Positions 1 to 64,000 of a stretch of 64,000 bases of DNA are shown one piece after another. Numbering within the stretch: the stretch's first letter is position 1; every line of letters begins with the position of its first letter. Source of the DNA: Haliotis asinina (lineage: Eukaryota > Mollusca > Gastropoda > Lepetellida > Haliotidae). The notes under the pieces were generated by a model. That model was not told where the DNA came from and did not search any database. It was given only the letters and a program-made list of their open reading frames with translations. The translations under genes were made by a program, and so were the position numbers. Location of the stretch: NCBI RefSeq assembly GCF_037392515.1, contig NC_090285.1, forward strand, positions 1,677,501-1,741,500, in the 5' to 3' direction.

Positions 1-414
1 AAACTCACAGAGGGCAAACTCTGTCAGCAGCTTGTGTAGGCGGCGGATGCGATCACCAGGTTGAGCAGGAAACCCGTCGCTAACACCAGTCCTGATGTCA
101 TCACGGAATGCCAGGGATCCGCTCACATGACTTTCACCCCTAATTTTAGGGGGATATCGCTTTATTGATTTCATTTACGTCTGCGACAGATGGTCTCCGA
201 GTTTCGTTATAAATTCAGAAGCACTTGTCAGTTTGGTTTTCGCCTCACTCACCTTATACAATTACAAGATACCCACGTTTAGCAGGAAAATGCCCACCTC
301 GTCAAGCATGCAGTTAACCCCCGTGCGATGTTGCCGAAAATGACACTGAATATTTTGGATGGTATGAGCCATGTGTATTTTGCAGTACTAAACCAATACG
401 CAGTTGTCTTTATT
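1..414. other. Left edge of unit 1, intronic or intergenic
   Basis: No coding exon is visible. From about 85 onward the sequence matches the intron that follows the repeat-bearing exon in units 2-5 (the 'caccagtcctgatgtcat' stretch and the 'cccctaattttaggggg' palindrome). This is therefore the intron before the first EF-hand exon of the unit 1 plus-strand gene. The exon that should precede it is not recognisable in bases 1-85, which diverge from the other units. Confidence 0.5.
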
Positions 415-570
415 TGTCAGTCGGTCTGACGAGGTAGTCTTAAAGATAAAGAATTTAGTCTTGGCAACGAAGATGTGGGTTCGGATCCCCACAGTGGTAC
501 AATGTATGAATCCCATTTCCGACGTACTGGAATATTGTTAATGCCAAACTCACCCACTGACTCATCTCTG
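415..570 (+). repeat. tRNA-derived SINE, unit 1
   Basis: A box-B-like motif GGTTCGGATCC lies near 479-489, followed by 'ggtacaatgtatgaatccc' and the tail 'tactggaatattg ... actcacccactgactca'. This arrangement is typical of the gastropod tRNA-related SINE that I recognise from memory. The 3' tail runs to within about 25 bp of the splice acceptor of the EF-hand exon at 594. Equivalents sit at the same place in units 2, 3 and 5 and, truncated, in unit 4, so the insertion predates the array. Confidence 0.6.
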
Positions 571-593
571 AACTGAATGGTTCTGCGCTACAG

Positions 594-2538
594 GACGTAC
601 GTCGGTCGCCAAGCAGAACTCCTGGACACCAACAAAGATGGGCGCGTAGACAGGTCCGAGGCTGCCAACTATCTTGGGGTGGATCACGAGGACGAAGAAC
701 TTCACGATTTCATGGACAAGGCTGATTTCAAACGTGAGTACCTCCGCTTGACGTTCACCATACATTGATCCAGTGGTAGGTAGGGAGGTAGGTAAGGTTT
801 TAGGACCTTGGGCCTTAAAAGGCCTATATGCACCCAACACTTAACAAACAGTTAAATTCTTTCCCAGCCAAATTACGTCGTACGTATCCGTTTAAACGAG
901 GACGTCTAATACAGCACTTTGTATGCAACCATACATTAAATTATCATACATTAGATAAGTATTGCGTTCAGTGTAAAATTGGTTTTGGTTTTATTAAGCA
1001 CAATGTCTTTATGAGCATTACGTGGGTTTTCATGAGCTGGACATTCAACGAGGTAGTGCTGAGCTGTTTCTGGGCAGTGTAAGTTACAGCTTTGTCGATC
1101 CAGTCTACTAAAGGGCGACGGATTACCTTGTGGAATAATTATCATTTAGCATTGCTTTGGAAAGAATGAAAAGGTCATTACGCCATTGCTGCTCTCTTTA
1201 AACAGATTAACGTTCTGAATAGATAAAAGATTCAAATCTTAGAAAAGGCATTTAGATGCAAGACTCGTTTGTATTTCGGTTTAGAATCGGAGTATCTGGG
1301 TTACGTTATATTGTGGCTTGTGTCTAAAACTCAGCTCACTATCTCAGTTGACTCCCGTGTGCATTGCAGGCGACGGTATAGTGGACTTGGACGAGTTCCT
1401 GGATGCCGCCATCATGGCACAAGCCCAGAAGGAACATCGTAAGTTGTTTCTATAGGCCCAGTTCTGATCAAAAGCTATATGTAACTACAATGGTTACGAG
1501 TTATCCTACACGGGCTACGGATTAGGGTCAGAATTAGTTTTGGAACGAACATATTCTTTAGGGTTTACGCATAGGTTTTCGTATTGTTTATAGTTTGGGT
1601 TGGAGTTAGGTTAATGGCGGACATATTTTATAGGGTATACGGTTAGGGTTAGAATTAGGTTAGGGCGGACATATTTTATAGGGTTTATGGATAGGGTTAC
1701 AATTAACTTAGGGGCGGACATATTCTTTAGGGTTTACGGTTAGGGTTAGAGTTAGGCTACGGGGAGGACATATTTTGTAGGGTTTACCGTTAGGGATTGA
1801 ATTAAGTTAGGTGTGGACATATTTACAGGCATTTCGGGTTAGGGTTGAAAGTGATATTATACAAAGCTCCTGATAAACTATGTTTGGGTATATCCTGAGG
1901 CACAAAACATGTTATGTATCGTTCCTGGGATGGAGATCAGGTGGAAAGAGTGGCTTCCGGGTACACACACTGGACACTTGACACCTTATTGTGGAGGCCT
2001 GGCTGAACCACCGTGTCATGTCACCTATGTAGGATGGACTGACTGTCCCGGACTTCCCCAGGGATGTAGTATCGGTTATTACGGGTACTTGAAATACACC
2101 GGAACTATTGCAAAAACATGGCTGCCCTGTTGTTTCGGTGTAGCTGAACTATTGCCGAAATGTGGCTGTACTATTGCTTGAATCTGGCAGCCCTGTTGTT
2201 TAGGTGTGGCTGGAATATTGCTGATTGCTGACGCCACTTAATCCCTTGCCTGGCACGTGCAGATGCAGGCTAGGATTGTCCTCCTTGTCCTGTGTACCAT
2301 TTCAGGGGATCTGTCTCGTTGACTTGGTGGATGTTTGCCAACGTATTCCAGTGGCGCTCCTGGTGCTCATGACTACAGTTACTGTGTAACTGTGTATCCA
2401 CAGACTGGCGTCAGGTAGCTGGGATAGTGCGTATTGTGTCGTGAAACACGAAACCAATCAAAACCCTCCAAATCTGGAAGTGATCCATCTGCTGGTGGAT
2501 ATGTAATGTTACTTCTTCTGTCTGTTTCAGTTGACTGA
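594..2538 (+). CDS. EF-hand calcium-binding protein, plus-strand gene of unit 1 (5' exon(s) not seen)
   Basis: Coding exons are 594-733, 1370-1438 and 2531-2538. Acceptors are 'gctacag', 'cattgcag' and 'ctgtttcag'; donors are C|gtgagt and C|gtaagt. Exon 594-733 encodes a canonical EF-hand loop, DTNKDGRVDRSE. Splicing to 1370 completes a second loop, DFKRDGIVDLDE, followed by a short tail ending ...QKEHLD and a TGA stop at 2536-2538. Loop positions 1, 3, 5, 9 and 12 carry Asp/Asn/Glu in the first loop. In the second loop position 3 is Lys, so its affinity may be lower. The first exon begins in phase 2 (AG|G), so at least one upstream exon is missing from the window or unrecognised. An AATAAA follows at 2589. 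The gene converges on the minus-strand paralogue at 5544-7822. The exact role is unknown; the EF-hand assignment is secure and the gene model is inferred. Confidence 0.65.
1500..1850. repeat. 49-bp TTAGGG-containing minisatellite in the last intron, unit 1
   Basis: About six or seven degenerate copies of a 48-50-bp unit, each with 'ggacatatt', 'atagggttta' and one or more TTAGGG hexamers. Successive 'acatatt' motifs lie 48-50 bp apart at about 1621, 1669, 1718, 1768 and 1817. The array is intronic, and the hexamers are embedded in a longer unit, so it is not a true telomeric run. Confidence 0.75.
2075..2260. repeat. Short degenerate repeats ending in a SINE-like tail
   Basis: Three related segments built on 'aactattgc ... 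catggctgccctgttgttt' are followed by 'gtggctggaatattgctga', which resembles the tail of the gastropod SINE. The stretch is intronic in the unit 1 plus-strand gene and is repeated in unit 2 at about 27040-27185. Confidence 0.4.
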
Positions 2539-2588
2539 GTATATGAACACATTTACATCCATGTGTATCAACACACACGCCAATATTC

Positions 2589-2594
2589 AATAAA
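2589..2594 (+). terminator. Poly(A) signal AATAAA of the unit 1 plus-strand EF-hand gene
   Basis: A canonical AATAAA about 50 bp past the predicted TGA stop, in the same last exon. It is conserved in all five units. Confidence 0.6.
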
Positions 2595-2611
2595 GTTACA
2601 TTTTGTTTCAT

Positions 2612-2790
2612 GTCAACTCTTGTGTTTTATACACTATGGTTGATGTACAGGGCTTCTGTTTCATGTCAACTCTCCTTGTTGTGTTTCATACAGTGTGGTT
2701 GATGTACAGGGCTTCTGTTTCATGTCAACTCTTCTTGTTGTGTTTTATACAGTGTGATTGATGTACAGGGCTTCTGCCAATACTGTAGAT
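2612..2790. repeat. 59-bp direct repeats downstream of the plus-strand gene, unit 1
   Basis: Copies of a roughly 59-bp unit containing 'tcatgtcaactctccttg' and 'tggttgatgtacagggctt'. Copy number differs between units: about three here, two in unit 2, three in units 3 and 4, four in unit 5. Confidence 0.7.
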
Positions 2791-2904
2791 GCAGGCGCCG
2801 TGTAGGTTCTCATAACAATCTGGCCTAACATCCAAACAGGATTGTCAACTTGCTGGTCAAGTTTACCGAATTTCTTTGAGTGGCATTATTTAGAAGTTGG
2901 GGAG

Positions 2905-3068
2905 TAATATAAGGACAAGCTTTATGGATTTACAGTTTCTTTATTCTTTATTCAGATGATGCGACGTTTCCATACAGATTCTATATCTTTGTCAGATACC
3001 AGCTTGACAACGATACAAAAATCTGAATAAAGAACTTGTTCATCCATAAAGCTTGCCCTTATAAGTTT
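2905..3068. repeat. Hairpin (foldback/MITE-like) element, unit 1
   Basis: Outer arms 'ataaggacaagctttatgg' and 'ccataaagcttgcccttat' are inverted repeats. This copy has lost part of its right arm. The complete form is in units 3-5, where the arms are about 60 bp and the inner arms contain GATGATGCGACGTTTC and its complement. Confidence 0.55.
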
Positions 3069-3087
3069 AGGGAAATGGCGCCATGAG

Positions 3088-4330
3088 ACGTATAGAAGTA
3101 TTACCTAGCTTTTCTGGACGCCTTACGGCCCTAGTAATTATGTGGATGTCAGTGGGAAATTATAACTCGGTGTAGAGGATGGCTACTCACACCAACACTA
3201 CACAACATACAACACAAGACCTGAAGCAGAGTTTAGATGCGTTTATTACTAGTCCTAGATATTCTCTGACATAATACATGATACATAATACATACAACTT
3301 GATTTTACATTACTGCCTTGTTCATTCACGTCCTCATGTTGACTTCATAATTTTAAACAGCTTGATTCCATATCACACTGCCGACTTCATAACTTAAATA
3401 TCAATCTGCCGACTTCATAGTGAAGCAGTTTTAAATCACATATGCTTTGTATATAATATTGTAATATATTTTGGAAGTGAAAGATATGCATTATAGAATA
3501 TGTGTAAAGACAAATTACATTAACGTTATCAAAAGTGCTGTTCAGTTCGGCACTGAATGAAAATAGTTTTGCAACTCTGTACACTAACACAGCAACACTA
3601 AACTGACTACAGAACATTTCACAGGTGAGTTTAGCCTACACTATGCTGTGCAACATTGCTAAAATATACATTTATATGGTTATACCAATTACAGTGTACC
3701 AGAATGTATCAGGACTTCTACATGTACGTGAAGTTACATTTAGCCAGAATATGGAGTGAAATAGGTACATAAATAGACAGAACTTCAGTGTTAAAAATAA
3801 CTTAGATGTCTTACAAGGATACAATTCAAATACAAGTTACAAAGAAATAGAAATATTGGCCAACATACCTGAAGCGAGTTTAGATGCGTTTATTACCAGT
3901 CACAGATATTCTTTGGTTTGGGTCTGGGACTGGGCTGCTTATAAAAGCAGGTATGTTACCAATTCAACGTGTCAATGTCGGTAAATTATATAATATAGAT
4001 ACATGTGTCCACTTTTAATATATAATGAATACAGATAGTGGCTTTATCTAGCCGAGTTTGAAGTAATGTTGAATTACAAGACTGGCTGTAGTTTGGGGTA
4101 ACCTGTACGCATAGCCCTAGACTGTGTATCATATGGCGTGACACCGCGGTCGGTAGATTGTAAAGTGAAATACGATAATAGGTTATAAATTTGACCGGGA
4201 GATGAATTTAGTTTTACTACATTAAACTTCGTTAAACTTGGTTAATCTAAATATTGTGAATGTTTAGTTTCGAAACTGGATTTTGACAATAACTTTAAAG
4301 GGAAAAATTTGATAAATTGTGGCATGCTAG
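3088..4330. repeat. Unit 1-specific insertion, about 1.25 kb, unassigned
   Basis: Units 2-5 run directly from 'catgagacgta' to 'gaaggaaattcacac', whereas unit 1 has about 1.25 kb in between. The insert is AT-rich, with no convincing gene. It contains two near-identical segments of about 45 bp, 'gagtttagatgcgtttatta', at about 3230 and 3878. On the minus strand each carries AATAAA. This could be a fragment of an old retroelement, but no protein domain is visible and the family is not assigned. Confidence 0.4.
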
Positions 4331-4554
4331 CAGAAGGAAATTCACACAAAATACCGAGTGGAGATTAGAGCGAGGCGCACACACGAACACACAGTCTCAA
4401 CCTATGTTCGAGCGGTGTTTGGTTAACGCATGTTTTCTAATGTTCTATTTATGACCAGGCAGCATATATTTTAACACATAAAGCAAAACTAACAGACATG
4501 GGGTCAACACAGTTAGTTAGTCCTACTGCAGCCACATTACAGACCTGAATATAT

Positions 4555-4830
4555 TCCAGTCCGGAGTGAACAATTAAACCGGTGATTGCTATCTTAATAT
4601 TACGTTGGGACACGTTATCATATCAGGGTTGACGCCATATAACTCGAACATTGCTCAGTGCGGCGTAAACCTAAACTCACACCAATTAGTAGCCAGAGGC
4701 TGTTCAACTAACCAGGTGGACGATCTCAGAGACTTGACTGTTTCAATGTACCATGACGGGTCAGTAGCTGCTCACAGTATCAACCAGTGGTTTGCCTCAC
4801 CAATAATCGATTATGTACCAACTAAGTTAC
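4555..4830. repeat. Gastropod SINE-like module, unit 1
   Basis: Contains 'gccatataactcgaacattg' and 'ctcagtgcggcgtaaac', matching the 'CGCCATATAGCTGGAATATT' and 'GCTGAGTGCGGCGTAAA' segments I know from abalone interspersed repeats. It is present in every unit, in open frames that are not conserved, so I do not read it as coding. Confidence 0.5.
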
Positions 4831-5066
4831 CATAGCCTATATACATCAACAAAACAAAATGTATTTGCTCTTTTGTATAACAAAATGCTAAATGACGTCA
4901 CCTAAAGTGATTTTACGTTCCCTTCCTCCCTTCCGCGAAAAAAAAACCCCAACAACGTTAATTATAATAAGAGCCGTAAATCTGCACGTGTGTAAAAACT
5001 ACCATCCAACTGAACCCGAGTTAGATCCAACATCACCTGCAACAAATATAAATGTTTGAGTGAAAG

Positions 5067-5072
5067 TTTAAT
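5067..5072 (-). terminator. Candidate poly(A) signal (ATTAAA) of the unit 1 minus-strand gene
   Basis: The minus strand reads ATTAAA about 470 bp past the predicted stop. It is conserved in units 2 and 4 (28880-28885 and 52484-52489) and missing in unit 3, where the 3' end of the gene is deleted. Confidence 0.35.
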
Positions 5073-5543
5073 CAATGCACACAACACGCCAATATCAATA
5101 AGAGGTAAAATAAAATTTAGTTCACGGCAAAGGTTCGACATTCGGTAGCCTCGTTCTGGATTCCGACGTCAGATCGTGGGACTGAAACATACGGACAGTT
5201 CTGTGTATCAGGTGTGTATGATGATGTAGGTTGTGTAGATGATGTGGTCAGTAGATGATTCACATCAATGGAACTGAGTTACATGTCATTTAAGATCGTC
5301 TTTGACACAAGGCATTGCTCAACAACACTCGCGCTCACACAATCACCAAAGCACAAATGGATATACCCTCGCACATACACACTTTTAGACGACGATATCG
5401 TATGGTATGTAATTGGGAAATGTTTCCACGTAATATTCCGTGAGAGATCTCTGGTAACATGCGTGAGTAGGTCCCCATCAAACGTTGCTTGTAATAGCTC
5501 TCTTGTAACCTATGCAGTCTTCAGTAACGAATGCTTGAAAGAG

Positions 5544-7822
5544 TTATCTTATAACCGAGGCTGTAAGAGGGGTGGTACGTAAGTTCCTACGCTTTCATGC
5601 TTTTGGAGCTGAGAGTAATGTGGAATATTGAAGAACATCTGTAGACAGACAGAACACTGTGTACTAGTATCTTGGAGGTATGGCTGTTCTCTGAACACTG
5701 TGGGGAGTGGGGGAAGCAGCAAAGTGTAAACAATAATTACCAGATTCTGGACCTTCGTCCTCGAACGTCAGCGCCGCATCAAAGAACTCGTCCACATCCA
5801 CGTTGCCATCACCTTTCAACCATTACAGAAACGACAATCTGAGGACATGCGTGAAGCCAATGAATCGGACCACAGTGATCGAGTAAAAGCTTTGGTATCT
5901 ACCATTAAAATGTTGTATATAGTGATGTAACAAACATAAACCTTTGCTTATCGTCTATTAGTTAAAATGGTTGTCTACATCACAGAGCTGCATTTGACTC
6001 AACAATGTAACTAAGTACAATCACCCTTCAGACCCAGTGAGACAGTCACACGTACGCACGCACGCGCGCACACCCATTACAAATTGTCAGTGTTAAATGC
6101 GTTATGCTTCCAGCTGTTACGAGCTTCACGTAGCCAGCAACTCACGTTTGGCATCGGCCATGTTCATGAAGTGGTCGAGTTGGGTGTCGCTTTGGTCGAC
6201 TCCGAAGTAGCTAGCGGCCTCGGACCTGTCCACCAATCCATCTGTGTTCGCGTCCACAGCCCGGATCTCACGCTCTGTAAACTTTCTGTTGAAGTGAATA
6301 TTTGCATTGAATGAACATGAAAACGTTCACATCGTTAGGAGCATTCAAAATAATTGAATTTCTAATCATCAGTCGACATGAGTCACCATCAGTCGGTATG
6401 CTCAGCATATCGGAGTCAGGTAACTGAGCGTATGATTGTTTGCCGACCTAGTGCATGCACCGCCGATGACGTCAATGTAATGCTACACTGTGCATTTGTG
6501 TACCCTTGTGGGTCGCGCATTTGCACAGGTATAGAGTTCACGTGATTTCCTGTTGTTCAGCATTTTCTCAGAAACACTTGTGTAGTCCTGGAAAAGACAT
6601 CACGCACGCAGTGATTGTGTTGTATGTGTGACTATTCGGGTATGAATCTGTACAGCTACCTTTTATGAACACACGTCATTTAGAAAGTGGTCAAATGTAA
6701 CACATCTTAAATTTGGTATTACACTTTCTCAGTAAAGTACAGATTCCCATTCGGGTTTCGAACCCACACTCTCAGAGTCGAACACCTAATCACCAGCACG
6801 CAAGCCATGTAACCCATTCAGCTACCACGCCTTCCACAAAAACTCATAATTTCACATATGTGCTATACTGTTTAGTTTATCAAAAATACACGTTTTCATT
6901 CAATGAGTTGAGTTTTCCGATGAAACAGTAGTTGACATTAAAACCATACTGAACAAAATACCGATAATCAAATCTGCAAAGAAATCATTTTTAAGGGGCA
7001 CAGATGAATCATATCATTTGACCATTTGTCACCTAAGCGATAAAAATCAGAGTAACTTTGATTAGCAACAGAAACAAAGTTCAGTTCTCGTTAAGGCAAA
7101 CTACCTGTGAAAGTCAGCGAAACGGACTTTTCTACTGACAATCATTAATGACACCGGGTGTTCGTGAGAAGAGTAATATGTTGCATGACAAAATTAAGCG
7201 TTACAGTCCTCGTACAGCAGTACGTACTCCAGCCATCCGGTGGTGGCTTGTACACAAAACAAACAAGTGATCAATCGACTAGAAAGTCCACTGACAGTAC
7301 GGTGAAATTGCTAATGCAAGTGTGGGTAAGTGATTTAAGTTTTAGCAAGATTCTAGCAGTATCACAGCGCGGGACAACAGAAATGGGCTTCACATTGTAT
7401 CCGTGTGGGGAATTGAACCCGAGTTTACGACGTGACGAGCGAACACGTTTACCATTGGGCTATCCCACTGCGTCTTTCTGAAGAGTAGCACTTTTACATA
7501 AAAACAGGCTTGATTGGTGTCTGTTAAAAGTGATAATACTGAATAATGTTGTCGAAACATAATCTTTTACAGTGTACCATAATTAGTAGAACATTGAAAC
7601 TAAGAGTTATTTCAATAAATACGTTAACTGTAAATACCTGTACAGACCACACCCGATCTTTATTCCCGTGTGGTCAGGCCTGAAATAGGTTTTAGCCACA
7701 GTACCCAAAACTGGCTTGATGAAGGGTTTACTTGTTCGTCTCCCCCAACGTTTTCGCCAAAACCCATCCTTTCCCATGACGACCAGGACAGTGGTCAAAC
7801 ATAGAAGAAACGCCAGCTTCAT
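5544..7822 (-). CDS. Small secreted EF-hand protein, minus-strand gene of unit 1
   Basis: Four coding exons: 7638-7822, 6146-6285, 5741-5812 and 5544-5560, all with GT-AG borders and matching phases (AG|A, C|GT, G|CC). The predicted product is 137 aa. Residues 1-16 (MKLAFLLCLTTVLVVM) form a signal peptide. A strongly basic, aromatic stretch, FWRKRWGRR, follows, then a Pro/Lys-rich segment. EF-hand 1 is DANTDGLVDRSE; EF-hand 2, built across the second intron, is DAKRDGNVDVDE. The tail is ...FEDEGPESASVIR. An acceptor, TTTTCAG, lies 7 bp upstream of the ATG, so a 5' untranslated exon probably exists farther upstream. The first coding intron is longer than in the other units because of SINE insertions. 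Likely role: an extracellular calcium-binding protein. Small secreted EF-hand proteins occur in molluscan shell matrix and body fluids, but nothing here fixes the tissue. Confidence 0.72.
6432..6895 (-). repeat. Unit 1-specific insertion carrying a tRNA-like SINE head
   Basis: About 460 bp absent from units 2-4, inside the first coding intron of the minus-strand gene. On the minus strand, about 6835-6735, it reads like a tRNA: 'TGGTAGCTGAATGGGTTA' resembles box A and 'GGGTTCGAAACCCG' is a good box B/T-arm. The cloverleaf is not complete enough for a functional tRNA, so I read it as the head of a tRNA-derived SINE. Confidence 0.5.
7380..7482 (-). repeat. tRNA-derived SINE head, minus strand, unit 1
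   Basis: On the minus strand it reads GCAGTGGGATAGCCCAATGG (box A region), then 'GTTCGCTCGTCACG', then GGGTTCAATTCCCCACA (box B region) and 'ATACAATGTGAAGCCCATTT'. This is the widespread gastropod SINE arrangement. Shorter remnants, with the middle deleted, sit at the same place in units 2 (30645-30705), 3 and 4. Confidence 0.65.
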
Positions 7823-8309
7823 TCTTACTCTGAAAATAATGTCAAATCATGAGAAATTCGGTAATGGAGACATGCGCATAATGTAGTTCATGAAGAGAAG
7901 TTGGCAAGGCCCGATTATTCAAGAGATTTGAAAATTATGTCAAATCGTGAGAATTCGGTAATGGAGACATGTTCTGGTCATGATTACACATGTTCTGGTC
8001 GATGTATATTTACTACACTTCTGCAACAATAATTATGAGCGCAGTTCTCCAGTCTTGCTGCCCCCAGAGCAGCCTCCAACTAACAGACAGGTTGACAGTA
8101 CACGTAGTTCTCTCTTTCTGCTATGTTGCAGTGATTCTGGTTGCCAACATATTTTCAAGCCGTTACTGAGAATAAAAACCAAACAGAAATAAATGAAATA
8201 ATAAAAGAAAAATTGTAAAAGCATTTATCAAATGCTATGGAGAAAACAACAACAAAAAAATCCATTCTCATGAAGATAAATGAACACTTTTATCTCAGGT
8301 GGATTCAGC

Positions 8310-9930
8310 TATAACGACACTAACGTAACTGCTACACTATAGCAGCCTACAATGACACTAACGTAACTCCTACACTATAGCAGCCTACAATGACACTAAG
8401 GTAACTCCTACACTATAGCAGCTACAATGACACTAACGTAACTCATACACTATAGGAGCCTACAATGACACTAAGGTAACTCCTACACTATAGCAGCCTA
8501 CAATGACACTAACGTAACTCCTACACTATAGCAGCTACAATGACACTAAGGTATCTCCTACACTATAGGAGCCTACAACGACACTAAGGTATCTCCTACA
8601 CTATAGCAGCTACAACGACACTAAGGTAACTCATACACTATAGCAGCCTACAATGACACTAACGTAACTCCTACACTATAGGAGCCTACAATGACACTAA
8701 GGTAACTCCTACACTATAGCAGCCTACAATGACACTAAGGTAACTCCTACACTATAGCAGCTACAACGACACTAACGTAACTCCTACACTATAGCAGCTA
8801 CAACGACACTAACGTAACTCCTACACTATAGCAGCCTACAATGACACTAAGGTAACTCCTACACTATAGCAGCCTACAACGACCCTAATGTAACTCCTAC
8901 ACTATAGCAGCTACAACGACACTAACGTAACTCCTACACTATAGCAGCCTACAACGACACTAAGGTATCTCCTACACTATAGCAGCCTACAATGACACTA
9001 ACGTAACTCCTACACTATAGCAGCCTACAATGACACTAACGTAACTCCTACACTATAGCAGCCTACAGTGACACTAACGTAACTCCTACACTATAGCAGG
9101 CTACAATGACACTAAGGTAACTCCTACACTATAGCAGCTACAATGACACTAAGGTAACTCCTACACTATAGCAGCCTACAATGACACTAACGTAACTCCT
9201 ACACTATAGCAGCCTACAATGACACTAACGTTACTCCTACACTATAGCAGCCTACAATGACACTAAGGTATCTCCTACACTATAGCAGCCTACAATGACA
9301 CTAAGGTATCTCCTACACTATAGCAGCTACAACGACACTAAGGTATCTCCTACACTATAGCAGCCTACAATGACACTAACGTAACTCCTACACTATAGCA
9401 GCTACAATGACACTACCGTAACTCCTACACTATAGCAGCCTACAATGACACTAAGGTAACTCCTACACTATAGGAGCCTACAATGACACTAAGGTAACTC
9501 CTACACTATAGCAGCCTACAATGACACTAAGGTAACTCCTACACTATAGCAGCCTACAATGACACTAACGTAACTCCTACACTATAGCAGCTACAACGAC
9601 ACTAAGGTATCTCCTACACTATAGCAGCTACAACGACACTAAGGTAACTCCTACACTATAGCAGCCTACAACGACACTAAGGTATCTCCTACACTATAGG
9701 AGCCTACAACGACACTAACGTAACTCCTACACTATAGCAGCTACAACGACACTAAGGTATCTCCTACACTATAGGAGCTACAACGACACTAACGTAACTC
9801 CTACACTATAGCAGCTACAACGACACTAAGGTATCTCCTACACTATAGGAGCTACAACGACACTAACGTAACTCCTACACTATAGCAGCTACAACGACAC
9901 TAAGGTATCTCCTACACTAAAGGAGCTACA
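8310..9930. repeat. 37-38-bp satellite array, about 43 copies, unit 1 only
   Basis: Head-to-tail copies of a unit containing 'ctcctacactatagcagc', 'ctacaatgacactaa' and 'cgtaa' or 'ggtat'. Copies alternate between 37 and 38 bp according to 'agctac' or 'agcctac'. Variant positions (aacg/aagg, gtaact/gtatct, tgac/cgac) fall in blocks, as expected from unequal exchange. The array begins about 480 bp upstream of the start codon of the minus-strand gene, probably inside its 5' intron, and is absent from units 2-4. Confidence 0.9.
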
Positions 9931-9934
9931 ATTA

Positions 9935-10705
9935 TAGCTTGTTTCATAATTCAGCTGATCAGAGATACACGACTATCAATCTCGGTCTAATGAAAATGTG
10001 AGAGAGACGGTTCCGTGCCTGGAAGTAAGTCACGGGAGATATCTTATAGGGACCCCTACAAGAATACTACCATCACAAGTTTAGACTCGCTGGTGTAAAT
10101 GTAGCCACTCACTTCAGACAACTGTTCTAAACTACACTAAATACCAAAGAAACGTCACCCTTGTACTTCTAAGAATTACTGAAAAACCATTAAAGATATG
10201 TTAGGATGTATTAGTTTGCAAGAAAACATTGCAACACAGCTTAATCCAAATCACGAAAAAAGATTCTCAAATGTATGCATTGTACGTGAAAGGCATCTTT
10301 TTAGAGGAACTACAATTGTCCTATTAATGTACATACCGACATAAACCGGTACGTTAACCGGTATGTTAATCTTTGTTGACATTTTGACATGCAAAGTAAC
10401 ATTTTTCTTATAGAGAATGTAGAATGTTCTTATAGAGCTCAGAGAATAAAGCTGTGTATCTTTATGGTGAGACCATGTAAACCAGCGGCCAAAAGAAACG
10501 CCACCAAAATAGAAACGAATGTAAATTGTCAAAATAATTTGAAAATAGCTAAAAGCACATATCTCAAACACAGCATGTCTATTCCCAGTGAAAATTTGCA
10601 CTTTTATGAAAAAAATAACGCCGAATGTGCACAAAGTTACCCGTATCAAACTAGGCTATAAAAACTAAAGAGGTGTATTCTCTTACGCCGACTGACAACA
10701 GGACC
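9935..10705. other. Non-coding stretch between satellite and Tc1 remnant
   Basis: AT-rich sequence without convincing exons. The part from about 10390 is shared with units 2-4; the part before that is specific to unit 1. A minus-strand open frame at 10251-10649 is not preserved in the other units. A TATA-like 'ctataaaaact' near 10658 is conserved in all units, but no gene start follows it. Confidence 0.4.
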
Positions 10706-10709
10706 ATAA

Positions 10710-11165
10710 CTCGTTTAACACCAGAGCGGAGGTAGCGAGCAATCTGTATGTTACAGATGGAACAGACACAAGAGCATGTGGCTGGGACCATGGGATGCTG
10801 CAAATTCATCATCGGAAGACACGTCACACGTCTACGGCAGAAGACAGCACTGTAGACAGCAGATAGAGTGTGATCAGACGACTCCGAATTAGTAGTCTCT
10901 GTGCCGATCGACCTTTCAAGGGAATGACGTTGACGTGCCAACCCCAATATGCCAGATTGAAATGAACCAGGACTGTGCCACACTGGCAGCAGCGAAACTG
11001 GCGAAGAGTGAAGTTTGGTGACGAAAGCAAGTTTTAGCTCTACAACATCAGCCGCTCACTGAGCACCTTTGGGAATAATTGGGACGTCGCATTCGGAACA
11101 TTCGTCGCATTCACATATCCCTCAACAAAACGTCAGAAGAATCAGCTACTCACTTCGACCTCACT
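10710..11165 (+). pseudogene. Tc1-like transposase remnant A, unit 1
   Basis: Plus-strand frames show pieces of a Tc1/mariner transposase. They are an N-terminal helix-turn-helix-like segment (ending RHVTRLRQ), then a 'KFGDESKF*LY' stretch like the VMFTDESRFQLY block around the first catalytic Asp, then 'LGRRIRNIR', like the EHLWDELGRRVRRRP block near the C-terminus. The central catalytic part is missing and stops interrupt the frames, so the copy is dead. No terminal inverted repeats are obvious. Compared with units 2-4 this copy has lost a further roughly 100 bp. Confidence 0.6.
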
Positions 11166-12090
11166 TCTGCTGCTCAGAAAGTTATAAAAACTCCAAGTCC
11201 ATTCTGCATTGGTGATCAAATACTGGATAATGCACCCCCGTGTCAATCTTGTGATAACAGATAACGAGCTGCGTTGTTTTTCTTCTCGTTATCCATTACA
11301 TACTGCTGCTGAATGATTGCTTTTTGCAATAAAACATTCACCGTGACCATATTTTGCTTAAGTTTTGTTTTGTTTTGGCCAGAAAATCCATAGGAATCCC
11401 GTAGAATTGCGAACCATCATACACCATATGGGCTACACTGTTGAGTCACTGCCGTGACAGATGACTAACCTTTTTCTTAATGTTATGTAGATATACCTAT
11501 GTAGATAACACACCAATACCAGTCTTTTTGGCTACAAGCGGAATGTTGAATTACAATCTAACTCTAAATCCGCAAAAGCTGACCATCTTAAAGCCAAACC
11601 AAACCACAACACCAGAACACCACCAAGCTTATTGTAAGGAACAAGATTGACTTCTCAGCCCGAAAACTACTTGAAGCTGTCCGTAACAGAATATTAGCTC
11701 ACCCATCAACAGAGATGAAGGATATGCTACAACGACTACTATAAATCTGAAACTAAAGTTTAAATTGGGAAGTAGTGTTTTTTATGCACCAGTGCATTTA
11801 CAAATATTTCAGTGTGTTTTATTGGCAGAATCAGTTTATAAAAGCCTATTAAGTACGACATCGTTCATGGTTGCTAGCAAATGGTGTTATTTGTCAAACA
11901 GCTGCAACGTCAAGGAGTATTTAATTTCTTGTGGTGATATCGATGTATCATGGACCCTCGAGAAATACATAATCTTCCTATTTTGCCTAAATGAGTTCTG
12001 TATCGATGCACTAGTATCTCGTAGTTGACGATGAATCGTTACACCACTAGCAAAGACAGACTAGAAAGCATGATATAACACAAGAGTACG
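11166..12090. other. Repeat-derived stretch, no gene recognised
   Basis: Shared with units 2-4 apart from indels. It includes the unit 1 equivalent (about 11560-11745) of an open frame found intact in units 2-4 (see 32424-32648); here frameshifts break it. Nothing else in the stretch can be assigned. Confidence 0.35.
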
Positions 12091-12096
12091 AGAATC

Positions 12097-12310
12097 ATGC
12101 CACGATTAACAGCTGAAGAGGGCGAAAAGGCCCTTGGGTTCTCGTGGATGGTGTCACATACAATGATGTTACCAACGCCCTCGGATGCCATCGTGTCAGG
12201 ATTGTAAGACATATTCAGCGCTACAGACAGACTGGGGTCACCGTTGACAGGCCAATAAGTGGACGTACACGCATCACAACGCCAGCTGGAGACAAACAAG
12301 AAACACGTCA
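12097..12310 (+). pseudogene. Tc1-like transposase remnant B (N-terminus), unit 1
   Basis: Starts ATG-CCA-CGA (MPRLTAEEGERAL) and, after a frameshift, continues as GVTYNDVTNALGCHRVRIVR and HIQRYRQTGVTVDRPISGR. This is the bipartite helix-turn-helix DNA-binding region of a Tc1-like transposase, followed by the typical 'RPRSGRPRVTT'-like linker (here RPISGRTRITTPAGD). Nothing resembling the DDE catalytic domain follows. The same remnant occurs in units 2-4. Confidence 0.6.
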
Positions 12311-12679
12311 CTTTATTTGGCGCGAAGACAGGCACATGGTCACTGTAATGTCAAGACAGTTGTGACAGCACTGTCACTGCAGTGTTGCAACCTTAGCAGT
12401 AAAGCCACTATACCTACCTTTGTCTGGATGTCTGGCTCTGCGCATCGACTGATTGTACCTCGGGATTTTAAACACTCATCGTGTTAAATTCATGGGCGGT
12501 GATCCTTGGGCAAAGTCATGAAAAGGTCCTTCAGTTTTCCCACAATGTGTGATGTCCGGGGTGCCAGCTGGTGTGCTTTGGATATCTACGCAACATGCTA
12601 CTGAAACACTATCTAACATCATCATAATCATGTGTGAATGTGTCAGTACCTGAACGTTTACACAATGTCTAGAGTTTCT

Positions 12680-13649
12680 ACAGTTCCTCTCACATACACA
12701 GACACCCTGTTCCTTGTTACTTTCACTTACACCCTGTTCCCTGTCAAATTCACTGACACCCAGTTGCCTGTCACATACACACACTGTCCCCTGTCACATA
12801 CACACCGCTCGGTTCCCTGCCACATACCCAAACACTCTGTTCCCTGTCACAAACACAGACACCCGGTTCTTAATCACATACACATATTCTGTTTCCTCTT
12901 ACATGCACAGACACCCTGTTCCCTGTTACATGGACTGGCACCCAGTCGTGTTTCACATACACAGACACCTTGTTCCCTGTGGCACATACACAGACACCTT
13001 GTTACCTGCCGCACACACACACACACCGCATTCCCAGTCAGATACACAGACACCCTGTACGCCCTGTCATGCACAGACACCCTGTTCAATGTGTCACACA
13101 CAGAAACCCTGTAACGTATGTCATACCCAGACACCCTGTTCACTGGCACATACACTGAACCCCTTTTTTCCTGTCACAAACGCAGACACACTGTTTCCTG
13201 TCACATACATAGACACCCTGTTATCCTTCATATGCATAGAAAGCGTGTCACACAAACACACACAGATCCCACCCACAACAACACTCTATTTCTTGTTACA
13301 TAAAACGACACCGGTTCCCTGTCACAAACACTGAAACCATGTCCTCTGACACCTACACAGACACCCAGTTGCCTATCACATACAGACACACGCACGTGTT
13401 CCCTGTCACATACACAGAAACCCTATTCACTCTCTCATATACAGACACCGTGTTCCCTGTCTCACATACACAGACACACTGTCTTTTGCCACATACACAC
13501 ATAACCCGTTCACTGATACAAACAGAGAAATCCCGTTCCCTCTCACAAAAACAGACACCATGTTGAATGTCATATACAGAAGCATCCTATCACACACACA
13601 CAAACACACACACACTCAAACAAACACACTTAAAACACACACACACACA
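12680..13649. repeat. 27-bp minisatellite, unit 1, left part
   Basis: Degenerate tandem copies with consensus close to 'cacatacacagacaccctg' plus 'ttccctgt' (27 bp). Because the period is nine codons, long frames stay open on both strands and repeat TDTLFPVTY (plus) or GNRVSVYVT (minus). The block is split by the Ty3/Gypsy insertion and resumes at 23335. Confidence 0.85.
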
Positions 13650-14950
13650 TGTAACCGGGTTTGTGCGTGGATTATAATGACTCCAGGACACTGGTTACGG
13701 GTGTGAGAATATTTATTCCGTTCTAATAACGTCACCCTGAAACAACACATGATTCAAGAAATACATAAGTCATAATATATACAGGAGTTGTAAAAGGAGT
13801 TGTTTAGGTGAAATACTATCGTTACATATAAACTACAAGGGCGATCGTAATTGCCATGAATATTAAGTTAGGGAGACATATAAATACAGTAAACATGCCC
13901 CGATAAAGTATATACAGTACGCAAAACAACATAAATATACATTCCTACCCGGTGTATGGCACTAGGGTACACAGTGCAGCCCTGTCAAGCCGCCAAGTCA
14001 GTCAATCGCACGTATAATCTGTATAAACAATGATCAACGTTAAAGTTAGGATAACGTAAACTAAACATATACACTCTACCATTTCAACGCCTAGGACATA
14101 ATATAACTAGTTCAAATTTCTATCACATTCATACATACATACGCACACACACACACCATACTTTCTCTCGTATATAAAATCAATCAATCAACCATCCAAA
14201 AGTGCAACCTTTACTCACGGAAGACTGAAAACCCTTCAATGAAATGGATAACTTATTTGAATTCATATTAAATATTACACACTAAAATATTATTGAATTA
14301 CTAGCAAGCTTTGTAACCCTAACACGCCGAGACTAACTTGTACAAATACATACAAGTTGCAGTTTATATTTACACATAAATTACAGCTTTTATTAACACA
14401 TAAACATCAACAATATAGCATTTAAAGGTATACACACTAATTAATTGATATAAAGATTAAACTGACCTTTGGTGGTGTTCTAAGATGGTATTATCCAGCA
14501 CGCTATAAATGTCTTGTCAGTGCAGGCAAAGAGAGTGGAGTGAACACTTGGGTTAGTGAAAGAGGACAAGAGTTTGAATGATCCAATCAGATTGGATCAA
14601 TTAAGGGCACATAATAATGTAATGACCCTACCTAACCACCCTTAATGAAACTAGAATAGCACTGACCTCATGGCTATTAATAGATATGTTTCTGACTGAC
14701 AATACTGAGTATAGTCTGTTTCAAAATGTTATACCTGTTGATAGTAAAGCATTCATTACTATAAATACAGAACGTTATACCTGGAATGCAAAGTGATTGT
14801 TATACAATTGTGAATAACTATACAAATGTGAAGTAATATCTCTGCAATTGCAATAAACTGTTAATATACAAACATTCATAAAATTGCTAAATGAGTTAAA
14901 ACTAATATGTACATAATTGTAAAAATATAATATCAAATATCGGCCACACA
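13650..14950 (-). repeat. 3' LTR of the Ty3/Gypsy element
   Basis: 1301 bp, nearly identical to 22034-23334. On the minus strand it starts TGTGTGGCCG and ends CCCGGTTACA. AATAAA on the minus strand at 13712-13717 is a likely poly(A) signal. Confidence 0.93.
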
Positions 14951-14963
14951 CTTCCCCCCCACA
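14951..14963 (-). other. Polypurine tract of the Ty3/Gypsy element
   Basis: The minus strand reads GTGGGGGGGAAG directly before the 3' LTR. This is the expected position and composition for the plus-strand primer. Confidence 0.8.
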
Positions 14964-14980
14964 AAGAAATGACGTCCTCG

Positions 14981-17900
14981 TCATTTGTCTTTACTGGTGA
15001 TGAGATCCAAAATAGCATCTGATGCTCTGTGCTGTTGGCTGCCAAATACACCCTGGGCTAGGAGTGAACTAAGATAATTAGCTCGCACAAGCCATTCGGG
15101 TTGAGCTACTGCCGAGAGAGCAAATTCTCCTCCTGACATCCACTTTGGCTGTGTCCTAGCCCGTGTAGATCGCCGCGGTAGGGGAGCAGGAGTCTGCCTC
15201 TGGGGTGCTGCAGCTTGCTGTCCCTCCTCTGTATCTGCAGCAGTCATAGGATGATCTTGAAATTGTGTCTGTCCATGGGCATCATGATCAGCATCAGCAG
15301 CTTCTTCTTGAGATGGATTCTGTCTACGTGAGACATGATCAATATCATCAACTTCTTCTGTGACAACGATATTGTCTCCCGATTCTAGTTCCCGTTCTAC
15401 TTCATCTTCAGTTGGCCTGTCTGCTGTATTGCCAGCAAACACTGACGTATCCACAGTATGTTCACAGATCCTGACTAACTCCTCATCTCCATCTCTATCT
15501 TCTCCATCATCAGATGCAACGGGAGCTGGCTGAGGTTTAAGTGAAGGTTTACTCTGTTTCCGTGGCTTTGGGACTGGTTTGGACTTCGCCATTAGTGGAT
15601 CTGTTTTAGATGCAGGCGAAGCTTTACCGCACTTCCTCAGCTTTTGAACTGGTACTTCCTGTCCTGGAAGCGACCCAACTGGCAACAACAGATTCCGATG
15701 TAGAGTCTTCTTCTTCCCATCTCCGTTTTCCTTACCAACAACAAACACTGGGATGGAAGGAGTAGGTTGATCCAAAACGACATAAACATCTGATTCCCAT
15801 CTATCCGCCAACTTATGTCTCCCGTCATAAGCAACAATCTTCACCAGTACACGGTCTCCTATCTCTAATATGGCAGCTCTGGCTGTATGATCATAATAGG
15901 TCTTCTGTTTTGACTGGGCCTTCTTAGCCGATGCGGAAGCTACATCATAGGCATGTTTGAGACGCTCTCGAAGAGATCTGGTATAATCCAACCTTGACAT
16001 AGACTTTGATGGCTCGATATCAAGTCCGAAAGCGAGATCGACTGGCAAGCGAGGATGTCTCCCAAACATCAAAAAGAATGGAGATAGTGATGTTGTCTCA
16101 TGGCGAGTACAGTTGTAAGCATGGACTAACGGTCCAACATGTGCCTTCCAATTCTTCTTGCTGTCTGGATCCAAGGTACCGAGCATGTTACAAAGAGTGC
16201 GGTTAAATCGTTCACACATCCCATTCCCCATAGGATGATAAGGGGTGGTACGTGACTTGTCAATTCTCAACAAATGGCATAGTTCGGTCATCAGTTTCCC
16301 AACGAAATTGGCACCTTGGTCTGAGTGAATCCTCTTTGGCAGCCCATAGTGGACTACAAAGTTATTGAAGAATATCTCAGCTGTGGTCTTTGCTGTCATG
16401 TTCTTGGTTGGGTATGCTTGAGCATAGCGTGTGAAATGGTCCGTAATTACAAGAACATGTTCTTGTCCACCTCTGGAAGGCTCCAAACTGAGATAATCCA
16501 TACACACTAGCTCTAAAGGCTGTGAGGTTTGAATGTTTACGAGTGGAGCACGACTTGTAGTAACTGTCTTTCGACGCAGGCACCTTGGACAGTTCTGCAG
16601 ATGGAGTTCAACGTCCCTTGTCATCCCTGGCCAGTAAAACCTGTCTCTCAGGAGGGAAATTGTCCTGTCTCTGCCTGGGTGACCAATGTTGTCATGTAGA
16701 CTAAGCAGAGCTGCTTGTCGACATTTAGATGGGAGGACCAGTTGCTCCTGATAAGCTCCATCAATACAGATTACTCTGTATAACACGCCTCTCTTCAGCC
16801 TGAAGTGATGGTAATTCTTCAGCAATGTAGTCATCTCCTTGTCCCCAATGTAGCGAGATCGATCTGGTTTCGTCCTTTTTGTGAGATATTGAATGATCTC
16901 AACTAAGGCAGGGTCCTTCGCCTGCAATCTTCTCCAGTCCCTTGCATTCAGGTCACATCTGTCTTCTGTCACTTCATCATCTCCAACTATGAAAGCTGAT
17001 AGAGACAAACTCTCCACCAGGTTGGTTGTGTGAATAGTTCCACAGATGGCGCTAACCGAGTCCGTAGGAATGGTTTCCGTTGATTCTGATCTGTTCCAGT
17101 GTGGTAAACGAAACAGTGTGTCTGCATCAGTATTAGCTATTCCTGGTCTGTATCTTATGCTGAAGTTGTAACTTGCAAGGGCTGCAAGCCATCGATGTCC
17201 TGTGGCATCCAGACGAGCTGTGGTCAAGACATATGTAAGTGGGTTGTTGTCAGTTACAACTTCAAAGTGATGGCCACATAAGTAATCATGGAATTTTGCA
17301 GTGACAGACCATTTGAGACACAGAAATTCCAGTTTATGAGCTGAATAATTCCTTTCAGATGGACTCAAACTCCGGCTGGCATACGCAATGACACGAAGCT
17401 TGTCATCTTGTCGTTGATACAAAACAGCACCTAAACCATGTGTTGACGCATCAGTATGCAATTCAAAAGGCTGTGAATAGTCAGCGTACCCAAGTACAGG
17501 GGGTGAAGTAAGTCTGGTCTTCAGTGTCTGGAAAGCCTCACTTTGAACTAGACCCCAATTCCAATCAACACCCTTGGCTTGTTTACCTGACTTCTTGGAT
17601 CCAGTCTTGGGCATAAGCTCTGACAAAGGTCGGGCAATCTTTGAGAAGTCCTTTACAAATTTTCTGTAGTACCCAGCAAACCCTAGGAACCGTCGAACAT
17701 CCTCTGGTGTTGTTGGTGTTGGCCAGTCTTTGATTTTGTCCACCTTTTCTGGGTCAGCTTCAATTCCCCCCTCTGAGACAATATACCCCACATATCGGAC
17801 TTTGCGTTTGAAGAATTTGCACTTCTTAGGTGCAAGCTTCAATCCACACTGCTCAAGTCTCCGGAAGACCAATTCCAACCGTTCAACATGCTCTTCATAA

Positions 17901-19006
17901 GTCTTTGAAAATATAATGAGGTCATCCAGGTAGATCAGACATATCTTGAGATGTAGACCTTCTAGACATTGCTCCATCAACCTTTGGTATGTGGCTGGTG
18001 CATTTGACAATCCAAAAGGCATCCTATTGAACTCAAAAAATCCGAGGGGGCCAACCGTGAATGCTGTCCTCTGTTTATGTGCCTCCTCTAATTCAACTTG
18101 GTGATATCCACTTTTCATATCCAAAACCGAGAAATATTTCATTCCACCCAAACAGTCCAATAATTCCTCAATGCGTGGCAGAGCATAAGAGTCCTTAATT
18201 GTCCGATTATTTAGCTGGCGAAAATCTATACACATCCTTAAACGTCCGTCCTTCCTCCTTGCTAAGACAACGTTAGAAGCCCAAGGGCTATGTGATGGCC
18301 ATATGACTCCTGATGATAGAAGCTCTTGTAGATGTGTCCGAACTTCATCATACATGGCTGGAGGGATACGCCTATGTCTCTGCTTGAAAGGAATGGGATT
18401 ATCAAGGTCTATCCGATGACGAACTATATCAGAGTGTCCAAGATCTTCAGCGTGCTTAGAGAAAATGTCCTTAAACTTCATTATGACATCCAGTCCTGCC
18501 TGTAATTCATCTGATGTAAGTCCCTCTTTATCAATCTCCACTTGGTCGAGAAGTGTGGTAGAGTCTACTGGCAAACCAGGTGGTGGACCTTGAAGCGTGA
18601 CTGGCTGTATCTCACAAAGTAGAGATCTGGGTGGTACTACAACTGTCCTGTTTGTAATATTGGAGACATGAACCTCTATTGTATCTGTTTGTAATCCATC
18701 ATATGAAATTAGAGTAGGGGCTATGTCTACGTCATCTGGCAAATATGAGTGTAGAGTTGGCTGTAAAAGGGCACAAACGGTTGGTGACCTGATTCCTCTT
18801 GCAATGTATCCTCTAATGACGACATTACTGTTTGCGGGAATGACGACATTCCTTGCCTCTGCACTCTTAACTAGTCCCAGCTTGCCGCCATTACGTGAGA
18901 GATTCCTGTCATGCAAAACCATACTCCGATAGGCTAAATACCATGGGCTGTATAAATCCGCTTTCTGTAAAAAACCTTTGTCCGTGAGACTTCCTACAGT
19001 CATCAA
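14981..19006 (-). CDS. pol: Ty3/Gypsy pol: reverse transcriptase, RNase H, integrase
   Basis: Open frame of 1341 aa. The reverse transcriptase occupies roughly residues 190-375, with the active site YLDD at 359-362 (17921-17932). RNase H is around residues 505-630 (FELHTDASTHGLGAVLYQ). The integrase starts with an H2C2 zinc-binding segment (HPGRDR ... CPRCLRRK, about residue 770) and has the DDE core, with MDYLSLEP, SDQGANF and HPMGNGMCERFNRTL. A C-terminal module with DRWESDVYVV follows, then a long acidic, Pro/Ser-rich tail. It lies after gag and protease in minus-strand order. All core motifs are visible, so the polyprotein looks whole. Confidence 0.92.
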   Translation of the reverse strand: MMTVGSLTDKGFLQKADLYSPWYLAYRSMVLHDRNLSRNGGKLGLVKSAEARNVVIPANSNVVIRGYIARGIRSPTVCALLQPTLHSYLPDDVDIAPTLISYDGLQTDTIEVHVSNITNRTVVVPPRSLLCEIQPVTLQGPPPGLPVDSTTLLDQVEIDKEGLTSDELQAGLDVIMKFKDIFSKHAEDLGHSDIVRHRIDLDNPIPFKQRHRRIPPAMYDEVRTHLQELLSSGVIWPSHSPWASNVVLARRKDGRLRMCIDFRQLNNRTIKDSYALPRIEELLDCLGGMKYFSVLDMKSGYHQVELEEAHKQRTAFTVGPLGFFEFNRMPFGLSNAPATYQRLMEQCLEGLHLKICLIYLDDLIIFSKTYEEHVERLELVFRRLEQCGLKLAPKKCKFFKRKVRYVGYIVSEGGIEADPEKVDKIKDWPTPTTPEDVRRFLGFAGYYRKFVKDFSKIARPLSELMPKTGSKKSGKQAKGVDWNWGLVQSEAFQTLKTRLTSPPVLGYADYSQPFELHTDASTHGLGAVLYQRQDDKLRVIAYASRSLSPSERNYSAHKLEFLCLKWSVTAKFHDYLCGHHFEVVTDNNPLTYVLTTARLDATGHRWLAALASYNFSIRYRPGIANTDADTLFRLPHWNRSESTETIPTDSVSAICGTIHTTNLVESLSLSAFIVGDDEVTEDRCDLNARDWRRLQAKDPALVEIIQYLTKRTKPDRSRYIGDKEMTTLLKNYHHFRLKRGVLYRVICIDGAYQEQLVLPSKCRQAALLSLHDNIGHPGRDRTISLLRDRFYWPGMTRDVELHLQNCPRCLRRKTVTTSRAPLVNIQTSQPLELVCMDYLSLEPSRGGQEHVLVITDHFTRYAQAYPTKNMTAKTTAEIFFNNFVVHYGLPKRIHSDQGANFVGKLMTELCHLLRIDKSRTTPYHPMGNGMCERFNRTLCNMLGTLDPDSKKNWKAHVGPLVHAYNCTRHETTSLSPFFLMFGRHPRLPVDLAFGLDIEPSKSMSRLDYTRSLRERLKHAYDVASASAKKAQSKQKTYYDHTARAAILEIGDRVLVKIVAYDGRHKLADRWESDVYVVLDQPTPSIPVFVVGKENGDGKKKTLHRNLLLPVGSLPGQEVPVQKLRKCGKASPASKTDPLMAKSKPVPKPRKQSKPSLKPQPAPVASDDGEDRDGDEELVRICEHTVDTSVFAGNTADRPTEDEVERELESGDNIVVTEEVDDIDHVSRRQNPSQEEAADADHDAHGQTQFQDHPMTAADTEEGQQAAAPQRQTPAPLPRRSTRARTQPKWMSGGEFALSAVAQPEWLVRANYLSSLLAQGVFGSQQHRASDAILDLITSKDK

Positions 19007-19343
19007 GTAGATATCTCAAAATGTTTGTTCCAAGCAAAGCCGGTACACGAGCATTGTATCTTGTATCCGGTACAATCAGGAATAAGCAGTGTACTTCCTC
19101 CTTTGTGGCGACTCCTCTACCTTCAGCTGTAACACCAACTTCTATAAATCCTCTATACGGGAGAGATTCTCCTTCTGCACATTCGATATCTAAGACATCA
19201 TCCAGTGGCTCTATGGGAATATGTTGCAAATGTTGAAGATAGAATGATTCTGAAAGTACTGATACTGTGGCTCCTGTGTCCAATAAAGCGCTAACTGGTA
19301 CACTGTCAATCGCAATTTCCACTTCATTGGCTGTCCCCACCAA
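18909..19343 (-). CDS. Ty3/Gypsy aspartic protease region
   Basis: Open frame of 144 aa with the retropepsin active-site motif LLDTGATVSVLS and the downstream flap and hydrophobic region ending near 'ALLGTNILRYLL'. It lies between gag and pol and partly overlaps the pol frame. Programmed frameshifting between such frames is common in Ty3/Gypsy elements; here it is inferred from position only. Confidence 0.85.
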   Translation of the reverse strand: MVGTANEVEIAIDSVPVSALLDTGATVSVLSESFYLQHLQHIPIEPLDDVLDIECAEGESLPYRGFIEVGVTAEGRGVATKEEVHCLFLIVPDTRYNARVPALLGTNILRYLLDDCRKSHGQRFFTESGFIQPMVFSLSEYGFA

Positions 19344-19384
19344 TCTGCCGGGTATCTGCTTATCCTTAGGGCTCCCAAGTAAAC

Positions 19385-20665
19385 CTATAGGTGGCCCTTC
19401 CCCATAGGCTTGGGAAAGTTCAAGGGGTGCCTAAGATGATCCAGTCTGACTCGACATCCCCGCGCAATATGGCCAAGATATCCACATCTGTAACATCTAG
19501 GTGGTCCATGTCTTTGTGGGTAACTGTTTGAAGATAGGCCGGATGACGACCCAGGTACGTCAGTGACATCTTGTCTCGGCTGTTGTTGATCCCCTGTAAA
19601 TGATCTAGAAGATCCAAATGCAGATGGAGGGGTGAAGTATTTGTCCTTTGCTGACAGAGGGTGTGTGGGATAAGCATCTTCAACGTTAGACTTTGACGCA
19701 TTTCCCAGGTATTTGTGGTATTTATTGGAAACTCTTTGGGCACTGGGTGGATTGTGTATTTGCTGTTGATTTACTTGTGCCTGAACCTGACTCTGTTCCT
19801 TCAATTCAGATACCTCCCTCCGGATCTCCTCCATCATGGCTTTAAGATCTGTAACTTCCTCCTTTGTTGCAGCAACACCAGATGGATTCAAGGTATTGAC
19901 CATCTTAGCTGAGGCTGACTGCTTCTTCACAGGTACTGCCGACTTGTCTCTCCTCAAGTCAAATTCTGTTTCCCTCAAACAAAGTCGTAGATCATCAAAG
20001 TTGGTGATGGCATCAAACTTGTGAGCAGCTACACTCTTCAGTCCTGGCTTGAGTCCATCCCACATGCGAGTCCTCAGCATCTCGTCCAGTTCATCCTCTG
20101 GGATAGACCGGTGCTCTGTTATCTGGTATAACATATTCTCAAGCCTACAACCCCACGCAGTGACGTCTTCATCATCCCTTTGAGAACAACTGTAGAACTC
20201 AGACAGAAGAGTAGCTCTCCTTCTTAAGGTCCCAAAGGCACTCTTCATCTTGGTTAACAGGGTTTCAACCGTAGCATTTCGTCCGAGTTTCATGGCTATG
20301 AGAGCAGCTTCTCCTTTCAAAGATTTCCTAATAGCCTGCAGAATGACATCATGTGGATAGGTCTTTGACTGGAGTAGGCAATCAACTTCAAAGCGCCATA
20401 AGTCATAGGGAGTGTCTTTACCTACTTCTCCACTGAAGAAGGGTATCTTCGGGAAATAGTGAAAAGAAGCAGTTGGAGTCTGTTCTGCCTTGGCCGATGC
20501 TGATGGAGGGGGTGGTTTGACATCCGGCCCCTGCAATGGACCTTCTTGTTTGGACATGTCACCGAGCCAAGTCTTGAAGTCTTCCGTACTATCAGTCTTT
20601 GGTGACATTCCCATCTTCTCAAATATGGTGAGCATATTCTTGAGTTCTTCTTGAGTGAACTCCAT
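19385..20665 (-). CDS. gag: Ty3/Gypsy gag
   Basis: Open frame of 426 aa. The middle resembles a Gypsy gag capsid region (PFFSGEVGKDTPYDLWRFEV ... SFLGTLRRRATLL-like block). A Gln-rich and helical stretch follows, and near the C-terminus a single CCHC zinc knuckle, CYRCGYLGHIARGC, typical of a nucleocapsid. It is the first gene after the leader. Confidence 0.88.
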   Translation of the reverse strand: MEFTQEELKNMLTIFEKMGMSPKTDSTEDFKTWLGDMSKQEGPLQGPDVKPPPPSASAKAEQTPTASFHYFPKIPFFSGEVGKDTPYDLWRFEVDCLLQSKTYPHDVILQAIRKSLKGEAALIAMKLGRNATVETLLTKMKSAFGTLRRRATLLSEFYSCSQRDDEDVTAWGCRLENMLYQITEHRSIPEDELDEMLRTRMWDGLKPGLKSVAAHKFDAITNFDDLRLCLRETEFDLRRDKSAVPVKKQSASAKMVNTLNPSGVAATKEEVTDLKAMMEEIRREVSELKEQSQVQAQVNQQQIHNPPSAQRVSNKYHKYLGNASKSNVEDAYPTHPLSAKDKYFTPPSAFGSSRSFTGDQQQPRQDVTDVPGSSSGLSSNSYPQRHGPPRCYRCGYLGHIARGCRVRLDHLRHPLNFPKPMGKGHL

Positions 20666-22033
20666 AGTTATGATAGGCAGAGTAGCGATATTATTGGTGA
20701 ATAATGCCTTCAGAAAGAGGGAAAGAGGTAACTACCCAAAGTAACCCACAGTTACTAAACCAAAAGCCAAATGTTAATCCAAATGAGTGCCTTCAGAGAA
20801 ATATAACATCCACAGAGTAGAATTGCCTGTGGTAATAATGTACTGGATGTAAGCAACGCACCAATGTTACTGATGGAATTCAATAACAACTACTACTGGT
20901 AACCAACTAACTAAACACTAACACTAAAGCGACACTAAAGCGAACACTAAAGCGTTCTAAAGAAGGGAGTCATGTGTAAACGCCCATCAGCAAGTCAAGA
21001 AGCTGAAAGAAAAAACAAGTTAGTAATGTTCTGCATCATGCCTGGAATGAAATAAGTTGTCTTCAAACATCAACTTGAGAACAGCAGACTGGAAGCGGCG
21101 ATTTCCAAACCCAAAAGTTGACTCCTGCAAACTAAGTCACTACTGGACAAAATAACTATATGTGACTTCAATTAGAAACTAAGTTAGACTGACCTAAATA
21201 TCACTGAATATACTGATCCGAGTACAAACCCAACATATCAACCACTAACACATACTGTCCAGTTAGATATGAGAGATATACGAAGACAGTAAGTATTAAT
21301 GTGCAAAGGACAGGGCAAGTGCAGTGGTGCAGCAGTCAATTGGTCAACTATTGTTTTTGGCTATATGATTATATGAATGGTTTACCAGTTATGTACTATA
21401 ACTTAACTTTAATACTGGTTGGCAATACAGTTGTATGTATGTAGATTATTTTATTTTAATATTTATTTAGGCAATTGTAACCAGTATAAAGAATACCTTT
21501 ATGGTGCAAACAAGAGTCAAACTACATCACTTACCCACACACAACCACACCAAGAAATCAATGACTATGGTAGATGCAAACAAGTATAAATGAAACACAA
21601 ACACCGTATGGTGTCAAGTGAACAACTAAGAACAGAATTAATCATATCTTTATTGCTTGGCTTTGGTAGGATGCAAGAAATATACTATAAAGTATCTAAT
21701 AACTATGTGTTGGTATCAACGGAAGTGTTACATGATGAGCCGGCAATGTGACTGTAAACAAAAAAAACCAAAACAACCTAGCTGCAGCAATGGGGGACCA
21801 AGACAATGGTATACAACTGTACAATATGCAAGTATCGATGATACGAGCGTCTCTAGAAAGTCCACATAATTCAGATGCACCACACAGTCCAGGTATGCTA
21901 AAACAGTCTTCACAACGATCTGTATAGAGCTATGATCACCTGGATCGGAATCTGCTGACTGGCTAACTCTGTTGACTGTCCTCTCTGGCTGTACTATCTC
22001 AAGGAATGATAGTCCTCACTGGGGGCTCCAATT
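20666..22033 (-). other. Leader of the Ty3/Gypsy element with primer-binding region
   Basis: About 1.4 kb between the 5' LTR and gag, without recognisable protein. Directly inside the 5' LTR the minus strand reads AATTGGAGCCCCCAGTGAGG. The TGGAGCCCCC part, about 3 nt from the LTR, is the likely primer-binding site. I cannot name the tRNA. Confidence 0.6.
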
Positions 22034-23334
22034 TGTAACCGGGTTTGTGCGTGAATTATAATGACTCCAGGACACTGGTTACGGGTGTGAGAATATTTAT
22101 TCCGTTCTAATAACGTCACCCTGAAACAACACATGATTCAAGAAATACATAAGTCATAATATATACAGGAGTTGTAAAAGGAGTTGTTTAGGTGAAATAC
22201 TATCGTTACATATAAACTACAAGGGCGATCGTAATTGCCATGAATATTAAGTTAGGGAGACATATAAATACAGTAAACATGCCCCGATAAAGTATATACA
22301 GTACGCAAAACAACATAAATATACATTCCTACCCGGTGTATGGCACTAGGGTACACAGTGCAGCCCTGTCAAGCCGCCAAGTCAGTCAATCGCACGTATA
22401 ATCTGTATAAACAATGATCAACGTTAAAGTTAGGATAACGTAAACTAAACATATACACTCTACCATTTCAACGCCTAGGACATAATATAACTAGTTCAAA
22501 TTTCTATCACATTCATACATACATACGCACACACACACACCATACTTTCTCTCGTATATAAAATCAATCAATCAACCATCCAAAAGTGCAACCTTTACTC
22601 ACGGAAGACTGAAAACCCTTCAATGAAATGGATAACTTATTTGAATTCATATTAAATATTACACACTAAAATATTATTGAATTACTAGCAAGCTTTGTAA
22701 CCCTAACACGCCGAGACTAACTTGTACAAATACATACAAGTTGCAGTTTATATTTACACATAAATTACAGCTTTTATTAACACATAAACATCAACAATAT
22801 AGCATTTAAAGGTATACACACTAATTAATTGATATAAAGATTAAACTGACCTTTGGTGGTGTTCTAAGATGGTATTATCCAGCACGCTATAAATGTCTTG
22901 TCAGTGCAGGCAAAGAGAGTGGAGTGAACACTTGGGTTAGTGAAAGAGGACAAGAGTTTGAATGATCCAATCAGATTGGATCAATTAAGGGCACATAATA
23001 ATGTAATGACCCTACCTAACCACCCTTAATGAAACTAGAATAGCACTGACCTCATGGCTATTAATAGATATGTTTCTGACTGACAATACTGAGTATAGTC
23101 TGTTTCAAAATGTTATACCTGTTGATAGTAAAGCATTCATTACTATAAATACAGAACGTTATACCTGGAATGCAAAGTGATTGTTATACAATTGTGAATA
23201 ACTATACAAATGTGAAGTAATATCTCTGCAATTGCAATAAACTGTTAATATACAAACATTCATAAAATTGCTAAATGAGTTAAAACTAATATGTACATAA
23301 TTGTAAAAATACAATATCAAATATCGGCCACACA
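22034..23334 (-). repeat. 5' LTR of the Ty3/Gypsy element
   Basis: 1301 bp, equal in length to the 3' LTR and almost identical over its whole length. It has the same terminal TGTG/TACA and the same AATAAA position (22096-22101). Confidence 0.93.
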
Positions 23335-24450
23335 CACACACACCTGTCACTTGCACAGACACGATGTTCTTTGATACATAAAGTGACACCCTGTCCCCTG
23401 TCACATGCACGGACACCATATATCCCGTCACATACACCGTCATCTTGTTTCCGGACAGATACACTGACATCCTGTTCCCTGTAATGCACACAGACACTAT
23501 GTTTCCTCTCAAGCACACGGACACCCTGTTTCGTGTCACGCACAAAAACAACCTGCTCCCTGTCACATACACTAACAAACAGGTGCCCGTCACATGCACA
23601 GACACCCTCTTCATTGCTTCATACACAACCGCCCTGATTACTGTCACATACACACACACGCACACACTGTATTCCCAGTCAGATACACATATATCATGTT
23701 CACTGTCACATGCAGAACCCGTGTTCCTTATCACGTATACAGACACACACTTCCCTGTCACGTACACAGACATTGTCTTTAGTGTCACAGATTCGGTTCC
23801 CTGTCACCTACACAGACATTCTGTTTCTGCCACGTACACAGACACACCACTGCCAGTCACATGCATACACACACTATTCCCTATTATATAAACATATTTT
23901 GGTTGTCACAAACACGGACACATTGTTGCTCGTAACATATACACTCTGTTCCCTCAGAAATACACTGACACTCTGTTCTCCGTCTCATACACAAACACCC
24001 TGTTAGGTGTGTCATACACAGACACCCTGTAACTTATGCCATACCCATGCATATTGTTCCCTGCCTTATACACTGACACACTGTCCTGGTCACCTACACA
24101 GATGCCCTACTCCCTGTCACATACTCTGACACCCTGTGTTATACACAGCCATCATTTTTCCTTTCACAAACACAGACACCATAATCCCCGTCACACACAC
24201 ACACACGCACACATGCACACACACGCACGCTCGCGCACACACACACAGACACAGACTCACGGCACTCTGTCACATACACGGACACAATGTGGCCTGATAC
24301 TTACACAGACATCCAGTCTCCTAATAGATACGCTGACACCCTATTAACTGTCATAAGCACGGGAATCCTGTTCCATGTTTCATACACATACACCCTCTCC
24401 CCTAAAAGACACACTGACACCTTGTTCCCTGCCACATACACAGGCACTAT
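23335..24450. repeat. 27-bp minisatellite, unit 1, right part
   Basis: Continuation of the block at 12680-13649, with simple (CA)n runs near 23640 and 24200-24250. The open frames on both strands follow from the 27-bp period. Confidence 0.85.
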
Positions 24451-24930
24451 GTTCACTGTTTCTGGATCTACAACAGCCCTAGCATTACACAGAAATGTCT
24501 AGCCTAATGTACAGATTGAAGTACAAAATACTAAGGCGATATTGATATGCGTACAAAACATTCAGTTTCTCCGCTTCTTATTGTCCACCAATAGGTATCA
24601 AAAGGAAATATGAAATGGCTACTATCGTATTGTTCTATATACGACAAAAAAGGGAATGTAGCTTCTGAGTTTATTCCACGGCCAGAGACCAACTGCCGCA
24701 CTTCATTCGGACCTCCCGGGATATCCCTCGCCTCTGATCCTCACGGGTCATCAGCTGATCATCCTGCCCGGGATCCAGCTCAGTCTCCCTTACAACTACA
24801 TATAGTAATATAATCTGTCTAGTCTACACATGCAATAAGTTCTTAATTCTACGTTGCCTACTAGTACTGTCTTCCACTTTGTTTCATTTATATTTATACC
24901 AAGTACACTAACATGTATGTATAGCCAATA
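24451..24930 (+). other. Conserved non-repeat stretch between the two gene heads, unit 1/2 border
   Basis: Contains the start of a conserved frame at 24614 (MKWLLSYCSIYDKKGN...). In units 2-4 this frame runs 100 codons (36902, 48475, 60298), but here it ends after 67 codons with a different tail. No domain or signal peptide is convincing. Relative to units 2-4, about 500 bp upstream of this point are missing here, including the 97-codon frame described at 36348. Confidence 0.35.
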
Positions 24931-24934
24931 ATAA

Positions 24935-25035
24935 TTCATATATCTATAACATACCTACGACATTTATATATCTATAACATCTATAACATCACTGCGACAT
25001 TTATATATCTGTAACATCTATTACATCACTACGAT
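24935..25035. repeat. AT-rich 37-bp VNTR, shortest copy
   Basis: Two to three copies of a unit like 'acatttatatatctataaca' plus 'tctataacatcactacg'. The same locus is about 440 bp in unit 2, 585 bp in unit 3 and 400 bp in unit 4. Confidence 0.75.
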
Positions 25036-25430
25036 ACTACTATGTATTTTTCATGATAGAGCTCTGAGCATGCACCAACAGATGGCGCATATTACACTCT
25101 ACAAACAAAGAAACGCATATATGAAATTCAAATATGATACTTACAATATGTACACATATCTAAACTCAAACACTTTTTAGGTTTGCACATTGTTTCTGGA
25201 AGAACTTTTAGAAGATCATGCTTGACCAAACGCATCCGAAACTGATTTTGAATGGTTTTGTCAATCAAGATTGTTATGATGTGCTTGGATGTCATGCAGC
25301 ACGAAGATCAGGCACAATAATTACAGTATGTGACTACAAAAGAACCAAATGACTCTCACAATTTCAGCAAAGGGCTTTGCAAATACTGTACACGACAATG
25401 GGACGTCTCAACGCTGCCGATCGAAATTAG

Positions 25431-27485
25431 GCAATTGAACGACTGCAAGCTGGCGAGTCAAAGAGTGATTTGGCAAGGATCTTCGATTTGGTCAAAGAAA
25501 TTCGACAAATGAGCACGATCATCCACGATCTCTGTCATCTGTACAGGTAACGTATTTGTCCTGATGTCACTGAAACCAGGGATCCACTCAAATGACTTTC
25601 ACCCCTAATTTTAGGGGGATATCGCTTTATTGATTTCATTTACGACTGCGACAGATGGTCTCCGAAGTTCGTTATAAGTTCAGAAGCATTTGTCAGTATG
25701 ATTTTCATCTTACTCACCTTACACAATTACAAGCTACCCACGTTTAGCAGGAAAATGCCCACCTCATCAAGCATGCAGTTAACCCCAGTGTGATTTTGGC
25801 ACTAAATATTTTTGGTGGTATGAGTCATGTGTATTTTGCAGTACTAAACCAATACGCAGTTGTCTTTATTTGTCAGTCGGACTGACAAGGTAGTCTAAAA
25901 GATGAAGCCTTTAGTCTTGGCAACGAAGGTGTGGGTTCGGATTCCCATAGTGGTATGAATCCCATTTCCGACGTACTGGAATATTGGCAAATCCAAGCTC
26001 ACCCACTGACTCATCTCTGAACTGTATGGTTCTGCGCTACAGGACGTACGTCGGCCGCCAAGCAGAGTTCCTGGACACCAACAAAGATGGCCGCGTAGAC
26101 AGGTCCGAGGCTACCAACTATCTTGGGGTGGATCACGAGGACGAAGAACTTCACGATTTCACGAACAAGGCTGATTTCAAACGTGACTACCTCCGCTTGA
26201 CGTTCACCATACGTTGACCCAGTGTACTTTAGCAGGAGTGCCGGGCACGTGTGGTATAATTATCATTAAGCATTGCTTTGGAAAGAATGAAAAGGTCATT
26301 ACGCCATTGCTGCTCTCTATAAACAGATTAACATTTTGAACAGATAAAAGATTCAAATCTTAGAAAAGGCATTTAGATGTAAGACTCGTTTGTATTTCGG
26401 TTTAGAATCGGAGTATCTGGGTTACGTTATGCTGTGGCTTGTGTCCAAAACTCAGCTCACTATCTCAGTTGCCTCCCTTGTGTACTGCAGGCGACGGTAT
26501 AGTGGACTTGGACGAGTTCCTTCATGGCACAAGCCCAGAAGGAACATCGTAAGTTGTTTCTATAGGCCCAGTTCTGATCATAAGCTATTAGGTTAGAATT
26601 AGTTTATTGGCGAACGTATTCCATAGGGTTTACGGTTAGTGTTAGAATTAGGTAAAGCGCGGACATATTTTATAGGGTTTACGGTTAGGGTCAGAATTAG
26701 GTTAGGGGCGGACATATTCTATAGGGTTCACGTTTAGGGTTAGAATTAGGTTAGGGGTGGACATATTTTATAAGGGATATGGGTTAGGGTTGAATGTGAT
26801 ATTGTACAAAGCTCCTGGTAAACTATGTTTGGGTATATCCTGAGGCACAAAACATCTTGTGTATCGTTCCTGGGATGGAGATCAGGTGGACACAGTGACT
26901 TCTCGGTAGACACACTGGACACTTGACACCTTATTGAGGAGACCTGGCTGAGCTACTGTGTCATGTCACCTATGTAGGGTGGACTGACTGTCTCGGACTT
27001 CCTCGGGGATGTAGTATCGGTTATTACGGGTACTTGAAATACACCGGAACTATTGCAAAAACATGGCTGCCCTGTTGTTTCGGTGTAACTGAACTATTGC
27101 CGAAATGTGGCTGCACTATTGCTTGAATCTGGCAGCCCTGTTGTTTGGGTGTGGCTGGAATATTGCTGATCGCTGACACAACTTAAACCCTTGCCTTGCA
27201 CGTGCAGATGCAGGTTAGGATTGGTCCTCCTTGTCCTGTGTACCATTTCAGGGGATCTGTCTCGTTGACTTGGTGGATGTTTGCCAACGTATTCCAGTGG
27301 CGCTCCTGGTGCTCAATTACTGAGTTGTCTTCCCGATTTGAATATTAACAGACTGGCGTCAGGTAGCTGGGATAGTGCGTATTGTGTCGTGAAACACGAA
27401 ACCAATCAAAACCCTCCAAATCTGGAATTGATCCATTTGTTGATGGATAATATGTAATATTACTTCTTTTGTCTGTTTCAGTTGA
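25431..27485 (+). CDS. EF-hand protein, plus-strand gene of unit 2, altered C-terminus
   Basis: Exons are 25431-25546, 26043-26182, 26491-26548 and 27482-27485. The first visible exon follows AG at 25430 (weak acceptor). It encodes a helical segment beginning AIERLQAGESKSDLARIF and ending HDLCHLYR, without the 10-residue repeats of units 3-5. EF-hand 1 is DTNKDGRVDRSE; EF-hand 2 is DFKRDGIVDLDE. Compared with unit 1, the second EF-hand exon has an 11-bp deletion after the loop, so the tail becomes EFLHGTSPEGTS and stops at TGA as soon as the last exon is joined. The donor after exon 26043-26182 is gtgact instead of gtgagt. The TATA box seen upstream in units 3-5 reads TACAAAA here. AATAAA is at 27541. 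The start is not settled: an ATG lies in frame at residue 27 of the first exon, and no signal-peptide exon was found. It may be expressed or may be decaying. Confidence 0.55.
25870..26025 (+). repeat. tRNA-derived SINE, unit 2
   Basis: Same module as 415-570, with box-B-like GGTTCGGATTCCC. It abuts the acceptor of the EF-hand exon at 26043. Confidence 0.6.
26590..26795. repeat. 49-bp TTAGGG-containing minisatellite, unit 2
   Basis: About four copies of the intronic unit described at 1500-1850. Units 3-5 lack it because the whole surrounding segment is deleted there. Confidence 0.7.
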
Positions 27486-27540
27486 CTGAGATTAGCAACA
27501 CATTTCACATCCTCATGTTTCAACACATGCGCCAATATTC

Positions 27541-27546
27541 AATAAA
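27541..27546 (+). terminator. Poly(A) signal AATAAA of the unit 2 plus-strand gene
   Basis: Canonical AATAAA about 55 bp past the predicted stop, as in unit 1. Confidence 0.55.
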
Positions 27547-27555
27547 GTTACATTT

Positions 27556-27960
27556 TGTTTCATGTCAACTCTCGTCGTTGTGTTTTATACAGTATGGTTG
27601 ATGTACAGGGCTTGTGTTTCATGTCAACTCTCCCTGTTCTGTGTTATAAAGTATGGTTGATGTACATGGCTTCTGCCAATACTGTAGATGCAGGCGCCGT
27701 GTAGGTTTTCATAACAATCTGACCTAACTTCCCTACATGGTTGTCTACTTGCTGGTCAAGTTTACCGAATTTCTAGAGTGGCATTATTTAGAAGTTGGGG
27801 AGTAATATAACGACAAGCTTTATGGATTAACAGTTTCTTTATTCAGATGATGCGACGTTTCCATACAGATCCTTTATCTTTGTCAGATACCAGCTTGACA
27901 ACGATACAAAAATCTGAATAAAGAACTTGTTCATTCATAAAGCTTGCCCTTATAAGTTTA
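27556..27960. repeat. 59-bp repeats and hairpin element, unit 2
   Basis: Two copies of the 59-bp unit (to about 27690), then the hairpin element at about 27805-27955. As in unit 1, the hairpin lacks part of its right arm. Confidence 0.6.
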
Positions 27961-28189
27961 GGGAAATGGCGCCATGAGACGTAAAGAAGGAAATTCACAC
28001 AAAATACCGAGTGCACACGAGCACACAGTCTCAACCTGTGTCTCAGCGGTGTTTGGGTAACGCATGTTTTCTAATGTTCTATTCATGACCAGGCAGCATA
28101 TATTTTATCACATAAAGCAAAACTAACAGACATGGGGTCAACACAGTTAGTTAGTCCTACTGCAGCCACACTACAGGCCTGAAAATATT

Positions 28190-28460
28190 CCAATCCGGAG
28201 TGAACAATTAAACCGGTGATTGCTATCTTAATATTACATTGGGACACGCTATCATATCAGGGTTGCCGCCATATAACTCGAATATTGCTCAGTGCGGCGT
28301 AAACCTAAACTCACACCAATTAGTAGCCAGAGGCTGTTCAACTTACCAGGTGGACGATCTCAGAGACTTGACTGTTTCAATGTACCATGACGGGTCAGTA
28401 GCTGCTCACAGTATCAACCAGTGGTTTGCCTCACCCATAATCGATTATGTACCGATTAAG
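28190..28460. repeat. Gastropod SINE-like module, unit 2
   Basis: Equivalent of 4555-4830, with 'gccgccatataactcgaata' and 'gctcagtgcggcgtaaac'. Confidence 0.5.
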
Positions 28461-29353
28461 AATATAAACACCAACCAAACAAAATGTATTTGCTCTCTTG
28501 TATACCAGATAAATGCTAAATGACGTCACCTAAAGTGATTTTACGTTCTCTTCTTTTAACGTTTCAGCAAAAAACGATATAATGTTGTATAATCTGTTTT
28601 GAACAGAAAAAAGCTCCAGTTACCAAACAGAAATATTCATATTTGATACTATCTAACCGTCCCCTGATATGTGATTTACCACAGAATACACGCCATGATT
28701 GCACCGTCTTGTGGCAGCATACCAAATGGGTAATCTTCGTGTACCCATTGAATTCAAAACGTTTTCCTTTCCCGTCTCCAGCTGTGTGAACGCATATACA
28801 CGTGTGTAAAACTACCATCCAACCGAACCCGAGTTATATTGGACATCACATGGAACAAACACAAATGTCTGAGTGAAACTTTAATCAATGCACACAGCAC
28901 GCCAATGTCAATGAGAGAAAATAGTTCATCGCACAGGTTCGACATTCGGCAGCCTCGTTCTGGATTCCGACATCAGATCACGGGGCTGAAACACACGAAC
29001 AGTTCTGTGTATGAGGTGCGTATGATGATTTGGTCAGTAGAACATTCACATCAGTGAAACTGAGTTACATTTCATTTAATGATCGTCTTTGACACAATGC
29101 ATTGCTTTACAACACTCGCGCGCACACAATCACGAAAACACAATACATGTATACCCTCGCACACACACAGTCACACACACTTTTAGACGACGATATCGTA
29201 TGGTATGTAATTACGAAACGTTTCCACGTAATATTCCGTGAGAGATCTCTGGTAACATGTGTGTGTGGGTCCCCATCAAACGTTGCTTGTAATGGCTCTC
29301 TTGTAACCTATGCAACCTTCAGTAACGAATGCCTGAAAGAGTTATCCTATAAC

Positions 29354-31048
29354 CTAGGCTGTAAGAGGGGTGGTACGTAATTTCCTACGCTTTCATGCTT
29401 TTGGAGCTGAAGAGTAATGTGGAATATTGAAGAACATCTGTAGACAGACAGAACATTGTGTACTAGTATGTTGGAGGTATGGCTGTTCTCTGAACACTGT
29501 GGGGAGTGGGGGAAGCAGCAAAGTGTAAACAATAATTACCAGATTCTGGACCTTCGTCCTCGAACGTCCACGCCGCATCAAAGAACTCGTCCACATCCAC
29601 GTTGCCATCACCTTTCAACCATTACAGAAACGACAATCTGAGGACGTGCGTGAAGTCAATGAATCGGACCACAGTGATCGAGTAAAAGCTTTGGAATCTA
29701 CCATTAAAATGTTGTATATAGTGGTGTAACAAACATAAACCTTTGCTTATAGTCTATTAGGTAGAATGGGTGTCTAAATCACAGAGCTACATTTGGCTCA
29801 ACAATATGACTTAGACAAGCGCCCTCACACCCAGTGAGACAGTCACACGCACGCAAGCACGCAAGCACGCAAGCACGCACACACGCACACCCACTGGGAT
29901 AACCACCGTAACTTAAAGCTGTATGCGACATTACAAGTTGTCAGTGTTAAATGCATTATGCTTCAAGCTGTTACGAGCTTCACGTAGCCAGCAACTCACG
30001 TTTGGCATCGGCCATGTTCATGAAGTGGTCGAGTTGGGTGTCGCTTTGGTCGACTCCGAAGTAGCTAGCGGCCTCGGACCTGTCCACCAATCCATCTGTG
30101 TTCGCGTCCACAGCCCGAATCTCACGCTCTGTAAACTTTCTGTTGAAGTGAATATTTGCACAGTGAATTAACAAGTTCACCTCGTTAGGAGCATTCAAAA
30201 TAATTGAATTTCTAATCATCAGTCGACATCAGTCACCATCAGTCGGTATGCTCAGCTTATCGGAGTCAGGTAACAGAGCGCATTCATTCAATGAGCTGAG
30301 TTTCCGGATGAAATAGTAAATGACATTAAAACCATACTGAACAAAATACCGATAAGCAATTTGCGAAGAAATCGTTTTTAAGGAGCACAGATGAATCATA
30401 ACATTTGACCTTTTGTAACCTAAGCGATGGAAATCAGAGTAATCGTGATTAGCAACAGAAACAGAAGTTCAGTTCTCCTTAAGGCAAACTACCTGTGAAA
30501 GTCAGCAAAAGGGACTTTTCTACTGATAATCATTAGTGACACCATGTGTTCGGGAGAAGAGTAATATGTTGTCCTACCGTTAGCACCCGCTGTTTACAGT
30601 ATTTGCATGACAACATTAAGCGTTACAGTCCTCGTACAGCATCCATGTGGAGAATCGAACCCGAGTTTACACTTTTACCACTGGGCTATCCCACTGCGTC
30701 TTAATGAAGAGTAGCTCTTTTCGATAAAAAGAGATTTGAGTGGTGTCTGTTGAAAGTGATAATACTGAATAATGTTGTCGAAACATTATCTTTTACAGTG
30801 TACCATAATTAGTAGAACATTGAAACTAAGAGTTATTTCAATAAATACGTTAACTGTAAATACCTGTACAGACCACACCCGATCTTTATTCCCGTGTGGT
30901 CAGGCCTGAAATAGGTTTTAGCCACAGTACCCAAAACTGGCTTGATGAAGGGTTTACTTGTTCGTCTCCCCCAACGTTTTCGCCAAAACCCATCCGTTCC
31001 CATGACGACCAGGACAGTGGTCAAACATAGAAGAAACGCCAGCCTCAT
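29354..31048 (-). CDS. Small secreted EF-hand protein, minus-strand gene of unit 2
   Basis: Coding exons are 30864-31048, 30000-30139, 29540-29611 and 29354-29358, with the same borders and phases as unit 1. The predicted product is 133 aa: signal peptide MRLAFLLCLTTVLVVMG, basic FWRKRWGRR stretch, EF-hand loops DANTDGLVDRSE and DAKRDGNVDVDE, ending GPESA with TAG as the second codon of the last exon. One distinctive change, Leu to Trp in DAAWTFEDE, lies after the second loop. The acceptor TTTTCAG 7 bp before the ATG suggests an upstream untranslated exon. A candidate ATTAAA lies at 28880-28885. It is nearly identical to the unit 3 and 4 copies. Secreted calcium binder; tissue role unknown. 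Confidence 0.72.
29838..29893. repeat. (GCAC/CACG)n microsatellite
   Basis: 'cacgcaagcacgcaagcacg' and related short runs in the intron between the two EF-hand exons of the minus-strand gene. Shorter in units 1, 3 and 4. Confidence 0.6.
30640..30710 (-). repeat. SINE head remnant, minus strand, unit 2
   Basis: Internally deleted copy of the SINE at 7380-7482: GCAGTGGGATAGCCCAGTGG and GGGTTCGATTCTCC remain on the minus strand, and the middle is gone. The same remnant is at about 42145-42215 (unit 3) and 54205-54275 (unit 4). Confidence 0.55.
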
Positions 31049-31054
31049 TCTTAC

Positions 31055-31545
31055 TCTGAAAATAATGTCAAATCATGTGAAATTCGGTAATGGAGACATG
31101 CGAATAATGTAGTTCATGAAGAGAAGTTGGCAAGGCCCGATTATTCAAGAAATTTGAAAATTATGTCAAATATTGAGAAATTCGGTAATGAGACATGAGA
31201 ATTCTGTAATTCCTAATCGCGATCCAAACCGCGATTACATGTATTCCATAGAGCATAGAGAGTAGAGCTGTGTATCTTCGCCTAAGTAGCGAGACCATAT
31301 AAACCAGCGGCCAAACGAAACGCCAACAGAATAGAAACGTCTGTAAATTGCCAAAATATTTGAAAATAGCTAAAACACATATCTCGAACACAGCATGTCT
31401 ATTCCCACTGGACATTGGCACTTTTACGAAAAAAAACCAGAATATGCACGAATACAGGAAACTGTACACAAAGTTACCCGTTTCATACTAGGCTATAAAA
31501 ACTAACCAGCTTTATTCTCTTACACCGACTGACAACAGGACCATA
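31055..31545. other. Upstream region of the unit 2 minus-strand gene
   Basis: Probably 5' intron or promoter of the minus-strand gene. It contains an inverted pair 'aatcgcgatcc/aaccgcgatta' near 31215-31235. A 102-codon minus-strand frame at 31161-31469 is conserved in unit 3 but rearranged in units 1 and 4, so it is not supported as coding. Confidence 0.35.
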
Positions 31546-31549
31546 CCTC

Positions 31550-32012
31550 GTTTAACACCAGAGCGGAGGTAGTGAGCAATCTGTATGTTACAGATGGAAC
31601 AGACACAAGAGCATGTGGCTAGGACCATGGGGTGCTGTAAAAAAAAGTTCATCATCGGAAGGCACGTCACACGTCTACGGCAGACTGCCAGTACTGTAGA
31701 CAGGCCAAAGACCGATATACTGAAGGTCTCTACCCAACTGGCAACAGCGACACTGGCAAAAAGTGTGAAATTTGCTGACGGAAGCAAGTTTTAGCTCTAC
31801 AAGATCAGTCCTCCACTGAGCACCTTTGGGAATAATTGGGACGTCGTATTCGGAAACGCCCAAAGCAACCATTGACGAAGAACGTGTTGGCAGTTGCTCT
31901 GCTAAAGGAGTGGAACGCATCCCTAATCAAAACGTCAGAAGAATCAGCTACTCACTTCGACCCCAGATTCAGGCCTGTATCACTGTTAGGAGAGGCCATA
32001 CCCGGCACTGAG
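31550..32012 (+). pseudogene. Tc1-like transposase remnant A, unit 2
   Basis: The clearest copy. MLQMEQTQEHVARTMGC leads to RHVTRLRQTASTVDRP (DNA-binding part). KSVKFADGSKF*LYK (first-Asp block) follows, then LGRRIRKRPKQPLTK ... LLKEWN (the C-terminal E block). About 250 codons of the catalytic middle are missing, so this is a non-autonomous, internally deleted Tc1 relic carried along by the segmental duplication. Confidence 0.65.
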
Positions 32013-32423
32013 CAATATGTGCTGCTCAGAAAGTTGTAAAAGCTCCAAGTCCATTCTGCATTGGTGATCAAATACTGGATAATGCACCCCAGTGTCAATC
32101 TTGTGATAACAGATAACGATCTGCGTTGTTTTTCTTCTTGTTATCCATTACATACTGCTGCTGAATGATTGCTTTTTGTCATAACACATTCAACGTGACC
32201 ATATTTTGCCTAAGTTTTGTTTTAGGCCAGAAAATCTATATGAATCCCGTAGAATTGCGTCGCTAACCATCATACACCATATGGGCTACACATTTGAGTC
32301 ACTGCCGTGATAGATGACTAACCCTCTTCTTAATGGTATTGTCCATATTTGGACCCTATGTAGATACCACACCAATGCCAGTCTGTTTGGCTAAAAACGG
32401 AATGCTGAATTACAATGTAGCTC

Positions 32424-32648
32424 AGTGAAGACTCTAAATCCGCAAAAATCGACCATCTTAAAGCCAATCCAAACCTCAACATCAGATGGAACACCAATAG
32501 GTTTATCCAAAGGAACAAGACTGACTTCTCAGCTCGCAAACTACTTGAAGCTGTCCGTAAAAGAACATTAGTCCACCCATCAACAGAGATGAAGGATCTA
32601 CCACTACGACCACCATTAATCTGTTTCCCCTGGGAAGTCGAGTTTTAG
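32424..32648 (+). pseudogene. Open frame of unknown origin, 75 codons
   Basis: Plus-strand frame without a start codon, containing RWNTNRFIQRNKTDFSARKL and ending FPWEVEF-stop. It stays open in units 2, 3 (43932-44156) and 4 (55947-56171) but is broken in unit 1. Composition is protein-like, and the neighbouring Tc1 pieces suggest a transposon or processed-gene fragment. I do not recognise the family. Confidence 0.3.
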
Positions 32649-33102
32649 GCAGCAATGCTTTTACAAACAATTCAGTGTATTGTATTGGCAGAATCACTTA
32701 ACTATGCATTCTAGCTAGTTTATATCCTCTCTCTGTTACGACATCGTTCATAGTTGTTAATAAATGGTGTTATTTGTCTACCAACTGATACATATTTCAG
32801 TAACTTGAAGACGAGTATTTAACAGTCCACAGAGTTGTTTACATTCTGTCACTTCTACACTGACTCCTTTTTTTTCAGGTAACAAAGACAGTAGACAAAA
32901 GCACATTCCTAATTGTTTTTCAAATTCAGATGAATTTGAATGAGACTCTCTTCCTATTCCTAATGCAATACGCCTTGCAACGTCAAGTAGTATTTAATTT
33001 CTTGTCTATCGAAGCACGAGTATACCGTATCTGACGATGAATCGTTACACCACTAACAAAGACAGACTAGAAAGCATGATCTAACACACAAGTACGAGAA
33101 TC

Positions 33103-33310
33103 ATGCCACGATTAACAGCTGAAGAGGGCGAAAGGGCCCTTGGGTTCTCGTGGATGGTGTCACATACAACGATGTTACCAACGCCCTCGGATGCCATCGT
33201 GTCAGGATTGTAAGACGTATTCAGCGCAACAGACAGACTGGGGTCACCGTTGACAGACCAATAAGTGGACGTACACGCATCACAACGCCAGCTGGAGATG
33301 GGTACCTCCG
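33103..33310 (+). pseudogene. Tc1-like transposase remnant B, unit 2
   Basis: Same N-terminal DNA-binding relic as 12097-12310 (MPRLTAEEGERAL, then VRIVRRIQRNRQTGVTVDRP and ITTPAGDGYLRY). It is frameshifted and has no catalytic domain. Confidence 0.6.
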
Positions 33311-33800
33311 TTATTAACAAAGAAGGATAACGATTCTTTTGTCGTTACTATACTACTGGCACCTGTCGTATCTCATAACAAGATTAACAGGAAAGAAAGA
33401 AACGAAACAACAAGAAACACGACACTTTGTTTGGTGGAAAGACAGGCACATGGTCACTGTAATGTCAAGACAGTTGTGACAGCACACTGTCACTGGAGTG
33501 TTGCAACCATAGCAGTAAAACCACTATACCTACCTTTGTCTGGATGTCTGGCTCTGCGCATCGACTGGTTGTACTTCGGGATTTTAAACACTCATGGTGT
33601 TAAGTTCATGGGCGGCGATCCTTGGGCAAAGTCATGAAAAGGTCCTTCAGTTTTCCCACAATGTGTGATGTCCGGGGTGCCAGCTGGTGTGCTGTGGATA
33701 TCTACGCAACATGCTACTGAAACACTATCTAACATCATCATAATCATGTGTGAATGTGTCATTACCTGAACGTTTACACAATGTCTAAAGTTTCTGCAGT
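33311..33800. other. Unassigned spacer before the minisatellite, unit 2
   Basis: Conserved among units 1-4. It contains a 68-codon plus frame beginning MVERQAHGHCNVKTVV, possibly Tc1-derived at its start (TRHFVWWKDRHMVTV), but no domain can be followed. Confidence 0.3.
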
Positions 33801-33804
33801 TCCC

Positions 33805-36180
33805 TCTCACATACACAGACACACTGTTCCTTGTTACATTCACTTACACCCTGTTCCCTGACAAATTCACTGCCACTCTGTTCGCTGTCAAAATCACTGA
33901 CACATTGTTCCCTGTCACATCAAAATCACTGACACATTGCTCCCTGTCACACACACACACTGTTCCCTGTCACATGGGCACCGCTCGGTTCCCTGCCACA
34001 TACCCAAACGCTCTGTTCCCTGTCACAAAAACGGACAGCCAGTTCTTAATCACATGCACATACTCTGTTTCCTCTCACATGCACAGACACCCTGTTCGCT
34101 GTCACATGGACTGACACCAAGTCGTGTTTCACATACACAGACACCCTGTTCCCTGTGGCACATAAACAGACGCCTTGCTACCTGTCGCATACACACACAC
34201 CGCATTCCCAGTCAGATACACAGATACCCTGTACGCCCTGTCATACACAGACACCCTGTTCAATGTGTCACACACAGAAACCCTGTAACGTATGTCATAC
34301 CCAGAAACCCGATTCACTGGCACATACATTGAACACCTTTTTCCTGTCACAAACGCAGTCACACTGTTTCCTGTCACATACACAGTCACACTGTTTCCTG
34401 TCACGTACACAGACGCCCTGTTAAGCTTCACATGGATAGACAGCGTGTCACATATACACACAGATCCCACCCACAACGACACTCTATTTCTTGTTGCATA
34501 AAACGACACCGGTTGCCTGTCACAAACACAGAAACCATGTCCTCTGTCACCTACACAGACATCCAGCTGCCTATCACATACAGACACACGCACGTGTTCC
34601 CTGTCACATACACAAAAACCCTATTCACTCTCTCATACGCAGACACCCTGTTCTCTCTCACATACACTGACACACTGTCTCTTCTCACAAACACAGACAC
34701 CCTGTTGCCAGTCACAAGCGTACACACACTACTCCCTTCCATATACACAGGCACCCTGTTGCCTGTCGCAGACACATACATATAGTTTCCTTCAAACATA
34801 CGCACACACGGACACACGCACGCACACACACACACACACACACATACATACAGACAGACACCGTGTTCCCTGTCTCACATTCAGACCCCTGGTTCCATCT
34901 CACATACACACACATCCTGTTACTTGTCACATACACAGATAAGCTGTTCACTGATACAGAGAAATCCCGTTCCCTCTCACAAACACAGACACCATATTGA
35001 AAATCAAATACAAAAGCATCATATCACATACACACAAACACACACACACTCAAACAAACACACTTAACACACACTCACACTCACACACACACGCACACAC
35101 ACCTGTCACTGACACAGACACAATGTTCTTTGATACATAAAGTGACACCCTGTTCCCTGTCACATGCACGGACACCATATTTCCCGTCACATACACCGTC
35201 ATCTTGTTTCCGGATAGATACACTGACAGCCTGTTCCCTGTAATGCACACAGACACCCTGTTTCGTGTCACGTACAGAAACAACCTGTTCCCTGTCACAT
35301 ACACTAACAAACAGGTGCCCGTCACATGCACAGACACCCTCTTCATTGCTTCATACACAGCCGCCCTGATTACTATCACATACACACACACGCACACACT
35401 GTATTCCCAGTCAGATACACATACATCATGTTCACTGTCACATGAAGAACCCATGTTCCTTGTCACGTATACAGACACACTGTTTCCTGTCACGCACACA
35501 GACATAGTCGTTAGTGTCACAGATTCGGTTCCCTGTCATCTACACTGACACTCTGTTTCTGCCACGTACACAGACACACCATTGCCAGTCACATGCATAC
35601 ACACACTATTCCCTATTATACACACACATTTTGGCTGTCACAAACACGGACACATTGTTGCTCGTAACAAACACAGACACTCTGTTCCCTCAGAAATACA
35701 CTGACACTCTGTTCTCCGTCTCATACACAAACACACTGTAACTTATGTCATACCCATGCACATTGTTCCCTGCCTTATACACTGACATCCTGTCCCCGGT
35801 CACCTACACAGATGCCCTACTCCCTGTCACACCCTCTGACACCCTCTGTTATACACAGCCATCATTTTTCCTTTCACAAACACAGACACCGTAATCCCCG
35901 TCACACACACACGCACACACTCACATACACAGACACAATGTTGCCTGATACATACACTGACATCCTCTTCCTTGTCACATACACAGACATCCAGTCTCCT
36001 GATAGATACGCTGACACCTTATTAACTGTCATAAGCACGGAAATCCTGTTCCATGTTACATACACATACACCCTCTTCCCTAAAAGATACACTGACACCT
36101 CGTTCCCTGCCACATACACAGACACTGTTCACTGTTACACACACAGGCACCCTGTTCCCTTTCACAGATACAGACACCCT
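33805..36180. repeat. 27-bp minisatellite, unit 2, uninterrupted
   Basis: About 2.4 kb of the same repeat as in unit 1, with no Ty3/Gypsy insertion. It contains a (CA)n run near 34815-34850 and another near 35075-35105. All long open frames in it are repeats of nine codons on either strand. Confidence 0.85.
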
Positions 36181-36347
36181 GGGACAATCACGGTTATACT
36201 TAAGTAATACAGAAACTGTTTGTGATCTTAAAGTCATTTCAAATTGACAACCATCTGTAACAAAACATTCAGGAGTAGAACAAAATTCCATCTTATGTTG
36301 AATCCTATAGCTAACCTCAAGGAAGCAAACACGCACAATATATTCCA

Positions 36348-36641
36348 GTGCTGTTATACAGATTAGCTACAGATAGAAGCAGGAACATCATGAGATGTGA
36401 TGGTAGCTCTTGTATCCCATCTGTTGTCGGTAACAACAGTTTCCTACAAGGGGTCGAGGTGTTACAGTCAATACAACCACCAAAGATACCTAACACCTCG
36501 TTACCTGACACAAAATCAGCATTTGTTACGGATGGCTCACATCCGGGTACACCAGAGTGTGAACTGCAGTATGATGCACGGACATCAGAAGCCCGTGTGA
36601 CACCTCCGACCAGTCCCTGCCCCAGTCCCTCCTCTATATAG
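36348..36641 (+). other. Conserved 97-codon open frame of unknown function
   Basis: Frame starts MLLYRLATDRSRNIMRCDGS and ends in a Pro/Ser/Thr-rich tail, TPPTSPCPSPSSI. It is open in units 2, 3 (47921-48214) and 4 (59744-60037) and absent from unit 1. The few differences between copies include replacement changes (Ser/Pro, Asn/His), so conservation reflects recent duplication rather than proven constraint. No signal peptide or known domain. Confidence 0.25.
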
Positions 36642-36901
36642 GCGCCTGATACCCTTGGACAGATGGCTGGTTGACGGTTCGTCCACTCTATTTAGTGAGA
36701 CTTGTCCTGGCGTTGTCCTGGATCTACAACAGCCCTAGCATTACACAGAAATTTCTATCCTATTGTACAGATTAAAGTACAAAATACTGAGGCGATTTTG
36801 ATATGCCTACAAAACAGTCAGTTTCTCCGTTTCTCATTGTCCACCAATAAAAGCACTGTGCAACGACTTTTTCAACTTGATATTCGGTATCAAAAGGAAA
36901 T

Positions 36902-37204
36902 ATGAAATGGCTACTATCGTATTTTTCTATATACGACAACAAAGGGGATGTAGCTTCTGAGTTTATTCCACGGCCAGAGTCCAACTGCCGAACTTCATTC
37001 GGACCTCCCGGAATATCCCTTGCCGCTGAAACTCACGGGTCATCAGCTGATCATCCCTGGGTCCTCAGAGCTCAGCCCAGCTCAGCCTCCCTTACAAGTA
37101 CATACAGTAATATATTCTGTCTAGTCTACACATGCAATAAGTTCTTATTTCTACGGTACCTACTTTCTTCCACGTTTCATTTATATTTATACCAAGTACA
37201 CTAA
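36902..37204 (+). other. Conserved 100-codon open frame of unknown function
   Basis: Starts MKWLLSYFSIYDNKGDVASE. It is open at equal length in units 2, 3 (48475-48777) and 4 (60298-60600) and shorter in unit 1 (24614). Its 3' half reads as low-complexity hydrophobic sequence running toward the AT-rich VNTR. A donor-like site, CTTACAAgtacat, lies within it near 37098. Possibly a first exon of the plus-strand gene, but phase does not match the next visible exon. Confidence 0.2.
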
Positions 37205-37224
37205 CATGCATGTATAGCCATTAA

Positions 37225-37665
37225 TAATTCATATATCTATAACATACCTACGACATTTATATATTTATAATATCTATAACATACCTACGACATTTATATA
37301 TTTATAATATCTATAACATCACTGCGACATTTATATATCCATAACATCTATAACATACCTACGGCATTTATATATCTATAACATCTATAACATCACTATA
37401 CCACATTTACATATCTGTAACATCTATAACATAACTACGACATTTATATATCTATAACATCTACAACATCACTATACCACATTTACGTATCTATAACATC
37501 TATAACATAACTACGACATTTATATATCTATAACATCTACAACATCACTATACCACATTTACGTATCTATAACATCTATGACATAACTACGAGATTTATA
37601 TATCTATAACATCTACAACATCACTACGACATTTATATATCTATAACATGTATAACATCACTACG
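37225..37665. repeat. AT-rich 37-bp VNTR, unit 2
   Basis: About 12 copies alternating between 'catcactaccacattta'-type and 'catacctacgacattta'-type units joined by 'tatctataacatctataaca'. Confidence 0.85.
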
Positions 37666-37963
37666 ATACTACTATGAATTTCTGATGATAGAGCTCTGAG
37701 CATGCACCAACAGATGGTGCATATTACACTCTACAAACAAAGAAACGCATATATGAAATTCAAATATGATACTTACAATATGTACACATATCTAAACTCA
37801 AACACGTTTTGGGTTTGCACATTGTTTCTGGAATGTTTTAGAAGATCATGCTTGACCAAACGCATCCGAAACTGATTTTGAATGGTTTTGTCAATCAGGA
37901 TTGTCATCATGTGCTTGGATGTCATGCAGCACGAAGATCAGGCACAATGATTACAGTATGTGA

Positions 37964-37972
37964 CTATAAAAG
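37964..37972 (+). promoter_or_regulatory. TATA-box candidate, unit 3 plus-strand gene
   Basis: CTATAAAAG lies about 90 bp upstream of the repeat-bearing exon. It is identical in units 4 (49691-49699) and 5 (61319-61327), but reads CTACAAAAG in unit 2. If real, transcription would start near 37995 and read straight into that exon. Confidence 0.35.
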
Positions 37973-38060
37973 AACCAAATGACTCTCACAATTTCAGCCA
38001 AGATCTTTGCAAATACTGTACACGAAACTGGGACGTCTCAACGCTGCCGATCGAAATTAG

Positions 38061-39583
38061 GCAATTGAACGACTGCAAGCTGACGAATCAAAGAGTGAGG
38101 TGGCAAGGATCTTCGATTTCGTCAAAGAAATTCGACAAATGAGCACGATCATCCACGACCTTTGCAAATTGAATACGACGATTCCTGAAACCGACAATAC
38201 AATTGGGACGATTCCTGAAACCGGCAATACAATTGGGTCGATTCTTGAAACCGGCAATACAACTGGGTCGCAAGTACTTGCCCAAAATACACCACGGGAT
38301 AAATACTGTCATCTGTACAGGTAACGTATTTGTATGGTAGCCTGCAACACCAGTCGCAAACACCAGTCCTGATGTCACTGAAACCAGGGATCCACTCAAA
38401 TGACTTTCACCCCTAATTTTAGGGGGATATCGCTTTATTGATTTCATTTACGACTGCGACAGATGGTCTCCGAATTTCGTTATAAGTTCAGAAGCATCTG
38501 TCAGTATGATTTTCATCTTACTCACCTTACACAATTACAAGATACCCACGTTTAGCAGGAAAATGCCCACCTCATCAAGCTTGCAGTTAACCCCCGTGCG
38601 ATGTTAGCACTAAATATTTTTGGTGGCATGAGCCATGTGTATTTTGCAGTACTAAACCAATACGCAGCTGTCTTTATTTGTCAGTCGTACTGACAAGGTA
38701 GTCTAAAAGATGAAGCCTTTAGTTTTGGCAACGAAGATGCGGTTCGGATTCCCATAGTGGTACAATGTATGAATCCCATTTCCGACGTACTGGAATATTG
38801 GTAAATCCAAGCTCACCCACTAACTCATTTCTGAACTGAATGGTTCTACGCTACAGGAAGTACGTCAAGCAGAGTTCCTGGACACCAACAAAGATGGCCG
38901 CGTAGACAGGTCCGAGGCTACCAACTCTCTTAGGGTGGATCACGAGGACGAAGAACTTCACGGTTTCATGGACAAGGCTCATTTCAAACGTGAGTACCTC
39001 CGTTTAACGTTCACCATACGTTGATCCAGTGTACTTTAGCAGGAGTACCGGGTACTTGTGGTATAATTATCATTTAGCATTGCTTTGGAAAGAATGAAAA
39101 GGTCATTACACCATTGCTGCTCTCTATAAACATATTAACATTTTGAACAGATAAAACAGAGATCAGGTGGACACAGTGACTTCTCGGTAGACACACTGGA
39201 CACTTGACACCTTATTGGGGAGACCTGGCTGAGCTACCGTGTCATGTCACCTATGTAGGGTGGACTGACTGTCCTGTGTACCATTTCAGGGGATCTGTCT
39301 CGTTGACTTGGTGGATGTTTGCCAACGTATTCCAGTGGCGCTCCTGGTGCTCATGACTACAGTTACTGAGTTGTCTTCCCGATTCGAATATGGTGTCAGA
39401 TAGCTGGGATAGTGTGTATTGTGTTGTGAAACACGAAACCAATCAAAACCCTCCAAATCTGGAATTGATTCATCTGTTGATGGATAATATGTAATGTTAC
39501 TTCTTTTTTCTCTTTCAATTGACTGAGGATATGAACACATTTTACATCCTTATGTTTCAACACGTACGCCAGTATTCAATAAA
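38061..39583 (+). pseudogene. EF-hand gene relic, plus strand, unit 3
   Basis: The repeat exon (38061-38320) is fully open: a helical segment AIERLQADESKSEVARIF and following, then three 10-residue repeats (TIPETDNTIG, TIPETGNTIG, SILETGNTTG), ending KYCHLYR at a good donor. The EF-hand exon (38857-38989) is 133 bp instead of 140: a 7-bp deletion after 'gaagtacgtc' shifts the frame into an early TAG. The second EF-hand exon is gone in a deletion of about 535 bp. The last-exon acceptor reads TTTCAA instead of TTTCAG. AATAAA survives at 39578. A full-length EF-hand protein cannot be made. Units 4 and 5 share the 7-bp deletion and the exon loss. Confidence 0.65.
38670..38845 (+). repeat. tRNA-derived SINE, unit 3
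   Basis: Same module as 415-570, next to the damaged EF-hand exon. Confidence 0.55.
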
Positions 39584-39591
39584 GTTACATT

Positions 39592-39770
39592 TTGTTTCAT
39601 GTCAACTCTCCTTGTTGTGTGTTATACAGTATGGTTGATATGGCTTCTGTTTGACGTCAACTCTCCTTGTTGTGTTTTATACAGTGTGGTTGATGTACAG
39701 AGTTTCGGTTTCATGTGAACTCTCCCTGTTCTGTTTTTTTTTTTCAGTATGGCTGATGTACAGGGCTTCT
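39592..39770. repeat. 59-bp repeats, unit 3
   Basis: Three copies, the last ending in a T-tract followed by CAG directly before the ATG of the small frame at 39749. Confidence 0.65.
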
Positions 39771-39901
39771 GCCAAAACTGTACATGCAGGCGCCGTGTGG
39801 GTTCTCATAACAATCTGTCCTATCATCCCTACAGGGTTGTCTACTTGCTGGTCAAGTTTACCGAATTTCTAGAGTGGCATTATTTAGAAGTTGGGGAGTA
39901 A
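39749..39901 (+). other. Small Cys-rich open frame, 50 codons, unit 3
   Basis: ATG right after a strong acceptor-like tract (ten or more T, then CAG). The product starts MADVQGFCQNCTCRRRVGSH and ends FLEWHYLEVGE. The same frame is open in units 4 (51143-51295) and 5 (63170-63322), but in units 1 and 2 a stop follows about 20 codons after the Met position. It could be an alternative last exon or a chance frame. Confidence 0.2.
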
Positions 39902-40078
39902 TATAAGGACAAGCTTTATGGATTAACAGTTTCTTTATTCAGATGATGCGACGTTTCCATACAGATTCTTTATCTTTGTCAGATACCAGCTTGACAACGA
40001 AACAAAAATCTGTATCGAAACGTCGCATCATCTGACTAAAGAACTTGTTCATTCATAAAGCTTGCCCTTATAAGTTTA
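39900..40078. repeat. Hairpin element with about 60-bp arms, unit 3
   Basis: Left arm starts 'ggacaagctttatggatta' and runs through 'agatgatgcgacgtttccat'. The right arm is its complement, from 'aatctgtatcgaaacgtcg' to 'cattcataaagcttgccc'. The loop is about 40 bp. Full-arm copies also lie in units 4 (about 51296-51475) and 5 (about 63323-63500). There is no coding capacity. Confidence 0.75.
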
Positions 40079-40339
40079 GCGAAATGGCGACATGAGACGT
40101 AAAGAAGGAAATTCACACAAAATACCGAGTGGACATTAAAGCGAGGCGCACACACGAGTACACAGTCTCAACCTGTGGCACAGCGATGTTTGGTTAACGC
40201 ATGTTTTCTAATGTTCTATTTATGACCAGGCAGCATATATTTTATCACATAAAATAAAACTAACAGACATGGAGTCAACACAGGGAGATAGTGTTGTTTT
40301 AGTTCGTCCTACTGCAGCCACACTACAGGCCTGAAAATA

Positions 40340-40612
40340 TTCCAATCCGGAGTGAACAATTAAACCGGTGATTGCTATCTTAATATTACGTTGGGACACG
40401 TTATAATATCAAGGTTGCCGCCATATAGCTCGAATATTGCTCAGTGCGGCATAAACCTAAACTCACACCAATTAGTAGCCACGGGGCCGTTCCACTAACC
40501 AGGTGGACGATCTCCGAGACTTGACTGTTTCAATGTACCATGACGGGTCAGTAGCTGCTCACAGTATCAACCAGTGATTTGCCTCACCCATAATCGATTA
40601 TGTACCGACTAT
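40340..40612. repeat. Gastropod SINE-like module, unit 3
   Basis: Equivalent of 4555-4830 with 'gccgccatatagctcgaata' and 'gctcagtgcggcataaac'. Confidence 0.5.
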
Positions 40613-41087
40613 AAACACCAACCAAACAAAATGTATTTGCTCTTTTGTATACCAGATAAATGTGAAATGACGTCACCTAAAGTGATTTTACGTTCTCTTC
40701 TTTTAACGTTTCCTCCCCTTCAGCAAAAAAACGATATAATGTGAGGCGTAGATCTGGTTTGAGCAGATTAGTGAAATAAGTTTTCGTTTGATATCTATTC
40801 AACACATACATGAAAAAGGTCCAGTTATCAAAAAGAAACCTTATATTCATATTGGATACTATCTAACCGTCCCCTGATATGTGATTTACCACTGAATACA
40901 CGCTATGACTGCACCATCTTGTGGCAGCATGCCAAATGGGTAATCTTCGTGTACCCATTGAATTCAAAACCTTTTCCTTTCCCGTCTCCAGCTGTGTGAA
41001 CGCATATACACGTGTGTAAAACTACCATCCAACTGAACCCGAGTTATATTGGACATCACATGGAGCAAAAGTGTAAACAATAATTAC

Positions 41088-42555
41088 CAGATTCTGGACC
41101 TTCGTCCTCGAACGTCAGCGCCGCATCAAAGAACTCGTCCACATCCACGTTGCCATCACCTTTCAACCATTACAGAAACGACAATCTGAGGACGTGCGTG
41201 AAGTCAATGAATCGGACCACAGTGATCGACTAAAACCTTTGGAATCTACCATTACAATGTTGTATATAGTGATGTAACATACATAAACCTTTGCTTATAG
41301 TCTATTAGGTAGAATGGGTGTCTAAATCACAGAGCTACATTTAGCTCACCAATATGACTTAGACAAACGCCCTCACACCCAGTGAGACAGTCACACGCAC
41401 GCAAGCACGCACACACGCACACCCACTGGGATAACCACCGTAACTTAAAGCTGTATGCGACATTAGAAGCTGTCAGTGTTAAATGCTTTATGCCTCCAGC
41501 TGTTACGAGTTTCACGTAGCCAGCAACTCACGTTTGGCATCGGCCATGTTCATGAAGTGATCGAGTTGGGCGTCGCTTTGGTCGACTCCGAAGTAGCTAG
41601 CGGCCTCGGACCAGTCCACCAAACCATCTGTGTTCGCGTCCACAGCCCGGATCTCACGCTCTGTAAACTTTCTGTTGAAGTTCGTTAGGAGCATTCAGAA
41701 TAATTGAATTTCTAATCATCAGTCGACATGAGTCACCATCAATCGGTAAGCTCTGACATCAGCTTATCGGAGTCAGGTAACAGAGCGCATTCATTCAATG
41801 AGCTGAGTTTCCGGATGAAATAGTAAATGACATTAAAACCATACTGAACAAAATACCGATAAGCAATTTGCGAAGAAATCGTTTTTAAGGAGCACAGATG
41901 AATCATAACATTTGACCTTTTGTAACCTAAGCGATGGAAATCAGAGTAATCGTGATTAGCAACAGAAACAGAAGTTCAGTTCTCCTTAAGGCAAACTACC
42001 TGTGAAAGTCAGCAAAAGGGACTTTTCTACTGATAATCATTAATGACACCATGTGTTCGGGAGAAGAGTAATATGTTGTCCTACCGTTAGCACCCGCTGT
42101 TTACAGTATTTGCATGACAAAATTAAGCGTTACAGTCCTCGTACAGCATCCATGTGGAGAATCGAACCCGAGTTTACACTTTTACCACTGGGCTATCCCA
42201 CTGCGTCTTAATGAAGAGTAGCTCTTTTCGATAAAAAGAGACTTGAGTGGTGTCTGTTGAAAGTGATAATACTGAATAATGTTGTCGAAACATTATCTTT
42301 TACAGTGTACCATAATTAGTAGAACATTGAAACTAAGAGTTATTTCAATAAATACGTTAACTGTAAATACCTGTACAGACCACACCCGATCTTTATTCCC
42401 GTGTGGTCAGGCCTGAAATAGGTTTTAGCCACAGTACCCAAAACTGGCTTGATGAAGGGTTTACTTGTTCGTCTCCCCCAACGTTTTCGCCAAAACCCAT
42501 CCGTTCCCATGACGACCAGGACAGTGGTCAAACATAGAAGAAACGCCAGCCTCAT
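41088..42555 (-). pseudogene. Secreted EF-hand gene, minus strand, unit 3, last exon lost
   Basis: Exons 42371-42555, 41532-41671 and 41088-41159 are intact and in phase: signal peptide MRLAFLLCLTTVLVVMG, basic FWRKRWGRR, loops DANTDGLVDWSE and DAKRDGNVDVDE. A deletion of about 600 bp removes the last exon, its acceptor and the poly(A) region; the join lies at about 41067. If the third intron is not spliced, the frame would continue into it and stop after GNYCLHFCSM, so a protein with both EF-hands is still conceivable. Arg to Trp in the first loop is shared with unit 4. Either a pseudogene or a copy with a new 3' end. Confidence 0.6.
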
Positions 42556-43056
42556 TCTTACTCTGAAAATAATGTCAAATCATGTGAAATTCGGTAATGG
42601 AGACATGCGAATAATGTAGTTCATGAAGAGAAGTTGGCAAGGCCCGATTATTCCAGAGATTTGAAAATTATGTCAAATATTGAGAAATTCGGTAATGAGA
42701 CATGAGAATTCTGTAATTCCTAATCGCGATCCAAACCGCGATTACATGTATTCCATAGAGCATAGAGAGTAGAGCTGTGTATCTTCGCCTAAGTAGCGAG
42801 ACCATATAAACCAGCGGCCAAACGAAACGCCAACAGAATAGAAACGTCTGTAAATTGCCAAAATATTTGAAAATAGCTAAAACACATATCTCGAACACAG
42901 CATGTCTATTCCCACTGGACATTGGCACTTTTACGAAAAAAAACCAGAATATGCACGAATACAGGAAACTGTACACAAAGTTACCCGTTTCATACTAGGC
43001 TATAAAAACTAACCAGGTTTATTCTCTTACACCGACTGACAACAGGACCATACCTC

Positions 43057-43520
43057 GTTTAACACCAGAGCGGAGGTAGTGAGCAATCTGTATGTTACAG
43101 ATGGAACAGACACAAGAGCATGTGGCTAGGACCATGGGGTGCTGTAAAAAAAAATTCATCATCGGAAGGCACGTCACACGTCTACGGCAGACTGCCAGTA
43201 CTGTAGACAGGCCAAAGACCGATATACTGAAGGTCTCTACCCAACTGGCAACAGCGACACTGGCAAAAAGTGTGAAATTTGCTGACGGAAGCAAGTTTTA
43301 GCTCTACAAGATCAGTCCTCCACTGAGCACCTTTGGGAATAATTGGGACGTCGTATTCGGAAACGCCCAAAGCAACCATTGACGAAGAACGTGTTGGCAG
43401 TTGCTCTGCTAAAGGAGTGGAATCGCATCCCTAATCAAAACGTCAGAAGAATCAGCTACTCACTTCGACCCCAGATTCAAGCCTGTATCACTGTTAGGGG
43501 AGGCCATACCCGGCACTGAG
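43057..43520 (+). pseudogene. Tc1-like transposase remnant A, unit 3
   Basis: Almost identical to 31550-32012, including the internal deletion. It ends in the near-consensus C-terminal stretch RIPNQNVRRISYSLRP and RGGHTRH. Confidence 0.63.
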
Positions 43521-43931
43521 CAATATGTGCTGCTCAGAAAGTTGTAAAAGCTCCAAGTCCATTCTGCATTGGTGATCAAATACTGGATAATGCACCCCAG
43601 TGTCAATCTTGTGATAACAGATAACAATCTGCGTTGTTTTTCTTCTTGTTATCCATTACATACTGCTGCTGAATGATTGCTTTTTGTCATAACACATTCA
43701 ACGTGACCATATTTTGCCTAAGTTTTGTTTTAGGCCAGAAAATCTATATGAATCCCGTAGAATTGCGTCGCTAACCATCATACACCATATGGGCTACACA
43801 TTTGAGTCACTGCCGTGATAGATGACTAACCCTCTTCTTAATGGTATTGTCCGTATTTGGACCCTATGTAGATACCACACCAATGCCAGTCTGTTTGGCT
43901 AAAAACGGAATGCTGAATTACAATGTAGCTC

Positions 43932-44156
43932 AGTGAAGACTCTAAATCCGCAAAATTCGACCATCTTAAAGCCAATCCAAACCTCAACATCAGATGGAAC
44001 ACCATTAGGTTTATCCAAAGGAACAAGACTGACTTCTCAGCTCGCAAACTACTTGAAGCTGTCCGTAAAAGAACATTAGTCCACCCATCAACAGAGATGA
44101 AGGATCTACCACTACGACCACCATTAATCTGTTTCCCCTGGGAAGTCGAGTTTTAG
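43932..44156 (+). pseudogene. Open frame of unknown origin, unit 3 copy
   Basis: Copy of 32424-32648; still open, with single replacements. Confidence 0.28.
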
Positions 44157-44677
44157 GCAGCAATGCTTTTACAAACAATTCAGTGTATTGTATTGGCAGA
44201 ATCACTTAACTATGCATTCTAGCTAGTTTATATCCTCTCTCTGTTACTACATCGTTCATAGTTGTTAATAAATGGTGTTATTTGTCTACCAACTGATACA
44301 TATTTCAGTAATTTGAAGACGAGTATTTAACAGTCCACAGAGTTGTTTACATTCTGTCACTTCTACACTGACTCCTTTTTCTTCAGGTAACAAAGACAGT
44401 AGACACAAGCACATTCCTAATTGTTTTTCAAATTCAGATGAATTTGAATGAGACTCTCTTCCTATTCCTAATGCAATACGCCTTGCAACGTCAAGTAGTA
44501 TTTAATTTCTTGTGGTGATATCGATGTATCATGGACCCTCGAGACATAAATAATCCTGATATTTTGCCTAAATGTGTTTTGTATCGAAGCACTAGTATAC
44601 CGTATCTGGCGATGAATCGTTACACCACTAACAAAGACAGACTAGAAAGCATGATCTAACACACAAGTACGAGAATC

Positions 44678-44885
44678 ATGCCACGATTAACAGCTGAAGA
44701 GGGCGAAAGGGCCCTTGGGTTCTCGTGGATGGTGTCACATACAACGATGTTACCAACGCCCTCGGATGCCATCGTGTCAGGATTGTAAGACGTATTCAGC
44801 GCAACAGACAGACTGGGGTCACCGTTGACAGACCAATAAGTGGACGTACACGCATCACAACGCCAGCTGGAGATGGGTACCTCCG
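44678..44885 (+). pseudogene. Tc1-like transposase remnant B, unit 3
   Basis: Copy of 33103-33310. Confidence 0.58.
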
Positions 44886-45384
44886 TTATTAACAAAGAAG
44901 GATAACGATTCTTTTGTCGTTACTATACTACTGGCACCTGTCTTATCTCATAACAAGATTAACAGGAAAGAAAGAAACGAAACAACAAGAAACACGACAC
45001 TTTGTTTGGTGGAAAGACAGGCACATAGTCACTGTAATGTCAAGACAGTTGTGACAGCACACTGTCACTGGAGTGTTGCAACCATAGCAGTAAAACCACT
45101 ATACCTACCTTTGTCTGGATGTCTGGCTCTGCGCATCGACTGGTTGTACTTCGGGATTTTAAACACTCATGGTGTTAAGTTCATGGGCGGCGATCCTTGG
45201 GCAAAGTCATGAAAAGGTCCTTCAGTTTTCCCACAATGTGTGATGTCCGGGGTGCCAGCTGGTGTGCTGTGGATATCTACGCAACATGCTACTGAAACAC
45301 TATCTAACATCATCATAATCATGTGTGAATGTGTCATTACCTGAACGTTTACACAATGTCTAAAGTTTCTGCAGTTCCCTCTCA

Positions 45385-47755
45385 CATACACAGACACACT
45401 GTTCCTTGTTACATTCACTTACACCCTGTTCCCTGACAAATTCACTGTCACTCTGTTCGCTGTCAAAATCACTGACACATTGTTCCCTGTCACATCAAAA
45501 TCACTGACACATTGCTCCCTGTCACACACACACACTGTTCCCTGTCACATGGGCACCGCTCGGTTCCCTGCCACATACCCAAACGCTCTGTTCCCTGTCA
45601 CAAAAACGGACAGCCAGCTCTTAATCACATGCACATACTCTGTTTCCTCTCACATGCACAGACACCCTGTTCGCTGTCACATGGACTGACACCAAGTCGT
45701 GTTTCACATACACAGACACCCTGTTCCCTGTGGCACATAAACAGACGCCTTGCTACCTGTCGCATACACACACACCGCATTCCCAGTCAGATACACAGAT
45801 ACCCTGTACGCCCTGTCATACACAGACACCCTGTTCAATGTGTCACACACAGAAACCCTGCAACGTATGTCATACCCAGACACCCGATTCACTGGCACAT
45901 ACATTGAACACCTTTTTCCTGTCACAAACGCAGTCACAGTGTTTCCTGTCACATACACAGTCACACTGTTTCCTGTCACGTACACAGACGCCCTGTTAAG
46001 CTTCACATGGATAGACAGCGTGTCACATATACACACAGATCCCACCCACAACGACACTCTATTTCTTGTTGCATAAAACGACACCGGTTGCCTGTCACAA
46101 ACACAGAAACCATGTCCTCTGTCACCTACACAGACATCCAGCTGCCTATCACATACAGACACACGCACGTGTTCCCTGTCACATACACAAAAACCCTATT
46201 CACTCTCTCATACGCAGACACCCTGTTCTCTCTCACATACACTGACACACTGTCTCTTCTCACAAACACAGACACCCTGTTGCCAGTCACAAGCGTACAC
46301 ACACTACTCCCTTCCATATACACAGGCACCCTGTTGCCTGTCGCAGACACATACATATAGTTTCCTTCAAACATACGCACACACGGACACACGCACGCAC
46401 ACACACACACACACACATACATACAGACAGACACCGTGTTCCCTGTCTCACATTCAGACCCCTGGTTCCATCTCACATACACACACATCCTGTTACTTGT
46501 CACATACACAGATAAGCTGTTCACTGATACAGAGAAATCCCGTTCCCTCTCACAAACACAGACACCATATTGAAAATCAAATACAAAAGCATCATATCAC
46601 ATACACACAAACACACACACACTCAAACAAACACACTTAACACACACTCACACTCACACACACACGCACATACACCTGTCACTGACACAGACACAATGTT
46701 CTTTGATACATAAAGTGACACCCTGTTCCCTGTCACATGCACGGACACCATATTTCCCGTCACATACACCGTCATCTTGTTTCCGGATAGATACACTGAC
46801 AGCCTGTTCCCTGTAATGCACACAGACACCCTGTTTCGTGTCACGTACAGAAACAACCTGTTCCCTGTCACATACACTAACAAACAGGTGCCCGTCACAT
46901 GCACAGACACCCTCTTCATTGCTTCATACACAACCGCCCTGATTACTATCACATACACACGCACGCACACACTGTATTCCCAGTCAGATACACATACATC
47001 ATGTTCACTGTCACATGAAGAACCCATGTTCCTTGTCACGTATACAGACACACTGTTTCCTGTCACGCACACAGACATAGTCGTTAGTGTCACAGATTCG
47101 GTTCCCTGTCATCTACACAGACACTCTGTTTCTGCCACGTACACAGACACACCATTGCCAGTCACATGCATACACACACTATTCCCTATTATACACACAC
47201 ATTTTGGCTGTCACAAACACGGACACATTGTTGCTCGTAACAAACACAGACACTCTGTTCCCTCAGAAATACACGGACACTCTGTTCTCCGTCTCATACA
47301 CAAACACACTGTAACTTATGTCATACCCATGCACATTGTTCCCTGCCTTATACACTGACATCCTGTCCCCGGTCACCTACACAGATGCCCTACTCCCTGT
47401 CACACCCTCTGACACCCTCTGTTATACACAGCCATCATTTTTCCTTTCACAAACACAGACACCGTAATCCCCGTCACACACACACGCACACACTCACATA
47501 CACAGACACAATGTTGCCTGATACATACACTGACATCCTCTTCCTTGTCACATACACAGACATCCAGTCTCCTGATAGATACGCTGACACCTTATTAACT
47601 GTCATAAGCACGGAAATCCTGTTCCATGTTACATACACATACACCCTCTTCCCTAAAAGATACACTGACACCTCGTTCCCTGCCACATACACAGACACTG
47701 TTCACTGTTACACACACAGGCACCCTGTTCCCTTTCACAGATACAGACACCCTGG
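45385..47755. repeat. 27-bp minisatellite, unit 3
   Basis: Nearly identical to the unit 2 block repeat by repeat. This indicates a recent duplication or conversion of the whole unit rather than independent expansion. Confidence 0.85.
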
Positions 47756-47920
47756 GACAATCACGGTCATACTTAAGTAATACAGAAACTGTTTGTGATC
47801 TTAAAGTCATTTCAAATTGACAACCATCTGTAACAAAACATTCAGGAGTAGAACAAAATTCCATCTTATGTTGAATCCTATAGCTAACCTCAAGGAAGCA
47901 AACACGCACAATATATTCCA

Positions 47921-48214
47921 GTGCTGTTATACAGATTAGCTACAGATAGAAGCAGGAACATCATGAGATGTGATGGTAGCTCTTGTATCCCACCTGTTGT
48001 CGGTAACAACAGTTTCCTACAAGGGGTCGAGGTGTTACAGTCAATACAACCACCAAAGATACCTCACACCTCCTTACCTGACACAAAATCAGCATTTGTT
48101 ACGGATGGCTCACATCCGGGTACACCAGAGTGTGAACTGCAGTATGATGCACGGACATCAGAAGCCCGTGTGACACCTCCGACCAGTCCCTGCCCCAGTC
48201 CCTCCTCTATATAG
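47921..48214 (+). other. Conserved 97-codon open frame, unit 3 copy
   Basis: Copy of 36348-36641, with Ser to Pro and Asn to His replacements. Confidence 0.25.
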
Positions 48215-48474
48215 GCGCCTGATACCCTTGGACAGATGGCTGGTTGACGGTTCGTCCACTCTATTTAGTGAGACTTGTCCTGGCGTTGTCCTGGATCTAC
48301 AACAGCCCTAGCATTACACAGAAATTTCTATCCTATTGTACAGATTAAAGTACAAAATACTGAGGCGATTTTGATATGCCTACAAAACAGTCAGTTTCTC
48401 CGTTTCTCATTGTCCACCAATAAAAGCACTGTGCAACGACTTTTTCAACTTGATATTCGGTATCAAAAGGAAAT

Positions 48475-48777
48475 ATGAAATGGCTACTATCGTATTTTTC
48501 TATATACGACAACAAAGGGGATGTAGCTTCTGAGTTTATTCCACGGCCAGAGTCCAACTGTCGAACTTCATTCGGACCTCCCGGAATATCCCTTGCCGCT
48601 GAAACTCACGGGTCATCAGCTGATCATCCCTGGGTCCTCAGAGCTCAGCCCAGCTCAGCCTCCCTTACAAGTACATACAGTAATATATTCTGTCTAGTCT
48701 ACACATGCAATAAGTTCTTAATTCTACGGTACCTACTTTCTTCCACGTTTCATTTATATTTATACCAAGTACACTAA
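48475..48777 (+). other. Conserved 100-codon open frame, unit 3 copy
   Basis: Copy of 36902-37204, one residue different near the C-terminus. Confidence 0.2.
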
Positions 48778-48804
48778 CATGCATGTATAGCCATTAATAA
48801 TTCA

Positions 48805-49390
48805 TATATCTATAACATACCTACGACATTTATATATTTATAATATCTATAACATACCTACGGCATTTATATATCTATAACATCTATAACATCACTATAC
48901 CACATTTACATATCTGTAACATCTATAACATAACTACGACATTTATATATCTATAACATCTACAACATCACTATACCACATTTACGTATCTATAACATCT
49001 ATAACATAACTACGACATTTATATATCTATAACATCTACAACATCACTATACCACATTTACGTATCTATAACATCTATAACATACCTACGACATTTATAT
49101 ATCTATAACATCTACAACATCACTATACCACATTTACGTATCTATAACATCTATAACATAACTAAGACATTTATATATCTATAACATCTACAACATCACT
49201 ATACCACATTTACGTATCTATAACATCTATAACATACCTACGACATTTATATATCTATAACATCTACAACATCACTATACCACATTTACGTATCTATAAC
49301 ATCTATAACATAACTACGACATTTATATATCTATGACATCTACAACATCACTACGACATTTATATATCTATAACATGTATAACATCACTA
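48805..49390. repeat. AT-rich 37-bp VNTR, unit 3, longest copy
   Basis: About 16 copies in a strongly regular two-unit (about 74-bp) higher-order pattern that alternates a 'accacatttacgtatct' unit with a 'cgacatttatatatct' unit. Confidence 0.87.
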
Positions 49391-49787
49391 CGATACTACT
49401 ATGAATTTCTGATGATAGAGCTCTGAGCATGCACCAACAGATGGTGCATATTACACTCTACAAACAAAGAAACGCATATATGAAATTCAAATATGATACT
49501 TACAATATGTACACATATCTAAACTCAAACACTTTTTGGGTTTGCACATTGTTTCTGGAATGTTTTAGAAGATCAAGCTTGACCAAACGCATCCGAAACT
49601 GATTTTGAATGGTTTTGTCAATCAGGATTGTCATCATGTGCTTGGATGTCATGCAGCACGAAGATCAGGCACAATGATTACAGTATGTGACTATAAAAGA
49701 ACCAAATGACTCTCACAATTTCAGCCAAGATCTTTGCAAATACTGTACACGACAATGGGACGTCTCAACTCTGCCGATCGAAATTAG

Positions 49788-50979
49788 GCAATTGAACGAC
49801 TGCAAGCTGACGAATCAAAGAGTGAGGTGGCAAGGATCTTCGATTTCGTCAAAGAAATTCGACAAATGAGCACGATCATCCACGACCTTTACAAATTGAA
49901 TACGACGATTCCTGAAACCGGCAATACAATTGGGTCGATTCTTGAAACCGGCAATACAACTGGGTCGCAAGTACTTGAAAAAAATACACCACGGGATAAA
50001 TACTGTCATCTGTACAGGTAACGTATTTGTATGGTAGCCTGCAACACCAGTCGCAAACACCAGTCCTGATGTCACTGAAACCAGGGATCCACTCAAATGA
50101 CTTTCACCCCTAATTTTAGGGGGATATCGCTTTATTGATCTCATTTACGACTGCGACAGATGGTATGAATCCCATTTCCGACGTACTGGAATATTGGTAA
50201 ATCCAAGCTCACCCACTAACTCATTTCTGAACTGAATGGTTCTACGCTACAGGAAGTACGTCAAGCAGAGTTCCTGGACACCAACAAAGATGGCCGCGTA
50301 GACAGGTCCGAGGCTGCCAACTCTCTTGGGGTGGATCACGAGGACGAAGAACTTCACGGTTTAATGGACAAGGCTCATTTCAAACGTGAGTACCTCCGTT
50401 TAACGTTCACCATACGTTGATCCAGTGTACTTTAGCAGGAGTACCGGGTACTTGTGGTATAATTATCATTTAGCATTGCTTTGGAAAGAATGAAAAGGTC
50501 ATTACGCCATTGCTGCTCTCTATAAACATATTAACATTTTGAACAGATAAAACAGAGATCAGGTGGACACAGTGACTTCTCGGTAGACACACTGGACACT
50601 TGACACCTTATTGAGGAGACCTGGCTGAGCTACCGTGTCATGTCACCTATGTAGGGTGGACTGACTGTCCTGTGTACCATTTCAGGGGATCTGTCTCGTT
50701 GACTTGGTGGATGTTTGCCAACGTATTCCAGTGGCGCTCCTGGTGCTCATGACTACAGTTACTGAGTTGTCTTCCCGATTCGAATATGGTGTCAGATAGC
50801 TGGGATAGTGTGTATTGTGTTGTGAAACACGAAACCAATCAAAACCCTCCAAATCTGGAATTGATTCATCTGTTGATGGATAATATGTAATGTTACTTCT
50901 TTTTTCTCTTTCAGTTGACTGAGGATATGAACACATTTTACATCCTTATGTTTCAACACGTACGCCAGTATTCAATAAA
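49788..50979 (+). pseudogene. EF-hand gene relic, plus strand, unit 4
   Basis: The repeat exon (49788-50017, 230 bp) is open with two 10-residue repeats (TIPETGNTIG, SILETGNTTG). The EF-hand exon (50253-50385) carries the same 7-bp deletion as unit 3, and the second EF-hand exon is missing. The last-exon acceptor TTTCAG is intact here (50912-50914), with AATAAA at 50974. A deletion in the first intron removes most of the SINE. Upstream TATA candidate at 49691. Confidence 0.65.
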
Positions 50980-50987
50980 GTTACATT

Positions 50988-51475
50988 TTGTTTCATGTCA
51001 ACTCTCCTTGTTGTGTGTTATACAGTATGGTTGATATGGCTTCTGTTTGACGTCAACTCTCCTTGTTGTGTTTTATACAGTGTGGTTGATGTACAGAGTT
51101 TCTGTTTCATGTGAACTCTCCCTGTTCTGTTTTTTTTTCAGTATGGCCGATGTACAGGGCTTCTGCCAAAACTGTACATGCAGGCGCCGTGTGGGTTCTC
51201 ATAACAATCTCTCCTATCATCCCTACAGGGTTGTCTACTTGCTGGTCAAGTTTACCGAATTTCTAGAGTGGCATTATTTAGAAGTTGGGGAGTAATATAA
51301 GGACAAGCTTTATGGATTAACAGTTTCTTTATTCAGATGATGCGACGTTTCCATACAGATTCTTTATCTTTGTCAGATACCAGCTTGACAACGAAACAAA
51401 AATCTGTATCGAAACGTCGCATCATCTGACTAAAGAACTTGTTCATTCATAAAGCTTGCCCTTATAAGTTTAGCG
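50988..51475. repeat. 59-bp repeats, small Cys-rich frame and hairpin element, unit 4
   Basis: The 59-bp repeats extend to about 51165, and the 50-codon frame MADVQGFC... lies at 51143-51295. The hairpin element with full arms follows at about 51296-51475. Confidence 0.6.
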
Positions 51476-51734
51476 AAATGGCGACATGAGACGTAAAGAA
51501 GGAAATTCACACAAAATACCGAGTGGACATTAAAGCGAGGCGCACACACGAGTACACAGTCTCAACCTGTGGCACAGCGATGTTTGGTTAACGCATGTTT
51601 TCTAATGTTCTATTTATGACCAGGCAGCATATATTTTATCACATAAAACAAAACTAACAGACATGGAGTCAACACAGGGAGATAGTGTTGTTTTAGTTCG
51701 TCCTACTGCAGCCACACTACAGGCCTGAAAATAT

Positions 51735-52005
51735 TCCAATCCAGAGTGAACAATTAAACCGGTGATTGCTATCTTAACATTACTTTGGGGCACGTTATAA
51801 TATCAAGGTTGCCGCCATATAGCTCGAATATTGCTCAGTGCGGCATAAACCTAAACTCACACCAATTAGTAGCCACGGGGCCGTTCAACTAACCAGGTGG
51901 ACGATCTCCGAGACTTGACTGGTTCAATGTACCATGACGGGTCAGTAGCTGCTCACAGTATCAACCAGTGATTTGCCTCACCCATAATCGATTATGTACC
52001 GACTA
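51735..52005. repeat. Gastropod SINE-like module, unit 4
   Basis: Equivalent of 4555-4830. Confidence 0.5.
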
Positions 52006-52951
52006 TAAACACCAACCAAACAAAATGTATTTGCTCTTTTGTATACCAGATAAATGTGAAATGACGTCACCTAAAGTGATTTTACGTTCTCTTCTTTTAA
52101 CGTTTCCTCCCCTTCAGCAAAAAAACGATATAATGTGAGGCGTAGATCTGGTTTGAGCAGATTAGTGAAATAAGTTTTCGTTTGATATCTATTCAACAAA
52201 TACATGAAAAAGCTCCAGTTACCAAAAAGAAACCTTATATTCATATTTGATACTATCTAACCGTCCCCTGATATGTGATTTACCACTGAATACACGCTAT
52301 GACTGCACCATCTTGTGGCAGCACGCCAAATGGGTAATCTTCGTGTACCCATTGAATTCAAAACGTTTTCCTTTCCCGTCTCCAGCTGTGTGAACGCATA
52401 TACACGTGTGTAAAACTACCATCCAACTGAACCCGAGTTATATTGGACATCACATGGAACAAACACAAATGTCTGAGTGAAACTTTAATCAATGCACACA
52501 GCACGCCAATGTCAATAAGAGAGAAAATAGTTCATCGCACAGGTTCGACATTCGGCAGACGTGTTCTGGATTCCGACATCAGATCACGGGGCTGAAACAC
52601 ACGAACAGTTCTGTGCATCAGGTGTGTTTGATGATGTGGTCAGTAGAACATTCACATCAGTGGAACTGAGTTACATTTCATTTAATGATCGTCTTTGACA
52701 CAATCCATTGCTCAACAAGACTCGCGCACACACAATCACCAAAACACAATACATGTATACCCTCGCACACACACAGTCACACACATTTTTAGACGCCGAT
52801 ATCGTATGGTATGTAATTACGAAACGTTTCCATGTAATATTCCGTGAGAGATCTCTGGTAACATGCCTGAGTGGGTCCCCATCAAACGTTGCTTGTAATA
52901 GCTCTCGATGCAGTCTTCAGTAACGAATGCCTGAAAGAGTTATCCTATAAG

Positions 52952-54613
52952 CTAGGCTGTAAGAGGGGTGGTACGTAAGTTCCTACGCTTTCATGCTTTT
53001 GGAGCTGAGAGTAATGTGGAATATTGAAGAACATCTGTAGACAGATAGAACATTGTGTACTAGTATGTTGGAGGTATGGTTGTTCTCTGAACACTGGGGG
53101 TGGGGGTGGGGGTGGGGGAAGCAGCAAAGTGTAAACAATAATTACCAGATTCTGGACCTTCGTCCTCGAACGTCAGCGCCGCATCAAAGAACTCGTCCAC
53201 ATCCACGTTGCCATCACCTTTCAACCATTACAGAAACGACAATCTGAGGACGTGCGTGAAGTCAATGACTCGAACCACAGTGATCGACTAAAACCTTTGG
53301 AATCTACCATTACAATGTTGTATATAGTGATGTAACATACATAAACCTTTGCTTATAGTCTATTAGGTAGAATGGGTGTCTAAATCACAGAGCTACATTT
53401 AGCTCACCAATATAACTTAGACAAACGCCCTCACACCCAGTGAGACAGTCACACGCACGCAAGCACGCACACACGCACACCCACTGGGATAACCACCGTA
53501 ACTTAAAGCTGTATGCGACATTAGAAGCTGTCAGTGTTAAATGCTTTATGCCTCCAGCTGTTACGAGTTTCACGTAGCCAGCAACTCACGTTTGGCATCG
53601 GCCATGTTCATGAAGTGGTCGAGTTGGGCGTCGCTTTGGTCGACTCCGAAGTAGCTAGCGGCCTCGGACCAGTCCACCAAACCATCTGTGTTCGCGTCCA
53701 GAGCCCGGATCTCACGCTCTGTAAACTTTCTGTTGAAGTTCGTTAGGAGCATTCAGAATAATTGAATTTCTAATCATCAGTCGACATGAGTCACCATCAA
53801 TCGGTAAGCTCTGACATCAGCTTATCGGAGTCAGGTAACAGAGCGCATTCATTCAATGAGCTGAGTTTCCGGATGAAATAGTAAATGACATTAAAACCAT
53901 ACTGAACAAAATACCGATAAGCAATTTGCGAAGAAATCGTTTTTAAGGAGCACAGATGAATCATAACATTTGACCTTTTGTAACCTAAGCGATGGAAATC
54001 AGAGTAATCGTGATTAGCAACAGAAACAGAAGTTCAGTTCTCCTTAAGGCAAACTACCTGTGAAAGTCAGCAAAAGGGACTTTTCTACTGATAATCATTA
54101 ATGACACCATGTGTTCGGGAGAAGAGTAATATGTTGTCCTACCGTTAGCACCCGCTGTTTACAGTATTTGCATGACAAAATTAAGCGTTACAGTCCTCGT
54201 ACAGCATCCATGTGGAGAATCGAACCCGAGTTTACACTTTTACCACTGGGCTATCCCACTGCGTCTTAATGAAGAGTAGCTCTTTTCGATAAAAAGAGAC
54301 TTGAGTGGTGTCTGTTGAAAGTGATAATACTGAATAATGTTGTCGAAACATTATCTTTTACAGTGTACCATAATTAGTAGAACATTGAAACCAAGAGTTA
54401 TTTCAATAAATACGTTAACTGTAAATACCTGTACAGACCACACCCGATCTTTATTCCCGTGTGGTCAGGCCTGAAATAGGTTTTAGCCACAGTACTCAAA
54501 ACTGGCTTGATGAAGGGTTTACTTGTTCGTCTCCCCCAACGTTTTCGCCAAAACCCATCCGTTCCCATGACGACCAGGACAGTGGTCAAACATACAAGAA
54601 ACGCCAGCTTCAT
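52952..54613 (-). CDS. Small secreted EF-hand protein, minus-strand gene of unit 4
   Basis: Coding exons are 54429-54613, 53590-53729, 53146-53217 and 52952-52956, with all borders conserved. The predicted product is 133 aa: signal peptide MKLAFLVCLTTVLVVMG, then FWRKRWGRR, then loops DANTDGLVDWSE and DAKRDGNVDVDE, ending GPESA. Distinctive residues are Cys rather than Leu-Cys order shifts in the signal peptide (FLVCL), Ser in KPVLSTVAK and Leu in IRALDANTDG. The third intron contains a G-rich run (gggggtgggggtggggg, about 53095). Candidate ATTAAA at 52484-52489. Secreted calcium binder, as for units 1 and 2. Confidence 0.7.
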
Positions 54614-54659
54614 TCTTACTCTGAAAATAATGTCAAATCATGTGAAATTCGGTAATGGA

Positions 54660-55060
54660 GACATGCGCATAATGTAGTTCATGAAGAGAAGTTGGCTAGG
54701 CCCGAGTATTCAAGAGATTTGAGACATGAGAATTCTGTAATTCCTAATCGCGATCCAAATCGCGATTACATGTATTCCATAGAGCATAGAGAGTAGAGCT
54801 TTGTATCTTCGCCTAAGTAGCGAGACCATATAAACCAGCGGCCAAAAGAAACGCCACCAAATAGAAACGACTGTAAATTGCCAAAATATCTGAAAATAGC
54901 TAAAACACATATCTCGAACACAGCATGTCTATTCCCACTGGACATTGGCACTTTTACGGGAAAAAAACGAAAATGCACAAATACAGAAAACTGTGCACAA
55001 AGTTACCCGTTTCATACTAGGCTATAAAAATTAACCAGGTTTATTCTCTTACACCGATTG
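54660..55060. other. Upstream region of the unit 4 minus-strand gene
   Basis: Equivalent of 31055-31545; no exon recognised. The conserved 'ctataaaaa' motif lies near 55022. Confidence 0.35.
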
Positions 55061-55078
55061 ACAACAGGACCATACCTC

Positions 55079-55537
55079 GTTTAACACCAGAGCGGAGGTA
55101 GCGAGCAATCTGTATGTTACAGATGGAACAGACACAAGAACGTGTGGCTAAGACCATGGGATGCTTCAAATTCATCATTGAAAGGCACGTCACACGTCTA
55201 CGGCAGACTGACAGTACTGTAGACAGGCCAAAGAGCGATATACTGAAGGAGTCCACCCAACTGGCAGCATCGACACTGGCAAAAAATGTGAAATTTCCTG
55301 ACGGAAGCAAGTTTTAGCTCTACAAGATCAGTGCTCCTCTGAGCACCTTTGGGAATAATTGGGACGTCGTATTCGGAAACGCATAAGCAACCATTGACGA
55401 GGAACGGGTTGGCAGTTGCTCTGCTAAAGGAGTGGAATCGTATCCCTAATCAAAACGTCAGAAGAATCAGCTACTCACTTCGACCCCAGATTCAAGCCTG
55501 TATCACTGTTAGGGGAGGCGATACCCGGCACTGAGCA
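55079..55537 (+). pseudogene. Tc1-like transposase remnant A, unit 4
   Basis: Contains MLQMEQTQERVAKTMGC, IERHVTRLRQTDSTVDRP, NVKFPDGSKF and the C-terminal RIPNQNVRRISYSLRP block. Same internal deletion as units 2 and 3. Confidence 0.63.
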
Positions 55538-55946
55538 ATATGTGCTGCTCAGAAAGTTGTAAAAGCTCCAAGTCCATTCTGCATTGGTGATCAAATACTG
55601 GATAATGCACCCCAGTGTCAATCTTGTGATAACAGATAACAATCTGCGTTGTTTTTCTTCTTGTTATCCATTACATACTGCTGCTGAATGATTGCTTTTT
55701 GTCATAACACATTCAACGTGACCATATTTTGCCTAAGTTTTGTTTTAGGCCAGAACATCTATATGAATCCCGTAGAATTGCGTCGCTAACCATCATACAC
55801 CATATGGGCTACACATTTGAGTCACTGCCGTGATAGATGACTAACCCTCTTCTTAATGGTATTGTCCATATTTGGACCCTATGTAGATACCACACCAATG
55901 CCAGTCTGTTTGGCTAAAAACGGAATGCTGAATTACAATGTAGCTC

Positions 55947-56171
55947 AGTGAAGACTCTAAATCCGCAAAAGTCGACCATCTTAAAACCAATTCAAACCAC
56001 AACATCAGATGGAACACCATCAGGTTTATCCAAAGGAACAAGACTGACTTCTCAGCTCGCAAACTACTTGAAGCTGTCCGTAAAAGAACATTAGTCCACC
56101 CATCAACAGAGATGAAGGATCTACTACTACGACCACCATTAATCTGTTTCCCCTGGGAAGTCGAGTTTTAG
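55947..56171 (+). pseudogene. Open frame of unknown origin, unit 4 copy
   Basis: Copy of 32424-32648 with several replacements; still open. Confidence 0.28.
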
Positions 56172-56658
56172 GCAGCAATGCTTTTACAAACAATTCAGTG
56201 TATTGTATTGTATATCCTCTCTCTGTTACGACATCGTTCATAGTTGTTAATAAATGGTGTTATTTGTCTAACAACTGAAACATATTTCAGTTACTTGAAG
56301 ACGAATATTTAACAGTCCACAGAGTTGTTTACATTCTGTCACTTCTACACTGACTCCTTTTTTTCAGGTAACAAAGACAGTAGACACAAGCACATTCCTA
56401 ATTGTTTTTCAAATTCAGATGAATTTGAATGAGACTCTCTTCCTATTCCTAATGCAATACGCCTTGCAACGTCAAGTAGTATTTAATTTCTTGAGGTGAT
56501 ATCGATGTATCATGGACCCTCGAGACATAAATAATCCTGATATTTTGCCTAAATGTGTTTTGTATCGAAGCACTAGTATACCGTAGTTGACGATGAATCG
56601 TTACACCACTAACAAAGACAGACTAGAAAGCATGATCTAACACACAAGTACGAGAATC

Positions 56659-56815
56659 ATGCCACGATTAACAGCTGAAGAGGAAGAAAGGGCCCATCGT
56701 GTCAGGATTGTAAGACGTATTCAGCGCTACAAACAGACTGGGGTCACCGTTGACAGACCAATAAGTGGACGTACACGCATCACAACGCCAGCTGGAGATG
56801 GGTACCTCCGTTATT
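56659..56815 (+). pseudogene. Tc1-like transposase remnant B, unit 4, shortened
   Basis: As 33103-33310, but with a deletion of about 55 bp in the middle of the DNA-binding part. Confidence 0.55.
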
Positions 56816-57309
56816 AACAAAGAAGGATAACGATTCTTTTGTCGTTACTATACTACTGGCACCTGTCTTATCTCATAACATACTATCAAGATTAACAGGA
56901 AAGAAAGAAACGAAACAACAAGAAACACGACACTTTGTTTGGTGGAAAGACAGGCACATGGTCACTGTAATGTCAAGACAGTTGTGACAGCACACTGTCA
57001 CTGCAGTGTTGCAACCATAGCAGTAAAACCACTATACCTACCTTTGTCTGGATGTCTGGCTCTGCGCATCGACTGGTTGTACCTCGGGATTTTAAACACT
57101 CATGGTGTTAAGTTCATGGGCGGCGATCCCTGGGCAAAGTCATGAAAAGGTCCTTCAGTTTTCCCACAATGTGTGATGTCCGGGGTGCCAGCTGGTGTGC
57201 TGTGGATATCTACGCAATATGCTACTGAAACACTATCTAACATCATCATAATCATGTGTGAATGTGTCATTACCTGAACGTTTACACAATGTCTAAAGTT
57301 TCTGCAGTT

Positions 57310-58168
57310 CCCTCTCGCATACACAGACACACTGTTCCTTGTTACATTCACTTACACCCTGTTCCCCTGTCAAATTCATTGCCACCCTCTTCGCTGTCAA
57401 AATCACTGACACATTGCTCCCTGTCACATACACACACTGTTCCCTGTCACATGCACACCGCTCGGTTCCCTGCCACATACCCAAACGCTCTGTTCCCTGT
57501 CACCAACACGGACACCCAGTTCTTAATCACATACACATACTCTGTTTCCTCTCACATGCACAGACACCCTGTTCTGTCACATGGACTGACACCAAGTCAT
57601 GTTTCACATACACAGACACCCTGTTCCCTGTGGCACATACACAGACGCCTTGCTACCTGTCGCATACACACACACCGCATTCCCAGTCAGATACACAGAT
57701 ACCCTGTACGCCCTGTCATACACAGACACCCTGTTCAATGTGTCACACACAGAAACCCTGTAACGTATGTCATAACCAGACACCCTGCTCACTGGCACAT
57801 ACATTGAACACCTTTTTCCTGTCACATACACAGACGCCATCTTAACCTTCACATGGATAGACAGCGTGTCACATATACACACAGATCCCACCCACAACGA
57901 CACTCTATTTCTTGTTGCATAAAACGACACCGGTTCCCTGTCACAAACACAGAAACCATGTCCTCTGTCACCTACACAGACACCAAGCTGCCGATCACAT
58001 ACAGACACATGCACGTGTTCCCTGTCACATACACAAAAACCCTATTCACTCTCTCATACGCAGACACCCTGTTCTCTCTCACATACACTGACACACTGTC
58101 TCTTCACACAAACACAGACACCCTGTTGCCAGTCACAAACACATACATATAGTTTCCTGTCAAACATA

Positions 58169-58200
<32 letters not shown>

Positions 58201-58446
58201 TACATACAGACACTGTGTTCCCTGTCTCACATACACACCCCTGGTTCCATCTCACATACACACACATCCTGTTACTTGTCACATACACAGATAAGCTGTT
58301 CACTGATCAAACGGAGAAATCCCGTTCCCTCTCACAAACACAGACACCATGTTGAAAGTCAACTACAAAAGCATCATATCACACATACACACAAACACAC
58401 ACACAAACGCTCAAACAAACACACTTAGCACACACTCACATTCACA

Positions 58447-58497
<51 letters not shown>

Positions 58498-59575
58498 GTC
58501 ACTAACACAGACACAATGTTCTTTGATACATAAAGTGACACCCTGTTCCCTGTCACATGCACGGACACCATATTTCCCGTCACATACACCGTCATCTTGT
58601 TTCCGGATAGATACACTGACAGCCTGTTCCCTGTAATGCACACAGACACCCTGTTTCGTGTCACGTACAGAAACAACCTGTTCCCTGTCACATACACTAA
58701 CAAACAGGTGCCCGTCACATGCACAGACACCCTCTTCATTGCTTCATACACAGCCGCCCTGATTACTATCACATACACACACACGCACACACTGTATTCC
58801 CAGTCAGATACACATATATCATGTTCACTGTCACATGCAGAACCCGTGTATACAGACACACTGTTTCCTGTCACGCACACAGACATAGTCGTTAGTGTCA
58901 CAGATTCGGTTCCCTGTCATCTACACAGACACTCTGTTTCTGCCACGTACACAGACACACCATTGCCAGTCACATGCATACACACACTATTCCCTATTAT
59001 ATACACACATTTTGGCTGTCACAAACACGGACACATTGTTGCTCGTAACAAACACAGACACTCTGTTCCCTCAGAAATACACTGACACTCTGTTCTCCGT
59101 CTCATACACAAACACACTGTAACTTATGTCATACCCATGCACATTGTTCCCTGCCTTATACACTGACATCCTGTCCCCGGTCACCTACACAGATGCCCTA
59201 CTCCCTGTCACACCCTCTGACACCCTGTGTTATACACAGCCATCATTTTTCCTTTCACAAACACAGACACCGTAATCCCCGTCACACACACACGCACACA
59301 CTCACGGCACTCTGTCACATACACAGACACAATGTTGCCTGAGACATACACTGACATCCTCTTCCTTGTCACATACACAGACATCCAGTCTCCTGATAGA
59401 TACGCTGACACCTTATTAACTGTCATAAGTACGGAAATCCTGTTCCATGCCACATACACATACACCCTCTTCCCTAAAAGATACACTGACACCTTGTTCC
59501 CTGCCACATACACAGACACTATGTTCACTGTTACACACACAGGCACCCTGTTCCCTTTCACAGATACAGACACCC
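57310..59575. repeat. 27-bp minisatellite, unit 4
   Basis: About 2.3 kb, with a (CA)n run near 58458-58496. Indels of whole or partial repeats distinguish it from units 2 and 3. Confidence 0.85.
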
Positions 59576-59743
59576 TGGGACAATCACGGTCATACTTAAG
59601 TAATACAGAAACTGTTTGTGATCTTAAAGTCATTTCAAATTGACAACCATCTGTAACAAAACATTCAGGAGTAGAACAAAATTCCATCTTATGTTGAATC
59701 CTATAGCTAACCTCAAGGTAGCAAACACGCACAATATATTCCA

Positions 59744-60037
59744 GTGCTGTTATACAGATTAGCTACAGATAGAAGCAGGAACATCATGAGATGTGATGGT
59801 AGCTCTTGTATCCCATCTGTTGTCGGTAACAACAGTTTCCTACAAGGGGTCGAGGTGTTACAGTCAATACAACCACCAAAGATACCTAACACCTCGTTAC
59901 CTGACACGAAATCAGCATTTGTTACGGATGGCTCACATCCGGGTACACCAGAGTGTGAACTGCAGTATGACGCACGGAAATCAGAAGCCCGTGTAACACC
60001 TCCGACCAGTCCCTGCCCCAGTCCCTCCTCTATATAG
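59744..60037 (+). other. Conserved 97-codon open frame, unit 4 copy
   Basis: Copy of 36348-36641. Confidence 0.25.
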
Positions 60038-60297
60038 GCGCCTGATACCCTTGGACAGATGGCTGGTTGACGGTTCGTCCACTCCATTTAGTGAGACTTG
60101 TTCTGGCGTTGTCCTGGATCTACAACAGCCCTAGCATTACACAGAAATTTCTATCCTATTGTACAGATTAAAGTACAAAATACTGAGGCGATTTTGATAT
60201 GCGTACAAAGCAGTCAGTTTCTCCGTTTCTCATTGTCCACCAAGAAAAGCACTGTGCAACGACTTTTTCAACTTGATATTCGGTATCAAAAGGAAAT

Positions 60298-60600
60298 ATG
60301 AAATGGCTACTATCGTATTTTTCTATATACGACAACAAAGGGGATGTAGCTTCTGAGTTTATTCCACGGCCAGAGTCCAACTGCCGAACTTCGTTCGGAC
60401 CTCCCAGAATATCCCTTGCCGCTGAAACTCACGGGTCATCAGCTGGTCATCCCTGGGTCCTCAGAGCTCAGCCCAGCTCAGCCTCCCTTACAAGTACATA
60501 CAGTAATATATTCTGTCTAGTCTACACATGCAATAAGTTCTTAATTCTACGGTACCTACTTTCTTCCACGTTTCATTTATATTTATACCAAGTACACTAA
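60298..60600 (+). other. Conserved 100-codon open frame, unit 4 copy
   Basis: Copy of 36902-37204. Confidence 0.2.
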
Positions 60601-60627
60601 CATGCATGTATAGCCATTAATAATTCA

Positions 60628-61025
60628 TATATCTATCACATACCTACGACATTTATATATCTGTAACATCTATAACATCACTATACCACATTTACATATC
60701 TGTAACATCTATCACATACCTACGACATTTATATATCTGTAACATCTACAACATCACTATACCACATTTACATATCTGTAACATCTATCACATACCTACG
60801 ACATTTATATATCTATAACATCTATAACATACCTACGACATTTACATATCTGTAACATCTATAACATACCTACGACATTTATATATCTATAACATCTACA
60901 ACATCACTATACCACATTTACATATCTATAACATCTATAGCATAACTACGAGATTTATATATCTATAACATCTACAACATCACTACGACATTTCTATATG
61001 TAAAACATCTATAACATCACTACGA
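60628..61025. repeat. AT-rich 37-bp VNTR, unit 4
   Basis: About 11 copies. The repeat variants (atctatcacatacct) differ from units 2 and 3. Confidence 0.85.
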
Positions 61026-61415
61026 TACTACTATGAATTTCTGATGATAGAGCTCTGAGCATGCACCAACAGATGGTGCATATTACACTCTACAAACAAA
61101 GAAACGCATTGTGAAAGTCAAATATGATACTTACAATATGTACACATATCTAAACTCAAACACTTTTGGGGTTTGCACATTGTTTCTGGAATGTTTTAGA
61201 AGATCATGCTTGACCAAACGCATCCGAAACTGATTTTGAATGGTTTTGTCAATCAGGATTGTCATCATGTGTTTGGATGTCATGCAGCACGAAGATCAGG
61301 CACAATGACTATATGTGACTATAAAAGAACCAAATGACTCTCACAATTTCAGCCAAGATCTTTGCAAATACTGTACACGACAATGGGACGTCTCAACGCT
61401 GCCGATCGAAATTAG

Positions 61416-62947
61416 GCAATTGAACGACTGCAAGCTGACGAATCAAAGAGTGAAGGGCAAGGATCTTCGATTTGGTCAAAGAAATTCGACAAATGAGCAC
61501 GATCATCCACGACCTTTGCAAATTGAATACGACGATTCCTGAAACCGACAATACAATTGGGACGATTCCTGAAACCGGCAATACAATTGGGTCGATTCTT
61601 GAAACCGGCAATACAACTGGGTCGCAAGTACTTGCCCAAAATACACCGCGGGATAAATACTTTCATCTGTACAGGTAACGTATTTGTATGGTAGCCTGCA
61701 ACACCAGTCGCAAACACCAGTCCTGATGTCACTGAAACCAGGGATCCACTCAAATGACTTTCACCCCTAATTTTAGGGGGATATCGCTTTATTGATTTCA
61801 TTTACGACTGCGACAGATGGTCTCCGAATTTCGTTACATGTTCAGAAGCATCTGTCAGTATGATTTTCATCTTACTCACCTTACACAATTACAAGATACC
61901 CACGTTTAGCAGGAAAATGCCCACCTCATCAAGCATGCAGTTAAGCCTTGGGCGATGTTAGCACTAAATATTTTTGGTGGCATGAGCCATGTGTATTTTG
62001 CAGTACTAAACCAATACGCAGCTGTCTTTATTTGTCAGTCGGACTGACAAGGTAGTCTAAAAGATGAAGCCTTTAGTCTTGGCAACGAAGATGCGGGTTC
62101 GGATTCCCATAGTGGTACAATATATGAATCCCATTTCCGACGTACTGGAATATTGGTAAATCCAAGCTCACCCACTAACTCATTTCTGAACTGAATGGTT
62201 CTACGCTACAGGAAGTACGTCAAGCAGAGTTCCTGGACACCAACAAAGATGGCCGCGTAGACAGGTCCGAGGCTGCCAACTCTCTTGGGGTGGATCACGA
62301 GGACGAAGAACTTCACGGTTTCATGGACAAGGCTCATTTCAAACGTGAGTACCTCCGTTTAACGTTCACCATACGTTGATCCAGTGTACTTTTGCAGGAG
62401 TACCGGGTACTTGTGGTATAATTATCATTTAGCATTGCTTTGGAAAGAATGAAGAGGTCATTACACCATTGCTGCTCTCTATAAACATATTAACATTTTG
62501 AACAGATAAAACAGAGATCAGGTGGACACAGTGACTTCTCGGTAGACACACTGGACACTTGACACCTTATTGAGGAGACCTGGCTGAGCTACCGTGTCAT
62601 GTCACCTATGTAGGGTGGACTGACTGTCCTGTGTACCATTTCAGGGGATCTGTCTCGTTGACTTGGTGGATGTTTGCCAACGTATTCCAGTGGCGCTCCT
62701 GGTGCTCATGACTACAGTTACTGAGTTGTCTTCCCGATTCGATTATTAACAGACTGGTGTCAGATAGCTGGGATAGTGTGTATTGTGTTGTGAAACACGA
62801 AACCAATCAAAACCCTCCAAATCTGGAATTGATTCATCTGTTGATGGATAATATGTAATGTTACTTCTTTTTTCTCTTTCAGTTGACTGAGGATATGAAC
62901 ACATTTTACATCCTTATGTATCAACGCATACGCCAATATTCAATAAA
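61416..62947 (+). pseudogene. EF-hand gene relic, plus strand, unit 5
   Basis: The repeat exon (61416-61674) has three 10-residue repeats but a 1-bp deletion near 61453, upstream of them, which breaks the helical segment's frame. The EF-hand exon (62212-62344) has the shared 7-bp deletion, and the second EF-hand exon is missing. The last-exon acceptor TTTCAG (62880-62882) and AATAAA (62942-62947) remain. TATA candidate at 61319. Confidence 0.65.
62030..62205 (+). repeat. tRNA-derived SINE, unit 5
   Basis: Same module as 415-570. Confidence 0.55.
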
Positions 62948-62954
62948 GTTACAT

Positions 62955-63500
62955 TTTGTTTCATGTCAACTCTCCTTGTTGTGTGTTATACAGTATGGTT
63001 GGTGTATATGGCTTCTGTTTCATGTCAACTCTCCTTGTTGTGTGTTATACAGTATGGTTGATATGGCTTCTGTTTGACGTCAACTCTCCTTGTTGTGTTT
63101 TATACAGTGTGGTTGATGTACAGAGTTTCTGTTTCATGTGAACTCTCCCTGTTCTGTTTTTTTTTCAGTATGGCTGATGTACAGGGCTTCTGCCAAAACT
63201 GTACATGCAGGCGCCGTGTGGGTTCTCATAACAATCTGTCCTATCATCCCTACAGGGTTGTCTACTTGCTGGTCAACTTTACCGAATTTCTAGAGTGGCA
63301 TTATTTAGAAGTTGGGGAGTAATATAAGGACAAGCTTTATGGATTAACAGTTTCTTTATTCAGATGATGCGACGTTTCCATACAGATTCTTTATCTTTGT
63401 CAGATACCATCTTGACAACGAAACAAAAATCTGTATCGAAACGTCGCATCATCTGACTAAAGAACTTGTTCATCCATAAAGCTTGCCCTTATAAGTTTAG
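62955..63500. repeat. 59-bp repeats, small Cys-rich frame and hairpin element, unit 5
   Basis: Four 59-bp copies (the most of any unit), then the 50-codon frame at 63170-63322 (MADVQGFC..., Lys to Asn near the end). The full-arm hairpin follows at about 63323-63500. Confidence 0.6.
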
Positions 63501-63754
63501 CGAAATGGCGACATGAGACGTAAAGAAGGAAATTCACACAAAATACCGAGTGGACATTAAAGCGAGGCGCACACACGAGTACACAGTCTCAACCTGTGGC
63601 ACAGCGATGTTTGGTTAACGCATGTTTTCTAATGTTCTATTTATGACCAGGCAGCATATATTTTATCACATAAAACAAAACTAACAGACATGGAGTCAAC
63701 ACAGGGAGATAGTGTTGTTTTAGTTCGTCCTACTGCAGCCACACTACAGGCCTG

Positions 63755-64000
63755 AAAATATTCCAATCCAGAGTGAACAATTAAACCGGTGATTGCTATC
63801 TTAACATTACTTTGGGGCACGTTATAATATCAAGGTTGCCGCCATATAGCTCGAATATTGCTCAGTGCGGCGTAAACCTAAACTCACTCCAATTAGTAGC
63901 CACGGGGCCGTTCAACTACCCAGGTGGATGATCTCCGAGACTTGACTGTTTCAATGTACCATGACGGGTCAGTAGCTGCTCACAGTATCAACCAGTGATT
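63755..64000. repeat. Gastropod SINE-like module, unit 5, cut by the window end
   Basis: Equivalent of 4555-4830. The minus-strand gene of unit 5 would lie beyond the window. Confidence 0.5.

Follow-up and report, generated by a model that had tools for sequence, protein, structure and literature searches.

The window analysed here, a stretch of 64,000 nucleotides (C6:1677501-1741500) in a genome of 1.14 Gb and 159 contigs, lies within a tandem array of six units that holds six copies of a minus-strand gene and six of a plus-strand gene. It is likely that this array arose by tandem expansion of head-to-head paralogous genes for small secreted two-EF-hand proteins, SARP19-like by layout, of which the minus gene has been kept in most copies and the plus gene has decayed in all but the leftmost. 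The array itself, the phase of its units, the paralogy of the two genes and the state of each copy as assembled can be read from the DNA directly. The array is real, though as an expansion of a gene family it is fairly ordinary, and the kind of event is already known. A convergent pair of working genes is replaced here by a simpler reading, in which a head-to-head block was duplicated, one paralogue was kept and the other was lost.

Extent of the array

To the window we added 100 kb of each flank, and the extent of the array was mapped by comparing the window and both flanks with unit 3 (U3). Throughout, a window coordinate plus 1677500 gives the C6 position, and coordinates below zero or above 64000 belong to the flanks. 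Collinear, same-strand homology ran from about -11478 to about 76639 (about 88 kb of window and flanks) and comprised six units of 16.1, 23.6, 12.2, 11.4, 12.0 and 12.8 kb. The array overruns the window at both ends, and the flanks contribute a plus EF-hand exon at 73370 and minus gene starts at -8519 and 66665. The shared modules are mostly 80-99% identical, collinear and in one strand orientation. The minus copies are called c0-c5 and the plus copies p1-p6 (Table 1).

An earlier note on this DNA had described secreted EF-hand genes arrayed in tandem, with order and orientation unchanged throughout, and the collinear same-strand modules and the continuation of the array into the flanking assembly on both sides bear this out. 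Its unit length of about 12 kb holds for the units of 12.2, 11.4, 12.0 and 12.8 kb but not for those of 16.1 and 23.6 kb. All nine exon coordinates that it gave are exact exon starts: each of the five plus EF-hand exons (594, 26043, 38857, 50253 and 62212) directly follows the same splice-acceptor-like 8 bases, and each of the four minus signal-peptide exons (7822, 31048, 42555 and 54613) begins with ATG exactly there. The EF-loop pattern matched nine times in the window, compared with 0.03 times on average and at most once in 30 resamples from a first-order Markov model.

When the genome was searched with the minus protein, 29 of 29 matches (E up to 0.1) fell at the array locus; this query carried a wrong C-terminal stretch. 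With the plus protein, 23 of the 25 listed matches (E up to 1) were at the array and the other two, both weak, on C13. The DNA of the plus EF-hand exon had six matches in the genome, all in the array. In all these searches the matches were found exon by exon, and a limited number of candidates was scored. The two C13 matches (C13:48598323-48598604 and 48671800-48672102, E 0.26 and 0.44) have a signal-peptide-like start and then an arginine run; they are possible distant relatives, too weak to place. Directly left of the array, at about 1600.9-1665.3 kb of C6 (window -76583 to -12181), stand about seven genes of ~270 residues, similar to each other as judged by eye and mostly of one open frame each; three of them, compared with Pfam, had no match at E 0.01.

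Table 1. Coordinates of units, exons and repeats in the array, in window positions
Feature	Position	Strand	Remark
Unit U1 (divergent phase)	4632..28264	.	minus c1, LTR element, plus p2
Unit U2	28265..40416	.	minus c2, plus p3
Unit U3	40417..51810	.	minus c3, plus p4; hybrid, U4-like left, U2-like right
Unit U4	51811..63837	.	minus c4, plus p5
p1 exon 1	-326 to -157	+	outside the window
p1 exon 2 (EF-hand 1)	594..733	+	
p1 exon 3 (EF-hand 2)	1370..1438	+	
p2 exon 2, open	26043..26182	+	exon 3 remnant near 26491-26550
p3 exon 2, 7-nt deletion	38857..38989	+	exon 1 remnant 38239-38307
p4 exon 2, 7-nt deletion	50253..50385	+	exon 1 remnant 49936-50004
p5 exon 2, 7-nt deletion	62212..62344	+	exon 1 remnant 61593-61661
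c1 exon 1 (signal peptide, basic stretch)	7638..7822	-	
c1 exon 2 (EF-hand 1)	6146..6285	-	
c1 exon 3 (EF-hand 2)	5741..5812	-	exon 4 region replaced in c1
c2 exon 1	30864..31048	-	
c2 exon 2	30000..30139	-	
c2 exon 3	29540..29611	-	
c2 exon 4 (provisional)	28693..28781	-	ends derived from tblastn match
c3 exon 1	42371..42555	-	
c3 exon 2	41532..41671	-	
c3 exon 3	41088..41159	-	
c3 exon 4 (provisional)	40903..40991	-	
c4 exon 1	54429..54613	-	
c4 exon 2	53590..53729	-	
c4 exon 3	53146..53217	-	
c4 exon 4 (provisional)	52297..52385	-	
LTR retroelement in U1	13650..23335	-	9.7 kb
27-bp minisatellite between head-to-head genes	45374..47754	.	U3 copy
27-bp minisatellite, other copies	12686-13222, 34505-36181, 58495-59577		

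Two predicted secreted proteins with paired EF-hands

Exons 1 to 3 of the minus gene measure 185, 140 and 72 nt, and in c0-c4 their splice sites are GT donors and AG acceptors; those of p1 measure 170, 140 and 69 nt. Exon 2 is thus identical in length in both genes, and the intron phases are common to both. The minus and plus proteins share 45% identity along some 120 residues (E 1e-34); together with the exon 2 length and the phases, this shows the two genes to be paralogues. AG stands directly before the ATG in both genes, which suggests an untranslated first exon.

Both proteins run from a signal-peptide-like start through a basic, tryptophan/arginine-rich stretch to an acidic EF-hand pair. 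The N-terminus is hydrophobic in both (mean hydropathy 2.8 at residues 3-16) and is a predicted signal sequence by hydropathy only; the net charge is +9/+11 at residues 18-62 and -14/-12 thereafter. There are two 12-residue EF loops, the second of which is split by intron 2 and has K at position 3. In Pfam, the minus protein scored 25.5 for PF00036 (cut-off 25.4) and 27 for the EF-hand pair PF13499, under the cut-off of 30 that the plus protein passed at 31.8. No match was obtained in Rfam at the gathering score or in a plasmid collection (of little use for an animal gene), and a tRNA search found none.

Five of the six minus copies (c0-c4) have exons 1-3 open as assembled. Exon 1 of c0 is 233 nt long and carries a 48-nt in-frame insert, and in c5 exon 1 contains a stop and the donor after exon 2 is altered. 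A provisional exon 4 is present in c2-c5; in c1 its region is replaced, in c0 its acceptor is altered, and no counterpart of it was found in the plus gene.

In layout only, the array proteins resemble the SARP19-type secreted two-EF-hand proteins of gastropods. SARP-19 of Littorina, according to passages of PMC2699829, has 168 residues, a signal sequence and two EF-hands, with a proposed role in calcium-activated signalling or sequestering; the provisional four-exon model here has 161 residues and shares the signal sequence and the two EF-hands, a likeness by layout that was set beside this description only. Passages of PMC3517415, PMC9826900, PMC4938671 and PMC5714496 connect SARP-19 with gastropod larvae and metamorphosis. 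The Haliotis gene vdg3 is described in passages of PMC3517415 as mollusc-specific and abundant in the larval and postlarval digestive gland, and in passages of PMC5549309 it is found in the digestive gland of mussel; no EF-hands are mentioned for it in these passages, and vdg3 was therefore set aside as an identity.

The same array might instead encode secreted EF-hand proteins of a different type, such as those of shell matrix or mantle, which we regard as possible but rather unlikely. Secretion, a basic stretch and an acidic EF-hand pair would fit any extracellular calcium-handling protein; the likeness to SARP19 is one of described layout, and a PDB profile search with four proteins gave general EF-hand proteins only among the best 60 of 234 matches. 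On the other hand, a title by He et al. in 2014 reportedly names the SARP19 gene family in abalone, together with vdg3. Layout and length also agree with the SARP-19 passages of PMC2699829.

The genes here stand head to head in a tandem array in which one partner has decayed. In the literature searched (by title, with most subscription journals outside it), no such array was found described for SARP19, nor any other EF-hand array in abalone or gastropods. If the genes are of SARP19 type, the locus would provide a gene-by-gene map of a family that publications connect with abalone metamorphosis and the digestive gland.

Clustered EF-hand genes occur at a second place in the same assembly, a dense calmodulin-like cluster at C8:54.10-54.69 Mb. 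Of 140 matches to the EF-hand pair, 46 fall by our count in these 0.6 Mb. The exons read there are calmodulin-like by eye, and they lack both the signal peptide and the basic stretch that the array genes have.

Divergence of the copies and a hybrid unit

Divergence in exons was compared with that in introns and near flanks among the minus copies c0-c4, with c5 left out. Between c0 and c1-c4, exons diverge by 0.048-0.053 and introns and near flanks by 0.098-0.198; between c1 and c2-c4, the values are 0.013-0.018 and 0.110-0.123. Wherever c0 or c1 is one of the two copies compared, exons thus diverge about 2-9 times more slowly than the introns and near flanks, and these older comparisons show constraint, or else exon-centred conversion. 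Among c2-c4 there is no difference between exons (0.013-0.025) and introns and near flanks (0.013-0.026), so these comparisons are silent on recent constraint. For c0 against the other minus copies, dN/dS is 0.41-0.72 with 6-9 synonymous changes; among c1-c5 it is 0.28-1.72 with 0-3.5 synonymous changes and one undefined value. The ratio is too noisy to use in either set.

U3 has the structure of a hybrid between two older units, an appearance that an assembly join would share. Its main switch lies at 42242-42334. To the left of the switch U3 is 99.2% identical to U4 (2018/2034), and to the right it is 99.2% identical to U2 (9061/9139). Among 276 sites informative between U2 and U4, U3 follows U4 at 55 and U2 at 6 of the 61 sites left of 42290; of the 215 sites to the right, it agrees with U2 at 175, with U4 at 39 and with neither unit at 1 (Fisher p 2e-25, indicative only, since neighbouring informative sites are linked). 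Some patches right of the switch are U4-like, among them 51649-51790 and, within a minisatellite, 48881-48916; they indicate either additional exchange or misalignment. The pattern of U3 would be expected if U2 and U4 had been neighbours and had crossed over unequally, or if two contigs had been falsely joined.

An assembly artefact would mean that U3, or less likely the whole array, consists of joined haplotypes or collapsed repeats, with a contig carrying the left part of U4 joined to one carrying the right part of U2. The nearly clean switch and the equally high identity on its two sides are consistent with such a join, and identity of this order falls in the range of alleles in a heterozygous animal. 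Against it, the assembled 264-kb stretch contains no N, and the other five units differ by several per cent and have private indels, as well as a private retroelement in U1, a pattern not expected of alleles of one unit. We consider an artefact improbable. As a product of unequal crossing-over, U3 would be a clear case for watching this process in a young array, alongside the gene map if the genes are of SARP19 type.

Phase of the units

The left edge of the array at -11478 corresponds to unit-3 position 40417, and the right edge at 76639 to unit-3 position 40399. The two edges agree in unit phase within about 18 bp, and the array runs head-to-tail and begins and ends at the same phase, the arrangement looked for in growth by unequal crossing-over. 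Because both edges stand at the same phase, what was amplified is a divergent (head-to-head) pair in which the minus gene precedes the plus gene. The repeated block starts past the 3' end of the minus gene, continues through the minus gene, a spacer and the plus gene, and ends beyond the plus gene.

The ends of the array do not bound whole convergent pairs, and the convergent pairing on which the earlier note had based its unit is a view across unit junctions only. A convergent unit is ruled out by the phase of the edges. Amplification of a convergent pair of working EF-hand genes is very improbable: plus and minus genes are indeed convergent across the junctions, and always in one order, but same-phase edges give divergent units, and five of the six plus copies are disabled as assembled.

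Every unit opens in a short interspersed repeat, with unit starts near 4645, 28279, 40431 and 51825. The core of this repeat has 20 similar places in the 264 kb (up to 5 mismatches), six of which are the unit starts. A close variant of this core, one without a match in the unit copies, has 167 exact matches in the genome, compared with 0 for the reversed control. The interspersed repeat may have seeded the first duplication.

Decay of the plus gene

Of the six plus copies only p1 is readable; its signal-peptide exon falls just beyond the left edge of the window, and its intron phases are as in the minus gene. The others are disabled by missing exons or frameshifting deletions. Exon 1 is absent in p2, and exon 3 has an 11-nt deletion. 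In p3-p6, the remnant of exon 1 lacks the signal peptide and has a deletion of 4 nt, and exon 2 has one of 7 nt; exon 3 was searched for and not found in p3-p5, and in p6 it is present with an 11-nt deletion. Without a signal-peptide part and with these 4-, 7- or 11-nt exon deletions, p2-p6 were rejected as working genes. The idea that the whole pair was amplified fails for the plus gene as a readable gene, five of its six copies being disabled.

It seems highly doubtful that the decayed plus partners have been kept for a function, in which their EF-hand exon and its acceptor, facing each minus 3' end, would be transcribed and tune the minus copies, or would be joined by splicing to different first exons; if true, every unit of this secreted-protein family would carry a converging pseudogene that acts as a regulator.

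For the expansion of a head-to-head block, we propose the following course. The ancestral block would have held two paralogous genes, head to head, each encoding a small secreted protein with two EF-hands; tandem duplication and unequal crossing-over or conversion would have brought this block to six units. The minus gene would have stayed readable in most copies while the plus gene decayed except in the leftmost. The minus copies may be expressed, perhaps in larval or digestive-gland tissue, and would then raise the dose of an extracellular Ca2+-binding protein.

Retroelement and minisatellites

The LTR retroelement in U1 has reverse transcriptase, RNase H and integrase domains and a gag-like frame that matches PNMA; from the domain order, in our own reading, it is probably of Gypsy type. 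Its two 1302-bp LTRs differ at 2 positions, and the element is young. Since it sits in a CA repeat, the target-site duplication is unreadable. Its position inside U1 explains part of the 25-kb spacing, and U1 received it later.

The 27-bp repeat between the head-to-head genes was rejected as a coding array: several frames are open on both strands, and the unit match is 58-68%. Minisatellites with a period of 37, 38 or 76 bp lie at 8309-9932 (a 38-bp minisatellite in the 23.6-kb unit U1), 37235-37666, 48852-49393 and 60631-61025. The last three occupy the same place in the unit, and their lengths differ between units.
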